Assembly: GCA_937950315.1 (NCBI GenBank)
Contig: CALFDU010000046.1
Span: forward strand, 1-64,000
Length of the DNA stretch: 64,000 nt
From: an uncultured Saprospiraceae bacterium
GTDB lineage: Bacteria > Bacteroidota > Bacteroidia > Chitinophagales > Saprospiraceae
Direction of reading: 5' to 3'
Shown: piece after piece, positions 1 to 64,000 of the stretch
Numbering within the stretch: the first letter of the stretch is position 1
Layout of the letters: each line of letters opens with the position of its first letter
The notes under the pieces: model-generated
The model's input: the letters and a program-made list of their open reading frames with translations, nothing else
Told to the model about the DNA's origin: nothing
Databases searched by the model: none
Program-made: the position numbers and the translations under genes

Positions 1-3000
1 TCTTCCTGGTTCTTCCAGTTCCTCTAAATCCCATATTTCAAAACATCTGAATCTACAATCTGGATTTGGAGTTACTCCATCTGCTAAGAAAGGAGTCTCA
101 CATTCACAATCTGCTTCTGGAGCAATCTTATCTTCTAAGAATACAGTTCCCCAACAGCTACCTCCTGTACAAACATCAAATACTTCATATGTCAATGTCT
201 GTCCTACAAAGTTCCCTATATATAAAGGTGAGTTTTCATTTTCTAAATCAAGCTCAACATCCAAAGGTCCTAAGATTCTATATCCAAAGAACTGCGTCGG
301 TGCACTTCCTTCTAGGAATATATCAGCATTTAATACTCCGAATCCACAATTTTCATCAAGACTGATGTTTACATGATCGTTACAACTCAATTGTCCTCCA
401 GAATGAACAAATACATCTTGTGTTACAAAAGTAGAACAACCTTGTCCTCCTGGAATTGCAGGATTCGCTACTGTACCACCTTGATCACTAACAAAATCAC
501 CAGTAAATGACCATTGAATTGTATGAACACCAGGTCCATAGAATGCAGGATCAAATGTTGTAACAATTGCTCCACCATCAACTTGTGCTATTAGTGTTCC
601 TGGGTGTCCTAGTATTTCAGTAACAGCTCCAGTTAAATCTACTGCGTCATCTGTTACACAGAAATCAATAGGATCTAAATCTACTTCTGAAAGAATTGGA
701 TATTGACAAACATTACCAACTGTAATGGCATCACCAGCAGTATCAAGCAATGGTAATGTAGTGCCATTTGGTAATAATAGATCAACAAACAATTCATATC
801 CTTCGCTATCAGTGTGTGTAAACACCAATCGATACATTCCTGACATTCCGATTTCCATCAATGGTGTTCCAACAACAAGACCAGAACCAGTAGAACCAGC
901 TCCAACAATTAGATCAAATCCAGATGGACCGGTTACGATAACAGTTTCTGTAAATGTACCGTCCATTGCTCCATTGTCTGATTGATCACCATTACATGTA
1001 CAAGGATCTACCAATGCTATCTCGTCAGCAAAAGAACAATCCTCACAAGTACCCGTAATAATCAATTCACATCCAAAATCATCCGTGATGGTAATTTCAT
1101 AATCACCACCTGTCAAACTTGTCAATTCCATTATTGCTTCGCCACCTACTGTTGCAGGAGGAGAAATAAAAACACCATCATTAGATGCAAATGTATATGG
1201 TAGTCCGTCAGTAACGGCACTACCTCCATTAAGTCCTGCTATAGTAACAACTGAAACTACACCAGTTCCAGCATCATTTACAGCACATCCACAAGAAGCT
1301 TCAGCAACAATCTCACTGAATATACTTGCAACAACCGTAAATGGCTCTTGTACACATCCATTGGCACTTGTTGCTGTAACAGTATATGTTACATTCATTG
1401 TCATGCCTGGATCTGTCAAATTCGTAATTGCATCAGTAATCATGTTTCCTGTGGTTGCAGTAGTAGTTTCTCCAGTTGTGTTAGGATTATCTGCTGCCAT
1501 CCACTCGTATGTTACTCCTGTCGCACCATTGGTAATGAATGCATCAAGATCAATTGCTAGTGCGTCTCCGCTACAAGCCATTGCTCCCATTGGCATAAAT
1601 TCTGGTGCTGACATATCTACCACCTCAAATGCATATGAGCAAGTTGATTCATTTCCATTCATGTCAAGAATAGAATAATCAACCACATACAATCCAAGAT
1701 CATATGTACCAGATCCAGTCATAGTAGCATCACCAGAAACAGTTATGCTAGCAATACCACAAGCATCTGTTGCAGTAATTTCTGGAATAATAACTTCGCC
1801 CATACAATTTCCTGCAGTTGCATCGATTATTTCAGGTGTAATTTTTTCTAATTCTACGTTGTCTACAAGAACAGCTCCTCCTTCAAAGGCAGGCTGTACG
1901 TAGGCAACAGTTGCTCTTACTGCAACAGCTCCAGCTGGTGCGGCCATGCAACCACTATATGGTACCCAAACATTGGCCACCACTGCAGGATCTAATCCGT
2001 TTAATTGTGCTACAGCATCACCACATGGTCCATTACAGAAGTTAGGTCCGTTGATTACAGCTCCTGTTGCATCAAGGAAAGAAAGATTTAAGTCTACAAA
2101 ATTCTGTGTACCTACAATAGTACTTCCTCCTCCATCAGGATCTGGAGCAAATAAATTGGCACTAAAGCAAACCATATCACCTTCAGCACATGCAAATTCT
2201 TGGTTGAAACCAGATGCTCCAAATGGAGCAGCAAAAGGACCAAAAATGAAAGCTGAAGGAACATCAGGATCTCCTAGAGCTCCTTCGATTCCGAAGTTTC
2301 CAAATGTTGTCCATGAACTAAATCCAGCGTCAAAGTTACCATTGGCAATTAAGTTTCCGCTTGATCCAAATGCAGGACATACTACATCTGGCGGAGTTGT
2401 GTCTACAACCTCAAAGCTATATGTACATGAAGCAGAATTTCCAGAATCATCAGTTGCTGTATATACAACAGAATATGATCCTATACCGAATGATGCAATA
2501 CCAGTGGTCGTTGCATCGCCTGTTAATATTATAGAAGCAATATCACAATCGTCAGTAGCCATAGGCATTGGAATATCAACATCCGCCATACATCCTGCTG
2601 CTACTTCAAATACAGGATCCGCTAATTTATCTAAAACTACATTGTCAACCAATACAGATCCACCTTCAAAGTTAGGTTGTACAAAAGAAACAGAAGCTCT
2701 TACAGATACTGCACCTGCTGGCGCTGTCATACCTCCTGCGTAATTAACCCAAGTATTGGCAACAGTTGCTGGATCCAAACCACTTAGTTGTGCTACAGCG
2801 TCACCACATGGTCCACCACAGAAATTAGGTCCGTTGATTACAGCTCCAGTTGCATCAATAAATGCTAAATTTAAATCTACTAAGTTTTGAGTTCCAATCA
2901 ATGTATTTCCTCCTCCATCTGGATCAGGCACATACAAATCAGCAGAAAAAGAAACTACATCTCCTTCAGCACAATCGAAAGTCTGATTTAAACCAGATGC

Positions 3001-5247
3001 ACCGAAAGGTCCTGAGAAAGGTCCGAATAAGAATGCTGATGGTGGTGCAGGGTTTCCTAAACCTCCTTCAATTCCTCCGTTTCCAAACATTACCCATGAA
3101 TCAAGTCCATTATCAAAGTTTGGATTGGCCAATAAGTTTCCACCACTCATTCCTGCTGGGCAAGTAATTGTTGGTGGTGTTGAATCAGGATCCGCTGTTA
3201 CCATTGCGGCACACTCATCTGTACATCCATTGGCATCTGTTACTGTTACAGTATATGAACCTACTGCCAAACCAGCAACAACCTGTGTTACATCTCCTGT
3301 TGACCATAAATATGTATAAGGAGCTGTTCCTCCTGAACCAGCTACTTCAACTCCTGTACCTGTTGCTGAAGGGCAACCAACATTTTCATTAGTACAAGTT
3401 GCAACAACTGGCATAGGCTCTGTTAATGTAAATGAAGTTGAGCTTGAGCATCCATTTGCATCAGTTGCAGTTACCGTATAAGTACCAGCACCTAGACCTG
3501 TAGGGCCTGCGCTCCAAACAAAAGTATAAGGCATCGTTCCTCCTGTTGCAGCTGCTGATAATTCACCAGTCATGTCTCCATTACAATCTATTCCTGCAAC
3601 TTCCATAATTGTTGCAACCGGAGCCTCAGTTGTTGTAACTACCACTTCGTCTACGCAAATAGAATTACCACATTCAACTACAGCATAATATGTTGTTGTT
3701 CCTGCAGGTACCACTGGCATCGCAGGATTCATAGTACTAAATATATTGTTGGCAGGATCCATTGCATCCGTTGACCATCCTAAGAAAGTGCAATCTGCAG
3801 CAGCCGTTGTGTTTGGGGTAAAAGTTACACAATTCATGAAATCCATATTCGTCTGGCCATCTGTCAAAGCCGGATCAAAATAGCCTATTGTTCCATCTGA
3901 GTTTTCAATACCTTGAGTAGCATTATCAGTTCCATTGTCTACTTGACAATCAATACAAGTTATCGTTATTGAGTTGTCAGGACATAAAATTACTTGACCA
4001 GTTATGAAATCACCACCTCCGAAATGTTCTACAGCATCATAATCTATAACAAAGCAAGTTTGCCCATTTACATTCGCATTAAAAGTAGATATTACACCAG
4101 AACCTGAAGCACCTGGATTTAAATCATCCCAAAACAATGCAACAATTCCATTTGGATCAAATGTTGTTGGAATAGGATCCTCTGATAAATCTGTTTCATC
4201 AATACAATCGAAAGTGACATATCCATTAGATCCTACACAAACACTACCATAAGATGTTCCAAAGAAATCAAATATAAAGCCGATTGTAAGTGGTCCAGAA
4301 CCATCGTCATCGCCTAAAGTTAAAACTGTTTCAGTGCCAGAGATTGGAGTGGCAGCACATGGTGAAGGATCTGCTGTCACAGAATAATCTATAAAGTCTC
4401 CCGCAATGCCTCCTCCTAGAGTAGCACTTAATGATGCTTGATCACCTGCGCAACTTACTGAGTTGTCTTCCGATGCAGTCACTGCACCAACTGGACATGA
4501 GCAATCAACAAAAAGGCCTAGAACTGAACCTGCACATGAAGGATCTTGATCACCAGTAATTGTTATATCTACTGGGATTCCCGCAGGAAAGGGGCCAAAT
4601 GTTGTTGTTCCAACTGCTGAAATAGTGCCAGTAAGGCCTCCAGCATCAACAGTGTATGTTGTATTCACTAAGCCTAAATCAGTCGTTTCTACATCTACAA
4701 AGAATTCGGTTTCATTTCCAAACGCACAATTGGCTTCTACAAAGAAGTCTCCAAATTCACATATTTCTACTGCGTTTAGACAAAACTCAAAAGGTAAGCC
4801 TGCCCCATTACTAAAGTCAAAAATTTGGAAATATATCACGTCACCTACGTTCCACCCAGAGAGTGTGGCGTTACTCGTGAATGTTGTTACACATTGAATT
4901 TCTGTAAGTGCTCCACAAGTTCCAGACCAAGCAATGATCCCTGGATCAGCTCCGGCATTTTGATATTGCCAAATAAGTCCATTGGTTGTTGCTGTCCATA
5001 CGTACCACAAATCATCTCCTTGGGTTGAGCACGATCCATCAATACCTGAATCTGTTGCATCAAGCCCAGTATTAATGGTAGTCACTGGAGTATCATCAAA
5101 CGCAACATCAAGACAGTTGGCAACGCCTATGTCTGTCAATATTGCATCTAGTGGCAATGCACCTGCGCAGTTATCATTTGCTGGCTGTGCATAGGATACT
5201 CCTACTAAAAGCATTAGTAAAAAGTTGGTGAGAATAAAATTCTTCAT
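1..5247 (-). CDS. Giant secreted SprB/HYR-like repeat protein, N-terminal part (C-terminus off the left edge)
   Basis: The frame stays open for 1749 codons from ATG at 5247 to base 1, so the gene is partial at its C-terminus. A signal peptide (about residues 1-22, ending in a YAQP-type site) precedes an N-terminal globular domain. Next comes a beta-rich domain with a GFIFDFFG...VGSNGYVTF core and a FWDDLNP motif (about 320-420). Two SprB-type repeats follow (about 535-680, GG-x-PYT and W motifs). Then come two near-identical carbohydrate-binding/MAM-like domains, each followed by an HYR-like module, and further cysteine-containing beta modules. The family role is T9SS-exported adhesin or structural surface protein. 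The sorting domain expected at the end would lie outside the window, so T9SS export is inferred. The ATG lies 41 bases after the stop of the preceding small gene, so the two may be co-transcribed. Exact function unknown. Confidence 0.85.
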   Translation of the reverse strand, partial: MKNFILTNFLLMLLVGVSYAQPANDNCAGALPLDAILTDIGVANCLDVAFDDTPVTTINTGLDATDSGIDGSCSTQGDDLWYVWTATTNGLIWQYQNAGADPGIIAWSGTCGALTEIQCVTTFTSNATLSGWNVGDVIYFQIFDFSNGAGLPFEFCLNAVEICEFGDFFVEANCAFGNETEFFVDVETTDLGLVNTTYTVDAGGLTGTISAVGTTTFGPFPAGIPVDITITGDQDPSCAGSVLGLFVDCSCPVGAVTASEDNSVSCAGDQASLSATLGGGIAGDFIDYSVTADPSPCAATPISGTETVLTLGDDDGSGPLTIGFIFDFFGTSYGSVCVGSNGYVTFDCIDETDLSEDPIPTTFDPNGIVALFWDDLNPGASGSGVISTFNANVNGQTCFVIDYDAVEHFGGGDFITGQVILCPDNSITITCIDCQVDNGTDNATQGIENSDGTIGYFDPALTDGQTNMDFMNCVTFTPNTTAAADCTFLGWSTDAMDPANNIFSTMNPAMPVVPAGTTTYYAVVECGNSICVDEVVVTTTEAPVATIMEVAGIDCNGDMTGELSAAATGGTMPYTFVWSAGPTGLGAGTYTVTATDANGCSSSTSFTLTEPMPVVATCTNENVGCPSATGTGVEVAGSGGTAPYTYLWSTGDVTQVVAGLAVGSYTVTVTDANGCTDECAAMVTADPDSTPPTITCPAGMSGGNLLANPNFDNGLDSWVMFGNGGIEGGLGNPAPPSAFLFGPFSGPFGASGLNQTFDCAEGDVVSFSADLYVPDPDGGGNTLIGTQNLVDLNLAFIDATGAVINGPNFCGGPCGDAVAQLSGLDPATVANTWVNYAGGMTAPAGAVSVRASVSFVQPNFEGGSVLVDNVVLDKLADPVFEVAAGCMADVDIPMPMATDDCDIASIILTGDATTTGIASFGIGSYSVVYTATDDSGNSASCTYSFEVVDTTPPDVVCPAFGSSGNLIANGNFDAGFSSWTTFGNFGIEGALGDPDVPSAFIFGPFAAPFGASGFNQEFACAEGDMVCFSANLFAPDPDGGGSTIVGTQNFVDLNLSFLDATGAVINGPNFCNGPCGDAVAQLNGLDPAVVANVWVPYSGCMAAPAGAVAVRATVAYVQPAFEGGAVLVDNVELEKITPEIIDATAGNCMGEVIIPEITATDACGIASITVSGDATMTGSGTYDLGLYVVDYSILDMNGNESTCSYAFEVVDMSAPEFMPMGAMACSGDALAIDLDAFITNGATGVTYEWMAADNPNTTGETTTATTGNMITDAITNLTDPGMTMNVTYTVTATSANGCVQEPFTVVASIFSEIVAEASCGCAVNDAGTGVVSVVTIAGLNGGSAVTDGLPYTFASNDGVFISPPATVGGEAIMELTSLTGGDYEITITDDFGCELIITGTCEDCSFADEIALVDPCTCNGDQSDNGAMDGTFTETVIVTGPSGFDLIVGAGSTGSGLVVGTPLMEIGMSGMYRLVFTHTDSEGYELFVDLLLPNGTTLPLLDTAGDAITVGNVCQYPILSEVDLDPIDFCVTDDAVDLTGAVTEILGHPGTLIAQVDGGAIVTTFDPAFYGPGVHTIQWSFTGDFVSDQGGTVANPAIPGGQGCSTFVTQDVFVHSGGQLSCNDHVNISLDENCGFGVLNADIFLEGSAPTQFFGYRILGPLDVELDLENENSPLYIGNFVGQTLTYEVFDVCTGGSCWGTVFLEDKIAPEADCECETPFLADGVTPNPDCRFRCFEIWDLEELEEPGR
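1597..3147 (-). repeat. Tandem duplication of a ~784-bp CBM-like + HYR-like unit inside the giant gene
   Basis: Two direct copies with a period of about 784 bases (about 261 residues) lie in the same frame. Copy 1 starts near 3147 with a GGNLLANPNFDNG-type motif; copy 2 starts near 2363 with GNLIANGNFDAG. Both copies carry the same internal landmarks: INGPNFC, GPCGDAVAQL, and VDNV followed by L-(D/E)-K. Each ends in an HYR-like segment with C-x-A-D or C-x-G-E and a later TDDC or TDAC motif. Nucleotide identity is high around the INGPNFC-GPCGDAVAQL stretch. It looks like an intragenic domain duplication, not a mobile element. Confidence 0.75.
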
Positions 5248-5287
5248 AATTAAGTCTTAATTATTATCTATTGGTAAAATTGATTTT

Positions 5288-5644
5288 CTAATACAGGTCC
5301 AGTAATTGAGTTTCTCTGGCCTTGTGGGTTGGTTCGTCTGTTGTCATTACATATTCCCTAAAAATAAGATCCATTGCACTATCTCCAGTGATAGCACTTG
5401 CAAGAATCCTAGGGTTATTAAGAAAGGTAGGATGTAATTCTCCAAAATTTGTTATCACTGCTTTCATCAGAACTAGTTCAGCTAGCATATCTGATTGCAT
5501 ATTTACGGGGATTTCTCCTTTCAACAATTCGGGTAGTCCCGATGATGAAGAAACCTGTTGTTGAACCTTAATTTGTTGGTTCTGCTGTGAAAATCCGCAA
5601 ACTGATAACGATGCGAACAATACAAAAAACAGTAGTTTTTGCAT
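5288..5644 (-). CDS. Small secreted hypothetical protein, 118 aa
   Basis: The product has an N-terminal signal peptide (about residues 1-19, cleavage near GFSQQ) followed by a short Gln/Ser-rich stretch and a compact alpha-helical region with no recognisable family motif. It lies 41 bases upstream of the giant gene on the same strand and is probably co-transcribed with it. The signal peptide, the good ATG and the position directly before a secreted giant make it a real gene rather than a shadow ORF. Function unknown; a periplasmic or outer-membrane accessory to its neighbour is a guess. Confidence 0.7.
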   Translation of the reverse strand: MQKLLFFVLFASLSVCGFSQQNQQIKVQQQVSSSSGLPELLKGEIPVNMQSDMLAELVLMKAVITNFGELHPTFLNNPRILASAITGDSAMDLIFREYVMTTDEPTHKARETQLLDLY

Positions 5645-5952
5645 GAGATTGAGCTTTATTGATTATAAATTGATTTCGTTTTTATTAACCAATCTGTGAC
5701 ACGCACAAAACATTATACCCATCTATAATCGCCAGATTACCAGATGGTTACAATAAAAATAATGTATTCGTATTCACTTAGTGGTTCATTGCATGACAGA
5801 CTTTCCCGCCTCACAATATGATTTCGTCGAGATAAAATTAGTTAAAATTAATTTAACAGCAAAACGTTACGGGAAAAGTGTAGATAAGAATTTTGTATAT
5901 ATATATCATACAATCAGCATATTACACATAGAATTACATAAATATGTAGAGG
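5645..5952. other. Intergenic region, AT-rich
   Basis: This stretch between the TonB receptor stop and the small secreted gene must hold the receptor's transcript end and the promoter for the minus-strand pair downstream. I see no clear hairpin-plus-T-run terminator and no good TAnnTTTG box on the minus strand. A plus-strand frame overlapping 5781-6074 has no coding features and runs into the receptor gene, so it is not called. Confidence 0.5.
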
Positions 5953-8472
5953 CTATATTCCAACCGTTAATCCAATCAATCCATTCAAACCTGCTTGCGG
6001 AAATACAAAGTTTTCTGTTATCAAATTGCCATCATCCAAGAATGAAAATGAATAACCATTGCTCGCATATCTAGTATTAAATAAGTTATTTACTTGTGCG
6101 TTGAGTCTGATATTTTTAAGGGTTTTCCATTTAAATTTATATCCTGCGGTTAAACCTGTTATAAAGTAGGCGTCGAGGGCTCTGTCAACATTGGAAGTAT
6201 TGTCCAGAAATTGCGATCCTACATATTTTGACTGTACTCCCAATTGAAGTCCTTCGATAGGCCTATAATTTATTCCAAGTGCAGAGATAACATTTGGCGA
6301 AAGCGCGATATCCGTATTTTCATGTATTATCACAACCTCCTCTCCTAAAGTCCAATCAAAAAGAATCTCCTCAAAAGTTTCAATTTTGTTCATGGATAAA
6401 GTGGCGTTAGCATAAAAGTCAACTTTTTTCATCAACTCAAAACCGATTTCCGCCTCAATACCACTTCTAAAACTTTCAGGTACATTGGCACGCAAATTTG
6501 CTCCTACATCATTTAGCTCACCTGTTATAACCAATTGATCTGTGTAGTCCATATAGTAGAAATTAAGACCGAAGGCTAGTTTGTCGTATCTGCTTCTGAT
6601 TCCCGCCTCATAATCAATCAAATTTTCTGGTTTGGGTGTAGTACCTTGAGGCACACTCAAATAATCGTTTCTATCAGGCTCTCGATTACCGACTGAAGCC
6701 GAGGCGTACAACTGGTGCTGATCGTTCACTTTGAAGCTTACTCCTAGTTTAGGGTTAAAAAAGTTTAATTGGTCTGTGAAATTGTGCACTACTAGATCAT
6801 CATCTCTTCCTGCTACTTTATACGAAACAAATCGATACTGTAAATCTCCAAAAAATGACAACTTGTTCAATTTGTAATTCAATTTCACAAAAGTTGTGGC
6901 ATCACTCTTGGTCCCATCGTTTTCATAATAATTGTCCGATGGATTTATCCTACTGGCTATATCCCATGCATGAATCTTTCCTAAATGGTTTCCATTGTAA
7001 TTATGGAACGCTGAACCCCAGTGTAAATTAACATTCTCATTGAAGTTCCATTTAAAATTTGCAACAGCTCCGTAAAAATGGTTTTTCAACCACTTACGCC
7101 TTACCAGGTTGGCAACATTAAGCTCTTCCATGGTTACCGTATCTCTCAGATTGGTCAAACCATAATCAGCCAAATTTTCATCCAACTTGAACTGTTCAAA
7201 ATAGCCTTCACCTCTTGTATAGTGTAAAGATATGTTTGACTCAAAGTATTCATCTCTATTTGTACCCCAATGTAATTGATAGTGATCCTGTTGATACCTG
7301 TCTACTTCTTCTTCAAATGTGTAATAATTGTAAGTGCTAGGGTTTGAGTTTACAAAATTTGTTGAATCCTGTAGTGTAAAAATACCGTAGACATTTTGGG
7401 CAGTAGTATTGATCGTTATTGGATTTTCTAGATCATCAGTAAATCCACTATTCTCTGCATAGTTCTGTATTTCTTCTCTAGTTCCTTCAAATTTCACTTG
7501 AGGAACTCCATTCCAAGCTTGATATGTCACCTCTGAACCCGAAAAATAATCGAATCTGATGGTACTATTATCTGATATTTTTCCGACGGATATATAATAT
7601 GACCTCAAATCAGATTCTGCCCTATCAATAAATCCATCAGATTGTATCAAAGAAATTCTTCCATCAACAAAGAAGGTATTATTGAGCAATCCAGTACCCA
7701 ACTTGGCACTAAGCTTATTTGTTCCAAACGAGCCTACTCCAGCGGTCACATCTATATAATTGTCTTGCCTTATTTTATGTGTATTGATTCCGATGGTTCC
7801 CCCAAAAGATCCAGTTCCGCTTGTAGAAGTTCCTACACCACGCTGGATCTGGATATCTTCAACAGAGCTAGCAAAGTCAGGCATATTTACCCAAAAGACG
7901 GCTTGTGACTCTGAGTCATTTAATGGTATCCCGTTTATGTTCACATTCACTCTAGTAGGATCAGAACCTCTTATTCTCAATCCTGTATACCCTATTCCTG
8001 CTCCGGCATCAGAACTCACAACCAAACTAGGTGAATAGCGCAACAGAAAAGGTAGGTCCTGACCTAAATTGTTTGGTTCCATTTCTTCCTTTCTTACAGT
8101 AGAATAACTGAAAGGTTTTTCTTCATCTATTCTATTACTCGTAATCATAATGGCATCGAGATCGTAACTAAAGCTTTCCATAAATATGTCAATATTTATA
8201 TTATCGGTTAGATCCAAATATTCAATAACTCTTTTATTTCCAATGTGTGTACACACCAAAACATTCAGGCCTGCCTCTATGCTATCCATTACGAACTTAC
8301 CTTCATTGTCGGTGATTGTCGCATGGTCACTTTCGCGAATAAACACGGATGCTCCAACAAGTGGCCTGTCTGCATCATCATAAATGTTGCCTGAAAGTGT
8401 ATAATATTGTGCCGAAAGGTCGCAAATACAAAGTACCGCAATAAAAAATGTTACCAAGATAGATGATCTCAT
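5953..8472 (-). CDS. TonB-dependent outer-membrane receptor, predicted thiamine (or thiamine precursor) uptake
   Basis: The 839-aa product has a signal peptide (about 1-21), an N-terminal CarboxypepD_reg-like beta domain (about 22-105, with the GNIYDDADRPLVGASVFI pattern), a plug domain (about 120-240, with LRIRGSDPTRVNVNINGIPLND-type motifs) and a long 22-strand-type barrel. It ends in a NLFNTRYASNGY motif and an aromatic/hydrophobic C-terminus. It acts in the outer membrane with TonB-ExbBD to import a scarce ligand. No SusD partner is next to it, which argues against glycan uptake. The TPP riboswitch in its leader makes thiamine or a precursor the likely substrate; this rests on regulation, not on the protein itself. 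The usual inner-membrane partner PnuT is not in the window. Confidence 0.92.
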   Translation of the reverse strand: MRSSILVTFFIAVLCICDLSAQYYTLSGNIYDDADRPLVGASVFIRESDHATITDNEGKFVMDSIEAGLNVLVCTHIGNKRVIEYLDLTDNINIDIFMESFSYDLDAIMITSNRIDEEKPFSYSTVRKEEMEPNNLGQDLPFLLRYSPSLVVSSDAGAGIGYTGLRIRGSDPTRVNVNINGIPLNDSESQAVFWVNMPDFASSVEDIQIQRGVGTSTSGTGSFGGTIGINTHKIRQDNYIDVTAGVGSFGTNKLSAKLGTGLLNNTFFVDGRISLIQSDGFIDRAESDLRSYYISVGKISDNSTIRFDYFSGSEVTYQAWNGVPQVKFEGTREEIQNYAENSGFTDDLENPITINTTAQNVYGIFTLQDSTNFVNSNPSTYNYYTFEEEVDRYQQDHYQLHWGTNRDEYFESNISLHYTRGEGYFEQFKLDENLADYGLTNLRDTVTMEELNVANLVRRKWLKNHFYGAVANFKWNFNENVNLHWGSAFHNYNGNHLGKIHAWDIASRINPSDNYYENDGTKSDATTFVKLNYKLNKLSFFGDLQYRFVSYKVAGRDDDLVVHNFTDQLNFFNPKLGVSFKVNDQHQLYASASVGNREPDRNDYLSVPQGTTPKPENLIDYEAGIRSRYDKLAFGLNFYYMDYTDQLVITGELNDVGANLRANVPESFRSGIEAEIGFELMKKVDFYANATLSMNKIETFEEILFDWTLGEEVVIIHENTDIALSPNVISALGINYRPIEGLQLGVQSKYVGSQFLDNTSNVDRALDAYFITGLTAGYKFKWKTLKNIRLNAQVNNLFNTRYASNGYSFSFLDDGNLITENFVFPQAGLNGLIGLTVGI

Positions 8473-8524
8473 AGCTGTTAGTTACAATTTGAAATAATGG
8501 TATGGGGGCACGTTGGGATAAGTA

Positions 8525-8600
8525 TCCTTTTTCCCTTACCAGAATTACCTGGCCAGGTTCCGTGGGTATAATCTCAGCCTAATGGCACCCCAAAAAGTAT
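8525..8600 (-). promoter_or_regulatory. TPP riboswitch (THI element) in the leader of the TonB receptor
   Basis: Read on the minus strand, the conserved TPP aptamer blocks occur in order and at normal spacing: GGGGTGCC, GGCTGAGA, TACCC, GAACCTGG, then CCAGGTAAT and GGTAAGGGAA. An outer P1 stem forms between CTTTTT and AAAAAG. The core is at 8531-8591. The receptor ATG is about 50 bases beyond P1, with a short GGATA-TATCC-like hairpin and a C-run between them. That fits translational rather than terminator control, though the mechanism is inferred. A CATCTTTG sequence at 8605-8612, one base off TAnnTTTG, could be its -7 box just past the preceding gene. Confidence 0.93.
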
Positions 8601-8624
8601 TACACAAAGATGAATCAAAATATA

Positions 8625-9128
8625 TTAAAAATTAAAATAATTTGTCGCTATTTCTAGTGCTTTTAATAAACGGGAATTTTTGCCACAGATGATGAAGTAA
8701 TCTAGCTCAAGTGTCCTAAGTAAGTCTTCATACTTTGTAAATAACACCAATCTGTCATGTGGATTTTCTCGCAAAGGATCATCTGACCATGCAATATCCG
8801 GGTAGCACAATAGATAAAGGCTGTGTTTGTTTATTTTGAGATTGGCTTCAATCCAGGGATCTGTTCTTTGGTATTTGACTTCTGACCATATTTTATAGGT
8901 GAGAATGTCAGTGTCTAAAATGAGTTTAGTTGCAGTATTTATATCAATACCAGCCTGGGCTTCACGAGCCATCTTTGCTAAGTCCGAGTATTCATAATGG
9001 CCATTGGTGGATGTTAAATAGGCGCGAGAAAATTCGGGAATAAAATCAATCTTGAGCTCTTTGGACACATGTTGAGCTATGGTAGTTTTTCCTGTAGATT
9101 CCGGTCCGGTCAATATCAATGATTTCAT
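8625..9128 (-). CDS. NadR-like AAA_28-family ATPase/kinase, 167 aa
   Basis: The Walker A motif GPESTGKTT is at residues 8-16. It is followed by the FIPEFSRAYL motif typical of the ribosylnicotinamide-kinase-like domain of NadR. The protein is of normal length for the stand-alone Bacteroidota AAA_28 proteins, which often sit near PnuC/PnuT vitamin transporters or TonB receptors. It is probably cytoplasmic and could phosphorylate a vitamin (nicotinamide riboside or, in this context, thiamine-related); the substrate is inferred from neighbours only. It lies upstream of the TPP riboswitch, so that element does not control it. Its start faces the plus-strand gene at 9183 across a 54-base gap. Confidence 0.8.
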   Translation of the reverse strand: MKSLILTGPESTGKTTIAQHVSKELKIDFIPEFSRAYLTSTNGHYEYSDLAKMAREAQAGIDINTATKLILDTDILTYKIWSEVKYQRTDPWIEANLKINKHSLYLLCYPDIAWSDDPLRENPHDRLVLFTKYEDLLRTLELDYFIICGKNSRLLKALEIATNYFNF

Positions 9129-9129
9129 A

Positions 9130-9161
9130 TTGTATGTGAAGGTACAAATAGCTTACCTTTG
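9130..9161 (+). promoter_or_regulatory. Bacteroidota-type promoter for the 9183 gene/era cluster
   Basis: TTG at 9130-9132 and TACCTTTG at 9154-9161 (a full match to TAnnTTTG) are 21 bases apart. Predicted transcription starts near 9167, just before the ATG at 9183. This also argues against using the in-frame TTG at 9159, which lies inside the -7 box. Confidence 0.6.
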
Positions 9162-9182
9162 TCGACCATAAAGAATTTTAAG

Positions 9183-9767
9183 ATGCATGATATTGAGCCA
9201 TTTTTTGGCTGGCGTGAACTTTACGTAGCAAATGAAGACTACGACTCCCCGTTTTATAAGCGCGAGTACAGTGAGTTTACGTTTGAAAATAAGATTTACA
9301 ACTACAGAATACATCCCCAGTGGGACCCTATTGGTTCGTCTACGCTTTACGCAAAAATTCTTTATGTTGATTATATCGATAATTTTGCGCTTATTGAATT
9401 TATTGGGGAATGGAATGATTGCCTCTACAATGATATTATGTACGCCAGGCAAAACATGATCAATCACATTCTTAAGAAGGGCATCAATAAATTTGTTTTC
9501 TTTTGTGATAATGTGTTGAATTTTCACGGAAGCGATGATTCATATTATGAGGACTTGTATGAAGAGATTTCCGAAAACGGAGGATGGATGGCGATGGTGA
9601 ATATTTTTCAACATGTTGAAGATGAAATGGCCAAAACTCAACTTCAATATTATGTCAATTTTGGTGATCATCTTTGTGATATCAATTGGCGAGTTAAAAA
9701 ACCGAAATTGGCTTTTAAAGAAATTGAAACTTTGATAAACGTTCAAGTAAAAAGATTAAGAAATTGA
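9183..9767 (+). CDS. Conserved Bacteroidota hypothetical protein, 194 aa
   Basis: I recognise this as a widespread Bacteroidota protein of unknown function. It has an N-terminal MHDIEPFFGWR, a YNYRIHPQWD block, an IEFIGEWNDCLYNDIM block, and NVLNFHGSDDSYYEDLYE followed by GGW. It is soluble and cytoplasmic, with no signal peptide. The ATG at 9183 is chosen over an upstream in-frame TTG at 9159 because homologues start at MHDIEP and because the TTG overlaps the predicted promoter. Its stop overlaps the TTG start of era (TTGA), so the two are translationally coupled. Confidence 0.85.
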   Translation: MHDIEPFFGWRELYVANEDYDSPFYKREYSEFTFENKIYNYRIHPQWDPIGSSTLYAKILYVDYIDNFALIEFIGEWNDCLYNDIMYARQNMINHILKKGINKFVFFCDNVLNFHGSDDSYYEDLYEEISENGGWMAMVNIFQHVEDEMAKTQLQYYVNFGDHLCDINWRVKKPKLAFKEIETLINVQVKRLRN

Positions 9768-10666
9768 GTGAAAAGCATTTTTCTGGATTTGTGAATATTA
9801 TTGGTAAACCCAATGTGGGTAAATCGACACTGATGAATGCTTTTATGGGCGAGAAGTTTTCTATAATCACCAACAAGCCACAGACGACTCGTCATCGAAT
9901 TATTGGACTATGGAATGATGAATCATATCAAGTTGTTTTTTCTGACACACCTGGGATGATCGAGTCACCTGGATACAGGATGCAAAAAGAAATGAATAAG
10001 TTTGCTTATTCAGCATTTGAGGATGCAGATGTTATTCTTTTTGTTACTGAGAAAAATGATGCTTACGATGGAAAGGAAAAAGTGTTCAAGCTATTGAGTG
10101 AATATTCCGTTCCAAAAATTCTGGTGATTAACAAAATTGATATTACAGAAAAGGAAGAGATAGAAGAACTAAAAGCATTTTATACTGGCTTGGTAGAATT
10201 TGACATGGTGAGAGAAATTTCTGCTATTGAAAAAACAGGTACAGAAGCACTCTTTTCAGAGATCAAAGGTATGTTGCCAGAAGGGCCTGCCTACTATCCG
10301 AAAGATCAAATGACAGATCGTCCAGAGCGATTTTTTGTCAGTGAAATAATCAGGGAAAGTATTCTTGAACAATACAAAGAAGAAATCCCGTATTCGTGTG
10401 AAGTAGAAATTGAGGAGTTTAAAGAATCAACATTGAGAGGCGAACCGTTTGTTAGGATTTTCGCAAACATTTATGTGACTAGAAAATCACAGAAGGCGAT
10501 TATTATCGGAAAAGGAGGGGCTTCCATTAAGAAATTGGGAATACAATCTCGGAAAGGTATCGAAGCCTTTTTAGAGAAAAAAATACACCTTGAATTATAC
10601 GTCAGGGTAAAAGAAAAATGGAGAGACGATGATCGTTTACTCAAGAGTTTTGGATATTTGCGTTAA
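9764..10666 (+). CDS. era: GTPase Era, ribosome small-subunit maturation
   Basis: Era binds the 3' end of 16S rRNA and helps assemble the 30S subunit. The G domain shows GKPNVGKST (G1, about 14-22), DTPG (G3), NKID (G4) and SAIEKTG (G5). The C-terminal KH domain carries the GKGGASIKKLG loop (about 250-260). At 300 aa it has normal length. The only start upstream of G1 is TTG at 9764, which overlaps the previous stop by four bases. It is followed 12 bases later by der, a usual pairing in this phylum. Confidence 0.97.
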   Translation: MSEKHFSGFVNIIGKPNVGKSTLMNAFMGEKFSIITNKPQTTRHRIIGLWNDESYQVVFSDTPGMIESPGYRMQKEMNKFAYSAFEDADVILFVTEKNDAYDGKEKVFKLLSEYSVPKILVINKIDITEKEEIEELKAFYTGLVEFDMVREISAIEKTGTEALFSEIKGMLPEGPAYYPKDQMTDRPERFFVSEIIRESILEQYKEEIPYSCEVEIEEFKESTLRGEPFVRIFANIYVTRKSQKAIIIGKGGASIKKLGIQSRKGIEAFLEKKIHLELYVRVKEKWRDDDRLLKSFGYLR

Positions 10667-10678
10667 CACAAATTAGAC

Positions 10679-11986
10679 ATGCAATCAGTAGTGGCCATTA
10701 TAGGCCGACCAAATGTTGGTAAATCAACTTTATTCAACAGACTAATAGGAGAAAAGAAAGCCATCACGGATAACATCAGTGGGGTTACCAGAGATAGGAT
10801 CTACGGAGATACTATTTGGAATGGAAAAAATTTCTCTGTCATTGATACAGGCGGTTTTGTAAGAAATAGCCAAGACGTATTTGAATCTGCTATAGCGGAG
10901 CAGGTCGTTATTGCTTTGGAGGAAGCCGATGCCATCATTTTTATGGTAGATGCGGCGACTGGTATTACCGATCACGATGAGGCGGTAACAGATATGTTGA
11001 GAAAATCGCAAAAGAAAGTATTTGTCGCCGTCAACAAAGTAGACAACAATAACCGAATGTTGATGGCCAATGAATTTTGGAGTCTGGGTTTTGAAAATAC
11101 CTTTTTTATTGCGGCCATCTCTGGCTCAGGCACAGGAGAATTATTGGATGCTTTGACCGAGTTTTTACCGGAGCCAGTAGAGGATAATGAAGAGCAACTG
11201 CCAAAATTTGCCATTGTCGGACAACCGAATGCGGGTAAATCATCATTGGCAAACGCTTTGCTAGGAGCAGACAGAAATATTGTTACCGATGTTGCCGGGA
11301 CAACGAGAGATTCCATCAATGGTCTTTACAATAAGTTTGGAAAAAAATTCATCATTGTAGACACAGCCGGAATAAGAAAGAAGGCAAAGGTTCATGAAAA
11401 TCTTGAGTTCTATTCTGTCCTTAGAGCCATACGTGCCATAGAGGAGGCAGATATATGCATGTTGATGATCGATGCGGTTATGGGAATCGAAGCGCAAGAT
11501 CTTGCGATCATCTCATTGATCATCAAACGTAATAAAGGAATGGTCATCTTGGTCAACAAATGGGATCTTAAGAAAAACAAAGAGACCAATACCGCAAGAG
11601 ACATGGAGATAAAAATCAAAGAAAAACTTTCACCATTCAATGATGTGCCTGTGGTTTTTATCAGTGCGCTCAATAAACAAAGAATATCTAGAGCGCTAGA
11701 TGTCTCTTTACAGGTCTATGAAAACAGGACTAGAAAGATTAAGACCAGTGAATTCAATGATGTACTTCAGGAGATTATTCAGAAAGTACCCCCGCCATCA
11801 CATAGGGGGCAGTTTGTAAAAATAAAATATGGAAATCAATTGCCTTTGCCATATCCTGCCTTTGCCATATTCTGTAACTACCCTGCTGCAGTAAAATTAT
11901 CATACAAAAACTACATCGAAAATCAGATTAGAGAAAGGTATGATTTCTCAGGGGTACCGATTAGTATCTTTTTTAGAAAAAAATAA
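10679..11986 (+). CDS. der: Double-domain GTPase Der (EngA), 50S subunit assembly
   Basis: There are two tandem G domains. The first has GRPNVGKST (about 8-16), DTGG and NKVD. The second has GQPNAGKSS (about 180-188), DTAG and NKWD. A C-terminal KH-like domain (about 355-435) follows. The 435-aa length is typical. Der acts in late assembly of the large ribosomal subunit. ATG at 10679 is 12 bases after the era stop, so they form one operon, and rfbD follows 9 bases later. Confidence 0.97.
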   Translation: MQSVVAIIGRPNVGKSTLFNRLIGEKKAITDNISGVTRDRIYGDTIWNGKNFSVIDTGGFVRNSQDVFESAIAEQVVIALEEADAIIFMVDAATGITDHDEAVTDMLRKSQKKVFVAVNKVDNNNRMLMANEFWSLGFENTFFIAAISGSGTGELLDALTEFLPEPVEDNEEQLPKFAIVGQPNAGKSSLANALLGADRNIVTDVAGTTRDSINGLYNKFGKKFIIVDTAGIRKKAKVHENLEFYSVLRAIRAIEEADICMLMIDAVMGIEAQDLAIISLIIKRNKGMVILVNKWDLKKNKETNTARDMEIKIKEKLSPFNDVPVVFISALNKQRISRALDVSLQVYENRTRKIKTSEFNDVLQEIIQKVPPPSHRGQFVKIKYGNQLPLPYPAFAIFCNYPAAVKLSYKNYIENQIRERYDFSGVPISIFFRKK

Positions 11987-11995
11987 ACTACTGTC

Positions 11996-12883
11996 ATGGT
12001 TAAAATTTTGGTCACTGGTTCAAATGGACAACTCGGAAGTGAATTAAAAGCATTGGCCTCAAGCAATGATTCATTTGAGTTTTTGTTTACTGATAGAAGT
12101 AGATTGGATATTTCTTCAGAGGAAAGTATTGACAAAATCATGTCTGAATTTAATCCAGACTTCTTAATCAATGCGGCAGCTTATACTGCCGTTGACAAAG
12201 CGGAAACTGATGTTGAAAATGCCCAACTGATCAATGCTACTGCAGTACAATATTTAGCTAAGGCATGTGAGAAAAACCATGTTTGGTTTATGCATGTTTC
12301 ATCTGATTATGTGTATCATTTGGCTACCGAACATCCATTGCGTGAAGACTATATTAATGCACCTCAAGGTGTTTATGCTAAGACAAAACTTGACGGAGAA
12401 AAGCTTTTGGCAGCGTCAAATGCTGATTACACCATCGTCAGAACGTCTTGGGTGTATTCGTACTATGGACACAATTTTGTAAAAACAATGTTGCGTCTAG
12501 GAAAAACAAAAGACAAATTAACAATTGTTGCAGATCAGATTGGAACACCTACCTATGCGCTTGATATAGCAGAGACCATATTGACTATGATCAATGTCAT
12601 TTGCGCAAGCGATAAAAAAGATGCCTATAAAGGCACATTTAATTACTCAAATGATGGGGAAACTCATTGGGCAGATTTTGCTAGAAAGATCTTTGAAATT
12701 GAGAAAATTGAATGTGAAGTATGTGAAACGACAACCGAAGAATACGCTGCGCCAGCGCCAAGACCTAAATGGAGTGTGTTGGACAAAACCAAGATTTGTC
12801 GTGTTTTTGATATCGAAATAAATGACTGGGAAACAAGTTTAAAGCACTGTTTGGACCGATTGCGTGAAAATCAAAAAGCGTAA
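11996..12883 (+). CDS. rfbD: dTDP-4-dehydrorhamnose reductase
   Basis: This is an extended SDR enzyme that reduces dTDP-4-keto-L-rhamnose to dTDP-L-rhamnose for surface polysaccharide synthesis. It has the N-terminal TGSNGQLGSEL dinucleotide-binding loop (about 7-17), NAAAYTAVDKAE (about 59-70), HVSSDYVY, the catalytic YAKTK (Tyr-x-x-x-Lys) and a C-terminal RPKWSVLDKTK block. Length (295 aa) is normal. It sits 9 bases after der with no partner rfbA/B/C genes, so the rest of the pathway is elsewhere. Confidence 0.93.
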   Translation: MVKILVTGSNGQLGSELKALASSNDSFEFLFTDRSRLDISSEESIDKIMSEFNPDFLINAAAYTAVDKAETDVENAQLINATAVQYLAKACEKNHVWFMHVSSDYVYHLATEHPLREDYINAPQGVYAKTKLDGEKLLAASNADYTIVRTSWVYSYYGHNFVKTMLRLGKTKDKLTIVADQIGTPTYALDIAETILTMINVICASDKKDAYKGTFNYSNDGETHWADFARKIFEIEKIECEVCETTTEEYAAPAPRPKWSVLDKTKICRVFDIEINDWETSLKHCLDRLRENQKA

Positions 12884-12983
12884 CACATCCATAATCAATC
12901 TCTTACGTATTAGACTTTTATCAATTTTTATAATTGGGTATAAAACTTATAAAAAAATATTAAATGTGTTTTTTACCTCTTCT

Positions 12984-13019
12984 TTGTTGTACAAATCCAT
13001 AAGGTAATCAATAACTTTG
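12984..13019 (+). promoter_or_regulatory. Bacteroidota-type promoter upstream of the candidate small RNA
   Basis: TTG at 12987-12989 (a second TTG at 12984) and TAACTTTG at 13012-13019, a full match to TAnnTTTG. The spacing is 22 (or 25) bases. Transcription would start near 13025. Confidence 0.55.
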
Positions 13020-13024
13020 TTTTC

Positions 13025-13130
13025 TAAGTTGGACCCAAGAAAACTGTAGATTTAAAAAAGGGAGAGGCCATCCCAAAATTCCGACTTATTGTAGCCAATT
13101 CTTGTTTGCAGTTTTCTTTTTCTCTTTTCT
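13025..13130 (+). ncRNA. Candidate small RNA or structured leader, ~105 nt
   Basis: Starting just after the promoter, AAGAAAACTG (13037-13046) is perfectly complementary to CAGTTTTCTT (13109-13118), which is followed by a pyrimidine/T-rich run (TTTCTCTTTT). This gives a closed rod of about 80 nt with a GGGA...TCCC inner hairpin at about 13060-13074. It has no ORF. It could be a 6S-like regulatory RNA (the 6S-Flavo family has about this size) or the structured 5' leader of the peptidase gene starting 55 bases later. I did not recognise a defined family, so this is a structural call only. Confidence 0.35.
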
Positions 13131-13184
13131 GTGTCATAGTATTTTATTCAGACAATTGGTACATTACACCAAATTCTACATTGT

Positions 13185-14243
13185 ATGAGGTTACTTTTCA
13201 CATTGATCCCTTGTCTTTTATTATTTACTTCTTGTAAAAGGCCACAAAATGGACCTACCAACCAACAAGACTCCAGGGCGGTATCTTTTGAATTATTGGA
13301 TATTGAAGAAGCTAAAAAAGCCATTCAAACAGATACGAAAGAAGACTATTTTGAAAATGTGCGTCCTCTTGAAATGTCCATTCAAATGGGAAAGGAATTG
13401 ACAGACGACACAGACCTTGTACAACTAAAAAAAGACTATATAAAATATCTTAAGGAGGATGTTGACTCTTTTTCAAACGAGGATATTGCTTTGTTACAAT
13501 TGGTTGAAGACAGCATCAATGTGCTGCTAAAAGACGTCAACCCAAAGTGGATGAAAAAAGACATCTTTTTGGTTAAGTTGAAAGCAAAGGCATATGGCGA
13601 AGGCGTATTCTACACAAGAGACAATGGCATTTTTATTCCCTACAACGAATTGGATAAAGGGAGTGTAGGGGCACTGCTTTCTGTTTTCCTTCATGAAATC
13701 TATCATATTATGAGTAGATACAATGAAGATTTCAGAAGGGCCTCCTATGGCTTGATCGGTTTTAAGGCAGTGGAAGGTAGACTTGATTTTCCTCCTGCAC
13801 TTGACAAGCGAATCCTATTAAATCCAGATGGGGTAAATATGGGATATGCCATTACGTTGAAGACTGACAATCCAGAAGACAAGCCTATTCAAGCCATTCC
13901 AGCTATTCATACCAACTCTCCAAATTACAATCCCAATAAGCCTTCTTTTTTTAGCTACATTCAATTTGATTTATTTCAGATAAATCCAGCAAAAACAGGC
14001 TATATGGTGCAGATTTCTGATGAAAAAGGAGTTATGGAGTCACCTGATATTCCTGATCTTTACTACCCTAGTTTCTTTGATCAGATCTACGACAACACAC
14101 AATATATCATACATCCCGATGAAATCATGGCTGATAACTTTATGTTCGCTACTTTTGCACAAAATGGACTCAAAGCGATTGATTTTTCGGAAAAGGGAAG
14201 TCAATTGATCGATTCCTTTCAAAATTTGATTTTCGTTGAGTAA
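13185..14243 (+). CDS. Zinc-metallopeptidase-like lipoprotein (HExxH), 352 aa
   Basis: A lipoprotein signal peptide with lipobox FTSC puts the lipidated Cys at residue 17. The HEIYH motif at residues 170-174 is the zinc-binding HExxH, and a later HPDEIMADNF block supplies a likely third ligand, Glu313, as in gluzincins. It is probably a periplasm-facing or surface lipoprotein peptidase; the substrate is unknown. Its last bases overlap the putative TTG start of the K+ channel gene by 8 bases, so the two are co-transcribed. I could not assign a named family beyond the zinc-binding pattern. Confidence 0.8.
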   Translation: MRLLFTLIPCLLLFTSCKRPQNGPTNQQDSRAVSFELLDIEEAKKAIQTDTKEDYFENVRPLEMSIQMGKELTDDTDLVQLKKDYIKYLKEDVDSFSNEDIALLQLVEDSINVLLKDVNPKWMKKDIFLVKLKAKAYGEGVFYTRDNGIFIPYNELDKGSVGALLSVFLHEIYHIMSRYNEDFRRASYGLIGFKAVEGRLDFPPALDKRILLNPDGVNMGYAITLKTDNPEDKPIQAIPAIHTNSPNYNPNKPSFFSYIQFDLFQINPAKTGYMVQISDEKGVMESPDIPDLYYPSFFDQIYDNTQYIIHPDEIMADNFMFATFAQNGLKAIDFSEKGSQLIDSFQNLIFVE

Positions 14244-15141
14244 TAGACAACAAAAGCACAAAGAACACATTCAGGCATTTAGCCCATTCAGGCATAGGAT
14301 GCATGAAATTATATTTGAAGCTGAAACACCGCTTGGAAAGTGGTTTGACATTGCACTCATGTTTCTTATTATCGTCAGCGTACTGGCTGTTGCGATAGAA
14401 TCACTACCAGGATTGTCAGAAAATACAAAACATGCTCTTTATGTTCTTGAATGGATTCTGACCATCTTTTTTACGTTAGAATATGTCATGCGATTATATG
14501 TCGTATATCGACCAATCAAATATGCTACTAGTTTTTATGGTGTAGTGGATTTATTGTCAATCATTCCAACCTATTTAAGTTTATTCATCTTACATTCTAA
14601 TTCGTTGATGATAATCAGGGCGTTGAGATTGTTAAGAGTATTTAGAATTTTCAAATTAGCGGCGTACACTCAATCTGGGAATTTCTTGGTTAAGGCGATC
14701 AAAGAAAGTATTCCCAAAATTGTATTCTTCTTGTTTTTTATATTAATAACTGTATGTGTATTTGGCTCTGTAATGTACTTGATAGAAGGTGGTCGAGAAG
14801 ACTCAGCATTTGATAGCATACCTAAGAGTATTTACTGGGCAATTGTAACCATCACCACAGTGGGTTATGGAGACATCAGTCCTACTACTGGATTGGGGCA
14901 ATTTATTGCTTCTTTTATGATGATTATAGGTTATGCAATTATAGCTGTCCCTACTGGTATAGTTACTTCAGAAATGGTTACTGGAAGAAAAGAACCAGAT
15001 GAGGTGCAAGAAGTTCTTGCAGAAGCTTGCATGTATTGCATGAAGGAAGGACACGAATCGGACGCCATCCATTGTAAATATTGCGGAGAAGAATTAAATC
15101 CAGTTCACAATCGAATTGATAATAAAGAGGACGCGCTCTAA
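14236..15141 (+). CDS. Voltage-gated-type potassium channel with C-terminal zinc ribbon, 301 aa
   Basis: Six transmembrane segments in the Kv plan: S1 near 36-55; an S4-like Arg ladder at about 127-140 (RALRLLRVFRIFKL); a pore helix; and the K+ selectivity filter TVGYGD at 208-213; then S6 to about 250. The C-terminal tail has two Cys pairs (CMYC...CKYC, about 267-288) that look like a zinc ribbon. It likely conducts K+ across the inner membrane and forms a tetramer. The TTG at 14236 overlaps the previous gene; an in-frame ATG at residue 22 is an alternative start. It precedes trkA and trkH, which supports a K+-homeostasis role. Confidence 0.9.
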   Translation: MSNRQQKHKEHIQAFSPFRHRMHEIIFEAETPLGKWFDIALMFLIIVSVLAVAIESLPGLSENTKHALYVLEWILTIFFTLEYVMRLYVVYRPIKYATSFYGVVDLLSIIPTYLSLFILHSNSLMIIRALRLLRVFRIFKLAAYTQSGNFLVKAIKESIPKIVFFLFFILITVCVFGSVMYLIEGGREDSAFDSIPKSIYWAIVTITTVGYGDISPTTGLGQFIASFMMIIGYAIIAVPTGIVTSEMVTGRKEPDEVQEVLAEACMYCMKEGHESDAIHCKYCGEELNPVHNRIDNKEDAL

Positions 15142-15152
15142 AAAATAAGCCA

Positions 15153-16493
15153 TTGAAAATTATTATTGCAGGAGGTGGATCTATTGGATTTCACTTGGCG
15201 AAATTACTTTCCAAAGAAAATCAAGACATTACAGTGATTGATCAAGAAGAACAAGTTCTTGAGCAAATCACCTCAAAGCTTGATGTCTTAACACTACACG
15301 GAAGTGCTACCTCTCTAAACATCTTAACAGCGGCGAATGTATCACAAGCTGATTTATTTATCTCAGTCACAACATCTGAAGAGACCAATTTATTAACAAC
15401 AATTTTAGCAAAACAGAAAGGAGCAAAGAAAACTGTAGCTAGAGTTGAGAATACTGAATTTTTAAAGCCGAAGACCAAAGAATACTTTAAGCAAATTGGA
15501 ATTGATGAAGTCATTGCTCCTAAAAAACTGGCTACAAACGAGATCAAAAGATTATTGAAGAGAGCTTCATTGACTGATATATTTGATTTTGAAAATGGAA
15601 AAATAAGCGTGGTAGGCTTTACCATAGACACCAATTCTAGGCTTATCGGAAAAAAGATTTCAGACATCAATAATGGAGACTCAAGTTTTGATTATCGTGG
15701 GGTTGCATTGTTGAGAAATCATACGACGACCATTCCCAAAGGAGGTACAGTCTTGCAAAAAGGTGATCACATTTACTTGAGTATAATCAGTAAACAAATC
15801 GATCAAGTTATGCCTTTCCTTGGTAAGCAATCTAAGGTTATTAAAAAGATAATGATCGTGGGTGAAACTCCGCTTGCACTTGAGACAGCCAAACAATTGC
15901 AAAATGATTACACCATTAAGTTGGTCATGAACAACGAAGACAAAGCGAAACAATTCATCAAGGTACTCGACAATTGTATGATCATCATTGGTGATCCTGG
16001 AAACAGAGAATTGCTTGAACAAGAAGGGTTAAATTTCATGGATGCTTTCATCGCTTTAACCGAAAATTCTGAAATAAACATTTTGACCAATTTGATCGCG
16101 GAGGATGCAGGGGTTTACAAAAGTATCGCCCTGGTAAACAACGAAGTGTATACGCACATATCTCAGAACATTGGTGTGGATACAATTATTAATACAAAAT
16201 TGATTGCAGCCAATAACATCTTCCGATTTGTACGGAAAGGAAATGTGGAGGCGATTGCTACACTGCACGGTGTTGATGCAGAAATTATCGAATTTGAAGT
16301 AGATGATAAATCTATTGTAACCCAGGACACATTGACCAATTTAAAGTTACCGATATCGTCTATCATTGCGGGTGTTATCAGAAACAACAAAAGTATTATA
16401 CCTGATGGAGACTTTACTTTACAAGCAAAGGATAAAGTCATCATCTTTGCTATGCCAGAGTCGATTGCAAAATTAGAAAGCATGTTTGGTTAA
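15153..16493 (+). CDS. trkA: Trk potassium uptake regulatory subunit TrkA
   Basis: This is the cytoplasmic NAD(H)-binding gating subunit of the Trk K+ transporter. It has two TrkA-N/TrkA-C (RCK) units in tandem: the first starts with IIAGGGSIGFHLAKLL (Rossmann loop), the second near residue 230 with IMIVGETPLALETAKQL. Each is followed by a beta-rich RCK-C domain. The 446-aa length matches the family. The start is TTG at 15153, the first codon of the Rossmann strand, with no upstream ATG. It overlaps trkH by one base (TAATG). Confidence 0.95.
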   Translation: MKIIIAGGGSIGFHLAKLLSKENQDITVIDQEEQVLEQITSKLDVLTLHGSATSLNILTAANVSQADLFISVTTSEETNLLTTILAKQKGAKKTVARVENTEFLKPKTKEYFKQIGIDEVIAPKKLATNEIKRLLKRASLTDIFDFENGKISVVGFTIDTNSRLIGKKISDINNGDSSFDYRGVALLRNHTTTIPKGGTVLQKGDHIYLSIISKQIDQVMPFLGKQSKVIKKIMIVGETPLALETAKQLQNDYTIKLVMNNEDKAKQFIKVLDNCMIIIGDPGNRELLEQEGLNFMDAFIALTENSEINILTNLIAEDAGVYKSIALVNNEVYTHISQNIGVDTIINTKLIAANNIFRFVRKGNVEAIATLHGVDAEIIEFEVDDKSIVTQDTLTNLKLPISSIIAGVIRNNKSIIPDGDFTLQAKDKVIIFAMPESIAKLESMFG

Positions 16494-17956
16494 TGGGCAT
16501 CAATTACAAAATCATCTTGAAGGTTATTTCCGGCGTTAGTTTTTTAACTGCTGCTGGGATGTTGTTCCCGATCGTAGTTGCATTGTTGTCAGGAGAAACG
16601 ATAACCCCATTTCTTATTCCATCCATATCCACCATGCTTGTAGGAGGGATTCTTTTTTCGCAGGCGCGAGCCGTGGATACCAACATAGGAAAGCGAGAAG
16701 GATATTTGATTGTGGTACTATCGTGGATATCTATTGCCTTGCTTTCTTCTTTACCATATTTTCTGATGGTTAAGAATTTGAGTTATCCTTCGGCATTGTT
16801 TGAAAGTTTTTCTGGCTTAACGACTACTGGCGCTACCATCTTTAATGATATAGAATCCTTACAGAATAGTATTCTGATGTGGCGCAGTCTTACGCAATGG
16901 ATAGGAGGTATGGGGATCATTGTCTTGACGGTGGCCATCTTTCCTCTTCTTGGTATTGGTGGTGTAGAATTATTTGTAGCGGAATCTCCAGGACCAACGA
17001 GCAACAAAATTCATCCAAGGATCAAAGAGACTGCCAAGCGACTGTGGTTGATTTATGTTTCATTAAGCACAACCTTGATATTGATTTTAAAACTAGAAGG
17101 AATGTCTTGGTTTGATGCCTTGAATCATGGATTGACGACCATGGCTACGGGGGGATTTTCTACCAAAAATGCGAGCATAGCCCACTTTGATATTCCGCTG
17201 ATCCAATACACCTTGATCCTATTTATGTTTATAGCGGGGATCAATTATACGCTGATCTACCTTGGATTGAAGGGCAAGTTTAAACATTTTTGGAAGAGCG
17301 ATGAATTCAAGACATATCTGAGTTTTGTTCTTTTTTCAATTTTGTTTGTTATGGCTATTATCTTGATGAATACAGATGATGGCATAGAGAAGGCTTTCAG
17401 GGATGCGAGTTTTCAAGTAATTTCATTGATTACGACCACAGGATATATTTCTGCAGATTATTCTGCATGGTCACCGACTGGGACATTGTTCTTTTTTGGG
17501 TTGTTGTTCTGTGGTGCCTGTGCGGGATCAACCTCAGGAGGCATTAAATTTGTAAGGCACTTGGTGTTTGCTAAAAATACCTTATTAGAATTTAAGCGAT
17601 TATTACATCCCAATGCATTGATCAGAATTCGTCTAGATAATGAAATCGTAAGACCAAAAATATTGACACACATATTGGTATTTTTGTTGTTGTATTTATT
17701 TACTTTTTTGTTTGGGACCGTGGTGATGTCCTTTATACTTTGTGAGTTTGAAAACCCTATATTGAGTGCTGCAGGTGCTGCCGCGACGAGTCTTGGAAAT
17801 GTCGGTCCAGCGATTGGTGATTTGGGACCATTGGACAATTTCTCGCAGGTACCGGAATCTGGAAAAGTTTTTCTTTCGTTTTTAATGCTTGTAGGAAGGC
17901 TTGAGTTGTTTAGTGTCCTGATATTATTCACACCTACCTTCTGGAAAAGCGTATAA
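16493..17956 (+). CDS. trkH: Trk potassium uptake transmembrane subunit TrkH
   Basis: This is the inner-membrane pore subunit of the Trk K+ system. The four selectivity-filter-like loops are visible: LTTTGATIF, MATGGFSTKNAS, TTTGYISADYS and LGNVGPAIGD. Hydrophobic segments run throughout its 487 aa, and the C-terminal MLVGRLELFSVL block is the family signature. The ATG overlaps the trkA stop (TAATG), showing translational coupling. It ends convergently with the minus-strand HAD gene 12 bases away. Confidence 0.95.
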   Translation: MGINYKIILKVISGVSFLTAAGMLFPIVVALLSGETITPFLIPSISTMLVGGILFSQARAVDTNIGKREGYLIVVLSWISIALLSSLPYFLMVKNLSYPSALFESFSGLTTTGATIFNDIESLQNSILMWRSLTQWIGGMGIIVLTVAIFPLLGIGGVELFVAESPGPTSNKIHPRIKETAKRLWLIYVSLSTTLILILKLEGMSWFDALNHGLTTMATGGFSTKNASIAHFDIPLIQYTLILFMFIAGINYTLIYLGLKGKFKHFWKSDEFKTYLSFVLFSILFVMAIILMNTDDGIEKAFRDASFQVISLITTTGYISADYSAWSPTGTLFFFGLLFCGACAGSTSGGIKFVRHLVFAKNTLLEFKRLLHPNALIRIRLDNEIVRPKILTHILVFLLLYLFTFLFGTVVMSFILCEFENPILSAAGAAATSLGNVGPAIGDLGPLDNFSQVPESGKVFLSFLMLVGRLELFSVLILFTPTFWKSV

Positions 17957-17968
17957 GCTCCTTTTTAA

Positions 17969-18670
17969 TTAAATGATATCGTATAAATCTTTGAGGGATT
18001 TTATTTCGTAATTTGGTTTGATATCGGGTGGACAAATCTCGTTGTTTGGATTCATCCAGCAAGATTTGATTCCGGCGCGTTGTGCTCCTAGAATATCAGA
18101 TCCTAGTGTATCACCTATTACAAGTATTTCTGACTTATCGGGAAAACCAGATTCTTTCAGACAGTGATCAAAGAATGCTTTTTGTGGTTTGGCAACACCC
18201 ATTTCATCAGAGACAAAAATGTTTTTGAAGTAGTGCTCCCATTTGCATTTTATAATGCGTGGTCGTTGCACTTCTTTCATTCCATTGGTTATAATGGTAG
18301 AAGTGTATCCATTCTTGTGTACATACTCCAACAACTCCTCTACCCCATCCACGAAAGACGGAAATTCCACAATGTATTTCAGGTAGATTCCATTTGCCGA
18401 AAGGCCATTAAAATCAAATCCGATATGATCAAAATAATTTTGGAAACGACTATGCTTCAATTCATCTTGCGTAATCTTTCCTTCCTCAAACAATTTCCAC
18501 TCTACCTTATTTATTTTATTGTACACCGCATAACTATCTTCTTGCTCTTCCAAACCTATTTCCTTACACAAGGCAGAAAAAGCTTTGTGTGAAGAATTAC
18601 TAAAGTGTAATAAGGTGTTGTCTAGATCAAACCATAAGTGCGGGTAGCGCATGTATTCGTAATTTGTCAT
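17969..18670 (-). CDS. HAD-superfamily hydrolase, YjjG-like nucleotidase
   Basis: HAD motifs are in order: motif I FDLDNTLL (about 14-21), motif II TNGM, motif III Lys in KPQKAFF, and motif IV IGDTLGSDILGA. At 233 aa with this cap layout it resembles YjjG, which dephosphorylates non-canonical pyrimidine nucleotides. Substrate is inferred from similarity. Its ATG overlaps the stop of the preceding DoxX gene (ATGA), so they form a two-gene operon. Confidence 0.85.
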   Translation of the reverse strand: MTNYEYMRYPHLWFDLDNTLLHFSNSSHKAFSALCKEIGLEEQEDSYAVYNKINKVEWKLFEEGKITQDELKHSRFQNYFDHIGFDFNGLSANGIYLKYIVEFPSFVDGVEELLEYVHKNGYTSTIITNGMKEVQRPRIIKCKWEHYFKNIFVSDEMGVAKPQKAFFDHCLKESGFPDKSEILVIGDTLGSDILGAQRAGIKSCWMNPNNEICPPDIKPNYEIKSLKDLYDII

Positions 18671-19086
18671 TTAGGTAATCTCATTACGTGAACGAGTCGT
18701 TTTATACTAAATCTACCTGCGCCATTGGCAATCAAAAGCAAGAGGGCTGATACAACGGCCATATTTCTCATAAAATACAAACCATGTAATCTTCTCATTG
18801 CTTCATCCGCTTCGTTCCAAAAATCGTAAACGATGAAAGTAAACGGTATCCAATAAAGCAATAAGAGAAATCCACCAAATTTGGCCAAATATCCTAGGGC
18901 AACCAAAACGGCTCCCAGTACTAATACTACGATTAGACCGGATAAGACTAAGTCTTGTCTCCATGTTATGCCATAGGCTGTCATGGTATCTTTTGTCTCT
19001 GAAAAGTAGAAAATGCTGTCAATTGCCTCAAACATGAACATGAATGCTATGAAAAAACGGGCAATTAGGTCAACAATATCTTTCAT
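18667..19086 (-). CDS. DoxX-like small membrane protein, 139 aa
   Basis: Four hydrophobic segments in a compact 139-aa protein with an N-terminal LIARFFIAFMFMFEAIDS segment and a central GLIVVLVLGAVLVALGY helix fit the DoxX/DUF4870-type inner-membrane family. Its role in Bacteroidota is poorly defined; links to oxidative-stress complexes come from other phyla. First gene of the pair with the HAD hydrolase (4-base overlap). Confidence 0.7.
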   Translation of the reverse strand: MKDIVDLIARFFIAFMFMFEAIDSIFYFSETKDTMTAYGITWRQDLVLSGLIVVLVLGAVLVALGYLAKFGGFLLLLYWIPFTFIVYDFWNEADEAMRRLHGLYFMRNMAVVSALLLLIANGAGRFSIKRLVHVMRLPK

Positions 19087-19559
19087 ACAAATAGGAATTC
19101 TAGCTTGAATTAGTTGCGGAAGATACTACAATCCGTGATTTCCAATGAAAGAAAGTGATTGATTGACCAACGTTTGGTGTTAAACTGCACGTCTATAAGG
19201 ATAAGAAAAACACAGGTTCACAAAGGTGGATCGAACGAAATAAGCGGAAACCTCTATAAAACTATGGAAAACTCCGTTTTTCGGCTATTTAAGATTATTT
19301 AGTTATACTTTATGCTTATCCTCAAACCAATATGCATTTCCATAAAGATTTAATCTGAAAAGTAGCTGAATTCTTGACTGATGGTACCTTTTTTAAGGGT
19401 TTTACTAATTATTAAGCGCTTTTTTGAAAGAAAATTGTAATCCTTATAACTGAAATTAAGAGGTACCATCGTCAAGAAATTGTTTTTGAAGACATGTATT
19501 CAAATAATATTCATGATTTGAATAGAGTTTGGATAAAGTAATACTATTTTAGTAGTGAT
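19087..19559. other. Intergenic region with a long inverted repeat
   Basis: This 473-base gap between the divergent DoxX and ECF sigma genes has no credible ORF. Its main feature is the inverted repeat at 19368-19480. A TTTG near 19528 followed by a TACTATTTTAG stretch just before the sigma ATG is a weak promoter candidate. Confidence 0.5.
19368..19480. repeat. Imperfect inverted repeat, ~22-bp arms, 113 bp overall
   Basis: Left arm AATTCTTGACTGATGGTACC (19369-19388) pairs with right arm GGTACCATCGTCAAGAAATT (19462-19481) with a single extra base in the left arm. Inside, AAGGGTTTTAC (about 19395) and GTAATCCTT (about 19438) are partly complementary, so the whole segment could fold as one long hairpin. 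It may be a MITE-like remnant, a structured RNA or a regulatory site for the sigma gene at 19560. No target-site duplication was confirmed by eye. Confidence 0.65.
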
Positions 19560-20114
19560 ATGAAGTTCCTAAAGCGAAAAAATAACGATTACCGAGAGCT
19601 GGTACAGAAATGTGCGAGCAACGACCGTAAGGCGCAGGAAGCTCTGTATAAAGAGTTTTTCCCGGTGATGGAACGCATGATTAGGAGACATACCACCGAC
19701 AAAGACCAATTGATTGATATCCTTAACAATGGATTCCTTAAAGTCTTTCAAAAAATAGAATTTTATAGTTTTCAAGGGTCCTTCGAAGGTTGGATCAGAA
19801 AAATAATTTATCACTCAATGTGTGATTATTTTAGAAAACACTCAAAGGATATAAGGTTTATGGTGTTTGGAGACATTCAACCTGATACAGTATCAGGGAA
19901 AAACCAACATAAACTTCATTTCCAAGATTTAATGAGAATGGTTGATACATTGCCAGAAAGACACCATAAAGTGTTTTATATGTACGCCATTGAAGGATAT
20001 AAGCACCAAGAGATAGGTGATGCTTTGAAAATAAGTGTCAATACTAGTAAGTGGTACTTATCAGAAGCGAGAAAAAAATTACAACAGAACTTTAAAGCCG
20101 AGTTATATATATGA
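19560..20114 (+). CDS. ECF-family RNA polymerase sigma factor, 184 aa
   Basis: Region 2 lies at about residues 15-90 (with the FQGSFEGWIRKIIYHSMCDYFRK motif) and region 4 at about 120-175 (LPERHHKVFYMYAIEGYKHQEIGDAL helix-turn-helix, then NTSKWYLSEARKKL). There is no region 3, as expected for ECF sigmas. It overlaps the next gene by four bases (ATGA). That is the usual sigma/anti-sigma layout, so the downstream membrane protein is its probable partner. Confidence 0.93.
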   Translation: MKFLKRKNNDYRELVQKCASNDRKAQEALYKEFFPVMERMIRRHTTDKDQLIDILNNGFLKVFQKIEFYSFQGSFEGWIRKIIYHSMCDYFRKHSKDIRFMVFGDIQPDTVSGKNQHKLHFQDLMRMVDTLPERHHKVFYMYAIEGYKHQEIGDALKISVNTSKWYLSEARKKLQQNFKAELYI

Positions 20115-21301
20115 AGTATTCAAATGGGGACCTGATGAACGAGGGATGGGCTTCAATGGAGACACTTCTTAATAAAGAAATGCCTACATCAAATAAGAAA
20201 GACTACAACTACTGGTTGATTGGTCTTTTTGTGGTATTTGCATTTGTTGTTGGATTGGTGACTGGCTCGCAGATACCAACCAAGACAGCGACGGCTGAAT
20301 TGATTAAAGAAGAAGTGATCAACTTGAAGCCAGCAAAAGATATTTCTAGTATTTTGGCTCCTCAATCAGAAACAAACAAAAGTACGCTTTCTGCTACCAC
20401 ACAGTCGAGCACTTCATCGGCTCTTATTAACAAAGTGAGTTTCAACAGCGACCCATCTGCACAAGAAAATACATCCAACCCAATAAGTCTGGTTAATCAT
20501 AGCAAAACAAACAATAGAGAAACGGTTGTATCTAAAATGAATCAGTCTCCTAATCCTATGGTGATTGAGACAGAATCTAGTAAGATTGACCCTTCTATCG
20601 CTTTCGCAAATGTTGCCAATGCTAGTTTGAATAATGTAAGCTTGATCGGAATGATTCCTTTTAAGAAAATGGTTTCAAATGGACTCTCAGCATCATACTT
20701 ACCTAGGAATTCAAGCAAAGCAAAACAAAAGACCAACTGGGTTTTAGGTTTGGGTCTTAGCACGGGTATCAATGTAGATAGAAATACAAAAGTACTTTCA
20801 CTGAATACTGACTGGATGTATAGAATAGGAAAACAAAATGCAATCGGTGTTCAGTTCTTATATTCTGCGGAAGATGAATTTGGATTTTTCAACAGCAATG
20901 AAAATCCTGCGCCACCGGCATCAGTGAGACCAGATCCAAAAGAAGAAGGAACAGGAAGAAATCCAATAAGAAATCTTACTCCTAATTCGAGACAATATAG
21001 ATTTGCTACAGGTCTTGTTATTCAGCAAGAAGTTGGATATAGATTCTATTCTAATTTTGCATTTGGAATCGACATGTTACAGAACTCTTACTCTGAGGAT
21101 GTACAATTGAAGTCATTGACCAATGTATCAGATATTCAATACCACTTCGGAGGTTATACTTCAGTTGCGATCGGATACAGGTTGTCGAACTTGGTAAATC
21201 TTGAAATCAGCGGAACGAAAAGTATGTTGATCCAAGATGCTGGTATCTACAAAACTGGAAATTCTGACCACATTGTTGGTGGCTTGAAAATTAGTTTTTA
21301 G
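20111..21301 (+). CDS. Membrane-anchored partner of the ECF sigma factor, 396 aa
   Basis: The N-terminal cytoplasmic tail is short (about 35 aa), then one transmembrane helix (about 36-55, WLIGLFVVFAFVVGLVTG), then a Ser/Thr/Asn-rich linker (about 70-190). The C-terminal 190 residues are beta-rich and end in a conserved-looking barrel-like pattern (LGLGLSTGINV, GVQFLYS, VGGLKISF). The order sigma then single-pass membrane protein suggests an anti-sigma-like regulator, but no anti-sigma or zinc motif was seen. The outer-membrane-like C-terminus on an inner-membrane anchor is odd. Function not recognised. Confidence 0.75.
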   Translation: MKYSNGDLMNEGWASMETLLNKEMPTSNKKDYNYWLIGLFVVFAFVVGLVTGSQIPTKTATAELIKEEVINLKPAKDISSILAPQSETNKSTLSATTQSSTSSALINKVSFNSDPSAQENTSNPISLVNHSKTNNRETVVSKMNQSPNPMVIETESSKIDPSIAFANVANASLNNVSLIGMIPFKKMVSNGLSASYLPRNSSKAKQKTNWVLGLGLSTGINVDRNTKVLSLNTDWMYRIGKQNAIGVQFLYSAEDEFGFFNSNENPAPPASVRPDPKEEGTGRNPIRNLTPNSRQYRFATGLVIQQEVGYRFYSNFAFGIDMLQNSYSEDVQLKSLTNVSDIQYHFGGYTSVAIGYRLSNLVNLEISGTKSMLIQDAGIYKTGNSDHIVGGLKISF

Positions 21302-21870
21302 TATTGGATCACGGCAAAGCCAATGTGACTATTTCCCGTAATTTTATCTATTAATAATTCACGTACTTTGGACGTACCATTACAAGTGTTTGTATCACAT
21401 AGATATGATCCTCCGGCTAGTCTGATGTTTCCATATTTACCTGGTGCTGTAAGCTCCCAAATATTTCCCAAAATATTTACTTGATCGATGGGTAAGATTG
21501 TATTGCTCGCAAAATTAATGGGACGTGTATCTAAATTTGCCAGTTGCCAATAGTTATCATAATCTGGAATTTTTTGATTACTCCATTCCGCATAGGCCAA
21601 AGCATCCTTGTAACTTACCTGGGTAACCGGATCGTGTGATTGCGCTTCCACTCTGCCAGTAGGACAACGCCAGTCGATACCTGATAAAATTTCGTAATTA
21701 ATAATATCAGTCTGCACAAAACTCCACCCAAAAGTTTCTGCATCTGTCACGTAATTTGTTTCTTCTACAAACCGAGCAAACTCTTCCACGGTAACTTGAT
21801 GCAGTGAGGCTTCTTTACAAGAAGCAAATAACACCACCAGAATGATATAAAAGCTAAAAATTCTAAACAT
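21298..21870 (-). CDS. Compact formylglycine-generating enzyme (FGE/SUMF1)-like lipoprotein, 190 aa
   Basis: The product has a lipoprotein signal peptide (lipobox FASC, Cys18) and an FGE-sulfatase domain with a VTVEEFARFVEETNYVTDAE start, a FGWSF motif, a VSYKDALAYAEWSNQKIP block and a C-terminal RLAGGSYLCDTNTC motif. The two cysteines (158 and 163, C-x4-C) match the catalytic pair of true FGEs that oxidise a sulfatase Cys to formylglycine. At 190 aa it is much shorter than usual (about 280-330). It overlaps the oxidase gene start by 8 bases and lies in the same operon as a Cys-type sulfatase, its natural substrate. Activity and location are inferred. Confidence 0.8.
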   Translation of the reverse strand: MFRIFSFYIILVVLFASCKEASLHQVTVEEFARFVEETNYVTDAETFGWSFVQTDIINYEILSGIDWRCPTGRVEAQSHDPVTQVSYKDALAYAEWSNQKIPDYDNYWQLANLDTRPINFASNTILPIDQVNILGNIWELTAPGKYGNIRLAGGSYLCDTNTCNGTSKVRELLIDKITGNSHIGFAVIQY

Positions 21871-23251
21871 CTAATACCTTTCCTGGATTTAATAAACCTT
21901 TAGGGTCAAAGGTTATTTTTAAAGTTTTCATCAAGGTTATTTCTTCTTCGGTTCTGCACAAAGGCAAATATTTTTTCTTATGTAAGCCAATACCATGCTC
22001 TGCAGAAACAGACCCTTTCAACTCCGTGAGAGGGTTATAGACAATATCATTGATTGCATTTCTTAATGGTTTTTCATTGTGGTCTTTTGCCACGATAAAA
22101 TGAATATTCCCATCGGCAAGATGGCCAAATGGATAAGCCGCATGCACTCCTTCCAATGCATTCAACGCTGCTTCTGCTTTATCCACATAATCACCCAATT
22201 CATTAATCGGCGCACTCACATCAAAGTGATGATCCACATTTCCTTGCTCCGCCAATATCTTTACGTCTTCGCGGATAGTCCAGAACCATGAAAGATCTGA
22301 TTCTGTGTGTGCTATCACGGCATCTTTGGCATTGTCATTAAGAATGGTTTCTTCAATGAGATCTTGCAACTTTTGTCTATCAGTGTCTTGATCAGCACCC
22401 AGTGATTCTACGAGCACATAATACTTAAAACCATGAGGAATAGGCGGACGGTTATGAGCATTGGGTCCCGTCATCACCTCATAGCTAGCTCTCCAGATTA
22501 CTTCAAATCCAGACAACGCTCCTGCCAATCCACGATCAATAAATTTCATGAATGCCACCAACTTTTGGTAATCATCGAAAGCAAGAAAGGCCGAATTTCT
22601 ACTCTTTGGCGCTTCTACCAATTTTAAAACTGCTTTGGTTACGATACCTAAGGTCCCTTCTGAACCAACAAAAATCTGCTTCAGGTCATAGGCTGAATTG
22701 TCTTTGATGATCTTCTTCAAGGAGTTGATTACTTTACCATCCATCAACACCGCTTCGACGCCAAGCACCAAGGATCTAGTCATACCAAATCGCAATACTC
22801 TTAATCCTCCAGCATTGGTAGAAATACATCCGCCAATCTGCGCAGAACCTTTGGCCCCAAAATTCAATGGGAACAGTAATTCTTTATCCGCTGCTGCTTC
22901 CTGAATGTTTTGAAGTATGACACCTGACTGAACTGTCATGGTTCTACTTACTTCATCAATTTCTTCTATCTGATTGAGGCGTTCCATGGATATGACAACT
23001 TCCTCTCCGGTTGTTTCTGTAGAGCCCACCAGATTGGTAAGACCGCCAAACACAATGATCGATTGATTGTAATCACTACAAATCTTACAGATCGTCGATA
23101 CATCTTCAGTATTCATAGGCAGGGTTACTGCCTTGGCATTCAACCCTTCTCCCATATGCCAGATATGGTAATGCCGTTCTCTCACATCTTCCCCAAGCAA
23201 GACTTTTTCAGCACCCAAAGCTTCAATCAATTTTTCTACAACGTCGGACAT
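21863..23251 (-). CDS. FAD-linked oxidase (GlcD/D-lactate dehydrogenase type), 462 aa
   Basis: An N-terminal FAD_binding_4 (PCMH) domain has the FGGLTNLVGSTE pyrophosphate loop, an IGGCISTNAGG block and GSEGTLGIVTKA. The C-terminal FAD-oxidase_C domain has FGHLADGNIHF and SAEHGIGLHKKKYLPL. The family oxidises D-2-hydroxy acids such as glycolate, D-lactate or D-2-hydroxyglutarate; which one cannot be read here. It is cytoplasmic or membrane-associated, of normal length, and overlaps the FGE-like gene. Confidence 0.92.
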   Translation of the reverse strand: MSDVVEKLIEALGAEKVLLGEDVRERHYHIWHMGEGLNAKAVTLPMNTEDVSTICKICSDYNQSIIVFGGLTNLVGSTETTGEEVVISMERLNQIEEIDEVSRTMTVQSGVILQNIQEAAADKELLFPLNFGAKGSAQIGGCISTNAGGLRVLRFGMTRSLVLGVEAVLMDGKVINSLKKIIKDNSAYDLKQIFVGSEGTLGIVTKAVLKLVEAPKSRNSAFLAFDDYQKLVAFMKFIDRGLAGALSGFEVIWRASYEVMTGPNAHNRPPIPHGFKYYVLVESLGADQDTDRQKLQDLIEETILNDNAKDAVIAHTESDLSWFWTIREDVKILAEQGNVDHHFDVSAPINELGDYVDKAEAALNALEGVHAAYPFGHLADGNIHFIVAKDHNEKPLRNAINDIVYNPLTELKGSVSAEHGIGLHKKKYLPLCRTEEEITLMKTLKITFDPKGLLNPGKVLDV

Positions 23252-23299
23252 ATCTTTCTTAATTATACACTCAAAACTACTGAAAAGAATCCAAAGGGC

Positions 23300-24964
23300 T
23301 TATTGATTTTCTTTATATGGATTAAGTGATTCCGTATCATCGGGGTAAACGACTTTATATTTTTCTTTATAGTTTCTCCACGCGACCATCATCTCGTTTA
23401 CTTTCTGTGGTAAGGCCTCACTTAAGTCATTTTTTTCACCAGGATCGTCTTTTATATTGTATAGGCCAAATTTGGATTCGTCTGATGGATTTTCTTGATT
23501 GAATAGCTTAAAATCTCCTTGTAGCACACTGGCCATTCCTTGAAAATCATCCACAAAAAATGCTTCTTCAGAATGCACTTTCACTTTCTCACCTTGTAAC
23601 GCTTGCGCAAATGTTTTACCCAGTAATGGAGGATAATCTTTCCCTTCAAAATTTTCATCGTATTCCAGATTACATAAATTTAGAATAGTCGGAGCCAGAT
23701 CTGTGATATGTAGGAACTGATTGTCTATTTTTTGATGAACAACATTGGGTCCTGAAATTACCAACGGGGCCCTTACTCCACCTTCTGCTAAGTAGCCTTT
23801 GTAATAACTATACGGAGACATCCCTGCTTGCGCCCATTGCGGGCCATAGGCAACAAAAGAAGTAGGGTTCCCCATATTGTCTATCTGATTATCATACGTG
23901 TCGCGCAAAAATCCACCAATTGGGTGGTTGTAAAAATCCAAGAAATCAGCTCCATTGTCAGACATAAATACCACGATTGTATTCTCAAGTTTGTTCTTCT
24001 CTCGCAGACCTGCAAGCAATCGACCAATATCCGAATCCAAGTGATCCAACATGGCAGCATACAACTCCATTTTCCTTTCTTCTTCTTTCTGCTCGTGTTC
24101 TGATAATTCGCTCCAAGGCTTTATGTGTAATAGGCCCTCAGGTAGGTTTATTTTTGGATTGGTAATTCCTTTTTTCTGTGAGGATTTCAATCTTTGCGCC
24201 CTTAGTGATTCGTAACCTTGGCTGTATTGTCCTTTATATTTTTCCTTATGAGAAAATGGCGGTTGCAAAGGCCAATGTGGTGCTGTATAAGAAGCAACAG
24301 CAAAAAAAGGTCTATCATCATCGTCTGTCTCTATGAATGCTAGTACTTCATCGGTATAAACTGTGGTAGAAAATTTGCCTTCAGGCCAAGTAGCCTTTTT
24401 ACCATTCCTTCTAAAGATGGATTTTTCTCCGTCAAATTTACTTAATCCTAAACCTATGCCGTTCCAGTGATTTGAAGCTCCTTGCATTAATACAAAACTT
24501 TGGTCAAAACCTTGAGACGATGGATCAGATTCTTGGGATTTACCAAGATGCCATTTCCCAGCAAAGAAGGTTTTATAATTGTTCTTCTGAAGAATTCTAG
24601 GAAAGGCCAACACCCGACTAGATAACTCATTTTCATAGCCCCACTTGCCTTCATAAAATGTTCCTCTTACATCACGTTGTCTTCCCCATCCTGCTAGATG
24701 GTGTTCTTGCCCTGTAAAAAGCATGGCTCTTGATGGTGCACACATGGCGCCAGTATGAAAGTTGGTAAATAACATTCCGGTTGCTGCTAAGGAATCAATG
24801 GTCGGTGTGTTGATTTCACCGCCGTAACAACCGAGATCAGTATACCCAAGATCATCCGCAATGATGAGTAAGATGTTTGGTTTTACAGCTGCGGTTTCTT
24901 CTTGTTGATTACAACCGAAAAATAAAAAAATGGCAAAAAGTATTATGATGCGATAAATGCTCAT
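23300..24964 (-). CDS. Type I (formylglycine) sulfatase lipoprotein, 554 aa
   Basis: The lipobox FFGC (Cys18) is followed by an alkaline-phosphatase-fold sulfatase. The N-terminal metal site is LIIADDLGYTD, and the maturation motif C-A-P-S-R is at Cys75 in a GAMCAPSRAMLFTG context. Later come KWHLG, VFMSDNGAD and a GGVRAPL block. It would remove sulfate from sulfated polysaccharides or related esters at the periplasm or cell surface. Cys75 must be turned into formylglycine; a candidate FGE-like gene lies two genes downstream. Overlaps the Dabb lipoprotein gene (ATGA). Substrate not predictable from sequence. Confidence 0.93.
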   Translation of the reverse strand: MSIYRIIILFAIFLFFGCNQQEETAAVKPNILLIIADDLGYTDLGCYGGEINTPTIDSLAATGMLFTNFHTGAMCAPSRAMLFTGQEHHLAGWGRQRDVRGTFYEGKWGYENELSSRVLAFPRILQKNNYKTFFAGKWHLGKSQESDPSSQGFDQSFVLMQGASNHWNGIGLGLSKFDGEKSIFRRNGKKATWPEGKFSTTVYTDEVLAFIETDDDDRPFFAVASYTAPHWPLQPPFSHKEKYKGQYSQGYESLRAQRLKSSQKKGITNPKINLPEGLLHIKPWSELSEHEQKEEERKMELYAAMLDHLDSDIGRLLAGLREKNKLENTIVVFMSDNGADFLDFYNHPIGGFLRDTYDNQIDNMGNPTSFVAYGPQWAQAGMSPYSYYKGYLAEGGVRAPLVISGPNVVHQKIDNQFLHITDLAPTILNLCNLEYDENFEGKDYPPLLGKTFAQALQGEKVKVHSEEAFFVDDFQGMASVLQGDFKLFNQENPSDESKFGLYNIKDDPGEKNDLSEALPQKVNEMMVAWRNYKEKYKVVYPDDTESLNPYKENQ

Positions 24965-25446
24965 TGGACGAGATAATCGTAGGTCACAGGTGGTTTGGCC
25001 AAAAAAGGACTCAGCAACTCTCTTACACGGATATGCTCAGCACTTTTTTGATACGCATAATAGTTGGTCTTCTTTTGAAAACGCATTTCAAAATTTATCT
25101 CTCTATTGGACAAGGTGTTTTCATCTTCCATATCTTCAAATCTTCCTACTTCAAAATCATTGACTCCAGGAATATCGCCTAGGGTTTTAATTTCCTTGAG
25201 CAAGTATTGAAATTGCTTTTCAGAAATTTCATCTTTCACATCAAGAAATACATAGTGAATCAAATGATTGGTTCGATTTGCGTTTCGATCTTGTTTTTTT
25301 ATTTGCGCAAGCAAATCACTATTTTCTCTTTTCAGTGTTTCTAACTCCTCCGTAATGCTGGTCAATGCTGCCTGCATTTTTTCATCCTTACATGATGTCA
25401 AACTCAACAATGACAAGATGCAGATTATCAATATTCCTTTATTCAT
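24961..25446 (-). CDS. Lipoprotein with coiled coil and Dabb-type domain, 161 aa
   Basis: Lipobox LTSC (Cys19) is followed by a short coiled coil (about 28-52, ITEELETLKRENSDLLAQI) and then a ferredoxin-like Dabb domain (about 60-160) with an HYVFLDVK start and a YDYLV end. Dabb (stress-responsive A/B barrel) proteins form dimers; some are small enzymes. It overlaps both neighbours, placing it firmly in the sulfatase operon. Function unknown. Confidence 0.75.
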   Translation of the reverse strand: MNKGILIICILSLLSLTSCKDEKMQAALTSITEELETLKRENSDLLAQIKKQDRNANRTNHLIHYVFLDVKDEISEKQFQYLLKEIKTLGDIPGVNDFEVGRFEDMEDENTLSNREINFEMRFQKKTNYYAYQKSAEHIRVRELLSPFLAKPPVTYDYLVQ

Positions 25447-26014
25447 CGTTCTTTAAGTATTCGTCCGTGAAATGTTTTGTTTTTTTAGCTTGCGCAAATT
25501 TCTCTTTGTTGTAATTATTGGATTGGCCTTTGGGGATAGAGAGGCTTTTCCATGCTGCTCCTTTTATCAATTTTCCGATAAAAAGTATCTGACCAATGTG
25601 ATGTGGATAATGAGAAAGCTGGCGATTGATTGCTTCCACCACAGTATGACCTAGATTCCTTATGTAAATTTCTTTGGAAAAATTATTTTCATTGACTGAA
25701 TCTAGTGCTGTAAAAAGACAAAACCAACCTTTTTCCCAGGCTTCCATTAATTGCTCTTTGTTCTTAATTACATCTTGAAATTCTCTCTCACGATTTCTCC
25801 ATTCTTTTTCTCCATCCTCGGTGAAAAAGTTGGTCCATCTTGACAGCATATTTCCAGTAATGTGATTAACAATCATGGCGATCGAGTTACTCTCTTCGTT
25901 TGCTTGCCAAAGCAACTCTTCCTCACTTAACTGAGCAAATGTTTTTTCTCCAAGCATTTTGTAATATTCAAATTGCTTTCGGACACTGGTCATATAGTTT
26001 TGAGAAAATTCCAA
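25439..26014 (-). CDS. DUF1572/DinB-like protein, 191 aa
   Basis: The helical bundle has a SIAMIVNHITGNMLSRWTNFF core motif and a YPHHIGQILFIGKLIKG motif; these histidines fit the metal-binding positions of the DinB-like superfamily as seen in DUF1572. It is cytoplasmic. Some relatives are thiol-dependent transferases, but no specific function can be assigned. It starts 4 bases after the glycosyltransferase stop and overlaps the next gene by 8 bases. Confidence 0.8.
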   Translation of the reverse strand: MEFSQNYMTSVRKQFEYYKMLGEKTFAQLSEEELLWQANEESNSIAMIVNHITGNMLSRWTNFFTEDGEKEWRNREREFQDVIKNKEQLMEAWEKGWFCLFTALDSVNENNFSKEIYIRNLGHTVVEAINRQLSHYPHHIGQILFIGKLIKGAAWKSLSIPKGQSNNYNKEKFAQAKKTKHFTDEYLKNDE

Positions 26015-26018
26015 ATGG

Positions 26019-26969
26019 TTACTTGTTCAAAAGTTTGTAATTTTTAAATCCACCGAAGTGCTTACCTCCGTTGATATTCTGCTCCAGAAAACTGACGATT
26101 CTGTATTTTAATCTTTCATGTTTGTATCGAGGACGGTTGGTAGGAATCGGTCCTTTTTCATATAACTGATCACCCCAGTCAAATTTATCCAACCATTCTT
26201 TCATCACTTTCGGATGCGTCCCTTCAAATTTTTTGGTCAAAGACAATGGTCCAAAATCAAAATCATTTGCTTGAGATGCATACATCTCATCGACTCTTTT
26301 TTCTCCTTTATGAATGGTATCCAATGCTTTTCTTTTGCTTTGCATGTATCTCGGTGGACGGACCCAACCATAATGATATACATAAGCATCCACCAAAGCT
26401 GATTTCAACTTAAAAGTATTTTCCTGTTGCCGATAATTTACATAATCAAAATTGGGTATCCTTCGAAAAGATTGCGCCGACTCCCAGGAATGAATTTCGC
26501 GATCATTGCGGACAATTCTAATTTCATGGGGGTACCAACCGTGGCTGGTATGGTAATGCTGATAATCACCCCAAAAGTGGACATACTTAAACAAGATGGC
26601 TTCCACCTCATGATCATCCAATAACTCCTCGCACCGCTTGGTAATAACTGGAAGATATTTTTCATGAATTACTTCATCAGCTTGAAGATAAAACAACCAA
26701 TCTCCAGAACAGGCTTCTTTGGCTATATCGGTCTGATGAGCATTCTCTGTACCATCTGGGTATTTTTCAAGATCCCATTTGGTATGGATGATTTTGACTT
26801 TGTCGGAGTTTATACTCAATATTTGTTCTTCGGTCTTATCGTCTTTATCACAATCTCCTAGCGCTACTACAAACTCATCAACTATTGGGAGAATAGATTC
26901 AATGGTCGCTTTGATCGGATAATAGAGTTTATCCGCATTCTTAACCATTGAGAATCCACTTATTTTCAT
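26019..26969 (-). CDS. Glycosyltransferase family 2-like protein, 316 aa
   Basis: A GT-A fold start, MKISGFSMVKNADKLYYP, is followed by an ESILPIVDEFVVALGDCDKDD block and an LQADEVIHE motif that gives the acidic metal/nucleotide-sugar site. The ATG at 26969 is chosen over one 16 codons upstream because homologues start at MKI-GFSM and an A/G-rich ribosome-binding region (AAAGTGAAAG) precedes it. It is the first gene of the six-gene operon. It may transfer a sugar to a surface glycan; acceptor and donor unknown. Confidence 0.85.
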   Translation of the reverse strand: MKISGFSMVKNADKLYYPIKATIESILPIVDEFVVALGDCDKDDKTEEQILSINSDKVKIIHTKWDLEKYPDGTENAHQTDIAKEACSGDWLFYLQADEVIHEKYLPVITKRCEELLDDHEVEAILFKYVHFWGDYQHYHTSHGWYPHEIRIVRNDREIHSWESAQSFRRIPNFDYVNYRQQENTFKLKSALVDAYVYHYGWVRPPRYMQSKRKALDTIHKGEKRVDEMYASQANDFDFGPLSLTKKFEGTHPKVMKEWLDKFDWGDQLYEKGPIPTNRPRYKHERLKYRIVSFLEQNINGGKHFGGFKNYKLLNK

Positions 26970-27086
26970 TCTTTCACTTTTATTGAAGCTAAAATACGCA
27001 TATCTATCAATAAGCATCCTCTCTATTTTTATTAGTTTTACATTGCTGAAATTCTTAATACGTTCAGAATCAAAAGTTCAAAAGAA

Positions 27087-29546
27087 ATGGTGCAGTTACC
27101 GACAGAAAAAATGGGTTCTTTCTACTTAGGAGCCAAATACGATCAAGCAAATCAAGAAATCACTTCCGAATCAATCAACTATGATGCTAGAGACCTTACT
27201 ACTCATGCTATCTGTGTCGGTATGACTGGGAGTGGAAAGACGGGTTTGTGTATTGGATTGCTTGAAGAGGCGGCGATTGATAAGGTTCCAGCTATTATTA
27301 TCGACCCCAAAGGCGATATGACCAACCTTCTACTTCAATTCGATGGATTAAAGCCGAAGGATTTTGAAAAATGGATCAATAGTGACGATGCAGGCAGAAA
27401 AGGTTTAACACCTGGAGAATATGCTACGTCTACAGCCAAAAAGTGGAAAGACGGATTGGCAAGTTGGGGACAGAGTCCGGACAGGATTAAAATGTTAAAG
27501 GAATCAGTAGATTACACAATATTTACACCTGGTTCTGACTCAGGAATTCCAATCAACATTATGGGCTCGTTTGCCTTTCCTGGTATCGATTTTGAAAGTG
27601 ACTCAGAGATGTTGCGTGAAAGAATTCAAGGAATGGTTGCGGCGTTGATGGGAATGATCCAAAGCAAAGAAGATCCTGTAAGAAGTAGAGAAGGAATTTT
27701 ATTGGCCAACCTATTTGAACACTATTGGAAAAAAGGAGAAGATCTTGATCTGACAAAAATGATTCAAGGAATTCAAAATCCGCCTTTTTCACAGATGGGA
27801 GTGTTTGATATTGAAACATTTTATCCACAGAAAGATCGATTTGATCTTGCGATGGATTTTAATACGTTGGTGGCTTCTCCACAGTTTCAATATTGGCTGC
27901 AAGGTGAATCTCTAGAAATTGACAAAATATATTTTACACCAGAAGGAAAACCTAGACATAGTATCTTTTACATCGCTCATTTATCAGAGAGTGAAAGAAT
28001 GTTTTTTGTTACTCTTCTACTGAATAGTTTGATCACCTGGATGAGGGCACAATCAGGAACCACCTCCTTGAGAAGCATGTTATACTTCGATGAGATCTTT
28101 GGATACTTTCCTCCTACTGCAGAGCCACCATCTAAAAAACCATTGCTGACCATTTTAAAACAAGCAAGAGCCTATGGAGTTGGTGCTGTTTTGGTAACAC
28201 AGAATCCAGTGGACATCGATTACAAAGGATTATCCAATGCCGGAACATGGTTTATCGGAAAACTGCAGACAGAGCGAGATAAGAAAAGAGTGTTGGAAGG
28301 ACTGAAGGGAGCGATTGCGGAAGCAGGTCAGACTGCAACACTGGATTATAGCAAAGTGATTTCTTCTTTGGGCTCAAGAGTTTTCTTGATGCACAATGTA
28401 CACGATGGTTCACCGGTGATCTATCATACGCGATGGGCGATGTCTTATTTAAGAGGTCCACTTACTAGGCCTCAAGTAAAACAATTGATGGCTGAGAAAA
28501 AGATGGCTAGCATTTCTAGTAGTAATTCTATTTTCGAGGATGCGCCCATGGATTTGGAGAAGCCTGCAAAGGCGGTTCCGCCTTCATTAGATCCGAGTAT
28601 CCGTCAAGGATTTTTTGCTGTATGGAAGTCTGCTTCTGAGGCAGGAACGGAAATCAATCTTTCACAAGGATACAAACTGGAGTATCACCCTATGACCTTA
28701 ACAACTGGTCGTGTGCGATTCTACAATAAGAAACGAAATATTGATATCATCAATGATATTTCCGTATTGGCTGAAGCACCTGATGAGTTTGGAAGGACGG
28801 ATTGGGTGGCAGCGAGGAAAATTAAAAACTGGGAGAAAGCACTACATAAAGAACCCGATCATCCAGACAATATTCCTGTAGCCTACTCGACAGTACCTGC
28901 TAGTCTTAATACTGCCAAAGAAATCACCAAGGTTAAAAAGGACTTTGCAGATCATCTTTACGAAAACCAAGTACATGTCATACAAGAACATGAAAAATTG
29001 GAATTGTATCAAGGCGGAGATGAATCGCTCGAATCATTTCGCATGCGTGTGCAAACTGCGGCCCGAGAAAAAAGAGACCTAGAAATTGACAAGCTGAACG
29101 AAAGCTTTGACAAAAAGTTTGACAAGCTGACAGAAAAAATGAGAAAGGAGGAGCAAGACTTAGAGGAGGCAGAACAAGAAGTAAGGGACAGAAGGAATGC
29201 TGAAATGATAGGTATGGCAGAAACTGTGTTTTCGGTTTTTGTAAAAAGGAGATCACGATCATTTAGTTCCAATGCCACCAAGAGTCGCATGAAAAGAAAG
29301 GCAAAGCAAAAGTTGGAAGATATCGAAGAGGATATTGAAACATTGCAAATGGAATACCAAGAACTAGAAGAACTACATCTAGAAAAAACAGAGGAGATTA
29401 CAGAAAAGTGGGATACCTATGCAGAAGAGATTTCAGAAATGGAAGTAAATCCGAGAAAGACGGATATCACGATCGATCAAGTTGTATTGGTCTGGCAACC
29501 ATTTTGGGTTGCGAAAAATGGAGACAAAATTTCTGCATTAAAATAA
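27087..29546 (+). CDS. HerA-like AAA ATPase (DUF87 type), 819 aa
   Basis: The Walker A GMTGSGKT is at residues 45-52, followed by IIDPKGDMTNL. A LYFDEIFGYFPP Walker B segment (about 333-345) and an RAYGVGAVLVTQNP motif (about 360-375) complete the HerA/FtsK-like ATPase core (about 1-480). The C-terminal third is charged and coiled-coil (about 640-785), ending in a short VLVWQPFWV tail. Such proteins move or clamp DNA, or drive protein machines, as hexamers; the partner here is unknown. No NurA nuclease is next to it. Divergent from the glycosyltransferase operon. Confidence 0.85.
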   Translation: MVQLPTEKMGSFYLGAKYDQANQEITSESINYDARDLTTHAICVGMTGSGKTGLCIGLLEEAAIDKVPAIIIDPKGDMTNLLLQFDGLKPKDFEKWINSDDAGRKGLTPGEYATSTAKKWKDGLASWGQSPDRIKMLKESVDYTIFTPGSDSGIPINIMGSFAFPGIDFESDSEMLRERIQGMVAALMGMIQSKEDPVRSREGILLANLFEHYWKKGEDLDLTKMIQGIQNPPFSQMGVFDIETFYPQKDRFDLAMDFNTLVASPQFQYWLQGESLEIDKIYFTPEGKPRHSIFYIAHLSESERMFFVTLLLNSLITWMRAQSGTTSLRSMLYFDEIFGYFPPTAEPPSKKPLLTILKQARAYGVGAVLVTQNPVDIDYKGLSNAGTWFIGKLQTERDKKRVLEGLKGAIAEAGQTATLDYSKVISSLGSRVFLMHNVHDGSPVIYHTRWAMSYLRGPLTRPQVKQLMAEKKMASISSSNSIFEDAPMDLEKPAKAVPPSLDPSIRQGFFAVWKSASEAGTEINLSQGYKLEYHPMTLTTGRVRFYNKKRNIDIINDISVLAEAPDEFGRTDWVAARKIKNWEKALHKEPDHPDNIPVAYSTVPASLNTAKEITKVKKDFADHLYENQVHVIQEHEKLELYQGGDESLESFRMRVQTAAREKRDLEIDKLNESFDKKFDKLTEKMRKEEQDLEEAEQEVRDRRNAEMIGMAETVFSVFVKRRSRSFSSNATKSRMKRKAKQKLEDIEEDIETLQMEYQELEELHLEKTEEITEKWDTYAEEISEMEVNPRKTDITIDQVVLVWQPFWVAKNGDKISALK

Positions 29547-29560
29547 GCTTAAAGCAAAAT

Positions 29561-30052
29561 ATGAAATTAGGAAAATTTAATTTTCGTTGGAGTGACATTG
29601 ATGCCAACATGCACATCAAGAATACGGCCTATAATGTATTGTTTACTGAGGCAAGATTAAACTTTCTGAGGGACATAGGTTTTGGTTTAAAAGAATTTAA
29701 GCAATATGGAATCGGTCCGATGGTGGTACATGAACATATCTTCTACGTGCAAGAAGTAAGAGGAGAAAGTGAAGTTTATATCGACATTCAGTTGAGAGGC
29801 AGTTCTGAGGATGGCAAGTACATGAAGTTTGCACAACATATGTACAACAACCAAGGAGAACTTTCCTGTTACCTTGATCTTACTTTTGGATGGCTGGATG
29901 TGAAGGCAAGAAAATTGGCCATCCCTCCTCCAAATTTACTTGAGGCGCTCAATAAGTTGGAAAAAACAGAAGATTATGGCATTATAGACTCATCCGAATT
30001 GAAAGCTTCCCATGTCCCATACGGAAAGAAAATCGATATAGAAGTCCAGTAA
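29561..30052 (+). CDS. Hotdog-fold acyl-CoA thioesterase (4HBT-like), 163 aa
   Basis: The hotdog-fold start FNFRWSDIDANMHIKNTAYNVLFTEAR carries the conserved Asp (about residue 12) and the helix that follows; the family hydrolyses acyl-CoA or similar thioesters. The ATG at 29561, 14 bases after the previous stop, is used. A longer in-frame reading from 29408 would overlap the ATPase gene and has no support. Substrate unknown. Confidence 0.88.
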   Translation: MKLGKFNFRWSDIDANMHIKNTAYNVLFTEARLNFLRDIGFGLKEFKQYGIGPMVVHEHIFYVQEVRGESEVYIDIQLRGSSEDGKYMKFAQHMYNNQGELSCYLDLTFGWLDVKARKLAIPPPNLLEALNKLEKTEDYGIIDSSELKASHVPYGKKIDIEVQ

Positions 30053-30228
30053 TTCCCTGTTAAAACTGTAATTGTTGAGACGTTTGAAAATTCAGATGCC
30101 TTCACTCCTACTAGTTGGGAACATATTATTAGAATTAGGCATGAATTCTTGCAAAAAAAATTATTTTTGACCTTATAACTTAGTATTCTGCCCTAAGTAT
30201 CAGGCAGTTGCAATCAAAACTCAAATTC
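30053..30228 (+). other. Spacer before nhaB
   Basis: 176 bases with no ORF. A TTTTTGACC followed by TTATAACTTAG is a weak promoter-like sequence. I see no clear terminator. Confidence 0.35.
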
Positions 30229-31701
30229 ATGTTTGAAAATTTTTTAGGAAATAGTCCAAAGTGGTTCAAGATGACAATGCTTGGATTCTTGATATTCAAT
30301 GTATTCTCCTTGTATATTTTTGGAGAAACTGTCACCGCTTGGATCTTCATCGCCGAGTTTATTTTCACATTGGCCATGGCTCTAAAATGTTATCCACTTC
30401 TTTCAGGTGGATTACTTGCCATAGAAGCAATAGCATTAAAACTTACAACAGCCAAGCACGCTTATAAGGAGGTAGAAGCAAACCTCGAAGTAATATTATT
30501 ATTGGTTTTCATGGTTGCTGGTATATATTTCATGAAGCCTTTGATCATGTACATCTTTAGTAAGGTGTTCACCAAGATCAAATCCAAGGTATTATTATCG
30601 GTATTGTTTGTTGCAATTTCAGCAATACTTTCTGCCTTTTTAGATGCCTTAACGGTTACCGCTGTATTGATCAGTGTTGCTGTTGGATTTTATGGCGTAT
30701 ACCACAAGATACATTCAGGAGACAAAGATTACGATGCCAGTGGGGTTTTGGACAGGAAGGAATTAAGTGGAGAGACACTAGAGCAATTTAGAAGTTTCCT
30801 TAGAAGTTTGATTATGCACGGGGTAGTTGGTACAGCATTAGGAGGTGTAATGACCATTGTGGGTGAGCCTCAGAATCTGCTGATTGGTGAACGTATGGGT
30901 TGGGAATTCTTAGAATTCTTTATGCAGATGGCGCCTATTACGATTCCTGTATTCTTCTGTGGAATTATCACTACTGTGATTTTAGAAAAAACAAAATTGT
31001 TTGGATATGGTGCTCAGCTGCCTGAGGTTGCAAGAAACATCATTGAAAATTATACTGACGAAGCGGATAAGAATAGGACACAGAAAGAAAAATATGGTCT
31101 TAAGGTACAGGCGGTGAGTGGAATTTTATTGATTTTTGGATTGGCTTTTCACCTTGCACCTGTAGGTTTTATTGGATTGGCTTTGATCATTATTCAGACA
31201 GCATTTATGGGAATCATTGATGAGCATAAATTGGGGAAGGCTTTTGAAGAGGCATTGCCATTTACTGGATTATTGGTCGTATTTTTTGTGATTGTTGCGA
31301 TGATACATGACCAGCATTTGTTCAAGCCTATCATTGATTGGGCATTGTCATTGGATCCGTCGGCACAGCCACCGATGTTTTATTTGGCCAACGGAATTTT
31401 GTCTATGATTAGTGACAACGTATTTGTAGCGACGGTTTATATCGGAGAGGTGAAAGAAGTTTTTGATGCAGGCGCTATCTCAAGAGAACAGTTTGAAAAA
31501 CTGGCGATTGCGATCAACACAGGAACCAATTTGCCATCAGTGGCTACACCAAATGGACAGGCGGCATTTTTATTCTTGTTGACTTCTGCTTTGGCGCCAC
31601 TGATCAATCTTAGCTACGGCAAGATGGTAAAGATGGCATTTCCTTACACCATCGTTTTAGGAGGAGTTGGACTCGCTTGTGTTTATGCTTACCTAAGTTA
31701 A
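30229..31701 (+). CDS. nhaB: Na+/H+ antiporter NhaB
   Basis: NhaB exchanges internal Na+ for external H+ at the inner membrane. The N-terminal [15 protein letters not shown] matches the family start (NFLG-x-SP-x-W-K). The signature [20 protein letters not shown], a [18 protein letters not shown] helix and a [19 protein letters not shown] block are all present, with about 12 transmembrane segments in 490 aa. ATG at 30229 is preferred to an upstream in-frame TTG at 30208 for this reason. It fits a marine, Na+-rich habitat. Confidence 0.95.
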
Positions 31702-31710
31702 GTTAGTAAG

Positions 31711-32109
31711 ATGAAAAATACGACGGCTTTCTGTTTATTGGTAATGTTTATCTCAGCGTTTCTTTTTACCGCTTGCGCAAATGCAGGGACCAAGAAACAA
31801 CCAATAGCTGATAGTTATATCGGAGTGAATATTCCTGACTTCAAGAATGACAAAATTGATTCATTGGTAATTCTGTATGAAGCAGACCGGGCTTTGTTTT
31901 ATCAAGCACAAGCCAATGGAGATATGCAAAGTTATTACAAGAGTAAGATTGCTAATAGAGATGGTTATAATGTGAGTGGATTCTACGATGAAGTGGTAAG
32001 AATCTTAAACATGGATTCTGACCAAGAAGAAACCGTAAAATTTCAAGACTACATCCAAGAATCAACAGCAAAGTCCAAGGAATTTTTATCAAAAATTAAG
32101 GAAAACTAG
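31711..32109 (+). CDS. Small hypothetical lipoprotein, 132 aa
   Basis: It has a lipoprotein signal peptide (lipobox FTAC, Cys22) and a helical, charged mature part. It starts 9 bases after nhaB and is likely co-transcribed with it. No family recognised. It ends convergently with the minus-strand gene at 32111. Confidence 0.7.
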   Translation: MKNTTAFCLLVMFISAFLFTACANAGTKKQPIADSYIGVNIPDFKNDKIDSLVILYEADRALFYQAQANGDMQSYYKSKIANRDGYNVSGFYDEVVRILNMDSDQEETVKFQDYIQESTAKSKEFLSKIKEN

Positions 32110-32110
32110 A

Positions 32111-32458
32111 CTATCCTCCCAGCGCGTATAACCAGACATTGAATTTAAAAGCTTCCTTGCGATCCATGAATTTCTTCAAGGTCGCCTTGTACATTTCATT
32201 GATTTCTGCTGAATCTAAATACTCACTCTTATGAGGTATTAATTCATCATTGAGTGGATCAAGTTTCATGATGATTTCATCAATCTTTTTCTGATTGACT
32301 TCTTTTGCCAAAGCCCTTAGCTCTTCTCCTTCAATATTCCTTTCTTCAAATATCTCGACAATGACCTCAATGGCTTCTTGTGTATAGTCTTCAGGACTCT
32401 CTAGAATCGTGAGCAATTCCAGATTACTTTTTGGTATGTAGGTTAGGTATATCGACAT
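32111..32458 (-). CDS. Hypothetical helical protein, 115 aa
   Basis: A soluble, acidic, mostly helical protein with no signal peptide; the sequence has an EIFEERNIEGEELRALA helix but no motif I recognise. It has a good ATG. It is retained because it fills the gap between two genes with coding-like composition and no other frame is plausible. Function unknown. Confidence 0.6.
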   Translation of the reverse strand: MSIYLTYIPKSNLELLTILESPEDYTQEAIEVIVEIFEERNIEGEELRALAKEVNQKKIDEIIMKLDPLNDELIPHKSEYLDSAEINEMYKATLKKFMDRKEAFKFNVWLYALGG

Positions 32459-32505
32459 AATGCTAATTTAAACTTCAGCCAAAGGAGAAGGTAGGAATTT
32501 TATTA

Positions 32506-32540
32506 TATTAAAAAGCCGGAATCAAATATGAATCCGGCCT
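32506..32540 (-). terminator. Rho-independent terminator of the 32552 gene
   Basis: On the minus strand GCCGGA (32533-32538) and TCCGGC (32515-32520) form a stem with a 12-base loop, extended by inner pairs, followed by a TTTTTAATATAA tract. Confidence 0.8.
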
Positions 32541-32551
32541 CACTATATTTT

Positions 32552-32974
32552 TTAAGCTAATTCTAAATATTTCAGTAGCCAGATAACTAGGCAAACAGAA
32601 GATAATAAAGAAGCCAAACTCCCTAGCCAAACCAGAGGTCCAAATAGTAGTCCTCCGAGTATCCATAGAATAACGGCAGCACCAAAAGCAAATATCCCAT
32701 ACCACAACCACTTCATTACTGGATCATCAAGATCAACATCCATTGCTTTCGCAGCCTTGGTAATCACTTTATTTGCCTTGAGCAAAAAAGCCTTAATTTT
32801 CTCATTTCTTTTTATTTTGCGTTTCTCTAAAAATGTTTTAAAATTATCAGCAAAATTTTGTTCTTGGACTTCGGTAGGAGCCGTTGTCGAACTAGTAGGT
32901 AGTGCTTCCGCTTGAGGGACGAAAACGAGCATTGCCATAAATACCAATGCTGGGTAAAGTAATTTGAATTTCAT
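32552..32974 (-). CDS. Small membrane protein with signal peptide, 140 aa
   Basis: A signal peptide (about 1-25, cleaved near AEALP) is followed by a basic helical segment (about 45-70) and two adjacent hydrophobic helices at the C-terminus (about 88-112 and 115-135) separated by a Gly/Leu turn. It is a member of a small Bacteroidota membrane-protein type I cannot name. A clear terminator follows it, so it is a single transcription unit. Confidence 0.7.
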   Translation of the reverse strand: MKFKLLYPALVFMAMLVFVPQAEALPTSSTTAPTEVQEQNFADNFKTFLEKRKIKRNEKIKAFLLKANKVITKAAKAMDVDLDDPVMKWLWYGIFAFGAAVILWILGGLLFGPLVWLGSLASLLSSVCLVIWLLKYLELA

Positions 32975-33049
32975 ATTTGTTTTTTGAGTTAGAAAATTGT
33001 TTTACTATTGAAATTTACGAAAATTCAATGGAGATAAAAAAATGAATGA

Positions 33050-33484
33050 TTAATCAGGCCAAATATGCTTGTCATCGACCAATGGCACACCTAGTTCGAC
33101 TTCATTGATTCTACCATATTCTACATGGAGTGTCACCCAATTTTCTTTGTTAAAGTGGGTAGTAAATAAATCATATTCCTCTATCTCCCATTTCAAATCG
33201 TAGTCGCGAAATATGACATTTTTGGCAAATTCAATCTTAGCATCAATGAGGACTTGATTGCCAAATGTTAATTCTGGATTGGAAGATCTTAGGTATCCAA
33301 AACGATTGTTCTGTGAAAGGTAAAATGAAAGCCTTAATTTCAAATCAAAGTATTCTAAGATATTGACCTCATCATTATCACTATCTACCACTTCCCTATC
33401 TGGCATCCCAAGAATCTCACGACACTGAAATTCAGTCATTCCAAATTTTAAGCTTTCTATACCCTTTTTTAATACAATCTCCAT
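33050..33484 (-). CDS. Hypothetical protein, 144 aa, with a BamE/SmpA-like N-terminal pattern
   Basis: The start GIESLKFGMTEFQCREILGMPD resembles the FGMT-x-x-x-V-x-x-ILG-x-P pattern seen in many small beta-rich proteins, with an acidic EYFDLKLRLSF strand pair after it. No signal peptide is present. The rest has no recognised family motif. Function unknown; some small immunity-type proteins share this pattern, but no toxin gene is next to it. Confidence 0.6.
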   Translation of the reverse strand: MEIVLKKGIESLKFGMTEFQCREILGMPDREVVDSDNDEVNILEYFDLKLRLSFYLSQNNRFGYLRSSNPELTFGNQVLIDAKIEFAKNVIFRDYDLKWEIEEYDLFTTHFNKENWVTLHVEYGRINEVELGVPLVDDKHIWPD

Positions 33485-33720
33485 TGGTATAAATCTAATT
33501 TATTATATCTAAATAGCCTATCTCTTGGCTCTAAATCTATTTCGGTTTTGCTAAATAATTTACAAATGTTTCAAAATCTATTGGGTATTTATCAAATATT
33601 GCCAATAGCTTCCAAATTGGTTAAAAATTGGCACGAGCATTTGCTACAAAGCTTCTATGGGACTACTTTTACAAACCAATCACCACCCTTAATACCTACA
33701 ATCAATCCTAATATAGAATT

Positions 33721-34584
33721 TTGGTGATATCACGAGTACCCATATTATTCATAATTTCATTGCTTGTCCATGTCCATATGTTTGGACAAACTTCCAAAAC
33801 ACCATGCAGTGAAATATTTTACGATTCCTTTGAATTTAATCTTGATCAATGGTCACAGATTGGTAAAGAATGCAATAGAACCAAAGCATTCTCTAGTTCA
33901 GGGATGTATGGAATCCAGTTGCAAGATGATGCTCAATTGCGTTCGTCAATAAGTACTATGCCACTAAACCTGGCTTCTTACTCTTCTCTTAGATTTAGCT
34001 TTCAGTTTACTAGCCGTGAATTTGAAGCACAAGAAAATTTTATGCTTGAAGTATCTATGGACGGTGGAAGAAGTTTTATCCTACAAGAAAATTGGGTTCA
34101 TGGAATAGACTTTGAAAACGGTGAATCGATTGCAGAGTCCGTTGACTTGACTTTAGATTTTACGGAATCAACCATTTTCAGAATACGATGTGACGCTTCT
34201 GACAATGATGATCAATTATTTATAGACGATGTTCTTATTACCGATTGTCCACGTCCAAGTGGTATAGAATTTTCTTCCACCAGCAATAATTCTAACATCA
34301 ATATCATAGCTATAAATAAAACAGAAGCTGGTGAATCAATTTCATTGCTCTCACATCCTTCAGACGATGCATTCACCATCAATATGGGAATGTTAAAAGG
34401 CAAAGCCGGTATCATTGAAATATTCAATAAGGTAGGGGCAAAACTTTCTAGATCCGTCTTTGACGACAATCACGTTGGGCAATTGACCTTTCCGATCAAC
34501 TATTTGGAAGACGGAAATTATTCGGTTTGTGTTAAATCAAACGATGAAAAACTGTATGTGCTAAGATTGGTTGTAGGAAGTTAA
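33721..34584 (+). CDS. Secreted T9SS cargo with MAM/CBM-like domain, 287 aa
   Basis: A signal peptide (about 1-22, ending HMFGQ) is followed by a MAM-like beta-sandwich (about 30-178, with EIFYDSFEFNLDQWSQIG and a LFIDDVLITDC end). A C-terminal domain (about 200-287) with an IEIFNKVGAKLSRS and YSVCVKSNDEK pattern resembles a T9SS type A sorting domain. There is no ATG at the 5' end: the frame opens at 33712 and only TTG (33721) or GTG (33724) can give a full signal peptide. Its stop overlaps that of the convergent DUF4403 gene by four bases. Confidence 0.75.
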   Translation: MVISRVPILFIISLLVHVHMFGQTSKTPCSEIFYDSFEFNLDQWSQIGKECNRTKAFSSSGMYGIQLQDDAQLRSSISTMPLNLASYSSLRFSFQFTSREFEAQENFMLEVSMDGGRSFILQENWVHGIDFENGESIAESVDLTLDFTESTIFRIRCDASDNDDQLFIDDVLITDCPRPSGIEFSSTSNNSNINIIAINKTEAGESISLLSHPSDDAFTINMGMLKGKAGIIEIFNKVGAKLSRSVFDDNHVGQLTFPINYLEDGNYSVCVKSNDEKLYVLRLVVGS

Positions 34585-35861
34585 ACTGTTTTCGCAACAG
34601 AAGCTCCAATAAAATTCAGAAGGCTAATTTTTAACATCATTGTTACCTTAATGATTCCTTGGACATTTTCATTTGTCAATTCAAAATATTCAACATTTAG
34701 GTCCTTTACACTTACTGCCAACTCTGTTTTCCCAGACTGATTATACTCTCGTATTTTTTTTCCTAATTGACCTCTAATTACCTTCATTAGGTCATCGACT
34801 GAATATTTCAATATTCGATCAAGCTCAGACTCGATTTTTCCTTTCAACATCCAAGCCAATCCTCTATGCAATATATTTTTTGTTTGAAGTTTGACTTGAA
34901 TATTTTTTGCTTGAAACCTACGTTCTTCTTCATTGTATTCCGGTATCAAAGAGATGAAAACTTGACCTTTAAAGGTTCCGATTATGTCGGCATCTATTTC
35001 AACTTTGCCATTGTTACTTCTTACAACAATCTCTGTGATGGTTGTTTCTTTGGATCCTTCAGAAAACTTTTTTCCAATCAATAATTCACGCGCAACTTTA
35101 TTGATTACATCAATACTTGTGTCAATATTAAAAACAAGGTTAGAAGTTTTTTGATTGTAATCATCATCCAACCATGAAAAAACAGGAAGATGTTTGGGTT
35201 CGATATTTAGATTTTTTACTTCACCGATTTCTCCAAAACCAGAAACAGCTATCATCCCTTCTGTCCATTCGTTTTTGTTCTTGATATGTGTCATGGCAAA
35301 ATCCTCCAAGATGACATTGAGACCCAATTGATCAATTCCATCCAAAGTAATTGGCTCTTTTATTAATCCCAAACCAGATTCTATTTGAGATTTTAAAGAG
35401 AATTTTATTTTTATGGTTTCATCTAATTGAGAAATGAATTTTTCATTGGCTTTGTTGATAATGAGATTCAAGATATTTTCAATAGGCAAACTTAGTACAC
35501 CCAATTTCACAACTGGTTTTTCTAGCCACTGATAATCTACCAATTTAGTTTCTGTGGTAAATTCCCAATCATTGTCAATATCTATATTCGACACCACGGT
35601 CACATGTATAGATCCATCAAATTTTAATGCTTTTAAGAGTGTCTTTTTTTTAGCTTCTATATCCAAAGGAAATTTTATTGTAAGTCTTTTCCCTTCCAAG
35701 GCAATGTCCGCTTCCGCGGTTTTGGATAATTTTACATCTAAATCGTACTCTTCTATATCAAAGGATTTGTCAACCAACAAAGAATCAATTGTAAAATTGA
35801 AAGCATCTTTGATTGCTTCATTACTCAAACGATACTTTAAATTAATATTTGATTTCTTCAT
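34581..35861 (-). CDS. DUF4403-family protein, 426 aa
   Basis: I recognise the long beta-rich DUF4403 pattern with KLSKTAEADIALEGKRLTIKFP near the start and an IKVTMMLKISL tail. The family is thought to have a lipid-binding tubular fold, but its role is not settled. ATG at 35861 is preferred to a TTG at 35888 because an AAAAGGAAG ribosome-binding site lies 7 bases upstream of it. There is no clear signal peptide with either start. Downstream of the giant-gene cluster but separated by a terminator. Confidence 0.82.
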   Translation of the reverse strand: MKKSNINLKYRLSNEAIKDAFNFTIDSLLVDKSFDIEEYDLDVKLSKTAEADIALEGKRLTIKFPLDIEAKKKTLLKALKFDGSIHVTVVSNIDIDNDWEFTTETKLVDYQWLEKPVVKLGVLSLPIENILNLIINKANEKFISQLDETIKIKFSLKSQIESGLGLIKEPITLDGIDQLGLNVILEDFAMTHIKNKNEWTEGMIAVSGFGEIGEVKNLNIEPKHLPVFSWLDDDYNQKTSNLVFNIDTSIDVINKVARELLIGKKFSEGSKETTITEIVVRSNNGKVEIDADIIGTFKGQVFISLIPEYNEEERRFQAKNIQVKLQTKNILHRGLAWMLKGKIESELDRILKYSVDDLMKVIRGQLGKKIREYNQSGKTELAVSVKDLNVEYFELTNENVQGIIKVTMMLKISLLNFIGASVAKTV

Positions 35862-35992
35862 TGCTACTTCCTTTTGATCTGAGCTCAAATTTATTTTAAA
35901 TTACTTACTTCATGACCAAATTTAAAACACCTTGTCGAAGATAATAGTTTCAAGTATCGAAGTATATAAACCGTGAAACTGTTTCTAGTAAA

Positions 35993-36028
35993 AACAAAAA
36001 AAGGAGGCCTGTCGAGGACCTCCTTTTA
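35993..36028 (-). terminator. Rho-independent terminator of the SprB/SdrD-B giant gene
   Basis: On the minus strand AAAAGGAGG and CCTCCTTTT form a 9-bp stem around a TCCTCGACAGG-type loop, followed by a T7 run and further T's. It lies 24 bases after the stop at 36052. Confidence 0.9.
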
Positions 36029-36051
36029 AAATTTATCAATACTATTAAAAC

Positions 36052-39000
36052 CTATTCAATCTTTATTATCTTTTGTATAAACTGGTTGTTGTTTATGAGT
36101 ACTTGCGCTGTATAAACTCCTGCAGGAATTCCACTCCAATCGAAATCCAGCGTATTGATACCCGGACTTAATTGAGAACTATTCAGCGAAGGTATTTTCA
36201 CCAACTTGCCACTGATATCCCAGAAGCTTATTACCGCTTCTCCTGATAAAGGAGTATCTATTTGTATTATAAGATCTGCAATAAATGGATTAGGACCCAC
36301 AGTAATTTTTGTTTCTCTTGCCGCCGCTCTGAAATCAATCGAGATCACATCTGAATAAGAACGATTTCCATTGATGTCTATTTCAGCCACTCTGTAGTAA
36401 GCGATTGTTTTACCATCGATATCCCAATCTTGGTATTCGTAATCTATCAACGAAAGTAAATTGTTTGCCTCTACTTTATCTAGTACAGTAAATTCAAATT
36501 CGTCCGGTGTTCTTCTTTCTACTTCGTAATGAGAGGTACTATTTTGGAATCCAACGGTCCAATTGATTTGATTGTAGTTTCCTTTGTTTTCTCCTGAGAT
36601 AGAAACCCAATCAACTGCGACTGTAATTCCTTGTACCAAACCAATGTCAACATTTTCGAGTTCCATTCCAGGATCCAATGAGAAGGTTGGCGTTGTATTT
36701 AGTCCATTTGAATTATCTACATCGCTATCCATGTCTTCGTTGTTTCCAACATTAGGAATGGTAACGATATAATCAGTCGGAGGAATCACTTTTAGGTAAT
36801 ACTCATCTCGTTGTAGATAGTCAAACAAATATGATCCATCCGCATCAGTCACTTGGCTTTCCAACATTTCATTAGATTCTGCATCATACAATTCTATCGT
36901 TACATCGGACATTCCAAATTCGCCAAAATCAGCTAATCCGTTTCCATTGCCATCTAAGAAAATATTGTTTCCTAAGGTAGCCATTGGGTAATATCCAGCA
37001 CTGAGATCACATCTTTCTTGACCAGACATCACGAAAAAAGTATTTGTTGTACCTGGTCCGTTTGCTCCTGTCACATCACTGTCATTTATAGATCCGCCGA
37101 TTCCTGGCACTACTGGCACCAAGCCAAATGGTGGAATCAAATATTCCAAATAGTACTCTCCAGGTGGAAGGCAAAATTTATAATATCCATCATCAGACGG
37201 CGTCCCTGGTTTAGGTCCGGTATGTGTATAGTCAAATTCAAAGTAACCAGGAGCTAGACCCTTTCTCCATACTTTTACTTGTATTCCATTGATTCCATTT
37301 TCTGTGGGATCTTTTTGGTCGTTTTCATTTATGTCAAACCATACCAATTCTCCTACAGGAACGCATACGTAAACACCTGCATCTATTGTAAGATCCGAGC
37401 CAGTAAAATTAAGCAATGGTGTTGTACCTAAACCATTAGCTCCAGTTACATCACTATCTGCCCCATCGCTTCCAATATTTGGAAATGTAAATGAATATTC
37501 GCTTGGTAGATTAAACTGGACGATGTATTGTCCAGGGTCTTGCCCTTCAAAACTATAAGAACCATTGCTATCTGTAAATATGGTAGACACAAGGACTCCA
37601 TTGGCATTAAACAAACTAACAGGAATATTTACTTCTACTGATTCACCTGCATCAAACATTCCATTTCCATTGGTATCCGTAAATACAACTCCATCTATAC
37701 TTCCCCCAAAACAAGATATATCTTCAGGTATAATCATCTGCTCTTCACAGCCATCCGCATCAATAACTGTTAAATCATAGTCACCATTTTCACCTCCAAT
37801 TATGTCTTCGTTAAATGATGAGAATCCATTTGGCCCGATCCAGGAAAAGGTATACGGAGGAGTTCCTCCCATTGGTGTAACATCAATATCGAGAGAGCCA
37901 TTTACGCAAGTGGAAACAAAAGAGAATGAAATACCTCCTATGTTCAACAACTCATTGGATTGAAAAGCAGAACATGCATCGCAGTCTCTTACGACAACCA
38001 AGTAATCACCTGATATTAAATCATTAAATGAATTTGATGCTTGGAAGTTCATTCCCCCATCAATACTGTACTCTAACATATTACAGCCCGATCCAGTCTT
38101 AGGTGTTGCACTCACCACCAAGGATCCATTGGCAAGACCGCACATTGGATCTGTACTCATCACATCATCAATGATGATGCTTGCTGGATTCACCAAATCA
38201 ACACCGCATATCGCGTTACATCCTCCTGAGTCTGTTACCGTTACATTATAAAATCCTGCTAACAAACCATTGGCGTCTGCCGTTGTCAAGGTAGCATCGT
38301 GCGACCATTGATAACTAAACGGACCTACACCTCCATTTGGAGTGATTGAGATAGAACCACTTGCATCTCCACTACATGCTGGATTGGTCGTAGTCGAAGT
38401 ACAAAACATTGATGGATCGCAACAATTATCTTGCGTAATCATGATCGAGGCCATACATCCATTTACATCCGTTGCCGTGGCTGTATATATTCCTTGCGGT
38501 GCTCCAGAAATTGAAATTCCTGATGCAGAAAAACCCGTATTACTTGTCCAAGTAAAAGTATATGGACCTGTGCCTCCTGTGGCCATCACTGTCATACCGA
38601 CAGTCGATGAGGACTCACAAAAAGAATCTACTATATTTATTGTTACTCCACCTACATCATTCAAATCTCTTGCTGTAGAAGCAAAGCAACCATTATTATC
38701 GTTTACAACGATTGTATAATTTCCAGCGGCCAATCCCGTAAAGGTATTTCCAGCTTGAAAATTAGCACCATCAATGCTGTACATAAGGTCAGCAAGGTTT
38801 CCGTTAGATTGTGGCGAAGCTATAATTTCTATGACGCCATCATTACCTCCACAAGTAGGGTCGGTAGTATTTATCATTGTTATATCTATAGGAGTAGGGT
38901 TTATTACTTCAAATCCACAAGTCGCTTCACAAGCTGCATCGTCTGTAATGGTAACATTGTAAAATCCTGCAGACAAACCAGAAATGGTTGGTGTAGTCTC

Positions 39001-39894
39001 ACCAGTGTCCCATACATACATATAGTTACCAGATCCACCTGTCGGAGATACTGTAATCGATCCATCACTAGCATTGTTACAGCTAGCACTCTGAACAGTT
39101 CCTCCGCAAAACATTGAGTTATCGCAACAATTATCTACTGTATATGCAATTTCAGATGAGCATCCTTCTCTATCTGTCACTGTAACAGAATACATTCCCT
39201 GTGGAACACCTGAAATATCCTCTGTTATTGCTCCATTGGACCATAAATAAGTATATGGTAGTGTACCTCCAGAAACATCGATATCAATCGCAATTGTTCC
39301 TCCAGGTTCGCACATTCCACTATTCAAATTGATGGCAACTGCTGTTGCATCAACAAGTTGACGGCTATCTACAATAAAGCATCCGTTGATATCTGCAATG
39401 ATGATTAAGTAATCACCGGCACCTAAGTTTTCAAACAAATTTGAAGTTTGAAAACTTGAACCCCCATCGATACTAAACATCAAATCAGAAAGTGCACCAC
39501 CTGATTGTGGAATTGCTTCAATTTCTAAACTACCATCCATCATCCCGCACATTGGATCAACTTCAAAAACATTGGTTATGGTAATTGGACTAGGTTCATC
39601 CAATACTATGGTACATGATTCAGCAAGACCAGTTGCGTCTTCGATGGTAACTGAATAAGAACCTGCTGTTAGATTTACTGCTTCATTTGTACTATTTGCC
39701 GGATCGTGAGACCAGGTATAATTATACGGAGCAACACCTCCAGTTGAATTAAAAGATATAATTCCAGTTTGCTCTCCGTTGCATTCAATATCCTGCGATG
39801 AAAAATTGCAAAACTGAGCCTGCGCCCATTGAGCTGTCAACACCATTAAGGTAGTAATGAAGACCGTTAAGATCTTCCCATTGGATTTTCCCAT
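36052..39894 (-). CDS. Giant secreted SprB-repeat / SdrD-B-like protein with T9SS sorting domain, 1280 aa
   Basis: A signal peptide (about 1-27, cleaved near AQAQ) is followed by SprB-type repeats (about 28-710; GG-x-x-PY-x-Y-x-W and G-x-Y-x-V-T-V-x-D motifs). Three SdrD-B-like beta domains follow (about 731-841, 845-968, 970-1088), each with an acidic D-x-N-x-(N/D)-G-x-x-D loop. Then come a fibronectin-III-like domain (about 1095-1190) and a T9SS type A sorting domain (about 1205-1280, start VGPNPF). SprB proteins of gliding Bacteroidota are surface adhesins. ATG 39894 is chosen because the upstream in-frame ATG at 39933 lies inside the preceding gene's terminator. A strong terminator follows the gene. 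Confidence 0.92.
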   Translation of the reverse strand: MGKSNGKILTVFITTLMVLTAQWAQAQFCNFSSQDIECNGEQTGIISFNSTGGVAPYNYTWSHDPANSTNEAVNLTAGSYSVTIEDATGLAESCTIVLDEPSPITITNVFEVDPMCGMMDGSLEIEAIPQSGGALSDLMFSIDGGSSFQTSNLFENLGAGDYLIIIADINGCFIVDSRQLVDATAVAINLNSGMCEPGGTIAIDIDVSGGTLPYTYLWSNGAITEDISGVPQGMYSVTVTDREGCSSEIAYTVDNCCDNSMFCGGTVQSASCNNASDGSITVSPTGGSGNYMYVWDTGETTPTISGLSAGFYNVTITDDAACEATCGFEVINPTPIDITMINTTDPTCGGNDGVIEIIASPQSNGNLADLMYSIDGANFQAGNTFTGLAAGNYTIVVNDNNGCFASTARDLNDVGGVTINIVDSFCESSSTVGMTVMATGGTGPYTFTWTSNTGFSASGISISGAPQGIYTATATDVNGCMASIMITQDNCCDPSMFCTSTTTNPACSGDASGSISITPNGGVGPFSYQWSHDATLTTADANGLLAGFYNVTVTDSGGCNAICGVDLVNPASIIIDDVMSTDPMCGLANGSLVVSATPKTGSGCNMLEYSIDGGMNFQASNSFNDLISGDYLVVVRDCDACSAFQSNELLNIGGISFSFVSTCVNGSLDIDVTPMGGTPPYTFSWIGPNGFSSFNEDIIGGENGDYDLTVIDADGCEEQMIIPEDISCFGGSIDGVVFTDTNGNGMFDAGESVEVNIPVSLFNANGVLVSTIFTDSNGSYSFEGQDPGQYIVQFNLPSEYSFTFPNIGSDGADSDVTGANGLGTTPLLNFTGSDLTIDAGVYVCVPVGELVWFDINENDQKDPTENGINGIQVKVWRKGLAPGYFEFDYTHTGPKPGTPSDDGYYKFCLPPGEYYLEYLIPPFGLVPVVPGIGGSINDSDVTGANGPGTTNTFFVMSGQERCDLSAGYYPMATLGNNIFLDGNGNGLADFGEFGMSDVTIELYDAESNEMLESQVTDADGSYLFDYLQRDEYYLKVIPPTDYIVTIPNVGNNEDMDSDVDNSNGLNTTPTFSLDPGMELENVDIGLVQGITVAVDWVSISGENKGNYNQINWTVGFQNSTSHYEVERRTPDEFEFTVLDKVEANNLLSLIDYEYQDWDIDGKTIAYYRVAEIDINGNRSYSDVISIDFRAAARETKITVGPNPFIADLIIQIDTPLSGEAVISFWDISGKLVKIPSLNSSQLSPGINTLDFDWSGIPAGVYTAQVLINNNQFIQKIIKIE
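37980..39640 (-). repeat. Three-copy higher-order repeat, ~711-bp period
   Basis: Landmarks recur about 711 bases (237 residues) apart. A (V/I)-(N/D)-P-x-x-I motif followed by x-x-DP-x-CG-x-x-(D/N)G occurs near 39600, 38890 and 38180. A D-x-x-YSIDG(A/G) block with FQ-x-x-N-x-F follows each of them. A DNCCD-x-SMFC spacer closes each of the first two. Each period combines three beta modules, so whole triplets rather than single SprB units were copied. Confidence 0.7.
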
Positions 39895-39913
39895 TTTAAC
39901 TATTGTATTTAAC

Positions 39914-39951
39914 CTAAAAAAATAGCAAACCACCTTGCGATGGTTTGCTAT
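39914..39951 (-). terminator. Rho-independent terminator of the 39959 gene
   Basis: A perfect 11-bp stem, ATAGCAAACCA/TGGTTTGCTAT, with an 8-base loop; on the minus strand it is followed by a T7 run. It starts 7 bases beyond the gene's stop and ends only about 20 bases before the next start (39894). Confidence 0.9.
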
Positions 39952-39958
39952 CTATTCC

Positions 39959-42900
39959 CTATTTAACATGTACTACAAGCATAGTATGATCAAAGGATCT
40001 TGTCTGAATCCTTAACATCATTGTTCCATACTCGTTAAAGTCTGTGTGCGTAAGCGACACATTATTGTTACCAGCTTTTAAACTGACCTCTTTCGTATTG
40101 ATTAACTGTCCTTGAGTATTGTAAATATTGATTACCCCTACTTGATCTTCTTCTACACTAATCTCAATATTTGTATCGGTTGAAAATGGATTAGGACTTG
40201 CATTGCTAACAGCAAATGCTACATCTGTTTTCGCATCCAAATCAAGACCAATTACTTTCATATTCTCATCGTACATTTCTGATTGAAGAAGATCTTCTAC
40301 AACAGATATTTGATCTATTGAACCAGAACCGTGGATAGTGAACAATGGAGTATTTGCCTTAGTAGTTGCACCTTCAGCATCATTGTAACTCACGATCAAT
40401 TTGTCGTCTACAAATCTGTATTGTGAATCTTTGATATTCCAAGTTCCTGGAGCAATGAATGCTCCTTCAAATGTATTTCCTAAGTCAATCACCATCTGTG
40501 CACCACTTACTTTAAATTCTTCACTTGCGTAAATATTTATTTCAGATTCGTATCCATTGTGATTTACTTCGTATTGCAATTTCGTAGATAATGATCTTGT
40601 TGCAACTTCAGGTTCACCAGTAAGATTCGTAATGACAGAGTTATTGACATCACCCATTTTTACAGCTACAAAATTCAGATTAACATCATTTGCCAACGAG
40701 CTAATTTCATATGTCTGGTTGAATGAAGGTGACCATGGATTTTCTTCATCAACAAATACATGTGAATCTTCTATAAAAGTCCAACTTCCAACTTCAGGGA
40801 ATTCATCATAAACTCCTAGAACCAATTTTCTAATCGTGATCAAATCAAGACCAGAAACAGAATTACTATTGTTAACATCTGCTGCTATCAATTTGTAAGG
40901 ACTATCTAAATCTGTGATTCCTAAAATATGTCGTTGGATCATTACAATATCGATGGTACTTACACCATTGTGGTAGTCGTCATTTTTCAATGGTGCAATT
41001 TCGTATTGTCCACCTATTGGCATGTTAGGGAAAGCGTACAAACCTTCCTCATCTGTCATTTCTGGAAACAATGGGCTTCCCATTAGATTCACCTCAACAT
41101 TTTCAACATTGATATCTTCTTCAGTATAAATTCTTCCACTTACGTCTGCTCTTGCTCCATCGTTTCCAGTACAAAAATCAACATTGTTGTTGTCTTGTAC
41201 ATCTACAAATGTTTGACAAATCGCTGATAAACCAGTGTTCACATCTGTCACCCAAAGGTCAACATAAAAAATACCGATATCGTCACAGTCTAATTCTAAG
41301 AATGTGTCTGTCGTATCAGCTGAGAAACTTGCCACTACTTCATTTCCACAAGGTTGGAAGCTCTCTTGGTTAAAGTCGTTTGCCCACAATACAACCATTT
41401 CATTGTCAATTTCTCCATCACCATCTAAGTCCATTGGATTAAGATCTACGCTCAAACCAAAAATACAGATAGCTTGAGGCGCTCTGTCATTGAAAATCTT
41501 CAATGGTTGGTGACAGAAACTTTCATTTCCGCAAAGGTCAGTAACGATCCATTCGATGATGTGATCTCCAACTGGGTACATGCCTGTAATATTAGAACCA
41601 ATACCTGTGTGTTCAAAAGTTCCGTCTGCATCTAAATCCAAACTCCACTTGTATCCTAAATCCATCGTACAATCATCCATTCCCATTACAGAAACATCTA
41701 TAGCAACTTCATCACAGTCTCCATCATTGGAACTGAAAGTTACAGGTGCACAAGTAATGGTTGGATCGATAACATTGGAAACAATCAATACTTGATCGTA
41801 TTCGTACGTAGTGTACTCTCCATCCACTGTTTCACACCAGTTAATCAAAGTCCAGTGTCTGATTATTTTAAAACAATCTGTTGAATTAGGATCTGCACTG
41901 AAGACATCATCGTCCCAATTAAAGCCTACCAAGTCACAAGATCCACTTGCCACTACTGGATACGCAAATTCTGCATCCAATCTGTCTGGCTCCAAGTTGT
42001 CGGTATTACAACCTTCAAGCGCAAAATCTTCTGGCCAAATAATATCATCGGCATTGAATGCGTCAGTAGGTAATATTGTAATGTTCTGGATACACGATGA
42101 GATTACCTCACCTCCTTCATCCAAAACAAATATTTCTCTTTCCAAAACTCCAGTGTTACAAGAGTTTGGTTCAGTTAAAAATCTTTGTTGTACGTTGTTT
42201 GCATTGGTACAGTTATCGGAAACGATCGGTGCACCAAAAAACTGATTTGGTTCATTTAAATCGTACGTATCTGTACAGTAGATAGTCATATCATCCGGAC
42301 ATGTAATTTCAGGTGCAATTTTATCTTGTACGTGAACTACCACCATACATTCATTAAAGTTACCTGCATGATCAAGCACTCTTAATACAACCAACACTTC
42401 TTGACCCACATCACTACAGCAGAAGAATACTGATTCATCAAATAAAATATCCTCATTAGTACATTCTGGATCCATTCTTCTTACGTAGATTTCGGCGATC
42501 CCACACTCATCATGACTTCCATCATCAAAAGTCTCAGCCCATACTTCTACATTTCCATCATGCGGCAAAGCTACCACTGTATTTATTTCACATACAGGAA
42601 CCGGACTGGTGCTATCAGCAATGACAACCTCCACATCGATGCTTGAACTATTTAAGCATTCATCAAACACCGTATAGGTTACCGTATTTATTCCTATTGG
42701 CAATTGAACCACTCCTCCATTGGAGTTTTGCAACATGCCACCTGGATAGGTTATATCAACTCTGCTTACCTCTCCGCAAGCATCATATGCTTCTACTGGA
42801 GGCAATTGAATTACTCCACTACAATCGTGAGAAGTCGAACCATAGATCGTTGGTATTGGAGTGATTACTGGACCAACATCATCGGTGATTTCAATAATCT

Positions 42901-44185
42901 GAAGACTATTGGCTTCAAACTCTCCGCTACAATGCCACTCTCTCACGCTCCACGATCTCAAGATTTTTGTCTTACACCCTTGTGTTAAAACTTGATCAGA
43001 ATAATCAACAAAAATATTGCATGATCCATAACTAACACCAGGCTCTAAAGGAGTACCATAAATAAATGGAATACCAGTTCCTGATCCAGTCAACGGACTG
43101 TTCAGTGGACTTGGATTTCCATTTTCATCAAGAGGAAAAATTCCATCACATGATAATCCTGAACCTGTAAAAGGATTTATATCAGAAGGAAAATCAATAT
43201 CATCCAATATAATTCTCTCTACAAGAATCTCTACCTCACATGGCAAACTTTGAATTCCGTTTCCATCAACAGCAACATACGTTCTTACAATTCTTGAAAG
43301 ATACATGTCATCACATTCAAATGGATCTTCAGTCTCATCGATGATGACCAATGTAGCTTCGTTGGCACAATTGTCTCCTGTGATAGGAAGTTCAATTAAA
43401 TCCAAACCATTACATGTTGTAATGATAGGTTCGGTTGGACATACAATTTGAGGTGGAAATTTATCTTCCAACACAACTTGAGACCAACATGAATTTCCAC
43501 CACCCACAACACTCACTGAAGCAGTTAGTTCTTGATACAAAGCATCTGCAGTTAAGATCAAACCATCAGGACCTTCAGTCCCAATACTATTTCCATGCTC
43601 ATCAGTTACTTCAATATTGAAATGCGTCATACAACCCAAGTCCGCATTGGTCAAAACCATAAACGGAGTGATTAATATTTCACATTCTTGATTAACAGAT
43701 AAATTTAAATTTTGGCAAGACATTGCTCCTTGAAAGCCAGACTTGACATCTATGCCAACAGTGCATGTAATCAATTCGCCTTCGTGATCGGTAAAACCAT
43801 ACACAGCCTCGTATGTGCCAGGTTCCAATGGTGTTCCATCGCCAGCACCGGGTGCCGAATCAGGAATAGGACCTGACAGTAATTCAAGACCACCATCCAA
43901 TCCAGTACTCACCGTAATGATAGGTGGAGCAAAGAACACGGTAGTGTCACAATTATTAATGTCTTGTATAGTTACCACAACGTCGTTTTGACATTCTATT
44001 CCAGACAGATCTACTTGAAATCCTTCGGATTCAAGCAAGTATGCCTCTTTAAGAATGATTTTTTCTTCTGATTTATCGATGAAATCATCTAAATCAGGGT
44101 GATTTGTTCCTCCAACTGCACAATACGACAATAACATGCACAGTAAGGACAATGGTAGTTTAAACCATGAGACCTTAGTCAACAT
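39959..44185 (-). CDS. Giant secreted HYR-like protein with dockerin-like, cohesin-like and T9SS domains, 1408 aa
   Basis: A signal peptide (about 1-25) is followed by repeated HYR-like beta modules (about 55-1010) with VEDKFPPQIVCP, VQDKIAPEITCP and FCCSDVGQ motifs. Next is a CarboxypepD-reg-like segment (about 1025-1060), dockerin-like EF-hand repeats (about 1065-1125; ID-x-V-x-IQRHILG and DVNNSNSVSGLD) and a third half-repeat KMGDVNNS. A cohesin-like beta-sandwich (about 1198-1310) and a T9SS type A sorting domain (about 1328-1408, SPNPFS) end the protein. It should be exported to the cell surface. It is a shorter paralogue of the 3699-aa protein upstream. It has its own promoter block and a perfect terminator. 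Confidence 0.92.
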   Translation of the reverse strand: MLTKVSWFKLPLSLLCMLLSYCAVGGTNHPDLDDFIDKSEEKIILKEAYLLESEGFQVDLSGIECQNDVVVTIQDINNCDTTVFFAPPIITVSTGLDGGLELLSGPIPDSAPGAGDGTPLEPGTYEAVYGFTDHEGELITCTVGIDVKSGFQGAMSCQNLNLSVNQECEILITPFMVLTNADLGCMTHFNIEVTDEHGNSIGTEGPDGLILTADALYQELTASVSVVGGGNSCWSQVVLEDKFPPQIVCPTEPIITTCNGLDLIELPITGDNCANEATLVIIDETEDPFECDDMYLSRIVRTYVAVDGNGIQSLPCEVEILVERIILDDIDFPSDINPFTGSGLSCDGIFPLDENGNPSPLNSPLTGSGTGIPFIYGTPLEPGVSYGSCNIFVDYSDQVLTQGCKTKILRSWSVREWHCSGEFEANSLQIIEITDDVGPVITPIPTIYGSTSHDCSGVIQLPPVEAYDACGEVSRVDITYPGGMLQNSNGGVVQLPIGINTVTYTVFDECLNSSSIDVEVVIADSTSPVPVCEINTVVALPHDGNVEVWAETFDDGSHDECGIAEIYVRRMDPECTNEDILFDESVFFCCSDVGQEVLVVLRVLDHAGNFNECMVVVHVQDKIAPEITCPDDMTIYCTDTYDLNEPNQFFGAPIVSDNCTNANNVQQRFLTEPNSCNTGVLEREIFVLDEGGEVISSCIQNITILPTDAFNADDIIWPEDFALEGCNTDNLEPDRLDAEFAYPVVASGSCDLVGFNWDDDVFSADPNSTDCFKIIRHWTLINWCETVDGEYTTYEYDQVLIVSNVIDPTITCAPVTFSSNDGDCDEVAIDVSVMGMDDCTMDLGYKWSLDLDADGTFEHTGIGSNITGMYPVGDHIIEWIVTDLCGNESFCHQPLKIFNDRAPQAICIFGLSVDLNPMDLDGDGEIDNEMVVLWANDFNQESFQPCGNEVVASFSADTTDTFLELDCDDIGIFYVDLWVTDVNTGLSAICQTFVDVQDNNNVDFCTGNDGARADVSGRIYTEEDINVENVEVNLMGSPLFPEMTDEEGLYAFPNMPIGGQYEIAPLKNDDYHNGVSTIDIVMIQRHILGITDLDSPYKLIAADVNNSNSVSGLDLITIRKLVLGVYDEFPEVGSWTFIEDSHVFVDEENPWSPSFNQTYEISSLANDVNLNFVAVKMGDVNNSVITNLTGEPEVATRSLSTKLQYEVNHNGYESEINIYASEEFKVSGAQMVIDLGNTFEGAFIAPGTWNIKDSQYRFVDDKLIVSYNDAEGATTKANTPLFTIHGSGSIDQISVVEDLLQSEMYDENMKVIGLDLDAKTDVAFAVSNASPNPFSTDTNIEISVEEDQVGVINIYNTQGQLINTKEVSLKAGNNNVSLTHTDFNEYGTMMLRIQTRSFDHTMLVVHVK

Positions 44186-44273
44186 AACTTTTGATTAAAT
44201 AGGTTGAATAATAGTATTAACTCGAATAGAGCTTACTATACTGTTGTCTGGGAGGGATGTATGACAATAAAAG

Positions 44274-44325
44274 CAAATATATAACTAATTGTTTAATATG
44301 TATCTAAATATTACGATTTTTTTTA
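44274..44325 (-). promoter_or_regulatory. Conserved promoter block of the 1408-aa gene
   Basis: On the minus strand an A8 tract (TTAAAAAAAATCGTAAT) is followed 36 bases later by TATATTTG, a full match to the TAnnTTTG -7 box. The same block occurs before the 3699-aa gene at 55626-55678. No clear -33 TTG is present. The ATG is 89 bases downstream. Confidence 0.6.
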
Positions 44326-44327
44326 AT

Positions 44328-44364
44328 AAGAAAAATCCGAGCCTTTTTGCAAAGACCCGGATTC
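44328..44364 (-). terminator. Rho-independent terminator of the 3699-aa gene
   Basis: On the minus strand AATCCG (44358-44363) and CGGATT (44334-44339) close a hairpin, followed by TTTTCTTATT. It lies between the stop at 44409 and the next gene's promoter block. Confidence 0.7.
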
Positions 44365-44408
44365 CTTCTAAATTCTTTTATTTCTAGCCTTTTACGGCTA
44401 TTATAGGC

Positions 44409-47400
44409 TTATTTCACAAGCAACATTTTTTTAGAAATTTTGTGCCTATTTGTAATCAACTCATAGTACAATACTCCTGTTGTTTCAATATCAACTTTAC
44501 TAATCTGTAGTTCATTCATACCTGCTGAGGCTTTTTGAATGATCGTTTTGATCAACTTTCCATTGATATCAAATACATTAAATGTTACATCTTGCTCAGT
44601 TGACATATAGTAACTGATTGTTGTTGATTCTGACCATGGGTTTGGATTGTTCTGATATAGAACAATTTCATTTTCAGTTTCAATTCCTGTATCTGGAAGC
44701 AATACAATTGATCCAACTTCACTGTTGAAGTATGACTCAGATTTCATTGCTTTTTCATTAATACTAATTGCTTGACTAACCGAACCATTGCCTTTTGACA
44801 ATACTCTGACAGTCATCATAACATACTGCTCGTCATTGTTCAATTCATTTCGCTTGTTCCAACTCACTTTCACTTCACCTTGATCAATGTTGTTTGTGTT
44901 TACATTAGAATTTGAATAGAGTGTTTCTTCGTTAAGTATCACCTCCTCAATCATCAATAGATCTTGATCAAGGTTGAATGCAAACTGCATTCCATCAAGG
45001 CTTGTCTCAACATTTGCGCTAAGCTCGATATCAAATACCTCACCATCTGCAAAGTCTTTCTCATTGAAATGAATCAACAAGTCTCTATTACTTCTAGACT
45101 CTACCGAAGCAGAAGAGTGGAATCCTGTTGAAGCAGAACTATTGATATCTCCCACTTTTACCCCAATGAAGTTCACATTCATATCAATCTCAAATTCATT
45201 GATATAGTATGACTCATCAAAGTTGGACTTCAATGGATCGTTAGGATCTGGGAATACATAATTCTCATCAACCATTCTCCAGCTAGAAGCTGTAAACTCA
45301 TCTTTTATTCCTAGAATTAATTTTCTTAACTCGATAATATCCAGCGACGAAACTGACTTAGAGTCATTGACATCTGCTGCGATATGTTGGTATGGACTAT
45401 TAAACTCTTGAATACTTAAGATGTGTTTTTGAATCTGTATGATATCCAATGTAGAAATACCATTCAAGTAATCTCCATGCTTCTCTGGTAAGATCGTATA
45501 TGGACCATCACCAAAAAGCATACTCGGGAAAGCATAAGTTCCAATATTGGTTGTCATCACATTTTCAAATGGACTTCCTACCAAAGCAACTTCTACATCT
45601 TGTACAGGTACATCTAGTGGAGTATTCACTGTTCCGGTTACAAAACCATCTGGTGTAGCCAATCCACAGATTTCTCTCCATCCATCAGCTGGATCTCCGT
45701 CACCGTTAGGGTCGTTGGAGAAGAATACAACTATTCTACATGAATCGATCACTTCTCCATCAATATAGAAGTAGAGATTATCGTTGATATTTGGATTGAT
45801 GCCATTATCAATAATCGTCTGACAATCATATGTTGCGAGGGTATCATTGATATTCATATCATCATATGAAATATCTACATCGATATGACCACACTCGTTA
45901 TCAACGATATCATAATCGTTTGAATTGATATCAATTGATCCATCAGGCTCCATGGCAAATATAAATTTCTGACAGTTGAATGTAAGGCATCCCTCTCCTA
46001 CCACTGAAACTTCTAATTCGTCTGTAGAAACGTTTCCACAAGCATCTGTTGCTGTCATGGTGATCGTTAAATCTTGATCCAATGCACAGAATTCAACATC
46101 AAAAGAAACTGATCCATCTGCGGCAACTGGTGTCTGACTTACCAATCCTGGTGCATCAATTGTAACGGTAACATCACCTGACTGTAAACAGTCATCTGTT
46201 ACATTATAATCCAATGTAATGATCGCACTACATGTGTTGTCTTCATCTGTTAAATCAACTGTCAAGTCATCAGGACTCGTTCCGATTACTGGAGCAGTTG
46301 AATCAGTAATATTTATCACTTGCGTAAATGTGAATACACCTCCTGGCAATTGACAATTGTCCGTTACAGTAAATGTTCTTTCAATGACGAAATCACAAGT
46401 TCCATCATCATTGATCAAAACATCTTCTGATGTAATCACAATATCTGAGCATTCTGCATTTGAAATATCAACAACAGGCATGTCATCGATATCTGGATCA
46501 GAACAATCAATTGTCACTGGTGAATCTGGCCATACAATGTCATCTATCGTTATAGGACTCAAGCCACCTTCGATTGTGACAATCTGAGTGCACATCAATG
46601 GATTTCCATCAATACCATTTAATACATTGCCAAGAATATCCTGCAGCGTAAAGGTACGCGTGATCACACCGATATTACAGCTATTTAAGTTCATGACCAC
46701 TTCCTCTTCATAATCAAATGAATTTGAACAATTGTCTATGACTCCGCCCATATCTGGCACGCCAAATTCATCCAAATCAGAAATATCAGCATCACATTGT
46801 ACTGTGACATCTGCTGGACAGAAAGTAGGTGACAATGCTGGTGGTACGTCATCCTCAATGGTTACTGTTGCTGTACATGTAGCTGTATCGCCAATGTCAG
46901 ATGTAACTGTTAAGGTTACAATATTTTCTCCCACGTTGTTACAACCAAACATTGTGAAATCCAATTCCATTTCTAAATCGGAATCACAACCTGCAGTACT
47001 TCCATTATCGATATCCGCTGCTGTAATAAACACTTGTCCTGCATCGCCCAATGAAACAGTAATATCTTGAGCTACACACATGATTTCACTTACATCCATT
47101 AAAATAACATCTGCCGAACAAGTACTTGAATTACCAAAGGTATCTGTCACAGTTATATTTAGTACATTCTCTAGCGTTTCTGTCTCCTGACCATTCAACA
47201 TATCACAATTTACAGTCAACTCAGTAAATGTAGTAGTCGCAAGAGCGCCACAATCATCCATGACCGTAAAATCGAGATCATCTAGGGTGATCAGCATGTC
47301 ATCACCTGTTAGGTTTACAACAAAATCTTGGATGCTACACACCGGTGCAACTCCGTCATTAACTGTTACGTTAGCTGTACAAGTTGAAGAATTACCAGAA

Positions 47401-50400
47401 GCATCTGTCACTGTAAATGTTACCGTGTTATCTCCGATATCATCGCAATCAAAAACAAAGCTCGAAGGAGTAACCGTAAGTTCTGCATCTCCACTACAAT
47501 TATCTGTCGCACCGATACCTAGGTCTGAAGAGGTGACAGTCACAGAATTTCCTTGCGTGATTGCAACTACAATATCCGTTGCGGTACATACAGGAGGCTC
47601 ATTTTCTACCACCGTTACATCAGCTGCACATGTCGTACTATTCCCTGCTTCATCTGTTACAATTACAACGATTGAATTTACTCCTAGATCAGTACAATCA
47701 TAATCTTGAGATGTAACCATCTGACCATCAATCGTCAATATAAATACATCTGGATCGTCATCACAATTATCAGTTACTCCAGAAGAAATATCTGATAAAG
47801 TTACAGTACCAGAATCTTGATTATCCAATACAACCGTTACGTCAACAGCATCACATGAAGGAGCAGACTCATCTGTTACTTCTACAATTGCCATGGCTGT
47901 ACCAGTATTAAGGCAATCATCTGTCACTGTATAAATAACTTCAGTTATACCAAGTGGATATGTTCCACTAGCATCATTACCTCCTCCATTGTGAGAGTTG
48001 GAAATCAATAATCCAGTATTACAAGCACCAAAGGCAATGGCCAATCCTACATCAACACCCACTGCTTGACAATCGTCATTTGCAACTGCTGAAACATTCA
48101 CTGGAGCAGTTACTGTAGGGTTTTCAAGATTCATAATCATGATATTCTGTGTGTACTGTAATGTAGATGAAGTACATCCACAATTAGGTGTCACAGTCCA
48201 TGTTCTGATGATTGCTGTACAATCAGTAAGCGCTGTCTCCAATACATCATCGCTAAATTCCATTGTGAAATCATCACAGAAACAATCCGCTGTTACATCA
48301 GGTTGACCACCAATAGTTTCTGGTGAGAAATCAAGATCACAGGTTTCTACAAGAAGTTCAGACACGGGTGGGATAACGCAAGTACTTGCATCTTCGCACA
48401 GGTCTACACTATTATTATCTTGTACTTCGACAGTTGTCGTGCAGAAATCAACATTTCCTACTTCATCTATCACGCAGATATTCACTACTTGTGTTCCACA
48501 ATCCGCACAATCAAAACATTTTTCGTCGGTGTATGTCGAAGGATCATTTGGATCATCACAGAAAACAATTTCTAGTTCTTGTCCACATGGGTGGCTACTA
48601 CTTGCATCAAATGCAAATGCCCAAACACAACCCATCTCTGTATCAAATACTCCATCACCATCTAAATCCATAGCTTCAAGTCCAACCGCCAATCCTTGAA
48701 TACAAGCAGCAGTAGGTCCTGAACAATTTACAATCTCAAATTCTTTCAAACATGAAACCATATTCCCGCATCTATCTTCAAAAGTGTAAAGGATTGTATG
48801 TAATCCTACTGGATAAGTTCCATCAGCAACAATATTACCGCCGATTCCACTCATCGCTATTGCTGGACTATCTGGTACACCATCAGCAAACAGATCAATT
48901 TCAAAACTCCAAACAAGATTTTCACTAGGAGTACAATCATCTGTTGCACTAGCTCTTAATTCGATGAATCCACTGTCACAATCAAAAGTACATTGCTCTT
49001 GGAATTCACAACCAGTAATTACTGGATCTACCGTATTATTAATTTTGATGGTTTGTTGTCTAGTAAAGAATCCTGGAATAATTCCATCATCCGTAGATTC
49101 ATCAATACTATTCAAATCACTATCCTCTTCATCAAAAGTACACCAGTCAAATACTTCCCAAGTTCTTAAAATCTTGAAACAAGCATCGGCATCGTCACCT
49201 GTAAAAAAGAAAATATCATCACGATGTTCTACTCCAACAAGATCACAGAATTCTTCTACCACTACTGGCTCATCAAAACCAGCTGGTAAATTTTCTGGAG
49301 TCAATGCACCAGCATTACATCCCTCATCAGAGAAGTAATCTTCTGGCCAAGTAATGCGACTTTCGTCAAATGCATTGGAATTTATAATCGTAATTAATTG
49401 CTCGCATTCTTCAAAACCATTTGTATCACTGGCTCTAAATGTTCTCTTAATTTGGCCCACTCCACAATTATCAATTGCAACCAAAGGATCTAATTCAACC
49501 ACTTCTGATTGACAACCGTCAACAGCAGTCGCCATTCCAAATTGTGCAGCCAAGTTTGACATATCAATTGGTTGAGTACATTCTATCGTTACTGGTGCAG
49601 GACATGTAATCTGAGGTGCAATTTTATCTTGCACTTCTACCATCGCCATACAGTTGGTTACTCTTCCGAAATCATCAACTGCTCTTAAGGCAACCATGTG
49701 TTCTAGACCTGCATCTTCACAACAGAAGTTTACAAAGTCACTCCATCCACATGGGTCTGTAATTTCTAAAACATAAGCTTCTTCTCTTCCTTCGGGAACA
49801 ACAGCCCAAGTTCCATCTGCTGTTGCAACAACAAAATCAGCAGTATTCACCGGTGCTCCACCATTCCAATTGGTATAGTTCACTGGATACCCATTATTCC
49901 AAACAAAAGTTCCTTCTTGATCGGCATCGTTGATACCAATGAAATATTCTTCTCCTGCTAATAGTCCGTCTACTTGTGATCTAATCCATGCGTTTTCATT
50001 ATCGGTTTCAATGATTGCGGGATGGCCTCCTTTTGCCTGTGCAAATGCATAAGATTGGAATGAAGTAGTTTTATTTTTAGATAGATAGTAGAAGTGTCCA
50101 TCTAATTCACCTAGGTAATCCATATCATGGAATGAAGGCAAATCACAAGGACAATCTTCGGGTTGATCTATTCTCTGTACAAGTAATGTATATAGATTAC
50201 AATCATCAGAACTTCCATCGTCAAATGTCGAAGCAAATGCTTCTGCTGTTCCATCACCCCTAAGTGCAACGATTGTGTTTTGGTCACAAATTGCAGTTGG
50301 TGATGTCTCATCAACAATGGTCACTTCCATTGGGCATTGACTTGAATTTCCACATGCATCAGAAACTGTATACATGATGGTGTGCTGACCTACTGGTAAT

Positions 50401-53400
50401 ACAACTGTACCACCTTGAGGTGCATTGTTAAGGAATCCTCCAGGATACTGAATATCAACTTGGAATGGTCCATCACAATCATCTTCGATACTTGCCGGTG
50501 GCGGAAGGAATACAGATCTTTCACAACTATCACCTGATGTAGATAATATTTCATTATCCTCACAGGTTACCACAGGTGCATCTTGATCTTCTATTTCAAT
50601 CGTTTGCATATACGTTTCTATCACTCCTAATCCACAATGTGCTTCATACAAAGTCCAAGTACGTACATATTTTCTTACACATCCTTCTTCAGCAACAGTA
50701 AGTGTCTCAACATCTATTCCTACGTTACAGAAGAAATCTGGGAATGGATACAATGGTTCATCCCAAAATGTTGGTACACCTGCAAATTCAATCGATGGTG
50801 TTCCGTCTTCTCCGTAAATAACATCTGAGCATTTAAGTGCAGTACCATCTATTACCCTGTAACTTGGTGCTTCCACTACTCTATCAAAATCAAATCTTTC
50901 AATCAAAATAGTTTGCGAACATGGTTCAGAAACATTTCCTCTATCATCAATAGCATGGTATGATCTTTCTACTCTCTTGGTATAATCAGGATCACATACC
51001 AAAGGCGTAACAGTTTCACTCAGTATAACAACCTCAGCCACTTCTCCACAATTATCTGTGGCAATTGGCATGTATGTCTCCATCAAATGACAAGCAATTG
51101 TAATGTCTCCACATTGAATTTCTGGTGCAAACTTATCTTCGACAAATATGTTGGCCCAACATGAATTACCCGAGCAAGAATCGATTAACTTGACAGTCAA
51201 TGTCATGCCAATATGTTCTGCAGTAATTGTATTGTTTATAATCGGGTTGTTCATTGGATCAAACAACATTACACCATAAGCAGCATCTGCATCTAAAGTT
51301 CCAGCATGTATCATTTCTGGCGTTACCAAAATTTCACAATCAGAATCCATTGATACATTTGTATCAAATATGCAGGCAATAGCACCCGTACCACCTCCTA
51401 AGTCAACTTCTATAAATCTTGGTTCAGTACAGATATCTATTCCACAATCAACTTCTACTTGAATAGTTCCTCCACTTGCGCCCCAATTGTATGTAATTGT
51501 TTCATCAGTCTGAGTTGTTCCATCAGGAAGTGTCCACAATACTGTACAAGCATCATCCATTTCTATACTGTAAGTTCTGGCTGAACCTGCGCATGCAGAA
51601 TAAAGACTTTCACCTGGATCTGTGGTTACATTGATATCTGAATAACCGCATCCAGTGTTGCTGTGTTGAATAAATAATCCAAATTCGTTTTGTAATCTTA
51701 TTTCATATCCAGCATTTTCTACATGGATACCTTCAATAGTATATTCACTATACCCACCTTCAACAATAGTCTCTACCAATTGGTATCCAGATTCACCTGA
51801 CACAAATGGTATTGGTGCAGCAGGTGGATTGCCACTGGCTGTTGTGTAAAATCCATTTACATATTCAATAAACCATGTCTCACCGGTCTTCGACCTAATT
51901 TTAATTGCATCAAGAAATTGTCCGTTCATACTAGTCGTAGCATTACCTAGACACATACATTCCGTTTCAACATCCAATTCTGCAACAAATATTCTAGCCG
52001 GATCAGAATCATCTTCATCTACCAAACCATCATCATCAATTCTGTCATCTTCATCTGTATCTGGTCTTCCACCGATATCGTTGCTTGCATCACCATCAGG
52101 AAAAGAATCACAATCGTATTGAGCAACATCAAATCCAAACAAATCAGTTGCTGACATTATTTCTGCAAAATTATCAATAGGAGCCAATTCTGCATTAGGT
52201 GAAACAATGGTATTCAACGACAAAATCACAAAGTCGTTTGGTTGAAGTCCACCTTCTACTTGAACAGTTTTATAAACACTTTGGCTATTTTCATCTGAAA
52301 TCCAAGAATCATCATTTAGAATTAAGTTTTCGTGCATATAATCAACGACAAGGATATTATCCAAAACAACTTCACCTTGGTTGTATACATAAATTAAAAA
52401 TTCTACTTCATCACCTCTCTGATATGATGTTTGCCTAGCTTTCTTCATCAAAGCCAAATCAACTTTCAAACCAGAGATCTCTGCGATATCATGATCATCT
52501 TCATCCGTTACGCCAAAGTCGAAAATTTCATTATCTACAAGAAGATCATTTCCTAAATCAGCATCTGCATCAGAATCTACATCTACCCAATTTCCTGTTT
52601 CGGATCTTGCATCAGATATTTCAACTGTATTTCTTATAGCTTGTCCATCGTCAAAACTTCCAACTTGGAAAGTTACTTGAACGACCTTAGTCTGACCCAC
52701 AGCAAGTCCCGCATTGTCTCTAAACGAAATAACATTTGGAGCTTCTTGAATCCATCCATTTTGACTTGGCCCAGAAAGAAATGTCAATGTTGACGGGAAT
52801 TCATCATGGATCGTGAAATTTTGTGCAGCTATATTTCCTTGATTGATCACAGAAATATTAAACGTTACACGCTCACCTGGTTGGTAAGGTCTTGTTTCAC
52901 TTACCAATTTTCTTATCGCCAAATCAAATACTTCAATAAGGGCAACATCGTGATCATCTTCATCAACTGAAGGATCTTCATTGATACTGTTGTCTGTATT
53001 TGTATTTGCGAAAGCACCGTTATCATTGTCATCTATATCATCCGCAGTTGAATCGATATCCGAATTTACATTTCCAAACTGATCAACAGTTCTAGAAATT
53101 TCTGCGAAATTTTCAAAATCCAAATCGTTTCTTTCAGTCAATGTCAGAACGATTGGCACTGTAAATGAATCGTTTGGTTGTAATGCTTCAGTATGAACAT
53201 ACTTTGCTTTTCCATTGTCTACTGTCCACTGTGGATTAGCAGATGCTTTGAATGCAAAATTTCTATTTAAGTAGTCTGTTACTTCAACTTCAGTAGCAAC
53301 CACGTCTCCTTGATTGATTACTTCTATCAAGAAAGTAACATCTTCATTCATTTTTGGAAAAGAGTTACCACTCACAGTTTTAATCAATGCTAAATCAAAA

Positions 53401-55508
53401 TTTGTTGGTGCTACCAATCCAATATCATAACTATGATTTACTTCATCGTCAGATGTAATCGAAACCGGAATTAAGTGCCTTACATCTTGTCCTGCACATG
53501 TATTGGCATCAGTAATTAAATCTGAACCCAATTCACTATCTACTCCAGTTGATGTAAGATTGAATGAAGCACCATTAATATTATAACCGCCATTGGTTAA
53601 GTTTAAAAAACTAGGATCAATACTTACATAGTATTGCTGATTTGTATACAATCCATCAAATACTGGATTTGTCAAACCAACGTTAGAAACATTGGTATTG
53701 TTAAATCTATATATTCCATTTGCATCTGTTGTAGTAACACCTACAACATTGCAAGCTGCATCAAGTAAAACGATATCTAGCCCTACGACAACCTCTTCAC
53801 TTGGATCTTGAATCCCGTTAGAATTGGCATCAAACCAAACATAGTTACCTATTTCTGGACTTGGTCGAGGACACACTGCAACCAATTCGCCAAAGCCAGT
53901 CGCTTTACCAAATTGATCAGAAAGATTTTGTGCGTATAGCTCTCTACCATTGATATAAGTTCCATCTAAAGTATTGTATCTATGTAATCCACCTGCATAA
54001 GCATTAAACAATGGATCGTATACTGCTGCTACCACTTCACCAGAACCTGGCAAAGCAAAAAACGATCCCAATGCCACTTCATTGTGGTAATTAGGATTTC
54101 CTGGAAAGAAATCAAAACCAAAAAATTCACCACCATCTGGACCTTCGCCGTTGTCAACTCCTGACCCTATTAGTGAACCTGCAACTCCATTAGACTCAAG
54201 AGTCCATGTGCCATTGTTGTTCCAAGCCATCAATAAATCTGGATATTGTTGATCTACTCTTCCAAAACTTCCATCACAGAATGTATGACCGTATCTGTCT
54301 GATAAACCTATTAACATATTTCCTTCATCAGTGAAGTCAATATCTGAAAACCAATGAGAAGTAATAAATGCACCTGGATTACTATCATCCCAGTAACCTC
54401 TTATTTCATTGGTCTCAAAAATCTCAACAAAAGATCCTGTCGAAGGGTCAAATTCATAGACTATTGCAGATGAGTCATTATTAGACAAGGAAATCGAACC
54501 ATCACAAGTAATTCCTACATAATACCTTCCTTCGTGATATTCAAGTGCAAAAGATCTTGCAACTCCTCCAGTACATCCTGGATCGGGAATTGAAAATTCT
54601 TGAACATTTGATGAAGTAGGATTGACAAGAGGAATCCTTACCAATGTATTCTTAAAAATATTGACTGCATACAGGGAACCACCATCTGGTGATAATACTA
54701 TATTTCCTATTCCAACTTTTCCAACTTGTGATCCAAATCCGCAATCAGATTCATCCGCGATCAAAAGTGATCCTGTATCAATACCTAAGTCTGACAACTT
54801 TACAAATATTTCTGTTCTACGAGTAGACAAGTTTGTTTTAAATATTGCATCGTGGCCATATGGAGTCAAAGCCGCATATTGCTTAACAAAAGAAGAAGAA
54901 TATACATCTTGATTTTTATCATCGTATGCCAATCCCCAGATAGAACCTGTTTCAGCTTTTGTCGCATAAACAGTTGTAGGAGTTGACGGATCAAACTGAT
55001 AATCTATACCTAAAATGGTAGCATTGCCTCCAAATGAAGTAATATCTCCTCTTACAAAGCATGTTACTAAAAGTTCGGGATTATTATTACATCCGACGCT
55101 CGCATTGGTTAAACCAAAATTCACATTACATGCAGGCACAGAAACATTTCTGATATCAGATAAGTGATCCGTTCCTATGTGTGATGAATTATATCCTTGT
55201 ATAAAGGATACTTCAACTCTATAGGAGTCATCATTTGTTAATCCGGAAAATTGATAATTTCCTGAAGAATTGGTGAATTCAGTAGCTATAATACTACCGG
55301 TTTCATCAAACAGTGTAATTAACTTTCCTGATACACCGTTTTCAGAGGATTCAAATCCTCCATTGACGTTTTCATCAAGAAATACACTTCCTTCTATTAT
55401 TCCATCCGAACATTGGGTATGTCCAAATATTGGAAATAGAAGTAAAAAAATCGCTACGACTAGTGATTTACACACCAGTCCACCTGCATGGCTACAGAGT
55501 TCTCTCAT
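44409..55508 (-). CDS. Giant (3699 aa) secreted protein: beta-propeller-like, DUF11, HYR, C-type lectin, dockerin-like, cohesin-like, T9SS
   Basis: A signal peptide (about 1-31) is followed by an SdrD-B-like domain (about 35-120), a beta-propeller-like region (about 150-540), and a second SdrD-B domain (about 555-700, NYVWFDANSNGIQD). Three DUF11-like repeats start near 703, 861 and 1014 (x-NQG-x motifs). HYR-like modules run from about 1335. A C-type lectin domain (about 1793-1919; FAQAKGGHPAI, WIRSQ, YFIGINDADQEGTFVWNNG, YTNWNGG) sits inside one such module. A run of short HYR units (about 2580-2960) follows. The end is a CarboxypepD-reg-like segment (3290-3340), dockerin-like (3345-3400), cohesin-like (3475-3605) and T9SS sorting domain (3610-3699). 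It is predicted to be a surface adhesin or fibre. The 11.1-kb frame is intact. Confidence 0.92.
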   Translation of the reverse strand: MRELCSHAGGLVCKSLVVAIFLLLFPIFGHTQCSDGIIEGSVFLDENVNGGFESSENGVSGKLITLFDETGSIIATEFTNSSGNYQFSGLTNDDSYRVEVSFIQGYNSSHIGTDHLSDIRNVSVPACNVNFGLTNASVGCNNNPELLVTCFVRGDITSFGGNATILGIDYQFDPSTPTTVYATKAETGSIWGLAYDDKNQDVYSSSFVKQYAALTPYGHDAIFKTNLSTRRTEIFVKLSDLGIDTGSLLIADESDCGFGSQVGKVGIGNIVLSPDGGSLYAVNIFKNTLVRIPLVNPTSSNVQEFSIPDPGCTGGVARSFALEYHEGRYYVGITCDGSISLSNNDSSAIVYEFDPSTGSFVEIFETNEIRGYWDDSNPGAFITSHWFSDIDFTDEGNMLIGLSDRYGHTFCDGSFGRVDQQYPDLLMAWNNNGTWTLESNGVAGSLIGSGVDNGEGPDGGEFFGFDFFPGNPNYHNEVALGSFFALPGSGEVVAAVYDPLFNAYAGGLHRYNTLDGTYINGRELYAQNLSDQFGKATGFGELVAVCPRPSPEIGNYVWFDANSNGIQDPSEEVVVGLDIVLLDAACNVVGVTTTDANGIYRFNNTNVSNVGLTNPVFDGLYTNQQYYVSIDPSFLNLTNGGYNINGASFNLTSTGVDSELGSDLITDANTCAGQDVRHLIPVSITSDDEVNHSYDIGLVAPTNFDLALIKTVSGNSFPKMNEDVTFLIEVINQGDVVATEVEVTDYLNRNFAFKASANPQWTVDNGKAKYVHTEALQPNDSFTVPIVLTLTERNDLDFENFAEISRTVDQFGNVNSDIDSTADDIDDNDNGAFANTNTDNSINEDPSVDEDDHDVALIEVFDLAIRKLVSETRPYQPGERVTFNISVINQGNIAAQNFTIHDEFPSTLTFLSGPSQNGWIQEAPNVISFRDNAGLAVGQTKVVQVTFQVGSFDDGQAIRNTVEISDARSETGNWVDVDSDADADLGNDLLVDNEIFDFGVTDEDDHDIAEISGLKVDLALMKKARQTSYQRGDEVEFLIYVYNQGEVVLDNILVVDYMHENLILNDDSWISDENSQSVYKTVQVEGGLQPNDFVILSLNTIVSPNAELAPIDNFAEIMSATDLFGFDVAQYDCDSFPDGDASNDIGGRPDTDEDDRIDDDGLVDEDDSDPARIFVAELDVETECMCLGNATTSMNGQFLDAIKIRSKTGETWFIEYVNGFYTTASGNPPAAPIPFVSGESGYQLVETIVEGGYSEYTIEGIHVENAGYEIRLQNEFGLFIQHSNTGCGYSDINVTTDPGESLYSACAGSARTYSIEMDDACTVLWTLPDGTTQTDETITYNWGASGGTIQVEVDCGIDICTEPRFIEVDLGGGTGAIACIFDTNVSMDSDCEILVTPEMIHAGTLDADAAYGVMLFDPMNNPIINNTITAEHIGMTLTVKLIDSCSGNSCWANIFVEDKFAPEIQCGDITIACHLMETYMPIATDNCGEVAEVVILSETVTPLVCDPDYTKRVERSYHAIDDRGNVSEPCSQTILIERFDFDRVVEAPSYRVIDGTALKCSDVIYGEDGTPSIEFAGVPTFWDEPLYPFPDFFCNVGIDVETLTVAEEGCVRKYVRTWTLYEAHCGLGVIETYMQTIEIEDQDAPVVTCEDNEILSTSGDSCERSVFLPPPASIEDDCDGPFQVDIQYPGGFLNNAPQGGTVVLPVGQHTIMYTVSDACGNSSQCPMEVTIVDETSPTAICDQNTIVALRGDGTAEAFASTFDDGSSDDCNLYTLLVQRIDQPEDCPCDLPSFHDMDYLGELDGHFYYLSKNKTTSFQSYAFAQAKGGHPAIIETDNENAWIRSQVDGLLAGEEYFIGINDADQEGTFVWNNGYPVNYTNWNGGAPVNTADFVVATADGTWAVVPEGREEAYVLEITDPCGWSDFVNFCCEDAGLEHMVALRAVDDFGRVTNCMAMVEVQDKIAPQITCPAPVTIECTQPIDMSNLAAQFGMATAVDGCQSEVVELDPLVAIDNCGVGQIKRTFRASDTNGFEECEQLITIINSNAFDESRITWPEDYFSDEGCNAGALTPENLPAGFDEPVVVEEFCDLVGVEHRDDIFFFTGDDADACFKILRTWEVFDWCTFDEEDSDLNSIDESTDDGIIPGFFTRQQTIKINNTVDPVITGCEFQEQCTFDCDSGFIELRASATDDCTPSENLVWSFEIDLFADGVPDSPAIAMSGIGGNIVADGTYPVGLHTILYTFEDRCGNMVSCLKEFEIVNCSGPTAACIQGLAVGLEAMDLDGDGVFDTEMGCVWAFAFDASSSHPCGQELEIVFCDDPNDPSTYTDEKCFDCADCGTQVVNICVIDEVGNVDFCTTTVEVQDNNSVDLCEDASTCVIPPVSELLVETCDLDFSPETIGGQPDVTADCFCDDFTMEFSDDVLETALTDCTAIIRTWTVTPNCGCTSSTLQYTQNIMIMNLENPTVTAPVNVSAVANDDCQAVGVDVGLAIAFGACNTGLLISNSHNGGGNDASGTYPLGITEVIYTVTDDCLNTGTAMAIVEVTDESAPSCDAVDVTVVLDNQDSGTVTLSDISSGVTDNCDDDPDVFILTIDGQMVTSQDYDCTDLGVNSIVVIVTDEAGNSTTCAADVTVVENEPPVCTATDIVVAITQGNSVTVTSSDLGIGATDNCSGDAELTVTPSSFVFDCDDIGDNTVTFTVTDASGNSSTCTANVTVNDGVAPVCSIQDFVVNLTGDDMLITLDDLDFTVMDDCGALATTTFTELTVNCDMLNGQETETLENVLNITVTDTFGNSSTCSADVILMDVSEIMCVAQDITVSLGDAGQVFITAADIDNGSTAGCDSDLEMELDFTMFGCNNVGENIVTLTVTSDIGDTATCTATVTIEDDVPPALSPTFCPADVTVQCDADISDLDEFGVPDMGGVIDNCSNSFDYEEEVVMNLNSCNIGVITRTFTLQDILGNVLNGIDGNPLMCTQIVTIEGGLSPITIDDIVWPDSPVTIDCSDPDIDDMPVVDISNAECSDIVITSEDVLINDDGTCDFVIERTFTVTDNCQLPGGVFTFTQVINITDSTAPVIGTSPDDLTVDLTDEDNTCSAIITLDYNVTDDCLQSGDVTVTIDAPGLVSQTPVAADGSVSFDVEFCALDQDLTITMTATDACGNVSTDELEVSVVGEGCLTFNCQKFIFAMEPDGSIDINSNDYDIVDNECGHIDVDISYDDMNINDTLATYDCQTIIDNGINPNINDNLYFYIDGEVIDSCRIVVFFSNDPNGDGDPADGWREICGLATPDGFVTGTVNTPLDVPVQDVEVALVGSPFENVMTTNIGTYAFPSMLFGDGPYTILPEKHGDYLNGISTLDIIQIQKHILSIQEFNSPYQHIAADVNDSKSVSSLDIIELRKLILGIKDEFTASSWRMVDENYVFPDPNDPLKSNFDESYYINEFEIDMNVNFIGVKVGDINSSASTGFHSSASVESRSNRDLLIHFNEKDFADGEVFDIELSANVETSLDGMQFAFNLDQDLLMIEEVILNEETLYSNSNVNTNNIDQGEVKVSWNKRNELNNDEQYVMMTVRVLSKGNGSVSQAISINEKAMKSESYFNSEVGSIVLLPDTGIETENEIVLYQNNPNPWSESTTISYYMSTEQDVTFNVFDINGKLIKTIIQKASAGMNELQISKVDIETTGVLYYELITNRHKISKKMLLVK

Positions 55509-55625
55509 TTGACCTTAATTAAAATTGTAAATTCCTTAAAGTGCCCCAAATATTGGGTACTTCGGTTTACTGTAACTGGGAGATGGGTAATCGGTTTTTG
55601 GTCAAAATGATAGCTAATATCTCGA

Positions 55626-55678
55626 CAAATATATAACGATTATTCGTAATATGTAATCATATTACAATTTTTTTTAAT
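55626..55678 (-). promoter_or_regulatory. Conserved promoter block of the 3699-aa gene
   Basis: Minus strand: A8 tract (TTAAAAAAAATTGTAAT) then, 35 bases on, TATATTTG. Spacing and sequence match the block at 44274-44325. The ATG is 118 bases downstream. Confidence 0.6.
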
Positions 55679-55787
55679 TTGAAAAGAGCTGATATACTGC
55701 GCTTTAGCTTGCACATTGTTTTCTGAATGTGAATTTAAAATATCCACATTAATGATCTTAAGTCTCCAACTTACCTAAGCGCTCTAC

Positions 55788-58700
55788 TTATTTGATCAAT
55801 ATTCCTTTCTTTGTTATACTCTTGTCGGCAGATTTTAAACTGTAGAAGAAAACACCTGAAATGCCTTTAAATAAGGACCTATCAATAGAAATCTCATTGA
55901 TTCCGCTATGTCCTAATGCTGATAAGGTATACAATATTTGACCGTCCATATTGGTGAACTCTAACTCATATTCTTGGTCTTCAGGAAGCCAAAACGATAG
56001 CTTAGCTTGCTCTACCATAGGGTTAGGTTGCATCTGAAATAATTCAAAATTTTTCTTAGAATTAAAATCAAGTTGGATACCTGACACCTCTAAAACATCG
56101 CCAGAGTAAAGTTCATTGGCAAAATCAACAGTCTCTAGGTGAAACTCGTTCCCATATGCATCATTGGTAATCACGGAAAAAAGAATCTCTCCCTCTTGTA
56201 CATGTACCATCTGTGTTCCATTCCAACTAAATCGAAGCGAATGATTTCTTAAGGCCATATTTTCTGGTCTCATAACGATAGCCCCCGGTATGATTTTAGT
56301 CGTTTCTTTTATTCCGCTCAAGGCAAATTGAAAACCTGCAATAGAAATTGCCTTAGAACTTACAAATGAAATCTTTGTTCCTTGAGCCGTTGATTCTTCC
56401 TTCACAGAAATGATCATTTGCGAAAGCGAACGAACATGTATATCACCATCAATCATATTGGTGATGGCACTTTCGTTCACGTCACCAGATTTTATTGAAA
56501 CAAAATCAAGTGCTTGCTCATTCATATCCAAATCTTCAAGATTCATCAACTCATTGAATGGCCAAGGATTATTGATATCCATTGTTTCGTTACTTGGCAC
56601 TAGTCTCCAACTTTCATTCCCTTCAATATCTTGGGTGATACCAAGTATCAGTTTTCTGAGCTTGATCAAATCTATGGATGACACACGCTCATCATTACTG
56701 GCATCTGCGGCAATAATTTTATACGGGCTATCTAGCAATTGAGTCCCCAAAATATGTTTTTGTATGAGGACAAGATCCAAAGTTGTTACTCCATTTAACC
56801 AGTCATCATTTTTTGATCCTGTTAAGGTATAACTCGCATACATTGGATTGCTTTCAAATTCGAAATTCCCATTTTCATCTGTAATCAGATTTTGAGGATA
56901 TCCTGGCGCATCGCTTTCCAAGATCATGGTCATACCTTCAAGATTATTTCCTTTTTCAGTGGATACATTCCCGGCTATGATCGCTCGTGCTCCAGCAAGG
57001 CCGCATGCATCCATATTGTCAGACAACTGAAGATTGACATCACAGTAATCATAATTACCACACAAATCCCAAACATACATCGATACTGGTAAGATACCTC
57101 CAGCATTCAGAGTGACTTCTAGATCATCGCAATCAAAAATCTTAGAGCTACTTCCTATTGCTTCGTTCCAAAGTTCTGCATCCCCGTTTATATAGGCACT
57201 TTGACTGGCAACACCATTCTCATCATACCATGGATCATCTTCTTCAGAATCTACTAATTGTGGAGGAACATTTGAACTAAATGTATAAATCAAATATTCA
57301 TTATCTGTACAATTGTCAAAACTTCCTGTATCAAAATCCTTTGCCCAAAGTTCTACTCTGCCATTCTGCATGAGTGCCGAACTAAGCGATAGACAATATG
57401 GTGTAGGTTTCTTCAAATCCTTAATCGTTACATATTGTGTTTGACTTTTAAAGTTTCCGCAGCCATCTTCTACCTTCCAATGCACTCTATGGACCTGACT
57501 ACAATTGGCTTCAATCCCATCTGGTAAATCTAGGTACATCGTATCCATCGTCGGAGTGAGATAAAAAGGATCACTTGGATCTAGTGATGTACTAAAAGTA
57601 TAATCGACCTCCCAGTCAGCATACAAATCAACATCTACTTCCCATTTCAACCAATCTGTTCCACAAGCACCGTTATCGGTGGCAGATGCTACCAATTGAA
57701 TTCCTTCTCCGACACAATCAACATTAGAAGAGACAATGGTATCTTGTACATACAAGTTAGGTTCGACAGAATCGAATAATCGAATTGTTTGTGTATAATT
57801 TAGCACACCTTCTGCAAATCCATCGTCGAGTCCTGGCTCCGGAATATCGTTGTTGTCCGGATCCAATGGATCGTACTGACACCAATTGATCACAGACCAA
57901 TGGTTTAAAATTTTAAAACAAGTACCTGTCTGAAAATAAAATGTATCACTTACAAGGCTGGTTCCAATGGTCTGGCAGATATCTTCAAGCACAACTGGTT
58001 CTCCAAATTCTCCACCCAAACAATCGACTGTTTGGTCTTCAGGCCATTCTACTTCCAGCGGTTCGGTACTTAGCGGTCTTACGATAATCCATTGAGTGCA
58101 ATTGGATCCTCCACAATACCAAGTTCTTCTTATTGCACCTTCTCTACAAGTTGGATTGTATGCAGGAATTTCTTCACCGATAAAAGGTGCAGATGTGGCT
58201 GGTTTGGTTTGGAAATTGTCATTTGGTGCATCGCAACCGGTTGGAAAACAGGCTCCTTGTGCGGAAGGTTCTCCTGTCTCCATAATATTATTAATATCTA
58301 CTTCGCAAGTTACCTCAATGTGATCTGGACAATCTACAATAGGAACCAATTTATCTTCTACTCTAACGGTCGTCCAAGCCTCATTAAAATTATCCCCTAG
58401 CGTTCCAAAAACTCCATTGCCATCACCGTCATCCCATACTCTTATTCTTACCTCGTACTCTCCATAGGTCTGTCCATTTTCGTCAACTAGATAAAGGTCT
58501 TCACAACAGAACTTTACAAATTCGCCATCGTCGTCATCTGAATCAAGGTCATCTGAATGACCATCATCATTGAAGGTGGCGTTGCCTGGATGGCAATAGG
58601 TGTTCCCATCTGTTCGACGAATTTCAATCTTTACATCGGAGCAACTGTCAAAACTATGGTTGTCTACATTTTCTGCAAACAGCTTGGCTGTTCCATTCCC

Positions 58701-60479
58701 TTGGAAATCACTGGTCAATTGAATTACTAGATTTTCAGTCGTGATGGCAACGGGTGCAGTATCATCAACCACGGTTACTTTTACCTCAGATGTGCTTTGG
58801 TTACCACAACAGTCTTGACCATAATAGGTGAAGGTATGAATCCCCACTGGAACGTAGAGTGCCGTGTGTCCAGTAAAAATAATTCCCGTTGGACCTGTGA
58901 CCCAGTAATTGGTTTCATTATCACAATCATCATAGATATGATCTGGTGGAGGCATCAAAATATCTGCATGACATGAACCTGGATCAACACTGACTGTAAT
59001 ATCAGAAACAGTCAAATCAGGACCATCAATATCTGTTATCTTAATCAACTGATCAAAAGTAACACTAGTTCCTTTGCACCAATCAATCAATGACCATGTA
59101 CGCGTTATTTTGGAATTACCATAACACCCTGCTCCACACAAATCAAAAAGCTGATCTTGAAATCCAACATATAGATTACAAGTATTACTTGTAATAGGTG
59201 CAGCATGATAATTTCCATCATAGCCTTTGGTCACATAATATGGATAGGCATAAGGAATGCCTTCATTGTTTTCTTCTAGAATGGTTGTCTGCACATAATC
59301 ATCTAGGGGCCCTGAAGGGGTATTGGGGGTATCTATATCATAATAATCAGCAACATTACTAGGTAGAAAATTACTTCCGCATGGAAGCACGACTTCTCTT
59401 TCTGGCAAATAGTAATCGTGCACACCTTGGGCAGGCCATTCTTCCCACAACCCATCGATGGTATTACCTGCGTCATTCAATTGGATTGCTTCAAAGAAAA
59501 ATTCTTCTACACAATACTCAGTCAATTGATGCCCGGTATTAAAATTATAAACAAAACCTGTTGACCTTGTTACAAGTTTACTTCCACATCCATCTGCTTC
59601 GGAAATGGTATACGTGGGCTCAAGGGCTAGAAAGTTATTGCAATTATCAATCGGTTCATCAAGTTCAGGCAGTAATAATATCAGCGTCGTCGTATCAATC
59701 AAATCGGAACAATGAAAAGTGCAATGTGGATTTTTAATAATAAAATCACCATTCAATACACTCGCATCAACGATAAAATCACCCACATTAAATGCAGTAT
59801 TTATAAAATGAGAAACTACTAGATAGTACGTACTGTCCTCGTCCAAAGTCATGGAAATATTTGCGGAAGCGATACCATCACCGTCTATCGCAATCAGGTT
59901 CTCACAAGGATTGGTCTGATCAAAATATCCTTCATAAAGAGAAAGAAAAACATTGGGTTGTGATATGCTTATATCTGTCATTTGGAAGTTGGTTGAACCG
60001 GCAGACTCAATACCAAATTCAAAAACTTCATAAGAAACAGGAATACCTGATTCGCAACCCACACTAGAGACAACATCTGGTCTTACATATATGGGGCTGT
60101 TGTCATCCAAGGTACCTTCCAGCTCCTCAACATCAAGTAAAAATGATTCGCATTCGCAATTGATTACAGGTGGCAATTTATCTTCTACCAATAAATAACC
60201 ACCACAAGAGTTTCCTCCATTCCCGATGCTAACGGTATACTGATACCAGCCGGGTTCATCTATAATTGTTCCATCAATACCTTCAATTGTAAATTCAATA
60301 TTACAGCTTGCAGGAGGCAAGGTTCCTTGAATCAGCATCTGGAGTGTTACATCAACTTGGCAGTCAACATCCAGTGCTACATTTACCTGTCCATTGCATG
60401 CAAAAAAGCATTGAGCATCCAATCTTAAGATACTAGAGCATACCAATAGTAGGATAACTCCATAAGATCTCGGGTTCAT
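55788..60479 (-). CDS. Giant secreted HYR-like protein with dockerin-like, cohesin-like and T9SS domains, 1563 aa
   Basis: A signal peptide (about 1-22, ending LRLDAQC) is followed by HYR-like modules (about 25-1180) with VEDKLPPVINC, FCCEDLY and VEDKLVPIVDCP landmarks shared with the two paralogues downstream. A CarboxypepD-reg-like segment (about 1180-1220), dockerin-like repeats (about 1226-1280; LDLVLIQKHILG and DASNDERVSSIDLIKLRKLILG), an IKSGDVNES half-repeat, a cohesin-like sandwich (about 1350-1470) and a T9SS type A domain (about 1480-1563, QPNPMV) follow. One module has a very acidic loop (DDLDSDDDDGE, about 637-647), possibly Ca2+ binding. Stop and start are clear; no strong terminator was found before the next gene. 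Confidence 0.9.
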   Translation of the reverse strand: MNPRSYGVILLLVCSSILRLDAQCFFACNGQVNVALDVDCQVDVTLQMLIQGTLPPASCNIEFTIEGIDGTIIDEPGWYQYTVSIGNGGNSCGGYLLVEDKLPPVINCECESFLLDVEELEGTLDDNSPIYVRPDVVSSVGCESGIPVSYEVFEFGIESAGSTNFQMTDISISQPNVFLSLYEGYFDQTNPCENLIAIDGDGIASANISMTLDEDSTYYLVVSHFINTAFNVGDFIVDASVLNGDFIIKNPHCTFHCSDLIDTTTLILLLPELDEPIDNCNNFLALEPTYTISEADGCGSKLVTRSTGFVYNFNTGHQLTEYCVEEFFFEAIQLNDAGNTIDGLWEEWPAQGVHDYYLPEREVVLPCGSNFLPSNVADYYDIDTPNTPSGPLDDYVQTTILEENNEGIPYAYPYYVTKGYDGNYHAAPITSNTCNLYVGFQDQLFDLCGAGCYGNSKITRTWSLIDWCKGTSVTFDQLIKITDIDGPDLTVSDITVSVDPGSCHADILMPPPDHIYDDCDNETNYWVTGPTGIIFTGHTALYVPVGIHTFTYYGQDCCGNQSTSEVKVTVVDDTAPVAITTENLVIQLTSDFQGNGTAKLFAENVDNHSFDSCSDVKIEIRRTDGNTYCHPGNATFNDDGHSDDLDSDDDDGEFVKFCCEDLYLVDENGQTYGEYEVRIRVWDDGDGNGVFGTLGDNFNEAWTTVRVEDKLVPIVDCPDHIEVTCEVDINNIMETGEPSAQGACFPTGCDAPNDNFQTKPATSAPFIGEEIPAYNPTCREGAIRRTWYCGGSNCTQWIIVRPLSTEPLEVEWPEDQTVDCLGGEFGEPVVLEDICQTIGTSLVSDTFYFQTGTCFKILNHWSVINWCQYDPLDPDNNDIPEPGLDDGFAEGVLNYTQTIRLFDSVEPNLYVQDTIVSSNVDCVGEGIQLVASATDNGACGTDWLKWEVDVDLYADWEVDYTFSTSLDPSDPFYLTPTMDTMYLDLPDGIEANCSQVHRVHWKVEDGCGNFKSQTQYVTIKDLKKPTPYCLSLSSALMQNGRVELWAKDFDTGSFDNCTDNEYLIYTFSSNVPPQLVDSEEDDPWYDENGVASQSAYINGDAELWNEAIGSSSKIFDCDDLEVTLNAGGILPVSMYVWDLCGNYDYCDVNLQLSDNMDACGLAGARAIIAGNVSTEKGNNLEGMTMILESDAPGYPQNLITDENGNFEFESNPMYASYTLTGSKNDDWLNGVTTLDLVLIQKHILGTQLLDSPYKIIAADASNDERVSSIDLIKLRKLILGITQDIEGNESWRLVPSNETMDINNPWPFNELMNLEDLDMNEQALDFVSIKSGDVNESAITNMIDGDIHVRSLSQMIISVKEESTAQGTKISFVSSKAISIAGFQFALSGIKETTKIIPGAIVMRPENMALRNHSLRFSWNGTQMVHVQEGEILFSVITNDAYGNEFHLETVDFANELYSGDVLEVSGIQLDFNSKKNFELFQMQPNPMVEQAKLSFWLPEDQEYELEFTNMDGQILYTLSALGHSGINEISIDRSLFKGISGVFFYSLKSADKSITKKGILIK

Positions 60480-60517
60480 TTGGGATGAATTTAGGTTCTC
60501 TTAGTTAGTTCGTCACC

Positions 60518-60546
60518 TAAATTTATAAATTCCGAGAATTATCCAA
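60518..60546 (-). promoter_or_regulatory. Possible promoter of the 1563-aa gene
   Basis: Minus-strand TTG (60544-60546), 18 bases, then TAAATTTA (60518-60525), one base off TAnnTTTG. It lies 39 bases before the ATG. It lacks the A8 block of the two paralogous genes. Confidence 0.3.
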
Positions 60547-60655
60547 TAAATCTTAGACTATTGATAATCAAGTAGTTAGGGGTAATTTTTAAATGCTTAA
60601 AAGACATATATATAATCTCCTTAACGTAAGGGACTATAGATATAAGCAATTTTAG

Positions 60656-61888
60656 CTATGCAACTTTCAATTTTTGGAGCTTGGACTTCAAAAGCTTCTC
60701 TTTAACGTATTCTTCGTCGATGATGAGAGAAGTTTTTTCCTTTTCTGATGGCAAATAATACATTGCATCGGTTAAAATCGCTTCACAAATTGATCTAAGT
60801 CCTCTGGCACCCAATCCAAATTCGATGGCTTTCAGAGCAATCAGATCGATGGCTTCTTTGGTGAATTCTAATTTCTTTGATTCCATGTCAAACAACAATT
60901 GGTATTGTTTGATCAAGGCATTTTTAGGCTCAGTCAGGATTCTGACAAGCGCTGCTTGATCCAAAGGATCAAGGTATGTAAGTACAGGCAATCTTCCAAT
61001 CAATTCTGGGATCAAACCAAACCTCTTCAAGTCTTGGTGATTGACATATTGAAGTAAATTTTCTTGGTCTACTTCTTCTACTGAACTTTTATCAAACCCA
61101 ATTACTTGGGTATTCATTCTTCTTGCTATGATTTTCTCAACACCATCGAATGCTCCTCCACAAATGAAGAGAATATTACTTGTATTGATTTTGATCATTT
61201 TCTGTTCTGGATGCTTTCTTCCTCCTTGTGGTGGAACGTTCACATCTGCCCCTTCTAGCATTTTTAAAAGTGCTTGCTGAACACCCTCACCTGATACATC
61301 TCGAGTAATGGAAGGGTTGTCGTTTTTACGAGCAATTTTATCAATCTCATCTATGTATACAATTCCTTTTTGTGCAGCTTCTACATCATAATCACATGCT
61401 TGCAAAAGTCGACTCAACATACTCTCAACATCTTCACCTACATAACCAGCTTCTGTGAAGATTGTCGCATCTACAATTGTAAAAGGCACTTCGAGAAAAC
61501 TGGCAATGGTTTTTGCCATTAATGTTTTTCCTGTTCCTGTACGTCCAACAAAAAGAATATTGGATTTCTGAAGATCAATATCATTCTTGGCTGTGTAGTT
61601 CAATCTTTTGTAGTGATTGTAAACGGCTACAGCTAGGTACTTTTTCGCTTCATCTTGACCAATGATGTATTCGTCAAGATACTCGCTGATACCTTGTGGA
61701 GTAATATTTTCTGGTAATTTGAAATCGGAGGATTTAGGATCACGACTGATCATCTCTTCTGTAAGAATATCGTGGGCTTGTGATACACATGCTTCACAGA
61801 TGTGTGCCTCGATACCGGCAATGAGAATTACAGTTTCTTTTTTATTCTTTCCGCAGAAAGAGCAGTGCTCCTGATTTCTAGATTTCAA
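60656..61888 (-). CDS. clpX: ATP-dependent Clp protease ATP-binding subunit ClpX
   Basis: ClpX unfolds tagged proteins and feeds them to ClpP. The N-terminal C4 zinc-binding domain is at about 9-40 (CSFC...CEAC). Walker A is GRTGTGKT (about 115-122; the usual GPTG/GPTGSGKT has Pro where this has Arg). Walker B is [10 protein letters not shown], followed by the [14 protein letters not shown] block and the [14 protein letters not shown] motif, with the IGF loop (VIGFDKS) for ClpP docking. 410 aa is normal. It starts 22 bases after clpP. Confidence 0.97.
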
Positions 61889-61910
61889 ATTTTATACTTT
61901 AGGTTTTAAA

Positions 61911-62618
61911 TTAAGCCTTTTTTCTCGGATTATCTCTATCCAGTACTTCATCTACCAATCCATAGGCTTTTGCTTCCTTAGATGTCATCCAGTTGTCTCT
62001 TTCGCTATCTGCTTCGACCTTCTTAAAGGTCTGTCCACAATTTTCAGCAAGGATATCATAGAGTTCTTTTCTCAAACTCTTAATTAACTTATATGAGATC
62101 TCCATATCTGTAAACTGACCAGACATTCCACCAGAAGGTTGGTGAATCATGACTCTACTGTGTTGCAGACAAGTACGTTTACCTTGAGTACCTGATGAAA
62201 GTAAAACCGCTCCCATTGATGCTGCCAAACCTGTACAGATTGTTCCAACATCAGGAGATACATATCTCATCGTATCGTAGATTCCCAATCCAGCCAATAC
62301 AGAACCACCTGGACTATTGATAAACATCTGAATATCTCTTTTAGGATCCGTTGATTCCAAAAACAAAAGTTGCGCTTGAATTACATTGGCAACGTAGTCA
62401 TTGATTCCTACTCCTAAGAAGATGATTCTGTCCATCATCAATCTTGAGAATACATCCATCCCCACCACGTTCATCTGTCTTTCTTCAATCACTTGAGGAG
62501 TAAATCCAGTAATATTAGGATAAGCAACGGTTGCTTTTTCCATATAATTTTGAAGATGCATACCACTCATTCCTAAATGCTTGGTTGCATACTTTTGAAA
62601 CTCATCTTTTGGAAACAT
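61911..62618 (-). CDS. clpP: ATP-dependent Clp protease proteolytic subunit ClpP
   Basis: The serine peptidase barrel subunit. Catalytic Ser is in GLAASMGAVLLSSG, His in RVMIHQPSGG and Asp in ADSERDNWM, in the right order. At 235 aa it carries an N-terminal extension (about 35 aa before the NITGFTPQV block) as in many Bacteroidota ClpPs. It starts 3 bases after the tig stop and precedes clpX, forming the tig-clpP-clpX operon. Confidence 0.97.
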   Translation of the reverse strand: MFPKDEFQKYATKHLGMSGMHLQNYMEKATVAYPNITGFTPQVIEERQMNVVGMDVFSRLMMDRIIFLGVGINDYVANVIQAQLLFLESTDPKRDIQMFINSPGGSVLAGLGIYDTMRYVSPDVGTICTGLAASMGAVLLSSGTQGKRTCLQHSRVMIHQPSGGMSGQFTDMEISYKLIKSLRKELYDILAENCGQTFKKVEADSERDNWMTSKEAKAYGLVDEVLDRDNPRKKA

Positions 62619-62621
62619 CTG

Positions 62622-63998
62622 TTATGCTTTTTGTTGTTTGTTAATTTCATCTATCATTGCGTAGAACTCTTCCATGGTCTTTTCTTCAAACTTCACCGTT
62701 ACTACGTTTTCAATTTCTTTGTACATTTTGATGGTGATTGCTTCATCCACCAACTTTCTTCTCTGCTCCTTATCATTCATAAGGTTCTGTGCGATCATAT
62801 CTATATACTGGTCGTTTCCAGCCATATTATAACCAAAGTAACCCTTAACTTGTTCCTTGGCTCTCGCTAAAACTTCTTCTTCTTCAATTTTTATATCAAA
62901 CTTCTTGATCAGGTCACCTTTAATAAGATTCCATTTGATATCATTCTTAAGAAACTCAAGAAACTGAACTTCATCAGCACCTTCTTTCATTACTTGCGCA
63001 TTCTTAGCCCAAGTTAATAAAAATGAGTCTGGCAATTCGATTACCGTCTCACTCATCATTTTGTCCATTACAGACCTAAATAAGAGGTTTTGGCTACTAT
63101 TGTGATGCTCTTCTGTGGTCTTTTCGACCAATCTTTTCAAAGCATCTTCCTTTGTTTTCACCTCTTCTCCAGGGAACATTTTTTCAAACAAAGACTCACC
63201 GATCTCACTTTTGATCATTCGCTCTACATTAGTAATGCTTGCTTTGACCTCTTTGTTGTAAGATCTCATATCTCCATCTTCCATTTTCAAGTAATACTTT
63301 CTTACAAAAGCATCATCTTTCCCTTCAATGTCCAATAAATCTATATCAATAGTATCATCAAGCTTTAGCTTCAATAATTGGTCCTTAATTTCATCTTTTA
63401 GATCTGAAACCAAAAATTTTATCTCTGCTTCTATAGGTTCGGTCAATCCTTCCTCGTCTGTCAATAGCACATCACCCATTAAAGAAATGATATCATTTTC
63501 TTCGATATCTTTTTTAACGGTCTGTCTATCGCCGAGTTGTCCTGCGATTTTGTCCAAGTTTTCATCTGCTTCTTTGTCAGACAACACGAGGTTGAATCTT
63601 ACGTATTCATCTGCAGCATTGATGCCTTTCACCTCAAATTCTGGCTGAAGTGCAACATCAAACTTAAATTTATAATCTTGGAGATTCTTGTGTGTTATAT
63701 CAACAACACCATTGTCTGGACTAAGAATTGGGTCAAGAATGGTTTCTATGTTGTTTTCTTTGAGGTAGTCATAAATTCCTGAAACGGCTTTTTCATTTAC
63801 CATTTGAGCAAGTATTTGATCACCATAAAGGTTTTTTACATAACTAAGAGGAGTCTTCCCCTTTCTGAATCCTTTCATGTGAGCTTGACCTCTTTGCTTT
63901 TTGATTTCATCTTCAAATTGCTTGAGATAGTCAGCTTTATCAATGGATATCGTCAGATTTGCTGTCTGCAAATCATTTTTTTGAAAATCTATATTCAT
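62622..63998 (-). CDS. tig: Trigger factor, ribosome-associated chaperone
   Basis: Trigger factor binds the ribosome near L23 and shields nascent chains. The ribosome-binding motif GFRKGKTPLSYV (about 43-54) is the diverged Bacteroidota form of GFRxGKxP. A central FKBP-like region and a long helical C-terminal domain follow. At 458 aa it matches the family length. The ATG is at 63998, two bases from the window edge, so its own promoter is outside. Co-transcribed with clpP and clpX, which is the usual order. Confidence 0.95.
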   Translation of the reverse strand: MNIDFQKNDLQTANLTISIDKADYLKQFEDEIKKQRGQAHMKGFRKGKTPLSYVKNLYGDQILAQMVNEKAVSGIYDYLKENNIETILDPILSPDNGVVDITHKNLQDYKFKFDVALQPEFEVKGINAADEYVRFNLVLSDKEADENLDKIAGQLGDRQTVKKDIEENDIISLMGDVLLTDEEGLTEPIEAEIKFLVSDLKDEIKDQLLKLKLDDTIDIDLLDIEGKDDAFVRKYYLKMEDGDMRSYNKEVKASITNVERMIKSEIGESLFEKMFPGEEVKTKEDALKRLVEKTTEEHHNSSQNLLFRSVMDKMMSETVIELPDSFLLTWAKNAQVMKEGADEVQFLEFLKNDIKWNLIKGDLIKKFDIKIEEEEVLARAKEQVKGYFGYNMAGNDQYIDMIAQNLMNDKEQRRKLVDEAITIKMYKEIENVVTVKFEEKTMEEFYAMIDEINKQQKA

Positions 63999-64000
63999 AT

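Follow-up and report, generated by a model that had tools for sequence, protein, structure and literature searches.

The locus studied here raises the question of why three giant neighbouring genes would each encode a dockerin and a cohesin on one and the same exported protein, and with which partner these modules would associate. The window (the whole 64-kb stretch of DNA analysed) contains these genes on the reverse (-) strand, to which all the following coordinates refer. The three products are designated client proteins 1 to 3, after the reading developed below: P1 (P0001; 39959-44185; 1408 aa) displays an HYR-like N-terminal part, P2 (P0002; 44409-55508; 3699 aa) contains SdrD_B, DUF11, HYR and C-type lectin regions, and P3 (P0003; 55788-60479; 1563 aa) is recognized by its C-terminal part. 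A verification of the ORFs and an end-to-end alignment of the C-termini (32-33% identity to the 1408-aa protein) confirmed the positions of the three genes and the order of their C-terminal parts as given in the original prediction. This common module of about 420 residues is composed of a CarboxypepD-like sandwich (X domain), a type I dockerin, a linker ending in KxGDVN, a cohesin and a type A sorting tail of the type IX secretion system (T9SS). The X domain corresponds to 40979-41161 in P1 (residues 1009-1069; placed by alignment, with a weak Pfam CarboxypepD_reg match at E 0.072), to 45474-45659 in P2 (residues 3284-3345; from the predicted model) and to 56805-56996 in P3 (residues 1162-1225; Pfam E 2.3e-4, below the cut-off). 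The conserved linker ends in KMGDVN in P1 (40640-40810; residues 1126-1182), in KVGDIN in P2 (45138-45305; residues 3402-3457) and in KSGDVN in P3 (56472-56636; residues 1282-1336).

The dockerins are localized at 40811-40984 in P1 (residues 1068-1125), 45306-45479 in P2 (residues 3344-3401) and 56637-56810 in P3 (residues 1224-1281). With the full proteins as queries, the family Dockerin_1 (PF00404) scored 23.7 bits in P1 and 23.1 bits in P3 for a Pfam cut-off of 22.9, and 17.8 bits in P2; the P2 dockerin exceeded the cut-off with the module alone, and all three exceeded it in the whole-genome search. When the relatives are included, PF00404 was matched at E≤0.01 in 80 of 82 modules. A usual dockerin comprises two Ca-binding loops with a standard pattern of ligands. 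In the dockerins described here, the second loop has retained the pattern D..N/S..D/S..D, whereas the first, as read from the sequence, is non-canonical, (N/D)xD..NGVSTxD, with no acidic residue at position 5. The dockerin assignment is upheld, and for the proposed pair of Ca2+-binding helices the usual ligand pattern is read in the second loop and not in the first.

Concerning the cohesins, which had been proposed by pattern only, the family PF00963 gave no match at E≤1 with the three proteins of the window. It was however detected at E≤0.01 in 47 of the 82 modules (relatives included) and in four dockerin ORFs of the same genome, and profile comparison matched solved cohesins. The P2 cohesin (44688-45095; residues 3472-3607) was predicted by AlphaFold from the P2 module with a pLDDT of 92.8. 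Residues 195-327 of this model match type I cohesins with Z of 10-11.4: the superposition on 4ums gives Z 11.4 and an rmsd of 3.0 for 124 aligned residues, and that on 1ohz_A gives Z 10.8 and an rmsd of 3.1 for 123 residues. This comparison of folds covers the cohesin and tail parts, the X and dockerin folds being barely covered. A cohesin construct occupies the first row of the Foldseek search with the P2 module model (E 6.8e-9). The structure prediction and the profile matches of the relatives agree on a cohesin for the putative cohesin region, the type I fold having been predicted for one protein of the three (P2). The cohesin-like domains of P1 (40232-40597; residues 1197-1318) and P3 (56064-56432; residues 1350-1472) are identified as cohesins by alignment to P2 and to the relatives that match PF00963. 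An artefact or a chance resemblance was considered and is excluded by the PF00963 matches among the modules and by the fold match at Z of about 11.

The last part of each module exceeds the cut-off of 23 bits of the NCBIfam type A sorting domain TIGR04183, with 24.5 bits in P1 (39962-40204; residues 1328-1408), 29.3 bits in P2 (44412-44654; residues 3619-3699) and 24.9 bits in P3 (55791-56036; residues 1482-1563), the Pfam family Por_Secre_tail remaining below its cut-off in all three. The model of the P2 tail matches the C-terminal region of PorU (Z 11.1), and a SprA gene is present in the genome.

The genome contains 24 matches to the dockerin-linker profile, among which the trio accounts for three, and the trio is therefore not a special set. 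One dockerin protein devoid of cohesin carries a redoxin domain. The parts of the module are very unequally conserved: within the trio, the pairwise identity reaches 60-62% for the dockerins, for 18-24% in the cohesins and 21-27% in the tails. From the alignment of 18 modules of the same genome, a set itself found by the dockerin profile, we observe that the commonest residue of each column is present in a fraction of 0.77 of the rows for the dockerin and of 0.41 for the cohesin. The alignment of the relatives' modules gives 3.1 bits for the dockerin and 1.7 for the cohesin, values that are biased since these loci were chosen by exact dockerin patterns; for this reason, the argument from conservation is based on the 18 modules.

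Two explanations that need no further protein have to be weighed against these values. In the first, the dockerin of one client would bind the cohesin of another, and a fibre or mesh would be built by the clients themselves. The association of dockerin and cohesin in 18 of the 20 ORFs with Dockerin_1 in this genome, and the retention of the whole module in 79 of 79 loci of the relatives (found with the exact dockerin patterns, two of them in the cultured Phaeodactylibacter xiamenensis), speak for such a network. Among the folded parts of the module, the client cohesins are nevertheless the least conserved, and in the cohesin tree, where 57 of 135 inner branches have a support below 80, they form a group apart from the cohesins of the multi-cohesin proteins described below. 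This network would also leave the conserved multi-cohesin neighbour unexplained, and we consider it unlikely. In the second, the dockerin would fold onto its own cohesin, or the block would be a rigid stem required for folding or for export by the T9SS, and no partner in trans would be involved. The order of the block is fixed, and AlphaFold gives a pTM of 0.82 for the whole module despite a weak linker before the cohesin (residues 181-190, mean pLDDT 68), a value that may point to parts arranged in a definite way. Against this, pairs in cis would have the freedom to change jointly, whereas here the cohesins have diverged beside dockerins that remain similar; the redoxin-dockerin protein, which has neither cohesin nor tail, moreover retains the motif IQRHIL. 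The near-identity of the trio dockerins beside adjoining cohesins of about 20% identity is more easily explained by one common partner than by three pairs in cis, and we regard an arrangement purely in cis as quite doubtful.

A candidate for this partner is P0005, a protein of 1278 aa encoded on another contig of the same genome, no scaffoldin being found within the 64-kb window on the contig of the trio. P0005 comprises four cohesins (detected by Pfam at 9.6e-18 in three stretches), SprB repeats and a type B T9SS signal (TIGR04131, 39.7 bits for a cut-off of 35). The next gene encodes a PorP/SprF protein (PorP_SprF, 2.2e-51), and P0005 is flanked by three dockerin-cohesin proteins. We propose that the trio are probably clients of a cell-surface cohesin-dockerin scaffold, in which a scaffoldin anchored in the outer membrane would gather adhesins that are not enzymes. 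By analogy with known type A and type B proteins, the T9SS would export both the clients and the multi-cohesin protein; PorP/SprF would retain the latter in the outer membrane, and the former would be released or tied to LPS. The cohesins of the scaffoldin, and those of small one-cohesin proteins, would then receive the conserved client dockerins, and one anchor might in this way display many different adhesins (HYR, SdrD-like, DUF11, lectin), and the cohesin beside each client dockerin may let further clients join, giving a branched surface coat. That the clients bear an anchor signal of their own, and that the window of the trio shows no scaffoldin, stand against this scaffold. The original prediction of a self-assembling surface network keeps its idea of a surface assembly by cohesins and dockerins, but what was found favours, in the first place, a specialized multi-cohesin protein whose gene lies elsewhere in the genome and is conserved together with the dockerin proteins.

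The distribution of this gene set was surveyed in 100 genomes of the same family, the Saprospiraceae. The bare cohesin query is positive in 90 of them, a value that may include client cohesins and does not represent a count of scaffoldins; only ORFs with at least three verified cohesins were therefore counted. Such an ORF was verified in 72 genomes, relatives that share ancestry and do not represent independent events. Among the others, two have a single cohesin at the best match, 16 are positives that were not inspected and 10 have no match. The dockerin-linker profile was matched in all 72 genomes with a verified ORF, versus two of the 10 genomes with no cohesin match, both weakly (Fisher 1.3e-9). 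The table of cohesin query against dockerin (89/1/2/8, Fisher 2e-9) shows an association that is partly built in, since the query may match client cohesins. The type B signal is present in 70 of the 73 multi-cohesin ORFs (at least three cohesins) that end inside their contig, and in 64 of the 71 loci that could be assessed the gene immediately downstream encodes PorP/SprF. Dockerin ORFs were also searched around the scaffoldin in 63 genomes selected by the scaffoldin match only (40 loci, mainly with stronger matches and long frames, and 23 weaker placeable ones), the first 17 relatives being excluded because some of their regions had been drawn wide on account of a known nearby dockerin. A dockerin ORF was found in the region in 31 of the 63, for 3.4 expected if genes are placed at random, a proximity far above chance that also argues against a module acting in cis. 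In the 23 genomes with weaker matches, the picture is looser, which counts against the scaffold: a dockerin ORF is nearby in six, PorP/SprF follows in 10 of the 16 loci that could be assessed, and two have a single cohesin at the locus.

The type B signal, the SprB repeats and the SprF neighbour are shared with SprB, and one may ask whether the scaffoldin is a modular SprB, pulled along gliding tracks by its SprF, with the clients as exchangeable gliding adhesins. In Flavobacterium johnsoniae, SprF is described as disulfide-linked to the moving track via a Cys-X-Cys in its tail (PMC12635249). This motif occurs in none of 54 SprF neighbours (last 45 residues), one of which, read from a short frame close to the end of its contig, has two tail cysteines outside any Cys-X-Cys, and 10 further SprF neighbours have no cysteine in their last 45 residues. 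A coupling to the motor is therefore disfavoured and appears very improbable. The pairs SprB-SprF and PG1035-PorP are still the closest counterparts of P0005 and its carrier by their type B signal, PorP/SprF partner and SprB repeats (PMC9143113); in contrast to P0005, SprB is not described with cohesins in the available sections of that source, and the SprF proteins found here are devoid of the twin-cysteine tail of motile SprF.

With the clostridial cellulosome, the system shares a non-catalytic multi-cohesin protein, many dockerin proteins in one genome and the type I cohesin fold, and the one-cohesin surface proteins presumably resemble the single-cohesin anchors of cellulosomes. It differs by its export through the T9SS, by the anchoring of the scaffoldin via PorP/SprF and by its clients, which are adhesin-like, have a cohesin each and display a non-canonical first Ca loop. 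P0005 also differs in having no carbohydrate-binding module (CBM), the Pfam search at E≤0.1 giving CHU_C, Cohesin and SprB only. Some true scaffoldins have no CBM. An ordinary cellulosome, with polysaccharide-degrading enzymes carried by the scaffoldin, would account for the identical types of modules and has a proposed precedent in the complex of Ca. Stygibacter (PMC8542988). However, no catalytic domain was detected at E≤0.001 in the 15 clients scanned among the 24 dockerin-linker matches (the trio and 12 others, two of which have no N-terminus), and the lack of a CBM in P0005 points in the same direction, which makes this explanation scarcely credible. The Ca. Stygibacter complex, predicted from MAGs of another phylum (Cloacimonadota), likewise combines dockerin proteins with a scaffoldin-like protein encoded in the same genome, whose cohesins are in tandem and whose C-terminal domain is of T9SS type; its dockerin proteins are in contrast described as enzymes (GH18, GH57, peptidases), and its scaffoldin contains CBM2/CBM3 (PMC8542988). 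In ANME archaea, abundant non-cellulosomal cohesins and dockerins accompany HYR adhesion domains, but these organisms are archaeal, have no T9SS, and no scaffoldin-carrier gene pair is described in the available sections of the source, where what cohesins and dockerins do outside cellulosomes is stated as an open question (PMC5244752).

Among the literature matches listed, the titles and abstract openings describe no such system in these bacteria, and a word search of the available text of a 2024 survey of cellulosome genomes (PMC11557425) recovered neither Bacteroidota, Bacteroidetes nor Saprospir. It may be, with roughly even chances, that the system represents a non-catalytic equivalent of the cellulosome, present throughout this family of T9SS bacteria, in which an outer-membrane scaffoldin of 3-10 cohesins, held by its own PorP/SprF, would recruit giant adhesins, up to dozens of them, by a single conserved dockerin specificity; with the additional cohesin supplied by each client, the assembly would branch into an exchangeable surface coat. 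Cohesin-dockerin assembly would then also serve adhesin display, and the T9SS type B carriers would be bases for large surface complexes. According to a 2009 paper, cohesin and dockerin modules are reportedly found far outside cellulosomes. Scaffoldin, carrier, one-cohesin protein and clients form a compact and conserved set of genes in a family that is frequent in marine and wastewater samples, and the question of the non-cellulosomal modules thereby becomes testable with recombinant domains. Outside the family, the genome G651 encodes a dockerin-cohesin ORF at 102 bases from a three-cohesin ORF.

The three ORFs of 1408, 3699 and 1563 aa on the (-) strand of the window (P0001, P0002 and P0003) share one C-terminal module. 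It opens with a CarboxypepD_reg-like X domain and a type I dockerin; a conserved linker with KxGDVN at its end leads on to a beta-sandwich, and a T9SS tail of type A closes the module. The common order that had been claimed for them (CarboxypepD-reg-like segment, dockerin, GD-N motif, cohesin-like region, sorting domain) is thus present in all three. Dockerin_1 exceeded the Pfam cut-off in two of the three full-length proteins, whereas the genome-wide search placed all three above it. TIGR04183 (type A tail) was above cut-off in the three proteins and the Pfam tail model below its own; PF00963 (Cohesin) matched none of them when searched singly. The alignment indicates conventional calcium ligands in the second dockerin helix-loop unit. 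The first loop (NGVSTxD) departs from the common pattern, yet is conserved, and the invariant K, G and D at the linker end might complete it. The adjoining product P0004 (36052-39933, - strand; 1293 aa) contains SdrD_B domains, SprB repeats in seven stretches and a T9SS tail of type A, with neither dockerin nor cohesin in the Pfam/NCBIfam scan. On the other side (60656-63998, - strand), the genes resemble ClpX and trigger factor, judged by eye from their starts, as in a housekeeping cluster.

The beta-sandwich is identified as a cohesin by three routes: Pfam in relatives, an alignment profile and an AlphaFold model. A set of 82 modules (three from the window and 79 from GTDB contigs; at least 588 relatives in the scan) was matched at E<=0.01 by Dockerin_1 (80), Por_Secre_tail (79), CarboxypepD_reg (60) and Cohesin (47). 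Among solved structures, the alignment profile matched the cohesins 3l8q (whole-chain E 1.2e-6, best single stretch 0.027) and 5g5d (0.002) and the dockerins 8zvk (6.4e-7) and 4dh2_B (1.4e-5), all at the expected positions. In the model of the P0002 module (mean pLDDT 92.8, pTM 0.82), residues 195-327 resemble the type I cohesins 4ums (Z 11.4, rmsd 3.0 over 124) and 1ohz_A (Z 10.8, rmsd 3.1 over 123), and the top Foldseek rows are likewise cohesin proteins. The region that the original prediction had called cohesin-like by pattern only therefore adopts a cohesin fold in this model. Residues 331-420 resemble the PorU C-terminal region (6za2, Z 11.1), among many Ig-like folds.

The draft genome of the window (4.30 Mb, 165 contigs) contains 20 Dockerin_1 matches, 18 of them within the whole module, and 24 matches to A4, a profile of the dockerin and its conserved linker. 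Two A4 matches missed by Dockerin_1 lie at C115:24399-24740 (7918-aa frame) and C7:79904-80245 (1590-aa frame). Within the trio, dockerins are 60-62% identical and cohesins 18-24%; across the 18 modules, the commonest residue per column occupies 0.77 of rows in the dockerin and 0.41 in the cohesin. This likeness of dockerins beside divergent cohesins fits one partner common to many dockerins. The proteins of 15 of the 24 A4 matches (the trio and 12 others), hereafter clients, carry HYR, SdrD_B, DUF11, C-type lectin, Ig-like and P-domain parts. Pfam detected nothing catalytic in these 15 at E<=0.001. Two dockerin proteins are devoid of cohesin, a 1149-aa protein on C6 and a 345-aa redoxin/thioredoxin-like protein (C74:19831-20877) that has a dockerin and a GDV motif at its end, and in which no T9SS tail was found either. 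Dockerin ORFs comparable to the latter in length (344-357 aa) occur in G026, G038, G069 and G115.

The seven PF00963 matches of this genome are distributed among dockerin ORFs (four), one frame of contig C17 (two) and C15 (one). The C17 frame encodes P0005 (1278 aa), a multi-cohesin protein or scaffoldin in which a local HMM recognises four cohesins and Pfam three stretches (E 9.6e-18). It also has linkers rich in Gly, SprB repeats and a signal of type B (CHU_C 1.5e-18; TIGR04131 39.7 bits against a cut-off of 35). Directly after it comes a PorP/SprF gene (P0007, 2.2e-51), and dockerin-cohesin giants surround the pair at C17:25315-29805, C17:35873-42337 and C17:42941-47356. SprA and 12 PorP/SprF genes are encoded in the genome. 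According to excerpts of PMC9143113, type B proteins are held in the outer membrane by a PorP-like partner and type A proteins by LPS. Outside this cluster, a 687-aa protein (C15:13161-15230; frame of 689 aa) combines one partial cohesin match (22.9 bits, just under cut-off) with a type A tail.

The family of the window is taken to be Saprospiraceae, the name borne by most records of the GTDB relatives. In an order-wide draw of 119 genomes, each of its 21 members possessed between 1 and 17 cohesins and between 3 and 24 dockerins, compared with a cohesin match in 19 and a dockerin match in 38 of the 98 others, mostly a single one. Among 100 Saprospiraceae genomes, the P0005 cohesin region matched 90 and A4 91; of the ten lacking a cohesin match, G419 (1e-10) and G427 (6e-5) each have one weak A4 match. 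A verified multi-cohesin ORF (at least three cohesins) was present in 72 of the 100, all 72 with A4 matches. Neighbourhoods were examined in the own genome, 17 relatives from the draw and 63 genomes picked by a match to the P0005 cohesin region. In the own genome and 57 relatives, an ORF with 3-10 cohesins was always found (58/58), with a type B signal in 56 (the remaining two run off the contig) and PorP/SprF directly downstream in 54/55; a small one-cohesin ORF with type A tail occurs in 23 of the 58 and a dockerin ORF in 39. The 23 weaker-match genomes gave at least three cohesins in 21, a dockerin ORF in six, a type B signal in 14 of 17 ORFs ending inside the contig and PorP/SprF in 10/16. 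A dockerin ORF lay within the examined region in 31 of the 63 genomes (3.4 expected), and in 25 of the 40 with stronger matches (2.5 expected). A 2537-aa ORF of G091 (L131, 1042-8652) has ten tandem cohesins, a type B signal and a PorP/SprF neighbour. The multi-cohesin type B ORFs of about 1900-2100 aa in L188/G411, L196/G415, L197/G424, L198/G425 and L210/G462 have no PorP/SprF gene directly downstream, and therefore possibly represent a second scaffoldin class with its carrier elsewhere.

Taken with the domains and signals observed, this gene order and co-occurrence are best read as a scaffoldin that leaves the cell by the T9SS, is anchored through PorP/SprF and collects adhesin clients by way of their dockerins. 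The T9SS would export the scaffoldin and PorP/SprF would fix it, presumably at the cell surface; client dockerins would then bind it, with probable specificity and calcium need, and the clients' own cohesins would allow branching. The assembly may serve in adhesion. Coupling of the scaffoldin to the gliding motor is unlikely, because the Cys-X-Cys motif linking SprF to the track of gliding cells (excerpts of PMC12635249) is absent in 54/54 PorP/SprF neighbours of scaffoldins; 10 further SprF neighbours have no cysteine among their last 45 residues.

Cohesins and dockerins are already known outside cellulosomes. For Ca. Stygibacter, a T9SS-linked scaffoldin with dockerin enzymes has been proposed (PMC8542988, in excerpt); its dockerin proteins are enzymes, whereas the clients described here are non-enzymatic and each bears a cohesin. 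Among the literature matches listed, as far as their excerpts extend, none describes a type B scaffoldin with its own PorP/SprF and non-enzymatic, cohesin-bearing clients.

Cohesins fall into three kinds, those of clients, of one-cohesin proteins and of scaffoldins. A FastTree phylogeny of 138 sequences (43 client, 25 one-cohesin and 70 of 246 scaffoldin cohesins; many branches weak) needed seven changes for the three labels, against 57 when shuffled, and client cohesins needed two. Elsewhere in the class, outside the family, 14 of 244 genomes gave an A4 match, a strong one in five, and four of these five have PF00963 matches. In one of the five, G651, 102 bases separate a 1345-aa dockerin-cohesin ORF from a 2071-aa three-cohesin ORF, the latter with no type B match and no PorP/SprF neighbour by the models used. 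Cohesins as such are also common elsewhere in the phylum (98/296 genomes of other classes).
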